Shown one piece after another: positions 1 through 37,600 of a DNA stretch of 37,600 nt (within the stretch, counting starts at the first letter, position 1; the number at the start of each line of letters is the position of its first letter). Made by a program: the position numbers and the translations under genes. This stretch comes from Candidatus Methylumidiphilus alinenensis. Its GTDB lineage: Bacteria; Pseudomonadota; Gammaproteobacteria; Methylococcales; Methylococcaceae. The notes below the pieces were generated by a model that saw only the letters and a program-made list of their open reading frames with translations, had not been told where the DNA came from and made no database searches. Location of the stretch: positions 1-37,600 of the forward strand of contig QJPH01000359.1 in the NCBI GenBank assembly GCA_003242955.1, given 5' to 3'.

Positions 1-1
1 A

Positions 2-211
2 GGCTTTTCGGTGCTGACCAACAATGTCGCCGCGCTGGGCGCCTTGGCCAACGGCGTCTGGCCGATGCGCAAGGTCGCGCAACTGGAAGCCGAGCGGCGG
101 CACCGGCTGGAGATGGAACTCAAAGCTGCTGGCTACGGGGCGGACGACTCGATAGACTTGATCGGTGTCCGTGAGGAAAATCAGCGCCCCGTCGCATCAA
201 ACTCACCTTAA
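2..211 (+). CDS. C-terminal end of an unidentified protein (cut by window edge)
   Basis: An open frame enters from the left edge and stops at 211, giving about 69 residues. The visible part has a short hydrophobic stretch rich in Ala, Leu and Val (NNVAALGALANGVW) followed by a charged segment with many Glu and Arg (VAQLEAERRHRLEMELKAAG) that could be helical. It ends with a polar tail. I do not recognise the family. A GTG at 11 could serve as a start, but no ribosome site can be judged so near the edge, and the frame is open before it, so truncation by the window is the simpler reading. The next gene (EcsC-like) follows in the same direction about 100 bases later, so the two may form one operon. 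Confidence 0.5.
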   Translation, partial: GFSVLTNNVAALGALANGVWPMRKVAQLEAERRHRLEMELKAAGYGADDSIDLIGVREENQRPVASNSP

Positions 212-231
212 CCCTACTTGGAGGAATTCCG

Positions 232-318
232 ATGGCAACCCGAAAAAACCAAAAGAGTGCGCCTCCCATGGGAGGGCAATCCCTGTCCCTACAGATTCGG
301 GTTGAGACAGCCGTGTGA
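232..318 (+). CDS. Short leader ORF (28 residues) coupled to the EcsC-family gene
   Basis: ATG at 232 is preceded at 6-10 bases by a strong Shine-Dalgarno sequence (TTGGAGGAATTCC). The reading frame runs 28 codons (MATRKNQKSAPPMGG... RVETAV) and its TGA stop overlaps the GTG start of the following gene in a GTGA overlap, the classic form of translational coupling. The downstream gene has no good ribosome site of its own. The peptide is basic at its N terminus and resembles nothing I know. It may be a true small protein, a leader that feeds ribosomes to the next gene, or the remains of an N terminus lost by frameshift. Confidence 0.45.
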   Translation: MATRKNQKSAPPMGGQSLSLQIRVETAV

Positions 319-1094
319 CCGAATACGAACAGGCGCAAGTCGAGGCAATCGCGGCTTGGAAGGCCGAAAGTCCGGGTTTGGCGAAACGGATGATCCGCAC
401 CATTGCCAGCCCCCTTGGCAATCTGGTCAACAAGATGATGCCGAAGGCGGCGATCTCGGCGGCTATGGATGGTGTGAACAAGATGGCTGGCCAACTAGCC
501 CAGGATGACAACATCTTCAAGGACTCGTTGCTGAAGTCTCAAAGTATTGCCTCGCTAGAGGATATTGCCGCCCAACCCTTGGAATTCGCCGATGCGCTGG
601 CTGACAGGATCATCAACGATGCAGGCCATATCGCCATAGGCATGGGAGCGGTCACAGGCACTGGCGGACTGGTGGCGGCGACTGCGGGCATCCCGGTTAT
701 GGTTGCCGGGGCTTTGCGGGTGATTTACCGCGTCTGCCAAGCCTATGGTTATAGCATTGACCAACCACGCGATAGGGTGCTTATGCTCCACATACTGGCA
801 CTTTCCACAGCAACCGGCGCTAATGAGCGGGCGCAGGCCATGGCGAACTACCAGCGTCAGATAGAAACAAGCTTTCTCCATGCGGCGGTCGAGGAATCTG
901 CTCAAAATGCTTTGCAACGGGCTTTGCTGGGGGCTGAACTCGGGAATTTGGTTCCTGGATTCAGCATTGCCTTCAGCGCCTATTTGAACCGGGCATTTGT
1001 CAACGGAGCGGGACTGGCAGCCAAAAGGGTGTTTCAGGAATCATGGCTGCGGGATCGAGGCAAGGTCGAATGGATCAAGCCGGCCGGCAAGTAG
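315..1094 (+). CDS. EcsC family protein
   Basis: The product (259 residues, GTG start) matches the EcsC family: an N-terminal amphipathic region, then a central segment with a Gly/Ala-rich hydrophobic stretch (GMGAVTGTGGLVAATAGIPVMVAGALRVIY, about residues 110-140) followed by the family-typical RVCQAYGYS...RVLMLHILALS segment and a C-terminal region with a second Gly/Ala-rich stretch. EcsC proteins are membrane-associated and of unclear biochemical role. The name comes from the Bacillus ecs locus, where the gene sits with an ABC transporter; no transporter is seen here. The start was chosen because the frame has a stop at 303-305 and the GTG at 315 overlaps the stop of a short upstream ORF with a strong ribosome site. 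Length is normal for the family. Confidence 0.8.
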   Translation: MTEYEQAQVEAIAAWKAESPGLAKRMIRTIASPLGNLVNKMMPKAAISAAMDGVNKMAGQLAQDDNIFKDSLLKSQSIASLEDIAAQPLEFADALADRIINDAGHIAIGMGAVTGTGGLVAATAGIPVMVAGALRVIYRVCQAYGYSIDQPRDRVLMLHILALSTATGANERAQAMANYQRQIETSFLHAAVEESAQNALQRALLGAELGNLVPGFSIAFSAYLNRAFVNGAGLAAKRVFQESWLRDRGKVEWIKPAGK

Positions 1095-1102
1095 GGCCTG
1101 CA

Positions 1103-1213
1103 TTAAGGCGATTTCCAAGAATGTTTACACCAAGTAGAAGCGGCTTCCAGCCGCTTAAAGCGGCAAGATGCCGCTTCTACTTTAGGTAGTTTATTTATCG
1201 AAAATCGCCTAAA
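1103..1213. mobile_element. MITE-like element, TTAGGYGATTT family, core 'AGAAGCGG' (copy 1)
   Basis: About 109 bp bounded by inverted ends (left TTAAGGCGATTTCC, right complement TTAGGCGATTTTCG) with a central hairpin of AGTAGAAGCGGC...GCCGCTTCTACT type. The same element lies in inverted orientation at 8882-8990, identical except for about two bases. No protein is encoded, so it would move only with a transposase supplied in trans. Confidence 0.75.
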
Positions 1214-1247
1214 AAGACAACCACTGCAAGCGAAATATCAAGATACC

Positions 1248-1276
1248 CTCCCGCAAGCCGAGGGGGACTTTTTATA
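1248..1276 (+). terminator. Weak terminator-like hairpin before the antiporter gene
   Basis: A short inverted repeat (CCCTC...GAGGG) is followed by GGACTTTTTAT. The stem is only five base pairs, so termination is uncertain. It lies between the EcsC gene and the cation antiporter gene. Confidence 0.25.
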
Positions 1277-1308
1277 AATACCTATGCCCTTATAAGGAGG
1301 GGAAATCA

Positions 1309-2415
1309 ATGCAAAGTTTTCTCAAACCCGGCATTAATTGGCTGGCAGTTTTTATTCCCGTCGCATTCGCAATTGCCTGGACACCCGGCCTGCACAATGA
1401 GTTGGCCCTGTTTGGCTGTTCCCTGCTCGGCATGATGGTGGTTTCCGCCTGGATAGGCGACGCGACGGAACAACTGGCGAAGCGCATAGGACCGACTTGG
1501 GGCGGGATGCTTAATGCGGCCTTTGGCAATTTGCCGGAACTTATTTTCGGCCTGATCGCCATTGGCAAAGGGCTGGGTCCGCTGGTCAAGGCTGCATGGA
1601 CGGGGGCCATCATCAGCAATTTGTTGGTGGTGATTGGCGCCGCCATGATAGCGGGAGGAGTGCGGCATGGCAACCTCAAATTCCACGTCGAACGCGCCAA
1701 CGATGCATCCACTTCCATGCTGATCGCCGCCGTGGCCGTGTTACTGCCTTCCATCTATGCACAGGCACACGGTATTTTGCAGGGCCAAGTCACAAGCGAT
1801 TTTGTCGAGGACATTTCGCTGTGGATTTCGGCGCTGCTGCTGACGGCCTATGTCGCGGGCATCATCCGCACTATCTTCGTATCCAAAGAGGAAGACGCGG
1901 TCAGGCGGCTAGAAAACCCCAACCCCCCTGACCCAATAGAGGATGCAGATGCCTGGTCCGTCAAACTAGCAGCGGGAGTACTGGCCGTAGCCAGTTTCCT
2001 GATCGCATTGCTGTCGGATTTTGTTTCGGACTCGGTGGATTCGGTCAAAACCAGTTTGGGCTGGACCGACTTGTTCATCGGTGTGATCGTCATTGCCTTG
2101 ATTGGTAACATGGCGGCCTTGTTCAGCGCAGTGAAGATGGCTAAAAAGAACCAAATGGACCTAAGTTTCGAGATCGGCATGAGTGCCGGATCGCAGATTT
2201 CGCTGCTGGTCGTCCCGGTTCTCGTCATCAGTTCGCGCTGGTTAGGGCATCCCGTCGATGCCCAGTTTTCCACTCCCGAGGTGGCATCCATCTTCGGCAC
2301 GATCTTAATTACCACCCAAATTGCCCAAGATGGACGGTCAAACTGGCTGAATGGCGTTCAGATGCTAATTCTCTATGCGATGATTGCCGTAATGTTCTTC
2401 TATCTGCCGGGTTAA
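1309..2415 (+). CDS. Ca2+/H+ antiporter of the CaCA (CAX) superfamily
   Basis: A 368-residue polytopic inner-membrane protein with about ten to eleven hydrophobic segments in two similar halves, the layout of CAX-type Ca2+/H+ exchangers, which export Ca2+ in exchange for protons. The first alpha-repeat is typical (FGNLPELIFGLIAIGKG, about residues 71-87, with the conserved GNxxE glutamate). The second repeat (IGNMAALFSAVKMAKKN, about 264-280, then SAGSQISLLVVPVLV) has Ala at the position where CAX proteins carry the second essential glutamate (GNxxE). That may change ion choice or activity. The ATG at 1309 has an excellent ribosome site (AAGGAGGGG). The gene seems to be transcribed alone, with a cold-shock gene following after 230 bases. 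Confidence 0.85.
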   Translation: MQSFLKPGINWLAVFIPVAFAIAWTPGLHNELALFGCSLLGMMVVSAWIGDATEQLAKRIGPTWGGMLNAAFGNLPELIFGLIAIGKGLGPLVKAAWTGAIISNLLVVIGAAMIAGGVRHGNLKFHVERANDASTSMLIAAVAVLLPSIYAQAHGILQGQVTSDFVEDISLWISALLLTAYVAGIIRTIFVSKEEDAVRRLENPNPPDPIEDADAWSVKLAAGVLAVASFLIALLSDFVSDSVDSVKTSLGWTDLFIGVIVIALIGNMAALFSAVKMAKKNQMDLSFEIGMSAGSQISLLVVPVLVISSRWLGHPVDAQFSTPEVASIFGTILITTQIAQDGRSNWLNGVQMLILYAMIAVMFFYLPG

Positions 2416-2572
2416 CACAATATTGCTGAATAAAGATTGACTTTCTAGTGAATTTACCGTATTGTATCTGTAGGTGTAAAGAGGTCCGCGCCAAGCAAGT
2501 CAGCGAAGTTTCTATTTGTAAAAAATACATTCCTGCTCCAACTGCCCGCCTTTCCGTAATACCCCGCTTTTC

Positions 2573-2599
2573 TTACAATAAACCCTTATAGGGTATATT
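2573..2599 (+). promoter_or_regulatory. Possible sigma-70 promoter of the cold-shock gene
   Basis: TTACAA and TATATT occur 15 bases apart and about 45 bases before the cold-shock start codon, followed by a small GCGCATTTCGCGC hairpin in the presumed leader. The spacing is shorter than ideal, so this is only a candidate. Confidence 0.3.
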
Positions 2600-2644
2600 G
2601 AAGTCACTGCGCATTTCGCGCTTATTTATCTTAAGAGATTTACT

Positions 2645-2854
2645 ATGTCACAGCAGCAAACCGGAACCGTTAAATGGTTCAACGAAGGCAAAGGATTTGG
2701 TTTTATTCAACGCGAAAATGGTGGCGACTTGTTCGTGCATTTTCGTTCAATTGTGGGCCAGGGATTTAAGTCCCTGACTGAAGGGCAACGCGTTAGCTTC
2801 ACCGAGGTAAGCGGTCAGAAAGGCCCACAAGCTGACAACGTTGTAGCCCTGTAG
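2645..2854 (+). CDS. Cold-shock domain protein (CspA family)
   Basis: A 69-residue single cold-shock domain with both nucleic-acid binding motifs: RNP1 (KGFGFI, residues 16-21) and RNP2 (DLFVHF, about 28-33). It opens with the family-typical [16 protein letters not shown]. Such proteins bind single-stranded RNA and DNA and melt RNA structure in the cytoplasm, in cold shock or in normal growth. Length is normal. A short leader with a small GC hairpin precedes it, as is common for csp genes, although thermosensing cannot be judged from this. An RRM protein gene follows 133 bases downstream on the same strand, so two RNA-binding proteins are side by side. Confidence 0.95.
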
Positions 2855-2987
2855 TTTCGCTTAAGTAAACGTCTAGGCCATAAAAGCAGGCCACTGGCAA
2901 TGTCTGCTTTTTGCCCTTCATCCGGGTACAATATTGTGCCGCATCGCCTTATTTCAATAGTGTTTTTTAATATAGGAGTGGCAACGC

Positions 2988-3251
2988 ATGTTGACGCTTT
3001 TCGTTCGAGGGTTACCCCCAACTACAACCGAAACTAGTCTGGGTGAGTTGTTTGGCGGTTACGGCAAAGTGTTTGGCTTGAAATTAAGCCGTGATTTATT
3101 CACTGGCAAGGCGCGTGGCATAGCGACCATCGACATGGAAGGACACGAAGCCCGTTTAGCCATTTCTGGCCTTGATGGTCATGATTTCGAGGGCAATACT
3201 ATCTACGTTGCTTTGGACAAAGGCCCTAAAGGCGGACGCGGACGCCGTTAA
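2988..3251 (+). CDS. Small RNA-binding protein with one RRM domain
   Basis: An 87-residue protein consisting of one RNA recognition motif. RNP2 is LFVRGL (residues 4-9) and RNP1 is the region GKARGIATIDM (about 40-50), which lacks the usual aromatic pair (normally GFGFV), so stacking on RNA may be weaker. A short basic tail (KGPKGGRGRR) ends the protein, as in many bacterial and cyanobacterial Rbp proteins linked to cold or stress. The start has an AGGAG site about ten bases upstream. Bacterial RRM proteins of this kind bind RNA in the cytoplasm; targets cannot be read from sequence. It follows a cold-shock gene, which suggests a joint role in RNA handling. Confidence 0.85.
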   Translation: MLTLFVRGLPPTTTETSLGELFGGYGKVFGLKLSRDLFTGKARGIATIDMEGHEARLAISGLDGHDFEGNTIYVALDKGPKGGRGRR

Positions 3252-3310
3252 ATCCTCTCCAAAGCTTAGTCCGACAGCTTTATAGGCATGTTTAGGCTAG
3301 GTTCATAGAG

Positions 3311-3351
3311 GATAAGACCGACTCGGTTTAAAAAACCGAGTCGGTCTTATC
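3311..3351. terminator. Strong 19-bp hairpin (AAACCGAGTCGGTCTTATC), likely bidirectional terminator
   Basis: Perfect 19-bp stem (3311-3329 with 3333-3351) with a three-base loop, between the RRM gene and the mscS-type gene. The same 15-base core (AAACCGAGTCGGTCT and its complement) forms longer-looped hairpins at 13809-13873 and 26601-26664. Stem strength fits a terminator; recurrence marks it as a repeat family. Confidence 0.6.
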
Positions 3352-3419
3352 TTATCTGAAGAAATTGACGGGCAAGCAATTAAAACGCTACCCCACATCC
3401 CTATCTGAATCACTACCTG

Positions 3420-5810
3420 ATGGTTAAAACGCTATATGCCACCTTGGTTCTTCCTCCTAGAAACAGGCCGAACCATGTCACTCAACCGCCTATAGGGATG
3501 GCGGCAATCTTTCTGTTTCTTTGGTTGGGCAGTGTAGCCTGTGCATCGGCAAGCGCAGTGCCGTCTCCAACCTCCGAGCCTGCGGGGAATGCGGCTTCCA
3601 CAAAACCTCTGACCGATTGGTCCTCAGCCCCGCCCGACATCCTCATTGCAGAAATTCGCAATAAATTAGCAGCCACCAAAGAAGCGCTGGCCCTAACGAA
3701 GACTCAAACCGATGCGACTTCTTCGGCCAACGTGGCGACCCAGGAAGAGATTGTCGAGGGTGGGGTATTGCAACAACAGATGGTTCGAATTTACCAGCGC
3801 CAAATCGACAACTTGTTGAAGTTGAAAAGCTTGCAACAAAGCCGTTCGGAACTCGGACGCGAGATAGCGAAATGGGCTGGAATGCCAAACCCGCCGCCGT
3901 ACTCGATTTTCAAGTTGGACGAATTGCGGGAAAAGGTGCGCTTTCTAGAGGAGCATAGCCTTGCGCTTTCGTCCATGAATGCCGCTACGGAACAGGAGTC
4001 AGGAAACAGAAACGAAAGCTTGAAAAAGGCCAATGAGAAACTGCGCCAAGCCAACGAACTCTTGGAAGGCAATGCCGGCGGTGACACCCGTTTGATTTGG
4101 CTGCGCGACATGGAGGGGTTGCGCAAACGCTATGTCGAATCCCGTGTTGAAGTCATTCGCATTGAACAACGCGTCCTTGATGAGGAATTGGCAGAAATCC
4201 GACAACGGCTTGAATTTACCAAACGTCAGTTGGGCGAAGTGAAAGGCAAGGTCTCTTTCACGCCAGCCGACAAGGAACAAGTGCGCGTCCGTCTGGCTAA
4301 CGAGCGTCAACTTATCCAAGACGAGATGGCGGCGCTGGGTCCACTAGCCGAGGACAGTCATCAGGCTTTTGATGTTGCTGCGGCAGCCCTAGATCAAGGA
4401 CGGAAATCCCTGCCGGAAGGCGACGAACGGCTCGCCAATCTGGAGTTTGCCCTTGAACGTAGCCGCGAACAGGCGGAAAACGCCGACATTAAATTCCAAG
4501 CACTGAATTGGCTGATTGATTCTGTCAGATTGCGGGAGAAAGTCTGGGAGTTGCGTTGGCCCACAGCCGATGGCAAAGACCCTATGGCAGTGGGGCAAGG
4601 GTATGCGATGATTGCCAAACTGAAAATGGAAACAGCACCCATTCAAAAGTTTTTAGATCAACGGCTTAAATTGACATCCGAACAAGTCTACGACATGAAA
4701 AAGCAGATGTTCGAACCCGCATCCCCTCTGTTGACCTCTCACCGCCAGCAAATGCACGATCTATTTGCCGATCGCGAAGCAAGCTACCAACGGTTGCTTG
4801 GGGGCTTGGAGCTAAGCGACCATTTGTTGGATTTGTGGAAGCAAGACTTGGATGATCGACATCAGAGTGAATCTTGGTCGGCAAAAGCGCAGGAGTGGTG
4901 GGCGCAAGTTCGCGAAGCGGGCCTCCAATTGTGGCAGTTCGAGTTCTTTGCCGTGGAGGATACCATTGAAGTCGAAGGCCAGCCGATTACTGGCAAACGC
5001 AGCGTCACGGTCGGTAAGGTGGCGACGGCCCTATCCATCTTGTTTGTGGGCTTGTGGGTCTCGTCCAAGCTGACCCGCCTCACGGAACACATCGCCGTCA
5101 CCCGCAGAGGAATTGATGCGAGCAGTGCCCGTATCGCACGGCGCTGGGTACTGTTCCTAATCGGGGTGATCTTGGTGATGACCAGCTTCGTCATGGTCAA
5201 AATTCCCCTCACGGTATTCGCCTTCACTGGCGGGGCTTTGGCCATCGGTGCGGGCTTCGGCATGCAAAACTTGCTGAAGAACCTGATTAGCGGCCTGATG
5301 CTCCTGTTGGAGCGCCCGTTCCGGCCCGGCGACTTGGTGGAAGTCGGTGGCATCCGTGGTCGGGTCATTGACATCGGCATGCGCAGCTCCCATTTCCGCG
5401 ATGGCAACGGTATCGAAACGCTGATTCCGAACAGCACTTTTGTCGAGGAAAACGTGACCAATTGGACGTTGAGCAGCCAATCAGTCCGAATTGTAGTCAA
5501 GCTCGGTGTTGCTTACGACTCGCCAGTTCAGAAGTTGACAGAACTGCTATTGGAAACCGCCATCCGCCATGGATTGGTCCAGGACAAGCCAGCACCGCAG
5601 GTTTTATTTGAGGATTTTGGCAGCGACGCATTGCAATTTGGCTTGTATGTCTGGGTCGAAATCAAGCGTGATGTAGACTGGAGGAGCATTGCCAGCGACC
5701 TGCGCTTCATGATTCACAAGACCTTGTCCGCTAATGGCATCGTCATGGCCTTCCCGCAACGCGACATTCACGTCGATACCGCACAACCCCTACAGGTACG
5801 ATTGCTCTAG
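3420..5810 (+). CDS. Mechanosensitive channel of the MscS/MscK type with large periplasmic N-terminal region
   Basis: A 796-residue protein. A likely signal segment (IFLFLWLGSVACASASA) lies near residues 30-46. A long polar, coiled-coil-rich periplasmic part follows (about 60-520, many heptad-like Leu/Glu/Arg stretches). Three C-terminal membrane helices come next, the last being the MscS pore helix (GGALAIGAGFGMQNLLKNLI, about 605-624). Then comes the cytoplasmic MscS beta-domain (RPFRPGDLVEVGGIRGRV...IPNSTF...NWT) and the C-terminal cage. MscS-type channels open under membrane tension and release solutes in osmotic downshock. The size fits MscK/KefA-like paralogues, but shorter than E. coli MscK. 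The first ATG (3420) has no ribosome site; an internal ATG at 3498, just before the hydrophobic stretch, is an alternative start. No operon partner is evident. Confidence 0.88.
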   Translation: MVKTLYATLVLPPRNRPNHVTQPPIGMAAIFLFLWLGSVACASASAVPSPTSEPAGNAASTKPLTDWSSAPPDILIAEIRNKLAATKEALALTKTQTDATSSANVATQEEIVEGGVLQQQMVRIYQRQIDNLLKLKSLQQSRSELGREIAKWAGMPNPPPYSIFKLDELREKVRFLEEHSLALSSMNAATEQESGNRNESLKKANEKLRQANELLEGNAGGDTRLIWLRDMEGLRKRYVESRVEVIRIEQRVLDEELAEIRQRLEFTKRQLGEVKGKVSFTPADKEQVRVRLANERQLIQDEMAALGPLAEDSHQAFDVAAAALDQGRKSLPEGDERLANLEFALERSREQAENADIKFQALNWLIDSVRLREKVWELRWPTADGKDPMAVGQGYAMIAKLKMETAPIQKFLDQRLKLTSEQVYDMKKQMFEPASPLLTSHRQQMHDLFADREASYQRLLGGLELSDHLLDLWKQDLDDRHQSESWSAKAQEWWAQVREAGLQLWQFEFFAVEDTIEVEGQPITGKRSVTVGKVATALSILFVGLWVSSKLTRLTEHIAVTRRGIDASSARIARRWVLFLIGVILVMTSFVMVKIPLTVFAFTGGALAIGAGFGMQNLLKNLISGLMLLLERPFRPGDLVEVGGIRGRVIDIGMRSSHFRDGNGIETLIPNSTFVEENVTNWTLSSQSVRIVVKLGVAYDSPVQKLTELLLETAIRHGLVQDKPAPQVLFEDFGSDALQFGLYVWVEIKRDVDWRSIASDLRFMIHKTLSANGIVMAFPQRDIHVDTAQPLQVRLL

Positions 5811-5820
5811 GCGAATAACT

Positions 5821-5916
5821 AATTTGTTGCAGCAATTCTCATTTTGAAAAAAGCCGGGCGGGTTTGGAACCCGCCCTTATTAATCTTTGCCAAAATGAGA
5901 ATTGCTGAATTTGTTG
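5821..5916. mobile_element. MITE-like element, TIR CAGCAATTCTCATTTTG, with 9-bp target duplication (copy 1)
   Basis: A 78-bp element (5830-5907) begins CAGCAATTCTCATTTTG and ends with the inverted copy CAAAATGAGAATTGCTG. It is flanked by exact 9-bp direct repeats AATTTGTTG (5821-5829 and 5908-5916), which shows insertion by a transposase. Its core is a 9-bp hairpin (GGGCGGGTT-TGG-AACCCGCCC, 5856-5876) followed by an AT-rich run, so it probably also terminates transcription of the mscS-type gene. Other copies with the same ends but different cores lie at 16734-16937 and 26549-26702. Confidence 0.85.
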
Positions 5917-6036
5917 GATACCCACTTATGTTTTAGCCCCAATTCCCGGTACAATTCTGGCGGTTCGATTGAGTCAAAATGAGAGTTTCGGCTCTGGCCG
6001 ATTGCAGGTAACCCCTTACACTATTGAGGATGAACT

Positions 6037-6813
6037 ATGAAATCGCAATGTTTTAGGTCTGTCCGATGCCTTTGGACGGTTGCCCCGTTTTTAGGGGCTG
6101 TCTTGGCGTTATCCATCACTGGCTGTGGCAGCACCAAACAAGCCCGCAGCGTTTCGGCATCGGGTTTTCTCGGAGATTATTCCCAACTAAAAGCAGGCAG
6201 CGCAAACACCGACGATCCTCTGTTGGTTTACGCTAACCCCAACGCAGATTGCAAAAAATACAAAAGCATTCTGTTGGACCCGGTCACGCTGTGGGGGAAG
6301 GCGGATGGCTCGTCGTTCGCCAACCTTGAACCGGCAGATCGCAATTTTTTGACGACTACTGCTGACAAGGCGATCCGTGAAACAGTCGCCAAAGCCGGTT
6401 ATTTGGTGGTGAACACACCGGGGTCAGATGTCATGCGCATGAGGGTCGCTCTCACTGAAGGCGGGAAATCGAATGTGTTGATGAAAGAAATCTCCATTCT
6501 CGCTCCCTATGCCAGCGGTGCCGCAACCGTTTGGTCTGAGGCCAAGGGTCAGGCTCTGTTCACCGGGGACGCGGCCTTTGAATTAGAAATCCTTGATTCA
6601 GTGACTGGTGAACGCTTGTATGCGGCAGCCGATAAGCGTGTCGGTAAAATGGACCCTAGAAACTATCATTCTTGGGACGACGTGACTGAGTCAATCAAAG
6701 CATGGAGCGAACGGGGCATCAAGCGATTAACGCACTGCCGTGTGAGCGGATCTTTCGTAGCTGCGCCAAAGGAGAAGAGTCTTAGCGATAAGATCGACAA
6801 GTACATGCCCTGA
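6037..6813 (+). CDS. DUF3313-type lipoprotein
   Basis: A 258-residue lipoprotein precursor: basic start, hydrophobic segment, then a lipobox ending in SITGC (about residues 26-30), so the mature protein would be lipid-anchored, most likely in the outer membrane. The body (GFLGDYSQLKAG... KKYKSILLDPVTLW... RMRVALTEG... FELEILDSVTGERLYAAADKRVG) resembles the DUF3313 family of Gram-negative lipoproteins, whose function is unknown. Start ATG 6037 has a TGAGGAT ribosome site. A second lipoprotein gene starts 55 bases after its stop and acetate kinase follows that, so the three could be one transcript. Confidence 0.75.
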   Translation: MKSQCFRSVRCLWTVAPFLGAVLALSITGCGSTKQARSVSASGFLGDYSQLKAGSANTDDPLLVYANPNADCKKYKSILLDPVTLWGKADGSSFANLEPADRNFLTTTADKAIRETVAKAGYLVVNTPGSDVMRMRVALTEGGKSNVLMKEISILAPYASGAATVWSEAKGQALFTGDAAFELEILDSVTGERLYAAADKRVGKMDPRNYHSWDDVTESIKAWSERGIKRLTHCRVSGSFVAAPKEKSLSDKIDKYMP

Positions 6814-6868
6814 GCACATAATTCCCTGTAAATTACCTGTAAATACCCTGATAAAATAAGGCAAGTTC

Positions 6869-7513
6869 ATGAAAAATAGAAAACATTGGTCACTGCTCGG
6901 GTCTACCGCACTGGTTGCCGCCTCGCTGTTGTCGGGGTGCTCCCATGGGGGCAAAAACCAACCCGTCGAGCCTGTTGCGGCGGTCCCGCAGGGTACTGCG
7001 GCATCAACAGTGGAAGACAAGCCGGGTGGCATTAATGCCGAGTTTTTTACCCTCACCGCGACGGTCAAAGCCATAGACAAGAAAAACCGTGTAGTCACGC
7101 TAAAATTCCCTGACGGTAAGCAGAAAAATATTAAATGTGGGCCGGAAGTTCGCAATTTCCCTCAAATACGCATCGGCGACAATGTTACGGCTAAATTTTT
7201 GGAGTCCGTCGAATTGGTGGTGGGTGCGCCAGGCGTGAAGCCTTCAGCGGAACACGAATCCGAAACCGCGCGCGCGCCATTGGGCACGAAGCCGGGATTT
7301 GCTTCCATTGACGCTATCGAAGTGTCAGCCACTGTCCAATCCATAGACTATCAGACTAGGAATGTCACCCTCCTAGGCCCTGAAGGCAAAATATTTAAGG
7401 TGAAGGCTGGCACTGAAGTTAAGCGGCTCAATGAAGTGAAACAGGGCGATACGGTGATCGCACGTTTGACCAAGGCGTTTTCGATCAATGTCAGCAAACC
7501 GAGTAAAAACTGA
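6869..7513 (+). CDS. Lipoprotein with two tandem beta-rich (OB-like) repeats
   Basis: A 214-residue lipoprotein precursor with lipobox LLSGC (about residues 20-24). After a Pro/Ala-rich linker come two similar segments of about 50 residues: TATVKAIDKKNRVVTLKFPDG... (about 60-110) and SATVQSIDYQTRNVTLLGPEG... (about 155-205). Each has the pattern ATV-x-x-ID-x-x-x-R-x-VTL ... GP/GT-EV ... GD-x-V-x-A-x. This is an internal duplication typical of small beta-barrel (OB-like) domains. No enzymatic motif is visible; a periplasmic binding or structural role is only a guess. The stop codon (7511-7513) is one base before the acetate kinase ATG, which suggests co-transcription and coupled translation. 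Confidence 0.7.
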   Translation: MKNRKHWSLLGSTALVAASLLSGCSHGGKNQPVEPVAAVPQGTAASTVEDKPGGINAEFFTLTATVKAIDKKNRVVTLKFPDGKQKNIKCGPEVRNFPQIRIGDNVTAKFLESVELVVGAPGVKPSAEHESETARAPLGTKPGFASIDAIEVSATVQSIDYQTRNVTLLGPEGKIFKVKAGTEVKRLNEVKQGDTVIARLTKAFSINVSKPSKN

Positions 7514-7514
7514 C

Positions 7515-8708
7515 ATGTTTGACACCTTTGTCGGCAAAAACTTGATTGCGATTGTCAATGCCGGCTCTGCGACCCTGAAGTTTTCCTTGCTCGACACCGT
7601 CGAAACGCCGTTGCGGGCCTTGGTTGAACGGCTGGGCGAGTCCGATGGCGAAGAACCAAGGGCCGTCATCAAGGATGCCCTAGGGAACACCGTGTTTGAC
7701 GGGCCGATCCCGTCGCGAAACCATGGGGAAGCACTCGCTTGGTTATTCGACTGGATTGCCCAGGAATGCCCGAAACTAAGGCCCGTGGCAGTCGGGCATC
7801 GGGTCGTACACGGAGGGGACAGCCTACAAAAACCCATCTTGGTCACGCCGGAAGTCATTGGACAGATTGAATCCTTGATTTCGCTGGCCCCTTTGCATCA
7901 GCCGCACAACCTGTCGCCGATTCAATTCATCGCCCGGAAATTCCCCAAGTTGCCGCAGGTGGCTTGCTTTGACACTGCCTTTCACGCCAATCAGTCTAAA
8001 ATTGAAAGGATGTTTGCGCTACCCCGTTCGTGGAGTGAGAAAGGCATTAAGCGTTATGGCTTCCATGGGCTGTCATACGAATACATCGCCTTGCACTTGC
8101 CTGAAATCGACGAGCAGGCCGCCACGGGCCGGACCATCGTTTGTCATCTGGGCAATGGTGCCAGCCTCTGCGGACTCCATGCCGGCCGGAGCGTTGCCAC
8201 CACCATGGCGTTTACTGCTTTGGAAGGGTTGCCCATGGGGACTCGCTCAGGTTCGATAGACCCAGGCGTGTTGCTGCATCTTTTAGACCAGGAAAAGATG
8301 ACGGTTGGCGAACTGTCGAACCTGCTCTATAAACAATCGGGGTTGTTGGGAATTTCCGGGATCAGTTCGGACATGCGCGACCTGTTGTCCGACCCGAGTG
8401 CGGAAGCCGCCGAAGCAGTGGAATATTTTTGTTACCGAATCGCCCGTGCCATCGGATCGCTGGCCGCCGCGCTAGGCGGACTGGATGCCTTAGTGTTTAC
8501 CGGCGGCATTGGCGAACATGCCGCTTCGGTGCGGGCTCGCATCTGCGAGTTGAGCCAATGGCTAGGCATCGCAATCGACTCGGTTGCAAATGCGGAAAAC
8601 CGGATCGTTCTACATACCGCCGATAGTCCGATCAAGGTGCTTGTCATCCCAACCAATGAGGAAAGAATGATAGCGAAGCATGTCGGGCAGGTTTTGGGGA
8701 TGACTTAA
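7515..8708 (+). CDS. ackA: Acetate kinase
   Basis: A 397-residue cytoplasmic enzyme of the acetate/propionate kinase family, which makes acetyl phosphate (or propionyl phosphate) from acetate and ATP, reversibly. Family motifs are present: VNAGSATLKFSLLD near the N terminus (phosphate binding), the second signature around CFDTAFHANQSK (about 150-160), GFHGLSYEYIA, CHLGNGASLCGLHAGRS, TMAFTALEGLPMGTRSGSIDPG and the C-terminal FTGGIGEHAASVR. The start was set at ATG 7515, one base after the preceding lipoprotein stop; an ATG at 7488 overlaps that gene and adds residues not typical of the family. No phosphotransacetylase or phosphoketolase gene is next to it, which is unusual. Two MITE-like elements lie between it and glgX. 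Confidence 0.93.
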   Translation: MFDTFVGKNLIAIVNAGSATLKFSLLDTVETPLRALVERLGESDGEEPRAVIKDALGNTVFDGPIPSRNHGEALAWLFDWIAQECPKLRPVAVGHRVVHGGDSLQKPILVTPEVIGQIESLISLAPLHQPHNLSPIQFIARKFPKLPQVACFDTAFHANQSKIERMFALPRSWSEKGIKRYGFHGLSYEYIALHLPEIDEQAATGRTIVCHLGNGASLCGLHAGRSVATTMAFTALEGLPMGTRSGSIDPGVLLHLLDQEKMTVGELSNLLYKQSGLLGISGISSDMRDLLSDPSAEAAEAVEYFCYRIARAIGSLAAALGGLDALVFTGGIGEHAASVRARICELSQWLGIAIDSVANAENRIVLHTADSPIKVLVIPTNEERMIAKHVGQVLGMT

Positions 8709-8709
8709 C

Positions 8710-8880
8710 TTAGGTGATTTCTAAAAATGAATCCACCAAAACCGAAAAGAATTCTCAACGAAAATCACAAACAATAACTTCGCCAATCAATTCGCCAAGC
8801 TGGTGCTTGGCGCTCCCTGTGGGAACGCCAAGCACCAGCTTGGCCTTTTGATGGTATGTTTTTTATTGGATATCACCTTA
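8710..8880. mobile_element. MITE-like element, TTAGGYGATTT family with a different core
   Basis: About 171 bp, left end TTAGGTGATTTC, right end complement TAAGGTGATATC. The core is a perfect 19-bp inverted repeat (GCCAAGCTGGTGCTTGGCG at 8794-8812 with its complement at 8826-8844). It abuts the next element of the same TIR family (8882-8990), whose core is unrelated. Confidence 0.65.
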
Positions 8881-8881
8881 C

Positions 8882-8990
8882 TTAGGTGATTTTCGATAAA
8901 TAAACTACCTAAAGTAGAAGCGGCATCTTGCCGCTTTAAGCGGCTGGAAGCCGCTTCTACTTGGTATAAACATTCTTGGAAATCGCCTTA
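8882..8990. mobile_element. MITE-like element, TTAGGYGATTT family, core 'AGAAGCGG' (copy 2)
   Basis: Inverted, nearly identical copy of the element at 1103-1213 (about two differences in 109 bp). It ends six bases before the glgX stop codon and so lies at the convergent junction of ackA and glgX, where its GC-rich hairpin may end transcription from both sides. Confidence 0.78.
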
Positions 8991-8995
8991 GCCTT

Positions 8996-11083
8996 TCACT
9001 CAATAAGCATCAGCACCACGACGCTACGGCCCTGGACATTGTAATGTGGACCGACTACCGGGATTTTCACCCCAGGCGGGGTAATGTCGTCGGGCGAATC
9101 CAGCGAGGTGTCCATGGCGCGATGCCAAACTCCATCGCCCATGTGCGGTAATTCCGCTTCGCAGGCTAAGTCGCTCATATTGAGGATGATGTGCAAATCC
9201 ACTTCGTCCTCTCCGGTTGCGCCTAGGGTATAGGCTATGAACTGGCTTTGCGGGTCGTCCCAGTCCGGTTTATGCAATGCCCTTCCATGCCAAGCCACAT
9301 CGGGAATGCCACGCCCGTCCGTAGGCTTACCGGTCAGAAACTGTCGTCGCTTGAAGCAGGCATGGCGTTTGCGGAACGCTATCAGTTGCCGCACGAAGTC
9401 AAATATTCCTGCGTTATGCTCGACCAAATCCCAATCGAACCAACTCAACTCATTATCTTGACAGTAGGCATTGTTGTTGCCGTGTTGGGTTTGCAGTACC
9501 TCGTCGCCGGCGAGGATCATTGGCACACCCTGGCTGAGCAGCAGTATCGCAAATAGGTTCTTGGCCTGTCGCTGGCGCAATGCCAGAATGGCAGAATCGT
9601 CCGTGTCTCCCTCGACTCCGCAATTCCAACTGTGATTGTCATTGCACCCGTCACGGTTGTCCTCGCCGTTTGCCTCGTTGTGTTTGTCGTTGTAACTCAC
9701 CAAGTCATACAGCGTGAAACCGTCATGACAGGTGATGAAATTGATGCTGGTAGTCGGTAAGCGTCCCGAACCGGCATAGAGGTCACTGTTTCCCGAAATG
9801 CGGGTGGCGACTTCGCCGATCAGTCCGCGATCACCGCGAACGAAACGCCGGATACTATCGCGATAACGCCCGTTCCACTCGCGCCAGCGAAAACCGGGAA
9901 AACCACCGACTTGATAAAGCCCAACGGCATCCCATGCCTCGGCGATAATGCGAGTGTGGGCGAGGGTATCAGACAGTTCGATTTGCCAAAGCAAACGTGC
10001 ATTATGCAAAGGTTCTCCGTATTCTCCACGACATAAGGCACTTGCCAGATCGAAGCGGAAACCATCGACATGCAATTCTTCCACCCAATAGACCAAGACA
10101 TCGTGTAGCAGGTCGGCCACTACTGGGTGGTTGGCGTTAACCGAGTTTCCACAGCCTGTAAAGTCCAAATACCAACTGAGGTCGGTTGGGTCGAGATGAT
10201 AGAAACCCGAGTTGCCAAGTCCCTTGAAATTGATGGTAGGCCCATTTGCACCCCCCTCTGCCGTGTGATTGAACACCACGTCCAAAATCACACCGATTCC
10301 CGCTTTGTGCAAGGCTTTAACCATATCCCTGAATTCTTGGATGTGAGTTCCCTTTTCCGGGCTGACACAATAGCCTGGATGCGGACAGAAAAAACTATGT
10401 GAACTGTAACCCCAGTAATTATGCAAGCCACGCTGCGCCGCTCCCGGAGGCACATCTTGTTCGTCGAAGGCCATGACAGGAAGCAATTCCACGTCGGTCA
10501 CGCCCAATGCCTGCAAATAAGGGATTTTCTCAATTAGACCGGCGAAAGTGCCAGGATTGGCGACTTTTGAGGAAGGATGGCGGGTAAATCCCCCGACGTG
10601 CATTTCATAGATGATGGTTTCTTCGTAACGTCGGCGGATGGGCATGTCACCTTCCCAGTCATAGCCGCTATCATCAACCACCATTGCCCGGAAGGAACAA
10701 GGCCCGTCTGCATCGTCCCGGCTGGCTGCTTCCCTATTCCAAAAATGACTGGTGACGGCCTTTGCCCAAGGGTCTAGCAACTCCTTGTTGAGATCGAAAC
10801 GGAATCCAGTGTTCCGCGTGTCGCGGGGTCCATCCATGCGCCATGTGTAAGACGTGCCGACCGGCAATCCTTTTACATAAACATGCCAAGTCAAAAAAGT
10901 CTTATGTTCCTCTTGGTCGAGCCGAATAATCTGCAATGGAATTGGGCTGTCCGGGCGTTCATAAAGCCGCAGTTCGGCGTGGGTGGCGTGGAATCCGAAG
11001 ATGGAGAAATTGACCCCTTCACCATCGGGCTTTGCACCCTGTGGATAACGGTATCCGGGAAATATTTCGTATTGGAAAGTCAT
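8996..11083 (-). CDS. glgX: Glycogen debranching enzyme (GlgX, isoamylase type)
   Basis: A 695-residue GH13 enzyme that cleaves alpha-1,6 branches of limit-dextrinized glycogen in the cytoplasm. It opens with a CBM48-like domain (SIFGFHATHAELRLYE...), followed by the catalytic barrel with all four conserved regions: DVVFNHT (region I), DGFRFDLAS (region II, nucleophile Asp), IIAEAWD (region III, acid Glu) and ITCHDG (region IV, His-Asp). HNYWGYSSHSFF and GHGDEV-like ILAGDEVLQTQHGNNNAYCQDNE are typical of GlgX/TreX. Length is normal. The start has an AGGTGA ribosome site. No other glycogen gene is in the window. The phosphodiesterase-like gene lies upstream on the same strand, but with a strong palindrome between them, so they are probably separate units. 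Confidence 0.95.
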   Translation of the reverse strand: MTFQYEIFPGYRYPQGAKPDGEGVNFSIFGFHATHAELRLYERPDSPIPLQIIRLDQEEHKTFLTWHVYVKGLPVGTSYTWRMDGPRDTRNTGFRFDLNKELLDPWAKAVTSHFWNREAASRDDADGPCSFRAMVVDDSGYDWEGDMPIRRRYEETIIYEMHVGGFTRHPSSKVANPGTFAGLIEKIPYLQALGVTDVELLPVMAFDEQDVPPGAAQRGLHNYWGYSSHSFFCPHPGYCVSPEKGTHIQEFRDMVKALHKAGIGVILDVVFNHTAEGGANGPTINFKGLGNSGFYHLDPTDLSWYLDFTGCGNSVNANHPVVADLLHDVLVYWVEELHVDGFRFDLASALCRGEYGEPLHNARLLWQIELSDTLAHTRIIAEAWDAVGLYQVGGFPGFRWREWNGRYRDSIRRFVRGDRGLIGEVATRISGNSDLYAGSGRLPTTSINFITCHDGFTLYDLVSYNDKHNEANGEDNRDGCNDNHSWNCGVEGDTDDSAILALRQRQAKNLFAILLLSQGVPMILAGDEVLQTQHGNNNAYCQDNELSWFDWDLVEHNAGIFDFVRQLIAFRKRHACFKRRQFLTGKPTDGRGIPDVAWHGRALHKPDWDDPQSQFIAYTLGATGEDEVDLHIILNMSDLACEAELPHMGDGVWHRAMDTSLDSPDDITPPGVKIPVVGPHYNVQGRSVVVLMLIE

Positions 11084-11164
11084 AGTGAGTCACCTGATCT
11101 AGGTAGTGTCTGGGGCGTATGATACTCCTGATATTTCAGGCCACAAACCCGGATTACGCCGTAA

Positions 11165-11184
11165 GGGCGACCGGCCGGTCGCCC
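11165..11184. terminator. Perfect 20-bp GC palindrome downstream of the phosphatase-superfamily gene
   Basis: GGGCGACCGGCCGGTCGCCC reads the same on both strands. It lies in the 160-base gap downstream of the gene at 11245-13065 and upstream of glgX. It may form a cruciform or RNA hairpin; no U-run follows on the minus strand, so classic termination is uncertain. Confidence 0.35.
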
Positions 11185-11244
11185 CCACTCCATCCGGGCT
11201 ACGGCCTTTAACTTTGTAACTTCAAGTTGTTGCCCGAAAAATTT

Positions 11245-13065
11245 CTAACAACCCGCTTTATTGGTCCAAGTCGTCAAATCACCCTCATCCTGCAACACGC
11301 CGTTCGGTCCTTTGTAATAGACATGGTTGTCTGTCGAGGAAAATCCAACATAAGAATTTGTGCCGGGGTAGAAGCGATAGGTAAAGGGTGGTGAAGTCTG
11401 CGTGGTTGCGCTGCCCCCCGGGGCAAACAACGTGGGGTAGGCGGTTTCGGCCCAATCCAATAAACAGGTTTGTTGATTGAATAGGAATGGCAGTTCCTGA
11501 GTACCCTCCTTGACTACCGCCTGAAGTTTGTTCGGATCAATGCCCAGAGCTTTAAGAATGGTCACGGCAACCTGGGACGTGGCCACCGGCGTTGTGACCG
11601 TTAGGCTCTTGATTTCGGGATTGGAAACGACGAGTCCTACATTGGTGTCACTGTAGCTGAATCCGCCGTGTTCTGCGTTTTTCGAGCCTGATGTGGTGTA
11701 AATCGTGCCATACTGCGGTTGAACAATGATGTCGGGTGTGCGGGTGTCAGACAGCGGGTTGTTGAACTTCAATGTGAGTTCGTTACCGGCCATCACTTCG
11801 TCAATGAACAGCGCTTTCGCGTTGGTATTGAGGTAATTGGCAACCGCTTGGGCTTGGGTCTGGTCCTGCAACCAGATCAGGGCGATGTCGTCGTCTTGCA
11901 CAAAACCGCAAGGGCCTGTGGAGCAGTTATTGGCATTGGCTATCGCTTGCGCCGCCGGGTTGGTTCCGGCATCAGGGAGTGCCGCGACGAGATCCGCGAA
12001 ATGACCTGGCTTGTTGACCTTTGCCGGATTGATCGGCGATTGCCCGTGCTTGGCGCTGACGACGAATAGGGTCGAATCATAGATACCCTCATTTTTCAGC
12101 GCGGTGATCATCTGATTCAACGAGGCATCAACAAATTTGAGGGCGTAGGAAAGAACCGGCGTTGGTGTCCCGGAACCGTTCAGATAGCCGCCCGGTTGCT
12201 TGTTGATGGTCGGGTCGGTGTCTGTAGGGCAGAGTCCTGCCTTGTTGTTTAAGGAGACCTTCTGCCCCACGCTCACTGCCTGGAAGTTCATGCCAAATAC
12301 CGTCGGCACCCCTGCCCCTGACTTGCCATCGTGCGTCAGTCCGATGATTTGATTCAATACACCCTGGACTTTCAAGCTATCATTGTACGCCGTGCAAACC
12401 ACGCTCACTGTGTTGTCGAAGCCATTGACATTGGTGATTTCCGGGGTGTAAAGATCATCCACGCCAGTGCCCGATGGACCGTTGACCCAGTCATACGCCG
12501 GGTGCTTGTCCGCCCAAGCGGTATGACCGCCGTTGGCCTTCACCACCTCGAAGATGGTATTCGTGTGAATCGCGTTGTGTGGATAAAGCGGCGAACACTT
12601 GCCGTTTGCATCCTTATAGCGAGGCAGTGCCGCTGGATTGATCACATTCTGAGAGACATTGTTGGCATCGTACAAGTCTATAGACTCGTCGAAGACCATC
12701 GTATTGCCTGGCTGTCCGGAGCAATTTGTGTTTGTCGGGTCATAAATGTCTCGCGAGTAGCTCACATCGTATAACAGCCCCGTGCTGTTAGGGCTACCGC
12801 CTGTGGTCAAAGCCATCAAGCCCGGAAAAGAGTCCGAGTTGGCGGGGGTTTTGGCATTCGAGTAGGTGATGCCGTGGCTGCTCAACTGGGCCAAGGCCGA
12901 GTTTGGGTTGGCTGCCACATAATTGGCCACATCCAGCGAGTGCAGGCCGTCCACGCTAATTAATAGAACATACTTGGCCCTTCCAAGGTCGTTGGCATGA
13001 ACTGGGGCCACGACCGTGGCACCCAGCAAGCCAAGCGACAAGCCGATTTTTATAAATTGCTTCAT
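11245..13065 (-). CDS. Secreted alkaline-phosphatase-superfamily protein (type I phosphodiesterase/nucleotide pyrophosphatase-like)
   Basis: About 606 residues beginning at the ATG at 13065, which gives a clear signal peptide (MKQFIKIGLSLGLLGATVVAPVHA); a further upstream ATG at 13107 would add 14 residues before it. The mature part has the metallo-phosphoesterase pattern: first metal Asp in LLISVDGLHSLDV, nucleophile Ser/Thr in TPANSDSFPGLMALTTGG, and later metal ligands in VSAKHGQSPI and SKNAEHGGFSY. It would act on phosphoesters in the periplasm or outside; the substrate is unknown. The last 75 residues (CLLDWAETAYPTLFAP... YRFYPGTNSYVGFS... HVYYKGP) form a separate small domain seen at the C terminus of other secreted proteins in Proteobacteria. 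Two Cys near the end suggest a disulfide. No operon partner is clear. Confidence 0.82.
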   Translation of the reverse strand: MKQFIKIGLSLGLLGATVVAPVHANDLGRAKYVLLISVDGLHSLDVANYVAANPNSALAQLSSHGITYSNAKTPANSDSFPGLMALTTGGSPNSTGLLYDVSYSRDIYDPTNTNCSGQPGNTMVFDESIDLYDANNVSQNVINPAALPRYKDANGKCSPLYPHNAIHTNTIFEVVKANGGHTAWADKHPAYDWVNGPSGTGVDDLYTPEITNVNGFDNTVSVVCTAYNDSLKVQGVLNQIIGLTHDGKSGAGVPTVFGMNFQAVSVGQKVSLNNKAGLCPTDTDPTINKQPGGYLNGSGTPTPVLSYALKFVDASLNQMITALKNEGIYDSTLFVVSAKHGQSPINPAKVNKPGHFADLVAALPDAGTNPAAQAIANANNCSTGPCGFVQDDDIALIWLQDQTQAQAVANYLNTNAKALFIDEVMAGNELTLKFNNPLSDTRTPDIIVQPQYGTIYTTSGSKNAEHGGFSYSDTNVGLVVSNPEIKSLTVTTPVATSQVAVTILKALGIDPNKLQAVVKEGTQELPFLFNQQTCLLDWAETAYPTLFAPGGSATTQTSPPFTYRFYPGTNSYVGFSSTDNHVYYKGPNGVLQDEGDLTTWTNKAGC

Positions 13066-13257
13066 TCTGTGTATCTCTCTAAAGTGAATACATGATAAGA
13101 GTTCCAATGATCGTCCCTGCCCATCTCAACTTAAGCATAAGTCAATTTGATTACAAAGTGATTACCGAAGGCAACGCAAGCGTTTGAATTGCTTACACCC
13201 ACAAGAGCAGCTTGCCAACTTCCACAAAAAGTGCAACAATCCCTAACTTATTGGACT

Positions 13258-13407
13258 TACAGCATTTTTAATGTCACTAATTACTTTGTTTATCTTTGGC
13301 GGCAAGGGGTTGCCGCCCTACGACCCTTGTTACGCAGTAGGTCGGCAACCCTTTGCCGACATGGATGTACGTTAAGTAAGTAACTAATAGAAATAGAAAA
13401 CGCTGTA
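13258..13407. mobile_element. MITE-like element, TIR CAGCRTTTT flanked by TA (copy 1)
   Basis: Ends CAGCATTTTTA (from 13260) and AAAACGCTG (to 13405) are inverted and each is flanked by TA, as expected of elements that duplicate TA (IS630/Tc1-like). Inside are two hairpins: GGCGGCAAGGGGTTGCCGCC (13298-13317) and GTCGGCAACCCTTTGCCGAC (13341-13360). It lies 20 bases before the yccF start, in the 360-base gap after the divergent phosphatase-superfamily gene. A second element with these ends but another core is at 37374-37491. Confidence 0.5.
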
Positions 13408-13427
13408 ACAACTAAGGTGCAATATTC

Positions 13428-13796
13428 ATGAGTTTATTAGGAAACATCCTCTGGCTGATTTTCGGCGGTTTGCTAACCGGCCTGGGTTATATCCTAGGCG
13501 GCATTGTATTGTGCCTGACCATTATCGGCATCCCCTTCGGTTTGCAGTCGATCAAACTGGGCTTTGCCGTGTTCGCACCGTTTGGCAAAAACCTAGTGGA
13601 ACTGGACAATGCCAACGGTGTATTAAACCTAGTCTTTAACGTCATCTGGTTGTTGCTGTTCGGCTGGCCCATCGCCGTGGCCCACGCAACCAGTGCCTTG
13701 ATTTTGGCGATCACGATCATCGGCATTCCATTTAGCATCCAACACCTCAAGCTGATCCCGTTGTCGTTATTCCCGTTCGGGCGGGATTTGGTGTAG
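13428..13796 (+). CDS. yccF: YccF-type inner membrane protein
   Basis: A 122-residue protein with two YccF repeats. Each has a long hydrophobic helix pair and the motif TIIGIPFG/S-x-Q (LTIIGIPFGLQSIKLGFAVFAPFGKNL at about 28-55 and ITIIGIPFSIQHLKLIPLSLFPFGRDL at about 95-120). Four membrane spans are expected. YccF proteins are inner-membrane proteins of unknown function, slightly longer in E. coli. The start has an AAGGTG ribosome site. It appears to be a single-gene unit, with a MITE-like element just upstream and a strong hairpin just downstream. Confidence 0.88.
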   Translation: MSLLGNILWLIFGGLLTGLGYILGGIVLCLTIIGIPFGLQSIKLGFAVFAPFGKNLVELDNANGVLNLVFNVIWLLLFGWPIAVAHATSALILAITIIGIPFSIQHLKLIPLSLFPFGRDLV

Positions 13797-13798
13797 GG

Positions 13799-13877
13799 CT
13801 AGGCGGCTAAACCGAGTCGGTCTCGAAGAGGTATCGTGAACCCCTGTGCAATCCAACGAGACCGACTCGGTTTTTCC
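13799..13877. repeat. AAACCGAGTCGGTCTCG hairpin after yccF (likely terminator)
   Basis: Perfect 17-bp inverted repeat (13809-13825 with 13857-13873), loop of 31 bases, followed by TTTTT. It begins two bases after the yccF stop. Flanking GGCGG...CCCGCC extends the symmetry. The same arms occur at 3311-3351 (loop of 3) and 26601-26664 (loop of 34) with unrelated loops. Confidence 0.6.
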
Positions 13878-13897
13878 CGCCAGTCCGGTCAAGTTTG

Positions 13898-14072
13898 TCG
13901 GCATGGGAATGCCGGAATCCAGCGTCCAAGGATGGCAAACTGTGGAACACAACTGATGCCCTTGTATCCACGGACGGTAAACTAAGGCTAGGCAAGTCGC
14001 CTGAATCAAGTGCTTGCACAACCGACTGGTTACCCTCCATGGCCTGGTTTTCGGCATCCCTGCCGAAATGAC
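13898..14072. repeat. Diverged REP-like element
   Basis: About 175 bp bounded by GTCGGCATGGGAATGCCGG and TCGGCATCCCTGCCGAAATGAC. It is a degenerate member of the GTCATTCCGGCAGGG family found at 16761, 21213, 28247, 30579 and 35686. The 310-base gap between yccF and the transposase remnant holds only this and the hairpin before it. Confidence 0.5.
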
Positions 14073-14107
14073 GGATTTTCCGGTTGTATCGTTCCCACGC
14101 TCTACGT

Positions 14108-14518
14108 CACTGTCATTAAGTTAAGCAAAAAACCGTGAAATTTGAGAAGATTACAAAGTTTGGAGTGCGCAATGGATAAAATGAACAGGCGGTGGAAACC
14201 AGCCGGACACTTATCATGGACGAGGCGTTCAAATGCCTCCACCGCTGGACGGGCCAAGCATTCACCCGTGTCCGCAGTCTGACTTTCGAACTCGTCCTGG
14301 TCATGGTTCTGCGGAAAAGCGTGAAGTCCTTGCAAAACGTCGTCAACGAGGCGATGTCCTGGCTGGGTGTCGGGACGGTGACTGCCAGCGCCTACTCGCA
14401 GGCGCGGTACAAGCTCAAGCACACCGCCTTTATCGAACTGAACCAGAAGGCGGTGGTCGCGACGATGTACGGCGACGGCGACTACAAGAGGTTCTGGGGC
14501 TTCCGCATCGTCGCTTGA
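14108..14518 (+). pseudogene. IS4-family insertion sequence remnant: left end and transposase N-terminal part
   Basis: The remnant begins with a probable terminal repeat, CACTGTCATTAAGTTAAG (14108-14125). From about 14192 a frame encodes METSRTLIMDEAFKCLHRWTG...RVRSLTFELVLVMVLRKS...NEAMSWLG...SAYSQARYKLKHTAFIELNQ...RFWGFRIVA, the N-terminal third of an IS4-type transposase. The frame stops at 14516-14518, just where such proteins continue to the first catalytic Asp, so the DDE catalytic core and the right end are missing. Sequence before the end (CGTTCCCACGCTCTACGT) is a palindrome-repeat half-site, a likely target. The terminal sequence differs by one base from that of the 145-bp elements at 16009-16153 and 21186-21330. 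Confidence 0.72.
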
Positions 14519-14601
14519 CCGACGATGACACGCTGTTGGTCGAAGCCGAAAAAGTCTTCGATTCTTTCCATCTGGCACTACAGAAAACGACGCATGAATG
14601 A
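14519..14601 (+). pseudogene. Possible tail of a chromate-resistance gene (chrB-like), truncated by the insertion sequence
   Basis: Directly after the transposase fragment, another frame reads LTDDDTLLVEAEKVFDSFHLALQ and ends at 14601, overlapping the chrA start at 14594 by eight bases. The pattern DD-x-x-LL-x-x-x-x-x-x-(F/Y)D resembles the C-terminal end of ChrB-type chromate resistance proteins, which often precede chrA. Only about 27 residues are left, so the assignment is tentative; the position and overlap with chrA support it. Confidence 0.35.
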
Positions 14602-15970
14602 ACCCGGCAAGATACAGGAACGACCCCAAGCCATTTCCCTAGGGCAAGCCTTTTGGTATTGGCTCAAACTCGGCTTTATCAGCTTTGGTGGCCCTGCCGG
14701 ACAAATTGCCATCATGCACCACGATTTAGTAGAGAAAAAACGCTGGATTTCCGAACGCCGCTATCTCCACGCCCTCAACTACTGCATGTTGTTGCCGGGG
14801 CCGGAGGCCCAACAGTTGGCAACCTACATCGGCTGGCTGATGCACCGCAGTTGGGGCGGGGTGATTGCCGGTAGTCTGTTTGTCCTGCCGTCCTTGTTGA
14901 TCTTGATTGGCTTAAGCTGGATTTACATGGCATTTGGTCATGTAACCGCTGTTGCCGGGGTGCTGTATGGCATCAAACCGGCGGTGACTGCCATTGTGCT
15001 TTTCGCCGCTTACCGCATCGGCTCGCGGGCGTTGAAAAACTGGCTGCTTTGGACGATGGCGGGTTTGGCATTTCTTGCCATCTTCGCATTCAATGCGCCA
15101 TTCCCCTTGATTGTATTTATTGCGGCACTATTGGGCGTCATTGGCGGCTATCTTGTACCGCAGAAATTTACAGTGGGCGGCGGACATGGCTCGGTCAAGC
15201 AAAGCTATGGACCGGCGTTGATTGATGACGACACGCCCACGCCCGAACATGCCCGCTTCACTTGGAAAGAGTTGTTAAAAATCGTTGGGGCAGGGGCGGT
15301 CTTGTGGGGTGGGGCCATCGGTTTCCTCTGCGCCCGTTTCGGTTGGCACGGCGCTCTGACCCAAATGGGCTGGTTTTTCACCAAGGCCGCACTGCTGACT
15401 TTCGGCGGAGCCTATGCGGTATTGCCCTATGTCTACCAAGGCGCGGTTGAACATTACCAGTGGCTCACCCCGCACCAGATGATCGACGGTTTGGCCTTGG
15501 GCGAAACCACGCCGGGGCCGTTGATTATGGTGGTGACTTTCGTTGGTTTTGTCGCCGGATGGGGGAAGGAGATTTTTGGCCCGGACCATTTGTTTTTAGC
15601 TGGGGCTATGGCGGCGCTAGTCGTCACCTATTTCACCTTCCTACCGAGCTTTCTGTTTATATTGGCCGGTGGCCCGTTGGTCGAATCTACCCATGGCAAT
15701 CTAAAATTCACCGCGCCTTTGACCGGCATCACCGCTGCTGTGGTGGGGGTGATTCTGAATCTGGCGGCGTTCTTCGCCTATCACGTTTTCTGGCCGGAGG
15801 GTTTTTCGGGACGCTTCGACGGCGTTTCCTCGTTGATTGGCCTATGCGCCTTGTTGGCCCTGATTCGTTACAAGGCGGGTGTCATCCCGATCATAGTCGC
15901 TTGTGGCGCGACCGGTCTGTTGTTTACCTTCATCAAACCCTGGCTGGTCCAGGCGGGAGTTTTCCTATGA
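14594..15970 (+). CDS. chrA: Chromate efflux transporter ChrA (CHR family, two-domain type)
   Basis: A 458-residue inner-membrane protein with two homologous CHR halves. The first begins near residue 20 with FWYWLKLGFISFGGPAGQIAIMHHDLVEKKRW...LPGPEAQQLATYIGW; the second near 250 with FFTKAALLTFGGAYAVLPYV...DGLALGETTPGPLIMVV. These FGGP/FGGAY and PGPE/TPGP motifs are the family marks. ChrA exports chromate using the proton gradient. Start at ATG 14594 because earlier in-frame residues belong to debris of the insertion sequence and presumed chrB. The upstream partner gene seems destroyed, so chrA may have lost its original promoter and regulator. Its stop is 27 bases before a nested repeat structure. 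Confidence 0.9.
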   Translation: MNEPGKIQERPQAISLGQAFWYWLKLGFISFGGPAGQIAIMHHDLVEKKRWISERRYLHALNYCMLLPGPEAQQLATYIGWLMHRSWGGVIAGSLFVLPSLLILIGLSWIYMAFGHVTAVAGVLYGIKPAVTAIVLFAAYRIGSRALKNWLLWTMAGLAFLAIFAFNAPFPLIVFIAALLGVIGGYLVPQKFTVGGGHGSVKQSYGPALIDDDTPTPEHARFTWKELLKIVGAGAVLWGGAIGFLCARFGWHGALTQMGWFFTKAALLTFGGAYAVLPYVYQGAVEHYQWLTPHQMIDGLALGETTPGPLIMVVTFVGFVAGWGKEIFGPDHLFLAGAMAALVVTYFTFLPSFLFILAGGPLVESTHGNLKFTAPLTGITAAVVGVILNLAAFFAYHVFWPEGFSGRFDGVSSLIGLCALLALIRYKAGVIPIIVACGATGLLFTFIKPWLVQAGVFL

Positions 15971-15986
15971 ATACGTTGGCTATGTT

Positions 15987-16257
15987 GGCTGGTTCCCAAG
16001 CTCTGCTTCACTTCCATTAAGTTAAGGTATTGCTGAGCCTGTTACCCCCTCTCCCCAACCCCTCCCCCCGAGGGGGGAGGGGCTTTTCTCCCCTCTCCCT
16101 TGCAGGGAGAGGGGCCGGGGGAGAGGGTCTTTTGGCTTAACTTAATGGCAGTGAAGCTCTGCTTGGGAACCCAGTCTTTGAAGCTCCAGCTTCTGTCGGG
16201 ATGGCAAGCTGGAGCTTATAAGGCAAAGGTTCCCAAACTGGAGTTTGGGAACCAGCC
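15987..16257. repeat. Palindromic host repeat GGCTGGTTCCCAAG...CTTGGGAACCAGCC interrupted by a MITE
   Basis: Inverted ends GGCTGGTTCCCAA (from 15987) and TTGGGAACCAGCC (to 16257) frame a repeat with several AAGCT-x-x-AGCTT palindromes. It is split by the 145-bp element at 16009-16153. Removing that element and one 11-bp duplication restores a palindrome GGTTCCCAAGCTCTGCTTGGGAACC. A related repeat lies at 21076-21353. Confidence 0.65.
15998..16164. mobile_element. IS4-like MITE with 11-bp target duplication (copy 1, C-rich core)
   Basis: The element (16009-16153, 145 bp) begins CACTTCCATTAAGTTAAG and ends with the inverted CTTAACTTAATGGCAGTG. It is flanked by exact direct repeats AAGCTCTGCTT (15998-16008 and 16154-16164), a duplication length typical of IS4-family transposases. 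The core is a C/G-rich double hairpin (CCCCTCCCCCCGAGGGGGGAGGGG and CCCTCTCCCTTGCAGGGAGAGGGG types). Confidence 0.88.
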
Positions 16258-16263
16258 AAAATC

Positions 16264-16665
16264 ATGGAGGATAAAACAAAACCAAATCAAGGTATTAAGT
16301 TAAGTCTAAAAAATGGAATTTATGTCGGATTGATTGCTAGTTTGATTGTTGGCCTGATTATGGGATTGTTGGGTTGGCTGTTAGACATAGCGGTAATTGG
16401 TTTGGTTGCCGGTTTAGTTGCTGGCATCACTATCGGACCTATTTTAGGTCTAAACCGTGGCTTGGGCGATGCCATCAAGCATTACGTTCTACGCCTAGTG
16501 CTTTGGCGCAGCGGGAAGACACCTTTCAAATTTGTCCCTTTCCTAGATTATTGCGTCAAACTCATCCTGCTCAAAAAAGTGGGCGGCGGTTATATCTTCA
16601 TACACCGGATGTTGTTGGAATATTTTGCCAAACTTGGGGTTGCCGATGGCAATTCGACAAAATGA
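16264..16665 (+). pseudogene. C-terminal fragment of a NACHT/STAND NTPase-type membrane protein
   Basis: 133 residues: Gly-rich hydrophobic segments (GLIASLIVGLIMGLLGWLL and VIGLVAGLVAGITIG), then HYVLRLVLWRSGKTPFKFVPFLDYCVKLILLKKVGGGYIFIHRMLLEYFAKL. The last part is the signature C terminus of large NACHT-domain proteins, best known from cyanobacteria (pattern LR-x-x-LW-x-x-G...FLDY...KVGGGYIFIHR-x-LLE-x-F). The NTPase and sensor regions that should precede it are missing; the frame begins at an ATG seven bases after the end of a repeat and has no ribosome site. It is therefore probably a remnant left after insertion or deletion, although translation as a small membrane protein cannot be excluded. 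Confidence 0.65.
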
Positions 16666-16733
16666 TGACGCTTGGGTACTCGTTCTAAATTTCCAGTACT
16701 CACCGTTATACTCAAGTCGCTGCGGGAATTGCG

Positions 16734-16937
16734 AGCAATTCTCATTTTGGCTAGAACGTCGTCATTCCGGCAGGGATTGCCGGAATCCAGATGCCATGGA
16801 CGGCAACTCGACGCTCGCAAGTGTTTGATTCAAGGGATGTGCCAGCCCACAGCTTCACATCCCTGTGGACTGGATTCCGGCAATCCCTGCCGGAATGACG
16901 GACCACAGCGTCGTTATGGTTCAAAATGAGAATTGCT
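16734..16937. mobile_element. MITE-like element, TIR AGCAATTCTCATTTTGG, carrying a REP core (copy 2)
   Basis: Ends AGCAATTCTCATTTTGG (16734-16750) and CAAAATGAGAATTGCT (16922-16937) are inverted. The core is a complete REP-like element (16761-16899). No clear target duplication remains. The rest of the 439-base gap around it (16666-17104) holds only the repeat fragment at 16986-17019. Confidence 0.75.
16761..16899. repeat. REP-like element GTCATTCCGGCAGGG...CCCTGCCGGAATGAC
   Basis: 139 bp with long complementary arms (GTCATTCCGGCAGGGATTGC at the left, inverted at the right). Most similar to the copy at 30579-30718, including the internal GTGTTTGATT and CACATCCCTGTGGACTGG segments. Confidence 0.8.
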
Positions 16938-16985
16938 TCCCCCCGGCGTGAGCTGGCAACCCTACGGGTTACAGTAAACCGGCAT

Positions 16986-17019
16986 CCTTGCACTCCCGCA
17001 TCACTTTTAATCACACCCT
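16986..17019. repeat. Half of a dispersed repeat (CCTTGCACTCCCGCA...)
   Basis: CCTTGCACTCCCGCATCACTTTTAATCACACCCT-like segment; 34 bases that match 35560-35595 with a few differences. There it forms the right arm of a long hairpin upstream of nifH. Confidence 0.5.
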
Positions 17020-17104
17020 AGCCGCGGTCGTGTGGCATTGCCCGGAACAAGTGAGTAGGGTAAGATACGATTTAGTAACCGCTACACACCACAAGTGAAC
17101 ACCC

Positions 17105-17374
17105 ATGGCCACCATTGCATTCGACACGTTGAAATATTCCAAACGCCTGAAGGATGCGGGTGTGTCTGACAAACAGGCCGAAGCCGAGGCGGAAGCTTTA
17201 GCCGAAGTCCTTGAGGTCAATCTAAAAGACTTGTCAACCAAGGACGATTTGACCAGGGAAGTGGACTTGCTTCGCCGTGACATGCGCGAGATGGAATTAC
17301 GCATTGTCATCAAGTTAGGCGCGTTAATGGCCTTTTCCATTGGCATCGTCGCCACTTTGGTCAAGCTGTTGTAA
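17105..17374 (+). CDS. Small coiled-coil membrane-anchored protein (DUF1640/CCDC90-like)
   Basis: An 89-residue protein: N-terminal FDTLKYSKRLKDAGVSDKQAEAEAEALAEVL, a charged helical stretch (LSTKDDLTREVDLLRRDMREMELRI, about 40-65, coiled-coil-like) and one C-terminal membrane helix (LGALMAFSIGIVATLVKLL). This is the short bacterial DUF1640 type, related to the C-terminal part of mitochondrial CCDC90/MCUR1 proteins. Function in bacteria is unknown. In many bacteria such genes are dispersed singly. It is convergent with nifA; the two stops are only 17 bases apart, so the ends of their transcripts may overlap. Confidence 0.75.
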   Translation: MATIAFDTLKYSKRLKDAGVSDKQAEAEAEALAEVLEVNLKDLSTKDDLTREVDLLRRDMREMELRIVIKLGALMAFSIGIVATLVKLL

Positions 17375-17391
17375 CGATGGTATGAGTGAGC

Positions 17392-18960
17392 CTAAATGTG
17401 TTTCATCTTAATGTTCAAAATCCTCACCCGATAAGCAATCTGCCGAGGCGTCATGTTAAGAAGGCGGGCGGCTTTGGCCTGCACCCATCCGGCTTGTTCC
17501 AACGCGGCGATGACCTGTTCGCGCTCGTCCATGCCTTCCGTATTGAATTCGGACTTCGCGGTCACGGGTAATCCAAGGGACAGTTCATCCTCAATGCCGG
17601 TCAGCGCGATGGCTTCGCGGTCTATCATGCCTTCGGCACTCATGATGGCAGCCCGCTCCAAGGTGTTTTCCAACTCCCGCACATTGCCGGGCCAGTCGTG
17701 GCGCATCAGTATCCGTATCGCGCTCTCTTTGAGGGCCAGCGGACGGCCGCCTTGTTGTTTTGAAATGCGGGCCAGCAGGTATTCGGCAAGCTGGGGAATA
17801 TCCTCCAATCGTTCCCGCAACGGAGGCATGTTGATCGGCATGACATTGAGGCGGTAATATAAATCCTCGCGGAACTGGCCCTTCTCCACCGCTTCCTCCA
17901 AGTCGCGGTTAGTGGCTGCAATGATGCGCACACGCACTTTGAGGGTTTGAACGCCACCTACCCTTTCAAATTCGCCTTCTTGCAAAACCCGCAACAGTTT
18001 GGCTTGGAATGAGGCCGAGATTTCGCCGATCTCGTCAAGGAAAATTGTGCCTTGGTTGGCCAATTCAAAACGTCCCTTGCGCTGGTTTATAGCCCCTGAA
18101 AAAGCACCCTTTTCATGGCCGAACAGTTCGGACTCCAACAAATTGTCGGGCAGGGCGGCACAATTCAATTTGATAAAGGGTCCGCCGGCGCAGGCTGAGT
18201 GATAGTGGATGGCGTTGGCGATCACTTCCTTGCCGGTGCCCGATTCACCACGGATCAGCACAGTCGTGTTCCATTTTGCCACTTGGCGAACCAAGTCGAA
18301 CACCCGCAACATGGCGGGAGTGTGTCCAATGATGTTCTCAAAGCCGTAGTTTTTGCGCAGGCTTTGTTTAAGCTGGTCGCGCTCCTCGGTCAAGTCCCTT
18401 TGGCGTTGTTCCACGCCGCGCAGCATTTCCACACTTTGTGCGATCAGGTTGGCGACCATTTCTAAAAAACGGGAACGTTCGCCAAGCAGGTGCGCTTCTG
18501 CCGGTTGTGCGGCCAGTACACCCACCACTTCGTCCCCGCCGACGCGGATCGGTGCGCCAATAAAAGGCAGAGCGGGGTCGTAAAGGCCCAACTTGCCAAG
18601 GAAGCGCGGCTCATCGGCAATGCGTTCGACGACTATTGTGTAACCCTCGTCGAGAATAGTGCCAATCACCCCTTCCCCCGGCTCGTAACGGACCGGCTCC
18701 CGGTCGTCCGTGCCGCCGGTCCCTTGCCTGACCGAACAAACCACCAAAGCATCGGTGTTTTTTTCACGCAGCGCCAACATGCCGGAGCGCATACCCGCCC
18801 TTTCGTGCAGCACTTCCAGAACACCTTGGAGCTTGTCGCGAAGTTGCAAAGAGCTATTCAGCACACGGCTGACTTGATACAGGGCATCCAACTCTTGTTC
18901 AATCAGGCGGGTACGATCAGCCGTAGGCATAGGGTCTTTTTCCGCTGTTTTGTTGAGCAT
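17392..18960 (-). CDS. nifA: NifA, sigma-54-dependent activator of nitrogen fixation genes
   Basis: 522 residues, the usual length. An N-terminal GAF domain (about 20-185) is followed by the AAA+ domain with Walker A GESGTGKE (238-245), Walker B TIFLDEIGE (305-313) and the sigma-54 contact loop, here GAFSGA (285-290) rather than the usual GAFTGA. A C-terminal Fis-type helix-turn-helix (VIAALEQAGWVQAKAARLL...) binds TGT-N10-ACA sites. There is no cysteine cluster between the AAA+ and DNA-binding domains, so oxygen sensing should be done by NifL. The gene overlaps the nifL end by 44 bases from the first ATG (18960), or by 14 from the ATG at 18930; either implies translational coupling and balanced NifL:NifA levels. 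NifA should activate nifHDK and nifLA itself. Confidence 0.96.
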   Translation of the reverse strand: MLNKTAEKDPMPTADRTRLIEQELDALYQVSRVLNSSLQLRDKLQGVLEVLHERAGMRSGMLALREKNTDALVVCSVRQGTGGTDDREPVRYEPGEGVIGTILDEGYTIVVERIADEPRFLGKLGLYDPALPFIGAPIRVGGDEVVGVLAAQPAEAHLLGERSRFLEMVANLIAQSVEMLRGVEQRQRDLTEERDQLKQSLRKNYGFENIIGHTPAMLRVFDLVRQVAKWNTTVLIRGESGTGKEVIANAIHYHSACAGGPFIKLNCAALPDNLLESELFGHEKGAFSGAINQRKGRFELANQGTIFLDEIGEISASFQAKLLRVLQEGEFERVGGVQTLKVRVRIIAATNRDLEEAVEKGQFREDLYYRLNVMPINMPPLRERLEDIPQLAEYLLARISKQQGGRPLALKESAIRILMRHDWPGNVRELENTLERAAIMSAEGMIDREAIALTGIEDELSLGLPVTAKSEFNTEGMDEREQVIAALEQAGWVQAKAARLLNMTPRQIAYRVRILNIKMKHI

Positions 18961-20524
18961 GAGTTTGTAATTGAATATGGACCCGGCAACCTTGCCGGTA
19001 GGTAGGGTCGAAACGGATTAGCCCCAAGTGCTGGTTGATCACTTCCTGGACCATGGTCAGACCCATGCCGGAATGACGCCGTCCGCCACCACTTTTGGTT
19101 GAAAAGAAAGGTTCAAAGACCTTGACATGAAGGTTTTCAGGAATGCCGGGGCCGGTGTCTTCAATGCAGACGTGGACGGTTTCCTCATCAGGCCAAGTGG
19201 AAATGCGCAATTCCCTTTTCTGTACACCACTTTGGTTCATCGCGTCGATGGCATTTTCCATGACATGCTTGAACATCGCGCGCAAGAGGTTTTCCTGGCC
19301 CATGATCGAGGGCAATATCGGCGTGGGCTGCCAATCAATCACCACACCTGCGGCCAAAAGGCGCTGGGTAAGAAGGACAATGCACTCATGCAGGATTTGA
19401 TTGAGGTTGACCATGCTCGAAGCGATTTCATCGGTTTCGGGGATGCATTGTTTCAAGCGGTCTAGCGATTCTTCCCCGGCGGCAAGTATCTGTTCGAGGA
19501 TGTCTAGCAAAGCCGGGTTTTGCCGCTCCTCCCCGCGCCGCTCTAGCAAGGTCTTAGCCGCATTCAGCAGATTGATGGGCCCTTGGATGTGGTGCATCGC
19601 CCCGAGCAGGGTTTCCCTGAGGCTTTGAATTTTTTCCTCCTCCGCCATCAACGCCTTCAGTGCGTTGAAACGAATTTCCCCCTCGTTTTTCTTTTGCTGG
19701 GTTACATCATCCAAGGTCAGCAGAAGGTAGGTACGGGAAGTTTGCTTGAAAAACGCGTCCACGCCACCGCTATCGCGGCTGAACCAAGTTCCAGAGCAAG
19801 AGAACCAACGCGGCCCGTGCCGGCCCCCCCGGTCATAGCGGACTTCCCGGTTGCGGAACCCAAGGTTTTTCTCCTTTAGGATATCCCATTCTTTGCCCAT
19901 TTCTTCGCGTAATATTTGCATGAACATCTTAGAGGGTTCACGCAGGCCAAGGTCGCTGTCCATTTTTTTATAGGCTTGATTGTCCAGTACGATACAATCC
20001 GCCTCGTCCAATAAGAGAGTCGCCACCGGCATTGAATCGACCACCGTCTCAATCAGCAATTTTTGATCGACCACCTGTTGTTGCAATTGGTAAACTTCGG
20101 TGATATCCCGGTGCATGCCAATGTAATGAGTGGTTTCCCCCTGCAAATTCAAGATGGGGGCAATGGTCAAATCCGCTAGATAGGGATGTCCGTCGTGATG
20201 GCGGTTAAGCAATAGACCCTGCCAAGGAATTTGCTCCTCCAGTTTGCTCCAAAGTTCTTCGTAAACCTTTCGGGGTGTTCGACGGTCTGAAAGCATGGAT
20301 TGATTACATCCGATGCTCTCATTGGGTGCGTAACCGGTTATCTCTGTAAAGGCTTTGTTTACATAGACAATATTGGCCTTGCTATCGGTAATCGCGATGG
20401 CGATAGGGGCTTGCCGCACAGTTTCAGCGAACAAGCCTTGCGGGAACTTTTGTGTAGGGTGCAGGACTTCGCCACCGGAAGGATTTTCCGGCTCCATGGA
20501 AGGGGCGCTTTGGCTTTTTTTCAT
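18917..20524 (-). CDS. nifL: NifL, flavin PAS anti-activator of NifA
   Basis: 535 residues. PAS1 (about 30-145: APIAIAITDSKANIVYVNKAF...GYAPNES...LLLNRHHDGHPYLADLTIAPILN...GMHRDITE) closely follows the FAD-binding PAS of Azotobacter NifL. PAS2 is about 150-280. A linker with MHHIQGPINLL (about 310-320) corresponds to the histidine region. The C-terminal GHKL ATP-binding domain has HVMENAIDAM, DTGPGIP, FEPFFSTKS and GMGLTMV boxes. NifL is not known to phosphorylate NifA; it binds and inhibits it when oxidized or when fixed nitrogen is high (GlnK input). The start has an AGAGGCGG ribosome site and lies about 30 bases after the predicted start of transcription from the sigma-54 promoter. Confidence 0.95.
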   Translation of the reverse strand: MKKSQSAPSMEPENPSGGEVLHPTQKFPQGLFAETVRQAPIAIAITDSKANIVYVNKAFTEITGYAPNESIGCNQSMLSDRRTPRKVYEELWSKLEEQIPWQGLLLNRHHDGHPYLADLTIAPILNLQGETTHYIGMHRDITEVYQLQQQVVDQKLLIETVVDSMPVATLLLDEADCIVLDNQAYKKMDSDLGLREPSKMFMQILREEMGKEWDILKEKNLGFRNREVRYDRGGRHGPRWFSCSGTWFSRDSGGVDAFFKQTSRTYLLLTLDDVTQQKKNEGEIRFNALKALMAEEEKIQSLRETLLGAMHHIQGPINLLNAAKTLLERRGEERQNPALLDILEQILAAGEESLDRLKQCIPETDEIASSMVNLNQILHECIVLLTQRLLAAGVVIDWQPTPILPSIMGQENLLRAMFKHVMENAIDAMNQSGVQKRELRISTWPDEETVHVCIEDTGPGIPENLHVKVFEPFFSTKSGGGRRHSGMGLTMVQEVINQHLGLIRFDPTYRQGCRVHIQLQTHAQQNSGKRPYAYG

Positions 20525-20565
20525 TATCCGCCTCTTGATCTATCATTGACTGCTATGGTTTGTTA

Positions 20566-20581
20566 AGCAAGCTTGATGCCG
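20566..20581 (-). promoter_or_regulatory. Sigma-54 promoter of nifLA
   Basis: On the minus strand the element reads CGGCATCAAGCTTGCT: GG and GC separated by 10 bases, matching the -24/-12 consensus TGGCAYR-N4-TTGCW except for the first base and one purine. Transcription would start near 20555, about 30 bases before the nifL ATG. Confidence 0.75.
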
Positions 20582-20623
20582 TTAGCCAAGTAGCTGTCAA
20601 ACGTAGGCTTCATAACCATTGCC

Positions 20624-20641
20624 TTGTCGTATATACGACAA
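20624..20641. promoter_or_regulatory. NifA upstream activating site of nifLA (perfect palindrome)
   Basis: TTGTCGTATATACGACAA is a perfect 18-bp palindrome that contains TGT-N10-ACA (20625-20640), the NifA binding consensus. It sits about 78 bases upstream of the predicted start, a normal distance. This implies that NifA (or another activator) autoregulates nifLA. Confidence 0.75.
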
Positions 20642-20800
20642 TCTATAATAAGGACTGGGTTGGCGTTGTGCTATTTCAGACACTCGGCTCAAGCGCGAGA
20701 GGGCTGTGCAGTTACCAACCCCGCCGCGCACTTTTACGCCGCAAGCGGCTCCATCCGGGCTACGACAGGTATTCAAGGCACACTGCGTAACATCATTTAA

Positions 20801-21052
20801 TTAAGCCAACCAAGGGCCAGAAAACTCGCTTCTATTGCTACGCAGGATGCGTTCAAGTTTTTCTGGGTCATTTTTAAGCAAGTCCAGATACTCGCCAGCC
20901 ATTTCAACCCCGTGTAGCCCACCATGTTTCTTAAACTTGGCCAGTGCGACTAGCAATAGCTGGGCGGCTGCCCGCATTTCCCGATCTTCGCCCTCGCCAT
21001 AATGCGTTACCAGTTCTTCATAGAGTGTTTCGACCTTTTCGAGTGGTGTCAT
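20801..21052 (-). CDS. Small hypothetical protein upstream of nifLA
   Basis: An 83-residue, probably all-helical soluble protein (MTPLEKVETLYEELVTHYG...REMRAAAQLLLVALAKFKKHGG...AGEYLDLLKNDPEKLERIL). I do not recognise the family. The ATG has a GAGGA ribosome site at a good distance. It is on the same strand as nifLA, but the nifLA sigma-54 promoter and NifA site lie in the 276-base gap between them, so it is probably a separate unit. Nothing visible links it to nitrogen fixation beyond position. Confidence 0.55.
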   Translation of the reverse strand: MTPLEKVETLYEELVTHYGEGEDREMRAAAQLLLVALAKFKKHGGLHGVEMAGEYLDLLKNDPEKLERILRSNRSEFSGPWLA

Positions 21053-21173
21053 GGCTGGTCCTCATGTTATTTAGCTCGTTCCCAAGCTCCAGCTAGGGAA
21101 CGCGATCTTTGAAGCTCCTGCTTCCCGAGGAACGGTCAACGAACAAGCAGGAGCTTGATAGGCAAGGGTTCCC

Positions 21174-21342
21174 AAGCTGGAGCTTCACTGCCATTAAGTT
21201 AAGAAAAAGCGCGTCGTTCCGGCAGGGATCGCCGGAACCTAGGCTCCATGGATGGTATAGATTGTCGGCATCCCTGCAATCTGGATTCCGGCGGCCCATG
21301 CCGGAATGACGGCTTAACTTAATGGCAGTGAAGCTGGAGCTT
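21174..21342. mobile_element. IS4-like MITE with 12-bp target duplication (copy 2, REP core)
   Basis: The element (21186-21330, 145 bp) begins CACTGCCATTAAGTTAAG and ends with its exact inverted copy CTTAACTTAATGGCAGTG. Exact direct repeats AAGCTGGAGCTT (21174-21185 and 21331-21342) flank it. The core is a REP-like element (21213-21310), unlike the C-rich core of the first copy. Confidence 0.9.
21213..21310. repeat. REP-like element inside the IS4-like MITE
   Basis: 98 bp, GTCGTTCCGGCAGGGATCG ... CCATGCCGGAATGAC. Closest to the copy at 28247-28345; both share CCTAGGCTCCATGGA and CATCCCTGCAATCTGGATTC. Confidence 0.75.
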
Positions 21343-21353
21343 GGGAACCAGCC

Positions 21354-21628
21354 AATCCCCCTACAGCCGGACGGGATTTGTAATCCCGTCCGTAACGTTT
21401 CGTGGTTAGACAGGCATGGTTGCACACACAAAACGTAAGCGACGGGGTTGCAAACCCCGTCGCGCTTCGGGACTGAGGGGGATTTGTAGAACGGGCCACG
21501 CAATCCGGTATTCAGATAATCCCCCCTAGGAAATCCCCCTGCCCCCTTTTGCAAAGGGGGTAGGGGAGATTTCCCCAAAGGGGGGAACGATTCCCGTCCG
21601 AAGTGGCGCGTAATATTAGTTACATTGT
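21354..21628. repeat. Hairpin-rich intergenic stretch
   Basis: No gene seen. It holds consecutive GC hairpins: GGACGGGATT...AATCCCGTCC (21370-21390), CGACGGGGTTGCAAACCCCGTCG (21441-21463) and CCCCCTTTTGCAAAGGGGG (21542-21560), flanked by larger inverted AATCCCCC/GGGGGATT blocks. It lies downstream of the DUF4337 gene and may end its transcription. Confidence 0.5.
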
Positions 21629-22165
21629 TCAAATAAGCAAGCCCCGAACCAAGAAGCCAACTCCGATAACCCCAAATGTAATTGAAACAAACCAAAATGC
21701 ACGACGCTTGGTCAGAACGGAAATTGCACCTATGGCAATGCCGACCTGGAATAGGGTCAGGCTCCGCGAAAGCGGCACATGTTCGCGTAGGTGTTTAATC
21801 GACTCGCGGCCTTTCTCCTCGGCTTTCTGTTTGAGTTCGGCCTTGTGTCCTTTATATTCTAACAGCTTGGCTTCATCCTCGGGATCGGTGTCTTTTTTCA
21901 AAATTAATAGCACCTCTCTCTTGGTTTCAATGACCTTTTCCTTGATGCTATTCGCCTGAAACTCACTCCATGTGTCGCTGGCCTCAATCTGTTCCAACAT
22001 TGCCTCGGTGGCAAAGTGTTCCGCATACAAGGCGGTCACTGCGGCCAATGCGGCCAAAATGGCAGCCGTCAAGGCCACTCCCATCACCCAAGGTTCCGTT
22101 GATTCTTGGGCATGTTCCTCAATAGTTTCGTTTACTTGCTCAAGAGGCACTTCTGGCGTATCCAT
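21629..22165 (-). CDS. DUF4337 membrane protein
   Basis: 178 residues from the ATG at 22165 (MDTPEVPLEQVNETIEEHA...), which has a weak AGGG ribosome site; longer in-frame starts extend to 22276 but would enter the upstream region of the divergent gene. One membrane helix follows the acidic start (PWVMGVALTAAILAALAAVTALYA, about 24-48). A long charged, probably coiled-coil segment comes next (about 60-135), then two C-terminal helices (LFQVGIAIGAISVL and AFWFVSITFGVIGVGFLVRGLLI). This is the DUF4337 layout; function unknown. It is divergent from the large GGDEF-EAL gene with about 100 bases between starts. Confidence 0.75.
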   Translation of the reverse strand: MDTPEVPLEQVNETIEEHAQESTEPWVMGVALTAAILAALAAVTALYAEHFATEAMLEQIEASDTWSEFQANSIKEKVIETKREVLLILKKDTDPEDEAKLLEYKGHKAELKQKAEEKGRESIKHLREHVPLSRSLTLFQVGIAIGAISVLTKRRAFWFVSITFGVIGVGFLVRGLLI

Positions 22166-22265
22166 TTTTTGCCCTAATCTGCTATGAAAAGTTATTTTTA
22201 ATGGCATTATATAGGGCCATGCTGATGAAAAGCGACTATAATGCTTATAGTATAATTTGTAACCG

Positions 22266-25200
22266 ATGTCACGCACTAATCTGCATCCCGTGTCCGCGCA
22301 AGACCAGCAGGAATATCATGGCAACCGCCCCATTGGCCAACGCCATAAAATGCTGATATTCATTGCCATGCTGTTGTTCGTGCCACTGCTCGGCCTATCG
22401 ATCATAACGCTAAATGGCCCGTCGGTGGAGCATCAGGCATTTGCCAATTTGGAAGCAATCGCCAAACTCAAGGCCAGTCAGATTGTCAACTGGCTGCATG
22501 AGCGCCAAGCCGATGGCATGGTATTCACGACTGACCGGGGATTTATTAAGCAGGTCGCCGCCCTGAGTAACGGGAACGAACACCTGCGTGACCACCTGCT
22601 AAGTCGTTTGCAAGCCGTTCGGCAAGCCTATCGGTATGACGCGGTAACCCTGCTCGATTCCCAGGGGCGGGTGCTAGTGGAAGCAGGGACAAGCGAGACT
22701 CTCCCGGCCGATATGCAGGCACTGTTGGCAGATGCCTTGACCACAGGGCAAACAACCTTTGGCAATCTTTCGCTATATGAATCGGGGCATCCCCACATGG
22801 ATGTCATCGCGCCATTGCTATCGACTGTCAGTGACCTTAAGGTTCCCGTCGGTGTTGTGGTGCTGCACCAAAACCCGGAAAATTTCCTGTTTCCCTATAT
22901 CCAAGAATGGCCCACACCTAGCCTGACCGGCGAGACCTTGCTAATACGCCGCGAGGGCGAATCGGTCGTGTATCTCAATGAACTGCGGTATAGCAAAGCC
23001 ACGGCATTTAGACTACGATTCCCGTTGTCCTCCCCTCAACTGCCGTCCGCTGTGGCGTTGCGCACTGGCTTGCCTGGCATCACGAAAGGCCACGATTACC
23101 GCGGCACTACGGTGTTGGCGGCCTTTCGACCAGTCCCCGGCACCGACTGGATGATTGTTGCCAAAATAGATCGTGAGGAGGTGCTGGCATCCTTGACTAC
23201 ATTGATTCTATGGGTAAGCCTGATTAGTTTCGTCAGCGTTGCAATTTTAGCCATTGCCGGACTGATGCTTTGGCATCAGCAACAGCGCATGGGAAATCTG
23301 GCCTTGCAGGTGCAAAAGGCTGAAGCGGACCGGTTACTGAGGCATTTTTTTGAAATGCCTTTCATCGGCATGGCTATGACCTCGCCCGCCACCAAAGCCT
23401 GGTTGCGCTTCAACGACCAGTTATGCTTCATTCTCGGTTATCCCCGCGAAGAATTGGCTAAAAAAAATTGGGCCGAACTGACCCATCCAGACGATTTGCA
23501 AAAAAACCTTGCCGAATACGAGCATATCCTGCGTGGAGAATCCGAAGGCTACCGCATGGACAAGCGCTTTATCCGCAAAGACGGCTCGGTGGTGTATGCC
23601 GCCATTGATGTCAAGTGTGTTCGAACACCTAGCGGGGCGGTGGATTGTACCGTCACCACGATAGAGGACATTACCGATCGCAAGCAGGCGGAAGCCAAAC
23701 TCCAACGGCTGACCAACCTTTATGCCGCGCTTAGCCAGTGCAACGAAGCCATTGTGCGTTGTCAAGACGAAGACGGACTCTTTCAGGAGCTTTGCCGTAT
23801 CGCCGTCGTTTTCGGTCAAATGAAGATGGCTTGGATCGGCATCATCGACCCTCAGACGCACCACATCCTGCCCGTTGCGCACTTTGGCGACGGTGCCGAA
23901 TATTTGCATGATGTCCAAATAACAGTTGAGCCTGACAGCCCGTTAGGGCATGGTCCAACAGGCACGTCAGTCCAGGAAAACCGGCCTTTTTGGTGTCAGG
24001 ATTTCGTGCACGACCCGGCTACCCAGCCATGGCATGAACAGGGTGCGCGTTTTGGCTGGGGGGCATCGGCGGCATTGCCCTTGCATCGAAATGGCATGTG
24101 CATCGGCGCGTTCACGCTGTATGCTTCGGTAGCCAATTCCTTTGACGAGGCCGCGCAGAACCTGCTGCTGGAAATGGCATTTGACATTAATTTCGCTTTG
24201 GAAAAACTTAACCGTGAGGCCGAACGCAAACGCATCGAGGAAACCTTGCATGAGCGCGAACAACGACTGGGGAATATTTTCGAGCAAGCGGGCGACGGTA
24301 TTTTCGTCATCACAGACGACTTTCGGTTTGTTGACTCCAACGCCGCAGGATTGGGAATGCTAGGCTACAACCGCGACGAATTGCAACAGTTGCGTTTATC
24401 CGATGTCCTGGTCGAATACGAACGCCCACGCTTGGATGTGGAAGTTCCCGTCATGATGGACGGCATCCCCCATATAGGGGAATGGGAACATTTGCGCAAA
24501 GACGGCACGAAGTTCTACGCCGAAGTCAATGCGAAGAAGCTCAGCAGTCACCAGTTTTTGGCCATTGTGCGCGATCTGACCCGGCGCAAGGAGGCCGAGG
24601 CGCGCATCCGATGGCTGGCACATTTCGACACCTTGACGGGGCTGGCCAACAGGACATTGCTCAATGACCGTGCCGGCCTCGCACTGGGCAGGGCGCAACG
24701 CGACGGCAAGCCAGTGGCACTAATGTGCCTAGACCTCGACCATTTTAAACACATCAACGACACACTAGGCCAGAGCATCGGCGATGAGTTCCTTGTTGAA
24801 ATAGGCCGGCGCATACAAGCCACTGTCAGGGAAGAGGACACGGTTTCGCGCCAAGGCGGAGACGATTTCATCCTCGTCTTGCCGGACACCGATGCCGAAG
24901 GGGCTATGCGTGTGGTGGAAAACCTGTTATTGGCTGTCGCCTGCCCTTATCAGATTGATGAGCATGAACTAGTTGTAACCCCATCCATTGGCATTGCCAT
25001 GTTTCCAGGCGATGGATGCGATTTCAACTCGCTGGCGAAGAATGCCGATGTTGCAATGTACCGGGCCAAGAAAGCGGGCCGCAATACCCATCGCTTTTTC
25101 AAGGAAGAAATGCAAGCGCATTCGGCGCGTGTGCTGCAACTTGAAAACGGCCTGCGCCGGACGCTGGAACGCGACGAATTGCATCTGCACTATCAACCGC

Positions 25201-25925
25201 AATTGTCCATTGACGGTTGCCGTGTCATCGGTGCGGAGGCCTTGCTGCGCTGGCACAATCCCGTTTTTGGCACGGTTTCGCCCGCCGAATTCATCCCCAT
25301 CGCCGAGCATAGCGGCCAGATTGTGCGGATAGGAGAATGGGTGCTGCGCACCGCCATCCGGCAGATGAAACGATGGCAGGACAACGGACTCGCACCCATG
25401 GTCATTGCCGTGAACCTTTCCGTGGTGCAGTTCCGCCACCCTGACCTCCCCAGTCTAGTCAGCGCGATCCTTGAAGAGGAGGGGATGGCATCCGACTGCT
25501 TGGAACTGGAACTTACCGAAGCGGTGACGATGGATGACCCATTGCAAGCCATCAAAGTAATGGACGATCTTTATCAACGCGGCATCCGCCTGTCGATTGA
25601 TGACTTTGGCACAGGCTACTCATCGCTGAGTTACCTCAAACGGTTCCCTGTCTACAAGCTCAAGATTGACCAATCTTTTGTGCGCAACATGGCCGAACAC
25701 ACGGAAGACAAGGCCATTGTCAATGCAATCATCAACCTGGCTCAAAACCTTGGCCTGAAAACCATCGCCGAGGGGGTGGAAACCGCAGAACAACTGGCCT
25801 TGTTGCGCGAAAACGGATGTAATGAAGTGCAGGGGTATTTCTTCAGCAAACCCCTGCCAGCCAGCCAGTTCGAAGCTTTTTGGCTATTGTCTCAGGCCAA
25901 ATCTAGCCATGCGTTCAAGCAGTAG
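22266..25925 (+). CDS. Membrane-bound cyclic-di-GMP enzyme: sensor-PAS-GAF-PAS-GGDEF-EAL
   Basis: 1219 residues. An N-terminal helix (about 29-50) and a second (about 315-340) bracket a periplasmic sensor region of Cache-like size. Then come PAS (about 358-480), GAF (about 490-650), PAS (about 665-780), GGDEF (about 790-950, active site GGDDF near 863, with DLDHFKHIND) and EAL (about 970-1210, EALLRW near 989, plus LELELTEA, DDFGTGYSSL, LKIDQSF and AEGVET). Both catalytic domains keep their key residues, so it may make and degrade cyclic-di-GMP, with one dominating. It would link an external signal and perhaps an intracellular ligand to motility or biofilm state. The ATG at 22266 lacks a clear ribosome site. 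Its end overlaps the convergent DUF47 gene by 42 bases. Confidence 0.92.
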   Translation: MSRTNLHPVSAQDQQEYHGNRPIGQRHKMLIFIAMLLFVPLLGLSIITLNGPSVEHQAFANLEAIAKLKASQIVNWLHERQADGMVFTTDRGFIKQVAALSNGNEHLRDHLLSRLQAVRQAYRYDAVTLLDSQGRVLVEAGTSETLPADMQALLADALTTGQTTFGNLSLYESGHPHMDVIAPLLSTVSDLKVPVGVVVLHQNPENFLFPYIQEWPTPSLTGETLLIRREGESVVYLNELRYSKATAFRLRFPLSSPQLPSAVALRTGLPGITKGHDYRGTTVLAAFRPVPGTDWMIVAKIDREEVLASLTTLILWVSLISFVSVAILAIAGLMLWHQQQRMGNLALQVQKAEADRLLRHFFEMPFIGMAMTSPATKAWLRFNDQLCFILGYPREELAKKNWAELTHPDDLQKNLAEYEHILRGESEGYRMDKRFIRKDGSVVYAAIDVKCVRTPSGAVDCTVTTIEDITDRKQAEAKLQRLTNLYAALSQCNEAIVRCQDEDGLFQELCRIAVVFGQMKMAWIGIIDPQTHHILPVAHFGDGAEYLHDVQITVEPDSPLGHGPTGTSVQENRPFWCQDFVHDPATQPWHEQGARFGWGASAALPLHRNGMCIGAFTLYASVANSFDEAAQNLLLEMAFDINFALEKLNREAERKRIEETLHEREQRLGNIFEQAGDGIFVITDDFRFVDSNAAGLGMLGYNRDELQQLRLSDVLVEYERPRLDVEVPVMMDGIPHIGEWEHLRKDGTKFYAEVNAKKLSSHQFLAIVRDLTRRKEAEARIRWLAHFDTLTGLANRTLLNDRAGLALGRAQRDGKPVALMCLDLDHFKHINDTLGQSIGDEFLVEIGRRIQATVREEDTVSRQGGDDFILVLPDTDAEGAMRVVENLLLAVACPYQIDEHELVVTPSIGIAMFPGDGCDFNSLAKNADVAMYRAKKAGRNTHRFFKEEMQAHSARVLQLENGLRRTLERDELHLHYQPQLSIDGCRVIGAEALLRWHNPVFGTVSPAEFIPIAEHSGQIVRIGEWVLRTAIRQMKRWQDNGLAPMVIAVNLSVVQFRHPDLPSLVSAILEEEGMASDCLELELTEAVTMDDPLQAIKVMDDLYQRGIRLSIDDFGTGYSSLSYLKRFPVYKLKIDQSFVRNMAEHTEDKAIVNAIINLAQNLGLKTIAEGVETAEQLALLRENGCNEVQGYFFSKPLPASQFEAFWLLSQAKSSHAFKQ

Positions 25926-26519
25926 TGCCGCATGGTAAGCGGCATCCGTCGTCTGTTCGAGGATGCCTAAAATCTCGGTCCAATTGGCTTCGTCGATCAA
26001 AGGGAGCATGTTAATCCGACGTTGTGTCTTCCTCCACTCGTGGTAGGTGACATCTGCGCTCTCTTCCCACCGTTTGAGGGTCTCTCGGCACTCTCTGACA
26101 TCGGCCAATTCATTCCCTGGATAGCGTGCCACCTCCACTTGGAATCTTGCTATCATCGACATCAGGGTTGAGAGTATCTCTTGCGCCGCATCCTCTATCT
26201 TTCTTGGAATACAGATATCAATCAGCCGGGCGGTATTATTCATCCCATCCACTATATCGTCCAAGCGTTTGACCAACTGCTCGGTCAGGTGAATAAACTC
26301 GGAGTGGGTGAGTAATTCCAGCGAGGAATAAGCCTCCGCCGTGAGTCTATCGCCATTCTCCTCAAGGCTTTTCACTTTCGCTATATAGGCATCTGGCGTG
26401 TCAAGGTTTGAAAAAAGAAGGCTCAGAACCTGACCGCACTCAAAGGTGTTGGCTAGATGTGCGTTGAATAGCTCATCCAAGGAGCGGGGTTTCTGAAAAA
26501 TTGCATTATCATCATTCAT
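25884..26519 (-). CDS. PhoU-like DUF47 protein
   Basis: A 211-residue, all-helical cytoplasmic protein of the DUF47/PhoU-like family (FNAHLANTFECGQVLSLLF...LEENGDRLTAEAY...FIHLTEQLVKRLDDIVDGMNNTARLIDI...ESADVTYHEWRKTQRRINMLPLIDEANWTEILGILEQTTDAAYHAALLLERM). The EENGDRLTAE and DDIVDGMNNTA segments are the metal-binding-type helices of this family. Such proteins usually accompany a Pit-type phosphate transporter as its regulator, but no transporter gene is nearby here. It has no close neighbours on its strand: hldE lies 260 bases upstream, with an inserted element between. Its 3' end overlaps the GGDEF-EAL gene. Confidence 0.82.
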   Translation of the reverse strand: MNDDNAIFQKPRSLDELFNAHLANTFECGQVLSLLFSNLDTPDAYIAKVKSLEENGDRLTAEAYSSLELLTHSEFIHLTEQLVKRLDDIVDGMNNTARLIDICIPRKIEDAAQEILSTLMSMIARFQVEVARYPGNELADVRECRETLKRWEESADVTYHEWRKTQRRINMLPLIDEANWTEILGILEQTTDAAYHAALLLERMARFGLRQ

Positions 26520-26539
26520 GCTGGACTCATAAGGCTACA

Positions 26540-26711
26540 AAAGAAAAACAGCAATTCTCATTTTGGCATGACTGGCTCATTTTAGGTGGCCTAGGCGGTC
26601 AAACCGAGTCGGTCTCGACGTTATATCCCTGACATTGGCACTGTCTCCAAGACCGACTCGGTTTTCTCCACCCTTCAGCTTCCGCCAAAATGAGAATTGC
26701 TGAAAGTAAAA
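26540..26711. mobile_element. MITE-like element, TIR CAGCAATTCTCATTTTGG, with AAACCGAGTCGGTCT core (copy 3)
   Basis: The element (26549-26702, 154 bp) has perfect 18-bp ends (CAGCAATTCTCATTTTGG and CCAAAATGAGAATTGCTG for 17 of 18). It is flanked by 9-bp repeats that match at eight of nine bases (AAAGAAAAA, AAAGTAAAA). Its core holds the hairpin with arms AAACCGAGTCGGTCT (26601-26615) and AGACCGACTCGGTTT (26650-26664). It separates hldE from the DUF47 gene and probably ends hldE transcription. Confidence 0.85.
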
Positions 26712-26779
26712 CGCCAAATTCGTTTTATTTTATGCTTAGCCCTAGAATAATCTATTGACATTACAAAAATGTGACCGTA

Positions 26780-28201
26780 TCAGCCATTGCGTAGTTTTTC
26801 AATGACAGCAGTGGTGGAGAATCCTTCGACAAAATTCAACAATCGCACTTCGCCTCCATTGGCAAGAACGCAGTCATGACCGGCGATTGCGGAAATGTCG
26901 GCATAATCCCCACCCTTGACAAGAACATCAGGCAAAAGTCTGCAAATTACATTGCGGGGGGTGTCTTCATCAAACGCGGCGACCCAGTCTACACATTCCA
27001 ATGCCGCCAAAATGGCCATCCTATATTCTAAGGAATTCACTGGCCTGCCCTGCCCTTTCAAGCGGCGAACCGACTCGTCGCTGTTGACCAGAACGACTAG
27101 CCGGTTGCCAAACTCTTTGGCTTGTTGTAGGTAATGCACGTGGCCGGGGTGGAGAATGTCGAAACATCCATTGGTTAGGACAACTTTTTCACCCGCACGA
27201 CGGGCGGTTTGCAAATATTCCTCCAGTCGGTCCAAGTCAATCACGCCGCGATGATGAGCCTTAGACCCAAGCAAGGCATAATCAAGTTCATCCGCGCTGA
27301 CACTCGCCGCCCCTATTTTGCCGACCACGATTCCCGCCGCTAGATTCGAGAGCGAGGTGGATTCAGACAATGGGCAACCCGCCGCAAGTGCCGCCGCCAA
27401 AACTGAAATCACCGTGTCGCCGGCACCTGTCACGTCGAAAACTTCCATGGCCTTCGTTGGTAAATGCAATGGGGCAAACCCTGGACGCAGCAAGCTCATG
27501 CCGTCCTCGCCACGCGTCACCAATAATGCTCCCAATTCCAATCGTTCCAGCAATGCCTTGCCTTTTTCCTCCAATTCCGCTTGGTTTCGGCATTTGCCGG
27601 CCACTGCCTCAAATTCGGCCAGATTCGGTGTGAGCAGGTCAGCATGGCGATATTTATCAAAATCGCTCCCCTTGGGGTCAACCAAGACCGGTTTTCCTGC
27701 GACCCGGCACAATTCGATCATTTCTCTGACCGCTGCCAAGGTTCCCTTGCCGTAATCGGACAGTACCACGACTGCCGCATGGGCAAGTTGCCCTTGGAAG
27801 GCATCTAAAAGTGGCGTGGCATCCACATCCCAGAATGAATCCTCAAAGTCCAAGCGAATCAATTGTTGATGCCGACTCAGGATGCGGACCTTGGTGATGG
27901 TGGGGAAATCTTCTTGGCGGAAGACATTACAATCAATACCGGCCTTGCCCAACAAAGCGATGAGTGAATCGCCTGCCTCGTCTTGACCGCAATATCCCAT
28001 GACCTTCGCATGTCCACCTAAAGCTGATATATTGAGGGCAACATTCGCCGCACCGCCGACACGCTCTTGGTTTTCCTTAATATGGACAATGGGAACCGGG
28101 GCTTCAGGGGAAATGCGCGAGGCAGTGCCTTGCCAGTAGCGGTCAAGCATCAGATCGCCCACGACAAGGACGCTTGCGGTTTTGAAATCGGGAAGACGCA
28201 T
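26780..28201 (-). CDS. hldE: HldE: bifunctional heptose-7-phosphate kinase / heptose-1-phosphate adenylyltransferase
   Basis: 473 residues, normal length. The N-terminal PfkB kinase domain (about 1-320) has DLMLDRYWQG, RVGGAANVALN and the ATP-site DVTGAGDTVISVLAAALA. The C-terminal nucleotidyltransferase (about 340-473) has VLTNGCFDILHPGHVHYLQQAK and VLVNSDESVRRLKGQGRPVN. It makes ADP-heptose for the lipopolysaccharide inner core, so the cell has a heptose-containing LPS. The ATG (28201) is only six bases from an inserted MITE-like element, whose end (complement ...TAATCAGGT) supplies the only visible ribosome-binding-like sequence (AGGT, about nine bases upstream). No hldD or waa gene is adjacent. 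Confidence 0.96.
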   Translation of the reverse strand: MRLPDFKTASVLVVGDLMLDRYWQGTASRISPEAPVPIVHIKENQERVGGAANVALNISALGGHAKVMGYCGQDEAGDSLIALLGKAGIDCNVFRQEDFPTITKVRILSRHQQLIRLDFEDSFWDVDATPLLDAFQGQLAHAAVVVLSDYGKGTLAAVREMIELCRVAGKPVLVDPKGSDFDKYRHADLLTPNLAEFEAVAGKCRNQAELEEKGKALLERLELGALLVTRGEDGMSLLRPGFAPLHLPTKAMEVFDVTGAGDTVISVLAAALAAGCPLSESTSLSNLAAGIVVGKIGAASVSADELDYALLGSKAHHRGVIDLDRLEEYLQTARRAGEKVVLTNGCFDILHPGHVHYLQQAKEFGNRLVVLVNSDESVRRLKGQGRPVNSLEYRMAILAALECVDWVAAFDEDTPRNVICRLLPDVLVKGGDYADISAIAGHDCVLANGGEVRLLNFVEGFSTTAVIEKLRNG

Positions 28202-28381
28202 AAGATAACCTGATTAGGAAGATTTTTCAGCTAAACCCAAAACGTCGTCGTTCCGGCATGGATCGCCGGAACCTAGGCTCCATGGACGGCGCGGACTTTG
28301 GGGCATCCCTGCAATCTGGATTCCGGCGATCCCTGCCGGAATGACGGAATAGCAGAAGCATCTTCATAATTAGGTAAGATA
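28202..28381. mobile_element. MITE-like element, TIR ACCTGATTAGGAAGATT, with REP core (copy 1)
   Basis: The element (28208-28375, 168 bp) has imperfect inverted ends (ACCTGATTAGGAAGATT, complement of right end ACCTAATTATGAAGATG). It is flanked by exact 6-bp AAGATA repeats (28202-28207 and 28376-28381). A REP-like core occupies 28247-28345. It abuts the hldE start codon. Confidence 0.75.
28247..28345. repeat. REP-like element in the ACCTGATTA element
   Basis: 99 bp, GTCGTTCCGGCATGGATCG ... CCCTGCCGGAATGAC; near copy of 21213-21310, which lies in a different TIR family. Confidence 0.75.
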
Positions 28382-28438
28382 ATATGCTTCAATAAATGTT
28401 TCATTATATAATTGATGTTAGGCTTGATGCCAGATGTA

Positions 28439-28539
28439 GGCCGGAATAAGCCCAGCAAAGTGGGCGTTTCCTGCGGAGTGAGCTGCTTGTCCAAGTGATG
28501 CTCTTGCCGGAAACGCCCGTAAATGGGATTATTCCGGCC
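28439..28539. repeat. Long imperfect inverted repeat (GGCCGGAATAA...TTATTCCGGCC)
   Basis: Arms GGCCGGAATAAGCCCA and TGGGATTATTCCGGCC are complementary with small bulges, and inner arms GGGCGTTTCC and GGAAACGCCC pair as well. No coding potential. Part of the 620-base gene-free stretch between hldE and the AT-rich membrane protein gene. Confidence 0.55.
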
Positions 28540-28565
28540 CATGGTGCGTGAAATCATTTGGTTAC

Positions 28566-28732
28566 TTAAGGTGATTTCTGAGAAAGAACATCCCATCAAG
28601 AATCTGATCCGTAGGCAAAAAATACAGTCCACGAAAGGCACGAAAAACACGAACAAAAAGCATGTCTTGTTCGTGCCTTTCGTGTGTTTCGTGGACAATG
28701 CTTTTGGTAGATTCATTATTGTAAATGACCTA
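28566..28732. mobile_element. MITE-like element, TTAGGTGATTT family with a third core
   Basis: Left end TTAAGGTGATTTC, right end complement TTAGGTCATTTAC. The core is a long hairpin, GTCCACGAAAGGCACGAA (from 28627) with its complement ending at 28696. The ends match those at 1103, 8710 and 8882, but the core is different. Confidence 0.5.
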
Positions 28733-28823
28733 AGTTGCTTACAAAGACATCCAACGTAGAGGAACAGTTTAGCGTTGTCGAGTTGCCTCCATTCCCCCAC
28801 TAGGAACAGTTCTTGGGTAGAAA

Positions 28824-29282
28824 ATGCAGATGAATTTTACAATGGTCTTAGGTGTCGTGGGTTCTATCGCATCGGTAGTCGGTTTACTCTTACCAGTTCA
28901 AAGCAAGCACCAGAAAGCTATACATCTTGCTTATGGGCTTGGGATGACATTACTTGCAAGTGCAGCAGTTTGGTATTGGCAAGAAAATCTAAGAATTCAT
29001 AACGTGGAACGAGCCGCGACAAAATTGCTAGAGCAGGCAGCTTCAGACGTTCCTACAATTGGGTTTAACCAAGCGGCACTTGCCTTTTTAGAGAAAAACA
29101 AAGATTTATATCCTGACTCCTATGCCAGAGCTCAGGAAATTTGCAACGTCAACAAATGTCTGTGGATGAGTATGGATGACAATCACACAGTTAATAATCA
29201 ACAAAGACAAAATCAGAAAAACGTCTGTGATGCACTGATTGGTCTAATTCGAGGAATTGGTGTACTTGAGAATAGTCAATAA
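28824..29282 (+). CDS. Hypothetical two-helix membrane protein, AT-rich
   Basis: 152 residues with two N-terminal membrane helices (MVLGVVGSIASVVGLLLPV, about 6-24, and AIHLAYGLGMTLLASAAVWYW, about 32-52), then a soluble part of about 100 residues with three Cys (EICNVNKC and NVCDAL). I do not recognise the family. The ATG at 28824 has only a weak site. GC content is clearly lower than in neighbouring genes, and it is surrounded by repeats on both sides, which suggests horizontal origin. No partner gene is evident. The arrangement (short membrane anchor plus small cytoplasmic domain) occurs in some accessory defence effectors, but nothing specific supports that here. Confidence 0.55.
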   Translation: MQMNFTMVLGVVGSIASVVGLLLPVQSKHQKAIHLAYGLGMTLLASAAVWYWQENLRIHNVERAATKLLEQAASDVPTIGFNQAALAFLEKNKDLYPDSYARAQEICNVNKCLWMSMDDNHTVNNQQRQNQKNVCDALIGLIRGIGVLENSQ

Positions 29283-29322
29283 CAACGCGGTAAGGGGCGA
29301 TAATATTTGACAATTCCTATAG

Positions 29323-29394
29323 AGCAAGTTTCACGCAAAGGCGCAAAGATAAAGCGATCTTCTTTGCGGCTTTGCGAGTTTTGCGTGAGATTGC
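29323..29394. repeat. Inverted repeat (GCAAGTTTCACGCAAAG...CTTTGCG...TTGCGTGAGATTGC)
   Basis: Arms CACGCAAAGGCGCAAAG and CTTTGCGAGTTTTGCGTG pair with small gaps. Part of the 360-base gap between the AT-rich gene and the HAD gene; no gene seen. Confidence 0.5.
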
Positions 29395-29436
29395 TTTTTC
29401 CTTTAAGGATTTGGTCAAATACTACTTCCCGAAAAA

Positions 29437-29530
29437 AGACAGGACAGGATTGACAAGATAAACAGGATTTTTTTGTGACATGAAGCCGTATTCATACGTT
29501 TAAATCCTGTCAATCCTGTTCATCCTGTCT
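29437..29530. repeat. Inverted repeat (AGACAGGACAGGATTGACA...CAATCCTGTTCATCCTGTCT)
   Basis: Direct-repeated ACAGGATT/ACAGGA units in the left arm pair with AATCCTGT/TCCTGT in the right arm. This kind of repeat is dispersed in many bacterial genomes. It probably has no coding role. Confidence 0.5.
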
Positions 29531-29661
29531 TATTAAACAGGGAAGTTGTTTTCGGCTATATCCTAAGCTTGAAAAACGTTATCACTAAACGAGATTGATA
29601 TGCCTAGCTGCTGCAAACAAATCCTTGAATTTGTCAAATTATGCTTGAAGCTTTAACCCCC

Positions 29662-30366
29662 ATGTACTCGGCTGCAATTTTCGACATGGACGGCCTATTG
29701 TTGGATTCCGAGCGCCCGATCCGGGACGCTTGGCTCCAAGTGACCGCACAAAGCGGCGTATCCTTGACCAATGACACCTATCTGCAATGGGTGGGCAGAC
29801 GGGAAGCGGATATTAAAGCAGAGTACGGTGATTTTTTCGGGCCAATGCTACCTTTTGCGGAGGCCTGTAACCGGGTACGGGCAATGGTGTCCGAACACTA
29901 TGCGACGGAAGGCTACGCGGTTAAAGCCGGCGCAGTCGAATTACTTTCTTGGTTAGGCGAACAAGGCATCCCCTGTTGCGTGGCTTCCTCGACCCGGCGC
30001 GAAGAAGTCCACCGCCGATTGAAGCGAGCCGGTCTGCGCGATTTCTTCGACTTCATTACGGGTGGCGACGAAGTGTCCAAGGGAAAACCCCATCCGGATT
30101 TGTTTTTTCTGGCTGCCGGCCGTTTAGGGCTGAATCCGCAACAATGCCTAGTATTTGAGGACTCCGAATATGGTGCGCAAGGCGCGGTTTCTGCCGGCAT
30201 GTCGGCGGTTATTGTGCCTGACCTTAAACATCCCGGCCTAAAAACCGCCGAGCTATGTCTTGCCGTGCTGGAATCGCTGGAACAGGTGCCGGCTTTTTAT
30301 GGAGAATGGTTTCAACATCACCTGAAAAATCAGATTTTTTCCGATATAAACCCCAATCTAGTTTAA
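29662..30366 (+). CDS. HAD-family phosphatase, beta-phosphoglucomutase-like
   Basis: 234 residues from ATG 29662 (MYSAAIFDMDGLLLDSE...), which places HAD motif I (DMDGLLLDSE) at the normal distance; ATG 29641 would add seven residues. Motif II is VASSTRREEVHRRLKRAGL, motif III Lys lies in GGDEVSKGKPHPDLFFLAA, and motif IV is LVFEDSEYGAQGAVSAGM. An alpha-helical cap sits between motifs I and II. Such enzymes dephosphorylate small sugar phosphates or act as mutases; the substrate is not readable. Neither start has a clear ribosome site. It is convergent with nifK, but with 690 bases of repeats between. Confidence 0.9.
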   Translation: MYSAAIFDMDGLLLDSERPIRDAWLQVTAQSGVSLTNDTYLQWVGRREADIKAEYGDFFGPMLPFAEACNRVRAMVSEHYATEGYAVKAGAVELLSWLGEQGIPCCVASSTRREEVHRRLKRAGLRDFFDFITGGDEVSKGKPHPDLFFLAAGRLGLNPQQCLVFEDSEYGAQGAVSAGMSAVIVPDLKHPGLKTAELCLAVLESLEQVPAFYGEWFQHHLKNQIFSDINPNLV

Positions 30367-30431
30367 GCATACTCTGTCCACCGTATAAAGAGTGGCTCTT
30401 ACTCTTTGCTTTTCGCTCTTTTAGCCCTAAA

Positions 30432-30539
30432 CCGCCTACGAGTGACGAGTTGTAGGGCGGATACAGGGATGTGATCCGCCGAATGCTGGCGAACACCAAC
30501 AACATTCGGCGGAACCCGTCCATGGTTCCGCCCTACGGA
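30432..30539. repeat. Nested palindrome (CGAGTTGTAGGGCGGA...TCCGCCCTACGGACTCG)
   Basis: Outer arms CGAGTTGTAGGGCGGA and TCCGCCCTACGGACTCG pair, with inner arms CCGCCGAATG and CATTCGGCGG. It directly precedes another TIR-bounded element. Noncoding. Confidence 0.55.
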
Positions 30540-30545
30540 CTCGTA

Positions 30546-30742
30546 GTTATACACAAATCCGGGCAAGCCGGAAAAGCCGTCATTCCGGCAGGGATTGCCG
30601 GAATCCAGAAGCCATGGAGGGCAAACTCGTCGCAGAGCAAGTGTTTGATTTTGATAATTTGCAGCCCACAGTTTCACATCCCTGTGGACTGGATTCCGGC
30701 AATCCTTGCCGGAATGACGTACTCCCTACACTTGTGTATAAC
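30546..30742. mobile_element. TIR-bounded element (GTTATACACAA) carrying a REP core
   Basis: Exact 11-bp inverted ends GTTATACACAA (30546-30556) and TTGTGTATAAC (30732-30742) enclose a complete REP-like element (30579-30718). No duplication seen. This is the fourth TIR family to hold the same kind of core. Confidence 0.55.
30579..30718. repeat. REP-like element
   Basis: 140 bp, GTCATTCCGGCAGGGATTGC ... CTTGCCGGAATGAC, near copy of 16761-16899 although the enclosing TIR differs. Confidence 0.78.
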
Positions 30743-30873
30743 GGCGAGCGCAGAGCGTGGGAACGATACAAATCAGGTATCGCTATCGTCGAACACAATC
30801 CCAGTCTACTCGATTGCTTTACCGTCAATTTGTCAACCTGGACATTGCAATATCACCCATTACTCACGCTTTT

Positions 30874-30989
30874 ACGTTGCGTCGTTGCGCCGTTGCGTGA
30901 AACCTTCTTTTGCCTTTCTCGCAATGCGGCATGCCATTCAATGGGCGAAGATTTTTTTTGTCTCACGCAACGGCGCAACGACGCAACGT
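30874..30989. repeat. Perfect 27-bp inverted repeat with 62-base spacer
   Basis: Arms at 30874-30900 (ACGTTGCGTCGTTGCG...) and 30963-30989 are exact complements. Related to the arms at 29323-29394. Within the 690-base gene-free stretch between the HAD gene and nifK. Confidence 0.7.
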
Positions 30990-31011
30990 TAAGAGCAAAG
31001 CAAAATCTACA

Positions 31012-31036
31012 CGGACGGGTTTTCAAATCCCGTCCG
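31012..31036 (-). terminator. Hairpin downstream of nifK
   Basis: CGGACGGG and CCCGTCCG pair around a nine-base AT-rich loop, 20 bases after the nifK stop. It is the first strong structure behind the nifHDK operon and may end or protect the transcript. A copy of this GGACGGGATT motif also occurs at about 21370. Confidence 0.4.
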
Positions 31037-31057
31037 GCTGCAGACCCTGCTTATGCC

Positions 31058-32629
31058 TTACCGTACCAAGTCGTAGTTATAGTCCGTCGTCCCCATGCCA
31101 CGGGTTTCGTCGTCCAACCGTTCCAGCACCGCGTTGACGATGGTGGTCAGCAGGTACATGGCCCCTTCGTAGCCTAGCGTAGTCTGGCGATGCAGATGAT
31201 GCCGGTCGAAGATCGGGAAGCCTATGCGGATCAATGGCACCTCAAACTCCTGGCCTTTGTACAAGGTGTCGCGTTGGATGAACTTGCCGTAGGAGTTGCC
31301 GATCATGAAATCCGGCTTGTTGGTGAACACCAGCGAACGCATGTGCCACAGGTCGCGACCAATATGGACTTCGCAACCAGCACCGAAGGGCGATGCCTTC
31401 AGGATTTCTTCCACCGCCTTCTTCCACCGCTTGTTGGCATGGTGGCAGAGGATGTGGGTCGGCTCCGCGCCCAATTCCAGCAGGAACTTGACCATCCCCA
31501 TCACAAAGTCGGCATCCCCCCACAGCGCGAACTTCTTGCCGTGCAACCAGGCGTGAGAGTCGGTAATCATGTCCACCAAACGACCGCGTTCGACTTCCAA
31601 CGAGGCAGGAATCGGCTTGCCAGTGATTTCGGATATCTTCATCAGGAAGGCATCGGTCCATTCCAAGCCCATCGGGATGTTCAGCTTGGGCACGTCGTGC
31701 TTCCAAGTACCCTCGACGAGCTTCTTGGTCTTCTCCAACTGCCAAGGCTGCAACAGGATAGTGTCGTAGGCATTGGGCGCGTCCTTGATTTCGTCCTGGG
31801 TGGTGCCGCCCGCATACATGCGGAACTGACCGTCAGCGGGGGTGTCCAGCACTTCGGTAGGATCGCTCAACAGGGTATGCGGCACACCCATCTCGTTCAG
31901 CATGCGATGGATCACGCGGAAGTTGCCCAGATACGTTTCAAAACCCGGCACCAGATTGAGCTTGCCATTTTTACCCGGTTCTTTGCCCTCCATGGTGTTG
32001 AGGGTGAAGTAGCGGGCAATGCCTTCGAACATGTTGTCCCAACCCGTGGTGTGGCTACCGACGAAGCTCGGCGTGTGGGCGAAGGGGGTCGGGAATTCCT
32101 GCGCGATATGGCCTTCCTTCTTGGCATTGTTGATAAAGGCATTCAAGTCGTCGCCGATGACTTCCGCCATACAGGTGGTGGAAACCGCGATCATGTCTGG
32201 CTTGTATAACGCTTTGGCGTTTTCCAGGCCATCAAACATGTTCTTTTGACCGCCGAACACCGCCGCGTCCTCGGTCATGGAATCCGACACACAGGCAATC
32301 GGTTCTTTGAAATGGCGGTTGAAATAGGTGCGGAAGTAGGCGACGCAGCCTTGCGATCCATGCACATACGGCAGGGTCTTTTCGAAGCCCAGTGCACACA
32401 GCACCGCGCCTAAGGGTTGGCAGGCTTTCGCCGGGTTGATGGTCAGCGCTTCACGATTGAAGTTCAACTCCTTGTACTCCTGACTGGTGGTCCACTGGAA
32501 CACTTCGTCGATCTTTTCCTGGGGAAAGCGCTCTTCGTATAAATCTCGTTTGAGGGCTAAGTTATCCTTGTATTCTTGGTCGCGAAACAAGGGATAGCTG
32601 GGTTTGATGTTTTCTACTGCTTGGCTCAT
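31058..32629 (-). CDS. nifK: Nitrogenase molybdenum-iron protein beta chain
   Basis: 523 residues, the usual length for the Azotobacter/Klebsiella type. The P-cluster cysteines are present: NPAKACQPLGAVLCALGFEK (first), VHGSQGCVAYFRTYFNRHFKEP (second) and VSTTCMAEVIGDDL (third), with the Ser-containing FANTPSFVG-like segment AHTPSFVGSHTTGWDNM following. NifK pairs with NifD as the alpha2-beta2 MoFe protein that reduces N2 to ammonia. The ATG has a strong AGGAGG site. A dispersed palindromic repeat sits in the 165-base gap to nifD. No nif gene follows downstream; the next gene is convergent. Confidence 0.98.
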   Translation of the reverse strand: MSQAVENIKPSYPLFRDQEYKDNLALKRDLYEERFPQEKIDEVFQWTTSQEYKELNFNREALTINPAKACQPLGAVLCALGFEKTLPYVHGSQGCVAYFRTYFNRHFKEPIACVSDSMTEDAAVFGGQKNMFDGLENAKALYKPDMIAVSTTCMAEVIGDDLNAFINNAKKEGHIAQEFPTPFAHTPSFVGSHTTGWDNMFEGIARYFTLNTMEGKEPGKNGKLNLVPGFETYLGNFRVIHRMLNEMGVPHTLLSDPTEVLDTPADGQFRMYAGGTTQDEIKDAPNAYDTILLQPWQLEKTKKLVEGTWKHDVPKLNIPMGLEWTDAFLMKISEITGKPIPASLEVERGRLVDMITDSHAWLHGKKFALWGDADFVMGMVKFLLELGAEPTHILCHHANKRWKKAVEEILKASPFGAGCEVHIGRDLWHMRSLVFTNKPDFMIGNSYGKFIQRDTLYKGQEFEVPLIRIGFPIFDRHHLHRQTTLGYEGAMYLLTTIVNAVLERLDDETRGMGTTDYNYDLVR

Positions 32630-32687
32630 GGTGTCCTCCTAGCCGCCACTAATCTGTGGACAAGGCTATGGTTGGTAATTTGTTTCA

Positions 32688-32787
32688 TCGTCCCCACGCT
32701 CGGCGTGGGAATGTTGCCTTTGACGCTCTATGCCGGGTGCGCCACGCTGATGCCTCCGACTAGGTTCCCACGCAGAACGTGGGAACC
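32688..32787. repeat. Dispersed palindromic repeat between nifD and nifK
   Basis: Arms CGTCCCCACGCTCGGCGTGGGAA and GGTTCCCACGCAGAACGTGGGAACC are themselves palindromes of the GTTCCCACGC family, with partial copies at about 14090 and 30750. It lies inside the operon transcript. Confidence 0.6.
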
Positions 32788-32794
32788 ATTCAAT

Positions 32795-34282
32795 TTAGCC
32801 TCCTGCCGCAGCGCGGACTGGTTCTTCTTTGGCTACCGCCTTCTTCCAAGGCGCTTGGATTTTATTCCAGCAAGGGTTGTTGATGGTCATGTCCATATCG
32901 CGGGCGAAGATGGCAAAACCGTCATAGCCGTGGTAAGGACCTGAGTAATCCCAAGAGTGCATCTGGCGAAAAGGCACACCCATCTTCTGGAAGATGTATT
33001 TTTCCTTGACACCGGAGCCGATCAGATCAGGTTTGATCTTCTTGACGAATTCCTCAAACTCATAGCCGGTCACGTCATCATAGAGCAGCGTGGCGTTGCC
33101 CATTTCCTTGATGGTGCGGTCATAGTCGTCGTTGTGGGCGAATTCGTAGCCCGTGCCGACCACTTCCATGCCTAAGTCCTCGTAAGCGCCGATGACATGG
33201 CGCGGACGCAGGCCACCGATGAACAGCATGACTTTCTTGCCTTCCAGCCGTGGCTTGTACTTGGCGATTACCGCCTCGTATTCGGCTTTGTAGCGTTCGA
33301 TGACACGCTCCGCTCCGGCCTTGATGGTGTCGTCGAATTGCTCGGCGATTTTGCGCAAGGACTCGGCGATCTTGGTCGGCCCGAAGAAGTTGTATTCCAT
33401 CCACGGCACAGAGTACTTCTCCTCCATGTGACGGGCGATGTAGTTCATTGATCGGTAGCAATGGATCAGGTTGAGCTTGACCTTCGGGGTCAGTTCCATC
33501 TCCGACAACGTGCCGTCGCCGGACCACTGGGCCACCACGCGCAAGCCCATCTCTTCCAGCAAAGTGCGCGAAGACCAGGCATCGCCTCCGATGTTGTAAT
33601 CACCAATCACAGCCACGTCGTAAGGGGTGGTCACGAAGCTGTTGTCGCCGTCGCGGGCGCTGATCACATAGTCGCGTATCGCGTCATTGGCAAGATGGTG
33701 GCCTAAAGACTGGGACACGCCACGGAAACCCTCGCAACGCACCGGAATGACCGGTTTGCCGAGTTCCTTCGAGGCTTTCTTGGAGACCGCTTCGATATCG
33801 TCGCCGATCAGGCCGATGGGGCATTCGGACTGTACGGAAATGCCTTTGTTGAGTGGGAACAGGGTGTCAATTTCCCCGATCAGCTTGGCCAGCTTCTTGT
33901 CTCCGCCAAACACAATGTCCTTCTCTTGAAAATCCGACGTGAAGTTCATCGTCACGAAAGCATTCACGCCAGTGGTGCCGATGTAGTAGTTGCGACGGCC
34001 AGCGCGTGAATACTGGCCGCAGCCAACCGGTCCGTGGGAAATGTGGATCATATCTTTGATCGGTCCCCACACCACGCCTCTGGAGCCGGCGTAGGCGCAA
34101 CCGCGGATAGTCATCACCCCAGGCAGCGATTTGCGGTTGGAGGTGATGCACTTGCTGGATTTTTCAATCGACTGGTCATTGACCGCCAAATGCTTGGCAC
34201 GGTCTTTCTTGGCTTTGTCGGGATAAACCTCTAGAACCTCTTGGATGAGGGCCTCTGTTTGCTCGCGAGTCATGGCTGTCAT
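32795..34282 (-). CDS. nifD: Nitrogenase molybdenum-iron protein alpha chain
   Basis: 495 residues. P-cluster cysteines lie in [34 protein letters not shown] and [18 protein letters not shown]. FeMo-cofactor ligands are the Cys in [12 protein letters not shown] and the His in [19 protein letters not shown]. These match NifD rather than VnfD or AnfD; the length and lack of a delta subunit gene agree. It forms the catalytic MoFe protein with NifK. The first ATG (34282) has an AGGAGG site seven bases away. It is 101 bases from nifH, with a hairpin between, and 165 from nifK. Confidence 0.98.
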
Positions 34283-34300
34283 AAATGCCTCCTGAATTGA

Positions 34301-34372
34301 GTGGCTAGTAGTTAGTGGCTAGTGGCTAGTGAATGGCAGCGGACAATTATTGTCCGCTAGCCACTAACCACT
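34301..34372 (-). promoter_or_regulatory. Hairpin and short tandem repeats between nifH and nifD
   Basis: Tandem units of AGTGGCTAG(T) at 34300-34330 pair with CTAGCCACTAACCACT (34357-34372); inside is a tight stem AGCGGACAAT / ATTGTCCGCT (34338-34358). A structure here could stabilise nifH mRNA and reduce read-through, giving more NifH than NifDK. Confidence 0.55.
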
Positions 34373-34383
34373 CACCACCGTTC

Positions 34384-35355
<972 letters not shown>

Positions 35356-35404
35356 TCACATTGTTTATATTGAGTAAGATGGCTGATAAATCACCAATTG
35401 CCTA

Positions 35405-35420
35405 TGTAACGAGTCAGACA
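35405..35420. promoter_or_regulatory. NifA upstream activating site of nifHDK
   Basis: TGTAACGAGTCAGACA fits TGT-N10-ACA, centred about 100 bases upstream of the predicted start. Less symmetric than the nifLA site. Confidence 0.8.
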
Positions 35421-35449
35421 ATCACCTCGCCTCGGGGTGTTTATTCGAC

Positions 35450-35471
35450 AAAAAATCGCAAGCGATTTTTT
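35450..35471. terminator. Bidirectional terminator-like hairpin AAAAAATCGC-AA-GCGATTTTTT
   Basis: Perfect 10-bp stem with a two-base gap, ending in T-run on either strand. It lies just upstream of the NifA site of nifHDK and could insulate the promoter from transcription coming from the right. Confidence 0.5.
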
Positions 35472-35511
35472 AAAGTTGGATGGACCCGCTAGGGCAAAAC
35501 GGGAATTGCAC

Positions 35512-35595
35512 CGGGAGTGCAAGGCTTGCCTTGCCTGCACAATTACCTCGCAAGGCAAGCCTTGCACTCCCGCAGCACTTTTCATTGCACACCCT
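35512..35595. repeat. Perfect 23-bp hairpin (CGGGAGTGCAAGGCTTGCC...) with tail shared with 16986-17019
   Basis: Arms 35512-35534 and 35550-35572 are exact complements with a 15-base loop. The right arm continues into a segment also seen near 17.0 kb. Confidence 0.65.
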
Positions 35596-35636
35596 CTAAC
35601 AGAATCATTACCAAAAGCTTGTGGTAACATAGCCTA

Positions 35637-35822
35637 ACCTGATTAGCAAGATTGTTCAGCCAATTCGTAACACCTAGCCGTATTCGTCATTCCGGCAGGG
35701 ATTGCCGGAATCCAGTCGCCATGGAGGGCAATCTCGATTCACCTCCCTGTGTTCTGGATGCCGGCAATCCCTGCCGGTATGACGCGCTGGCCGGTTTAGC
35801 CGAAGAATCTTCGTAATCAGGT
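35637..35822. mobile_element. MITE-like element, TIR ACCTGATTAGCAAGATT, with REP core (copy 2)
   Basis: 186 bp, left end ACCTGATTAGCAAGATTGTT, right end complement ACCTGATTACGAAGATTCTT, so 17 of 20 bases match. A REP-like core occupies 35686-35783. No target duplication seen, in contrast to the copy at 28208. Lies 50 bases before nagZ. Confidence 0.7.
35686..35783. repeat. REP-like element before nagZ
   Basis: 98 bp, GTCATTCCGGCAGGGATTGC ... CCCTGCCGGTATGAC. Confidence 0.72.
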
Positions 35823-35874
35823 ATCTATATACCTATGTTTCAAACACACCCTACAATAATATAAGAGCTTACCA

Positions 35875-36951
35875 ATGCCCTTAGGACCCGTCATGCTGGA
35901 TGTGGCTAGCACTGAACTAACTGCCGAAGACCGTGAACTGTTAATGCACCCTGCGGTGGGCGGGGTTATCCTATTTGCCAGGAATTACCATGACCCACAG
36001 CAGCTTGCTGCGTTGACGAGCTCCATCCGTGCGTTGAAGGAACCCCATTTGTTGATTGCGGTGGACCAGGAAGGGGGGCGGGTGCAACGTTTCCGTGATG
36101 GCTTCAAGCGGTTGCCACCGGCGGGTTATTATGGGAGCCTACACCGACAAGCACCGGAAACAGCCCAAAGGGCCGCGAAGTTGATGGGCTGGTTGATGGC
36201 ATCCGAACTGCAAGCCGTCGGCATTGATTTCAGCTTTGCGCCCGTTCTGGATATTGACCGGGGCATTTGCCGAGCCATCGGCGACCGGGCTTTCAGTCAT
36301 GATGTACAGACGGTGACAGGACTGGGCTTGGCTTGGATGCAGGGCGCAAGGCTCGCTGGCATGGCCTCGGTTGGCAAGCATTTCCCAGGGCATGGCGGTG
36401 TGTCGATAGACTCCCATCTGGGCTTGCCACATGATGAACGCAGTTTTGAAACCTTGTTGCAGGAAGATATTGCACCTTTTCAAGCACTGGTCAATCAGGG
36501 CTTGGAAGCCATCATGCCTGCCCACGTCGTGTATCCGGCAGTGGACGAAGCCCCTGCCGGTTTTTCACCGCGCTGGTTGAGGGAAATATTGCGCGGTCGC
36601 ATGGGATTCGCAGGGGTTATCATCAGTGATGCGCTGGATATGGCCGCCGCCGCGACCGTCGGCAATGATGTAGATCGGTCCAAAGCCGCACTGGCCGCCG
36701 GTTGCGATCTGTTGCTGGTCTGCAATAACCGTGCTGCCGCGATACAGGTTGTGGAAAGCTTGAGTGATTACTCTGACCCGGCTGCGCAGTCACGCTTGTC
36801 GCGCCTGTACAGCCGCCACTTCACCACTCACGCCCAGTTACAGCAAAATCCCTACTGGAATGAAGCCAATGCAGTGCTTGGGGTGTTTGAAGCTGCCGAA
36901 GACACAAATCTGGCTTATGACCCCACAACACGCGGCGGGACAGTCGTGTAG
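35875..36951 (+). CDS. nagZ: Beta-N-acetylhexosaminidase NagZ (peptidoglycan recycling)
   Basis: 358 residues, GH3 family, near normal length. NagZ marks: GVILFARNYHDPQQLAAL, LIAVDQEGGRVQRFRDGF, the catalytic His loop SVGKHFPGHGGVSIDSH (about 165-181) and the nucleophile Asp in GVIISDALDMAAAA (about 250). It removes N-acetylglucosamine from 1,6-anhydro-muropeptides in the cytoplasm during cell-wall recycling and can indirectly control beta-lactamase induction. There is no signal peptide, as expected. The start codon follows a weak AAGAG site. The C-terminal tail (about 30 residues) is low in conserved features. It seems to be transcribed alone. Confidence 0.94.
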   Translation: MPLGPVMLDVASTELTAEDRELLMHPAVGGVILFARNYHDPQQLAALTSSIRALKEPHLLIAVDQEGGRVQRFRDGFKRLPPAGYYGSLHRQAPETAQRAAKLMGWLMASELQAVGIDFSFAPVLDIDRGICRAIGDRAFSHDVQTVTGLGLAWMQGARLAGMASVGKHFPGHGGVSIDSHLGLPHDERSFETLLQEDIAPFQALVNQGLEAIMPAHVVYPAVDEAPAGFSPRWLREILRGRMGFAGVIISDALDMAAAATVGNDVDRSKAALAAGCDLLLVCNNRAAAIQVVESLSDYSDPAAQSRLSRLYSRHFTTHAQLQQNPYWNEANAVLGVFEAAEDTNLAYDPTTRGGTVV

Positions 36952-37004
36952 CCGGGTTTAGAACTATACTGACCAAGTCATTCCAACATTGACCAATTGA
37001 TTGC

Positions 37005-37406
37005 TTGATAACCACGAAGATATCGGCTGACCACTGGTTCTCATTTCTTGGAGCGCTTAAATCGTCAAAGTGGTTAGTGCTCGTTATGTCGCCACGATCT
37101 ACGGCATCGGAGTGGGTAAAAGATGAAATCTCATGGGCAATAAATAACATACCCGACCGCATTATACCTGTTTTGATAGAAGATTGTCAGCCTATAGACT
37201 TTCATATTCGTATTCCACGACTTCAATATATTGATTTTAAATATAATATCCAGAAAGCACGTGAAGATCTCATAAAACTTTTAGTGAGCTCGGAGTACAA
37301 ACCGTACGTTGGCGATATAGGGCACCCTGACCCACTTCGTGAACTCAGACACCGGTTTTGGAAACCAATTATACAGCATTTTCAACATCAAAGAGTTACT
37401 TGGTAG
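37005..37406 (+). pseudogene. 5'-truncated TIR-domain gene, 3' end inside a MITE-like element
   Basis: About 133 residues from a TTG that follows an in-frame stop at 36990-36992. The sequence matches the second half of a bacterial TIR domain: DHWFSFLGALKSSKWLVLVMSPRSTASEWVKDEISWAI...RIIPVLIEDCQPIDFHIRIPRLQYIDF. The first strand and loop (DVFISYS-type) and the catalytic region before it are missing, and no start with a ribosome site is seen. From 37374 the frame reads into an inserted element and stops at 37406. GC content is lower than in nagZ. TIR proteins of this kind act in antiphage signalling or NAD+ cleavage; this copy lacks parts needed for that. Confidence 0.7.
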
Positions 37407-37493
37407 TGGGTATGATAGCACAGGTTATTCGGTTAACCTGAAGGTTTAACGGAATGTCTGTTTTAGGTATATTTTTAAGATGAAAATGCTGTA
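37372..37493. mobile_element. MITE-like element, TIR CAGCATTTTCA flanked by TA (copy 2)
   Basis: The element (37374-37491, 118 bp) begins CAGCATTTTCA, ends TGAAAATGCTG (exact inverted 11 bp) and is flanked by TA on both sides. Its core has a small hairpin CAGGTTA...TAACCTG (37421-37440). It interrupts the 3' part of the TIR-domain gene. The remaining bases to the window end hold no further feature I can support. Confidence 0.6.
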
Positions 37494-37600
37494 TATCAAG
37501 ATTTCTCTATGCTTCACATACCTTTTGCAGAAATGTATGCCAACCAATCATTTAAACGCGTATAATAATCCACCTATGGGCTTCCCTTAACGCGGTAGGG

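Follow-up and report, generated by a model that had tools for sequence, protein, structure and literature searches.

Ends and palindromic cores as separable modules of small mobile elements in a methane-oxidising bacterium

CGTC REPs, MITEs and insertion into hairpins

In GTAG-type REPINs, which go with RAYT transposases, two inverted REPs form one unit. For the CGTC REPs, the available text of PMC3733652 gives no known dedicated transposase; in H. neapolitanus it reports a single, invariant palindrome of 41 bp around the CGTC-1 dimers, regards this outer palindrome as an insertion target, and states that such associations were not studied in detail. Insertion sequences (IS) that target REPs, among them the IS4-family ISRm22, insert at hairpin centres (PMC1525189, available part), a precedent that the preliminary description of the present DNA had rightly named.

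The window examined here, that is, the whole stretch of 37,600 nucleotides, comes from a 6.57-Mb draft genome (597 contigs, 4.4% contamination) of an uncultured, methane-oxidising member of the Methylococcaceae kin. Its small elements resemble bacterial MITEs as the available text of PMC10969869 presents them, in that they are short, have terminal inverted repeats and target duplications, and have ends matching an IS (here, B); unlike those, their interiors are exchangeable palindrome pairs common to several end families. One of these interiors shares with the CGTC REPs of PMC3733652, as far as that text is available, the CGTC tag, the palindrome, the dimeric arrangement and the lack of a dedicated transposase. 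The H. neapolitanus dimers within their 41-bp palindrome resemble one arrangement found here, whereas here one dimer core lies in six end types, several of them with target duplications. Insertion at hairpin centres occurs as in the REP-targeting IS of PMC1525189 (available part), although in the present elements the palindrome serves as cargo too, and the hairpin targeted by B and F is a different one. We consider it probable (about 0.65) that these MITEs consist of two exchangeable modules, mixed by capture, core exchange and nesting, with the resulting pairs then copied as units.

Elements of the window and their families

The elements are as follows, with strand given where one is assigned.

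1107-1209: D-ended MITE with an AAGCGGC core; duplication TAA
5830-5907: A-ended MITE with a CGGGTT hairpin core (GGGCGGGTT), a 78-bp short form; 9-bp duplication AATTTGTTG
8713-8877: D-ended MITE with a CCAAGC core; duplication TTA
8885-8987: D-ended MITE with an AAGCGGC core, a reversed copy of 1107-1209 (98% identity to 1104-1212); duplication TTA
14108-14518, plus strand: putative remnant of B's parental IS, with a B end (14108-14125) and a truncated, putatively IS4-type transposase frame (14192-14518)
15998-16164 including duplication: B-ended MITE (16009-16153) with a C-rich hairpin core; 11-bp AAGCTCTGCTT on both sides; within a GGTTCCC..GGGAACC hairpin
16733-16938: A-ended MITE with a CGTC REPIN core (16760-16900); one mismatch per end; duplication not seen
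21174-21342: B-ended MITE (21186-21330) with a CGTC REPIN core (21212-21311); 12-bp duplication AAGCTGGAGCTT; within a GGTTCCC..GGGAACC hairpin
26549-26702: A-ended MITE with a CCGAGTCGG palindrome-pair core (AAACCGAGTCGG); duplication AAAGAAAAA/AAAGTAAAA
28208-28375: C-ended MITE with a CGTC REPIN core (28246-28346); 6-bp AAGATA repeat on both sides
28570-28730: D-ended MITE with a CACGAA-type core; duplication TAA
30540-30748: F-ended element with a CGTC REPIN core (30578-30719); left end decayed
35637-35822: C-ended MITE with a CGTC REPIN core (35685-35784); spacers differ from those of the element at 28208
37370-37495: element of a seventh end type (TATACAGCATTTTCA), without a REPIN; its end motif has matches in the sample

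All the window elements named in the preliminary description are thus present. Matches to the end motifs of A (CAGCAATTCTCATTTTG), B (putatively IS4-type, CACTGCCATTAAGTTAAG), C and D (GGYGATTTYC) number 317, 277, 105 and 118 in the whole genome, far above chance, since the reversed patterns give 1, 0, 1 and 1. Pairings of ends with cores, target duplications and REPIN counts were taken from a 1.57-Mb sample, and all genomes compared are drafts. The sample holds 65 A, 53 B, 22 C and 46 D elements with paired ends, all short and with terminal inverted repeats; the seventh end type has 82 end matches there, forming at least 20 pairs among those listed. Target duplications are of 9 bp in 31/65 A elements, of 11-13 bp in 39/53 B elements, of the form TWA in 43/46 D elements and of 10 bp in 13/28 elements of F (end motif CGTTATACACAAGT); only 4/22 C elements have one. 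The A, B, C, D and F elements are MITEs.

Families were assigned by motif labels in place of two clusterings that were dropped: blast clustering of the interiors fused A with B via composites, and single-linkage clustering of the REPIN flanks fused A, B and F. Core counts use a strict REPIN pattern, a looser one having mis-tagged eight B-CCAAGC, two D-CCAAGC and one A element. A GTAGGAGC tag on some A-CGGGTT elements is likewise a pattern artefact, so that their total is 28 + 6.

The putative IS4-type fragment of the window matches NF033592 with E 2.4e-6 and PF13006 with E 0.015, in each case below the curated cut-off of the full-length model. B-type left IS ends are present in the drafts G001, G003 and G006, and in G026 an IS bounded by two B ends contains a transposase frame of 427 aa and is flanked by an 11-bp duplication within a hairpin. 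A transposase for A was not found among the frames next to A ends in G013 and G059, three of which have no Pfam match and one no NCBIfam match.

Cores enclosed by one set of ends

In the sample, one set of ends encloses at least four unrelated palindromic cores for A, at least seven for B and at least four for D. Among the 65 A elements the core is CGGGTT in 34, a REPIN in 14, the CCGAGTCGG pair in six and GTACGC in one; the 53 B elements comprise 22 with a REPIN and 17 with CCAAGC, plus five rarer cores, and the 46 D elements have four cores. The preliminary description had seen this mixing in the window, and each of its instances stands: A ends with a hairpin (5830), a REPIN (16733) or a palindrome pair (26549), D ends (TTAGGYGATTT) with three core types (1107/8885, 8713 and 28570), and IS4-like B ends with the C-rich core (16009) or a REPIN (21186). 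In the table drawn up for the sample, A, B and D are not tied to a single core, nor is the REPIN tied to a single end, so the strict pairing that the preliminary description named as contradicting its view is not what is seen. The modular view holds for A, B and D, but not for C, where 19/22 elements carry REPINs and the other three have none of the known cores.

Target duplications span several of these cores (B-REPIN 19/22, B-CCAAGC 13/17, A-CGGGTT 19/34, A-REPIN 7/14), and the same combinations of ends and cores recur in other drafts of the genus. The modular pattern is confirmed as real and far larger than the window. The interior modules are mainly palindrome pairs (3/19 representative cores are not palindromic on folding), and most are also dispersed in the genome without these ends.

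The preliminary description had offered repeated insertion into hairpin centres as one source of the mixture, and its targeting part is borne out for two families. Sites in hairpin loops with a stem score of at least 7 account for 28/53 B and 17/28 F elements versus 21/5000 random sites, the targeted hairpin being GTTCCCA(C/A)GCT..AGC(G/T)TGGGAAC; for A (1/65), C (0/22) and D (0/46) such targeting is weak or absent. At least one E copy also lies in a hairpin loop. Five nested insertions with duplications could be read directly. Could nesting alone, with layer upon layer at hairpin centres, mimic exchanged cores throughout? B, F and the five nested cases behave as it predicts, but hairpin targeting is not a feature of A, C and D, and in most elements with unrelated cores the present core is not bracketed by the two parts of a former one, so that we regard this account as very improbable. 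Elements with the same ends and unrelated cores mostly have little in common outside the terminal repeat; such cores look like separate captures. Same-genus drafts match the coding sequence at ~70-84% identity (best rows) and give no alignment of the intergenic elements that would reveal empty sites between species, so the order of arrival cannot be read site by site.

The REPIN core and its exchange among ends

The sample holds 122 CGTC-tagged REP dimers under the strict pattern, each with the hairpin and inverted dimer that place them in the CGTC REP superfamily. At least one A, B, C, E, F or G end accompanies 110 of the 122, as against 77 of 3000 random flanks. The occurrence of this core in several end families, claimed previously for the window, is seen there for A, B, C and F and extends to six end types in the sample.

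Both ends could be recognised on 82 REPINs, those lying within 70 nt of a segment end being excluded from the end table; 71 have like ends and 11 have unlike ends. The REPIN does sit in many ends, as first described, but ends and core mostly stay together; mixing is mainly between sub-lineages, and mixed-ended copies are a minority. Family-typical spacers are found on 19 of the 22 sides of these 11 copies, two of which have weak end labels (4-5 mismatches); at the loci of relatives, only 1/22 is mixed-ended.

Trees of the core, resting on 100 columns, have few well-supported forks and a bootstrap that had not settled. In the tree of 61 REPINs of 90-112 nt, B, C and G ends occur in both deep clades, and the well-supported branches force at least two changes for B, three for C and five for G. 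A second tree of 86 rows (92-108 nt, six genomes; rows merged where genome, end and sequence agree, E pooled with G, and cores omitted if they lack ends, have unlike ends or bear A or F ends) requires 16 end changes among three end families, where the minimum is 2, with 3 forced for B, 4 for G and 4 for C. Thus, the history of the REPIN core is decoupled from that of its ends, which lends support to the earlier suggestion of core exchange by recombination. Ends are nevertheless clustered on the core trees (0/200 shuffles as low), so exchange is only occasional. Of 144 REPINs, 82 could be oriented (6 mixed), too few for use. In the draft G005, no B ends are found at ≤1 mismatch, yet 19/20 REPINs retrieved there have at least one G (or E/G) end.

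These data also bear on whether the elements are ordinary MITE subfamilies, in which each end/core pair was born once and then copied, the REPIN being caught several times with no exchange. The 71 like-ended REPINs, the clustering of ends on the core trees and the unrelated cores with little in common beyond the terminal repeat all fit such a history, whereas the 11 mixed-ended copies do not, nor do core variants that cross end families (the 16 changes) while spacer lengths stay family-specific, as with the 7-8 and 1 nt of B in both core clades. For B alone two old captures are possible, since the letters of the B-REPIN spacers largely track the core clade; as a general account we find this reading unlikely. 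Instead, the trees and the 11 unlike-ended REPINs together point to exchange via the common core.

Assembly joins may lie behind some, or even all, of the 11 mixed-ended copies. The draft's 597 contigs and 4.4% contamination, cores of 100-209 nt that are close to short-read lengths, and the many G006 contigs that terminate near a B or A end are all compatible with false joins of different repeat halves. For the mixed copy E-REPIN-B (C8:7401), the flanks match different contigs in G004, and the right flank occurs in no other draft among the matches listed. Such joins cannot yield like-ended elements with a single duplication around different cores, which form the bulk of the evidence, nor would they account for the recurrence of these combinations in further drafts from the genus; as the explanation of the pattern, an assembly artefact is very improbable.

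The inverted REPs found here form a unit as in the GTAG-type REPINs, which raises the matter of whether they are mobile by themselves and insert into MITEs. The genome has five matches to Y1-type transposases, and a REPIN-less C element of 88 bp (C32:28295) corresponds to a complete one (C42:21071), its REPIN being absent between two CG dinucleotides, although this may be a deletion. Unlike in the REPIN/RAYT arrangement, no CGTC REP pair occurs at any of the five Y1 loci (~1.5 kb on each side), and a lone match to the CGTC REP is present at one. Known ends are absent from just 12/122 REPINs, and a single array accounts for five of these. Self-mobility is very doubtful; the CGTC REPs here look like cargo of several transposases.

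If the elements are indeed built of two exchangeable modules, the outer one would be a short pair of IS ends (A, B, C, D, E/G or F), with a transposase acting in trans on whatever is enclosed, and the inner one mainly a palindrome pair. A new MITE would arise when IS ends come to flank a different palindrome pair, as may have happened several times for A, B and D; for this first capture we would guess at abortive gap repair or at template switching on hairpins. Between families already sharing the REPIN core, homologous recombination or gene conversion could pass core variants, leaving some unlike-ended elements, while insertion into hairpin loops by B, by F and by one E copy or more adds nested layers. 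A successful pair of ends and core would then be copied as one unit. Naming such a MITE by its ends or by its interior would give conflicting histories.

We propose more tentatively, at somewhat less than even odds, that CGTC REP dimers persist as cargo of about six IS types, swapped by core recombination and moved by any active transposase, with folding favouring palindromes. A core of ~100 bp folded as a hairpin or cruciform would juxtapose the short ends, as linear DNA of this size, being stiff, scarcely could, and any palindrome pair falling between IS ends could become a successful MITE. Hairpin cores may then be retained for the way they fold and not for their exact sequence; this could be part of the reason that so many small bacterial repeats are palindromic. 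The pattern suggests a route of spread for a common bacterial repeat without a known enzyme of its own, and gives a testable answer to what moves CGTC REPs, an open question in the available text of PMC3733652.

Two details concern the spacers. The A spacer GTCAAAGCCCCGT precedes two different cores, a single weak case. By eye, and as a suggestion only, the B-REPIN spacer resembles an IS end up to a CGT that it has in common with the REPIN start.

End families and their target duplications

The elements named in the preliminary description were found in the window, at about the coordinates it gave. The window is contig C28 of a 6.57-Mb draft genome of 597 contigs (reported contamination, 4.4%); all the genomes compared are likewise drafts. 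Genome-wide, with up to two mismatches, the A end CAGCAATTCTCATTTTG has 317 matches, the B end CACTGCCATTAAGTTAAG 277 and the C end ACCTGATTANGAAGATT 105, while the D end TWAGGYGATTTYC, matched exactly, has 118; backwards-read control patterns give 1, 0, 1 and 1 matches, respectively. Among 61 genomes searched at up to one mismatch, A ends occur in all seven of the genus (4-238 matches each) and are few outside it (7 of 54 genomes, maximum 9). The nearest relatives of a window protein that we take to be NifL-like lie in four uncultured Methylococcaceae MAGs, at 79-85% identity (4/9 loci found). Frames at 31058-35274 and 17392-20524 presumably represent nitrogenase genes and a NifA/NifL-like pair. 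In one compared genome, G006, many contigs stop close to an A or B end, at a distance of ~124 bases (e.g. C76, C88 and C130, at 124-140), indicating that the assembly breaks at these elements.

The detailed sample comprises 74 segments (1.574 Mb) chosen around matches and thus enriched for elements; its end and core labels vary with the thresholds chosen. Allowing one mismatch from 8 bp and two from 11 bp, target duplications of 9 bp flank 31 of 65 A elements (two more have another length), and those of 11-13 bp flank 39 of 53 B elements. TWA is duplicated at 43 of 46 D elements, 10 bp with at most two mismatches at 13 of 28 F elements (chance ~0.0004 each), and a duplication of any kind was seen at 4 of 22 C elements. 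The end families behave as termini of different transposases, and the duplications support joint movement of end and core as a unit. B appears to be IS4-type: at 14108-14518 of the window a B end adjoins a truncated transposase frame, whose family match falls under the curated cut-off. The left end of such a putative B parent was located in three same-genus drafts, within hairpin arms resembling the ones around the MITEs. G026, from another genus, carries an IS that combines B ends with a 427-aa frame and lies, with its 11-bp duplication CGGCAGAGCCG, within a CCCC..GGGG hairpin. E, G and B ends resemble each other and may be related.

One end set, several cores

Every paired element of the sample was entered into an end-by-core table.

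Cores enclosed by each end family (elements)
A (n=65): CGGGTT 34, REPIN 14, CCGAGTCGG 6, GTACGC 1, composites 3, no known core 7
B (n=53): REPIN 22, CCAAGC 17, TTCGACAGG 3, CCCTCTCC 2, GTAGCCCGG 2, AAGGCTTGCC 2, GTAGCCCGG and AAGGCTTGCC together 2, GTAGGAGC 1, none 2
C (n=22): REPIN 19, none 3
D (n=46): CCAAGC 34, AAGCGGC 4, CACGAA 4, CCCCTTTTGC 3, none 1

The CCAAGC palindrome is common to B and D ends. At the relatives' loci, 17 of 24 B elements hold cores already known from the window's genome, and 7, judged by eye, hold three additional palindrome types (GGAGTGCAAGATTTATCTTGC, CCGGCTTTAGCCGG and GTGGGAGCCGCG). For the end family at 37370, 20 pairs were listed, two with one right end in common; by eye their interiors look related, except for C20:26174 with its extra insert. 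Unrelated cores within one end set have little in common past the terminal repeat, and so look like separate captures, which would have placed them between the same ends, possibly through gap repair that aborted or through a switch of template at hairpins.

REPIN, CGGGTT, AAGGCTTGCC and GTAGCCCGG cores are frequent without these ends too, with sharp borders; end-free matches are few for CCCTCTCC (3), GTAGGAGC (4) and CCGAGTCGG (4), and zero for the D core at 1107. With one representative per core class and our own shuffle routine, folding energy is well under that of shuffles in 16 of 19 cores (z <= -3.3) and gives z of about -1.1 in the remaining three; 1 of 60 random 110-mers fell under -4. 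Palindromic cores may be favoured for their folding: with ~100 bp of stiff DNA between them, two short ends would scarcely come into contact, and a hairpin or cruciform might help by juxtaposing them. Further palindromes lie in the window: AAACCGAGTCGG-type pairs without A ends (13796-13886 and 3302-3360), inverted pairs of AAGGCTTGCC type, a B core elsewhere in the genome, and GTAGGGCGG type (35504-35580 and 30452-30536), and an inverted repeat ACGTTGCGTCGTTGCGCCGTTGCGTGA (30871-30992), whose motif recurs within another A-ended stretch at C1:38196.

One REPIN core, many ends

A recognised end of the A, B, C, E, F or G family lies on one or both sides of 110 of the sample's 122 strict CGTC REPINs, whereas 77 of 3000 random flanks receive such a label; five of the 12 without one form a single array, on contig C25. 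In 82 REPINs both ends could be assigned, alike in 71 and unlike in 11 (A-C 1, A-E 1, A-F 3, B-E 1, B-F 3, C-G 1, F-G 1), two of the 11 through weak labels. Spacers in the unlike-ended copies are typical of the family on 19 of 22 sides. Mixed ends recur in 1 of 22 REPINs at the relatives' loci; all mixed copies come from draft assemblies and are thus provisional.

REPIN core trees rest on 100 columns, with bootstrap unsettled. A tree of 61 cores has two deep clades, each with B, C and G ends, and requires 4, 8 and 7 changes for B, C and G, with lower bounds of 2, 3 and 5 set by the well-supported branches. B and C labels are clustered (0 of 500 shuffles as low), G labels no more than shuffled ones (189 of 500). 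In either clade B spacers measure 7-8 and 1 nt, though their letters mostly track the clade. With five genomes added (86 cores), the three end families require 16 changes (minimum 2), as do the six genomes (minimum 5); forced changes are 3 for B, 4 for G and 4 for C. In G005, where the B end is absent at up to one mismatch, 20 fetched REPINs comprise 13 with G on both sides, two E+G, four with a single G end and one with C ends, whose core joins the G-ended cores of that genome (87/81, below the best-supported branches). Thus, the histories of ends and cores are in part independent; end labels nevertheless still cluster over the tree as a whole (0 of 200 shuffles score as low), so that exchange is occasional. 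Exchange of cores between elements, one of two routes in the preliminary description, is supported for the REPIN-bearing families by the decoupled trees and mixed ends, and probably proceeds by recombination or conversion. PMC3733652 describes CGTC REPs without a dedicated transposase and H. neapolitanus CGTC-1 dimers within a fixed palindrome. The genome's five Y1 transposase loci all lack a flanking pair of CGTC REPs, and titles and abstract openings of mostly open-access literature yielded no description of exchangeable end and core modules.

Hairpin targeting and nesting

The other proposed route, insertion at hairpin centres with nesting, was scored by stem on rebuilt empty sites. Scores of at least 7 were obtained for 28/53 B, 17/28 F, 1/65 A, 0/22 C and 0/46 D elements and 21/5000 random sites; at 9 or more, the counts are 19, 9, 0, 0, 0 and 3. 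Insertion of IS into REP hairpins is known, including an IS4-family case (PMC1525189). G ends may also favour hairpins, judging from G005 loci L346 and L356, where G-ended REPINs adjoin CCCCTCCCCCTGGCAGGGGGAGGG hairpins with the 11-bp repeat AGGGTTAGGGT on both sides. Five nested insertions, each with a duplication, could be read directly.

Nested insertions and their duplications
B within an A-REPIN core: AGTGCCATGGAT
B within an A element: GTGGGTTAGGT
A within a CGGGTT hairpin: GGGTTCCAA
A within a B-CCAAGC core: CTTGGCATC
E within an A-CGGGTT hairpin: GGTTCCAACCC/GGTTCCAAACC

Elements are also stacked at C69:22197-22566 (locus L235, 18197-18566), where an A-CCGAGTCGG unit is followed by a B-CCAAGC unit, within whose core an A-CGGGTT unit sits between copies of a 9-bp duplication.
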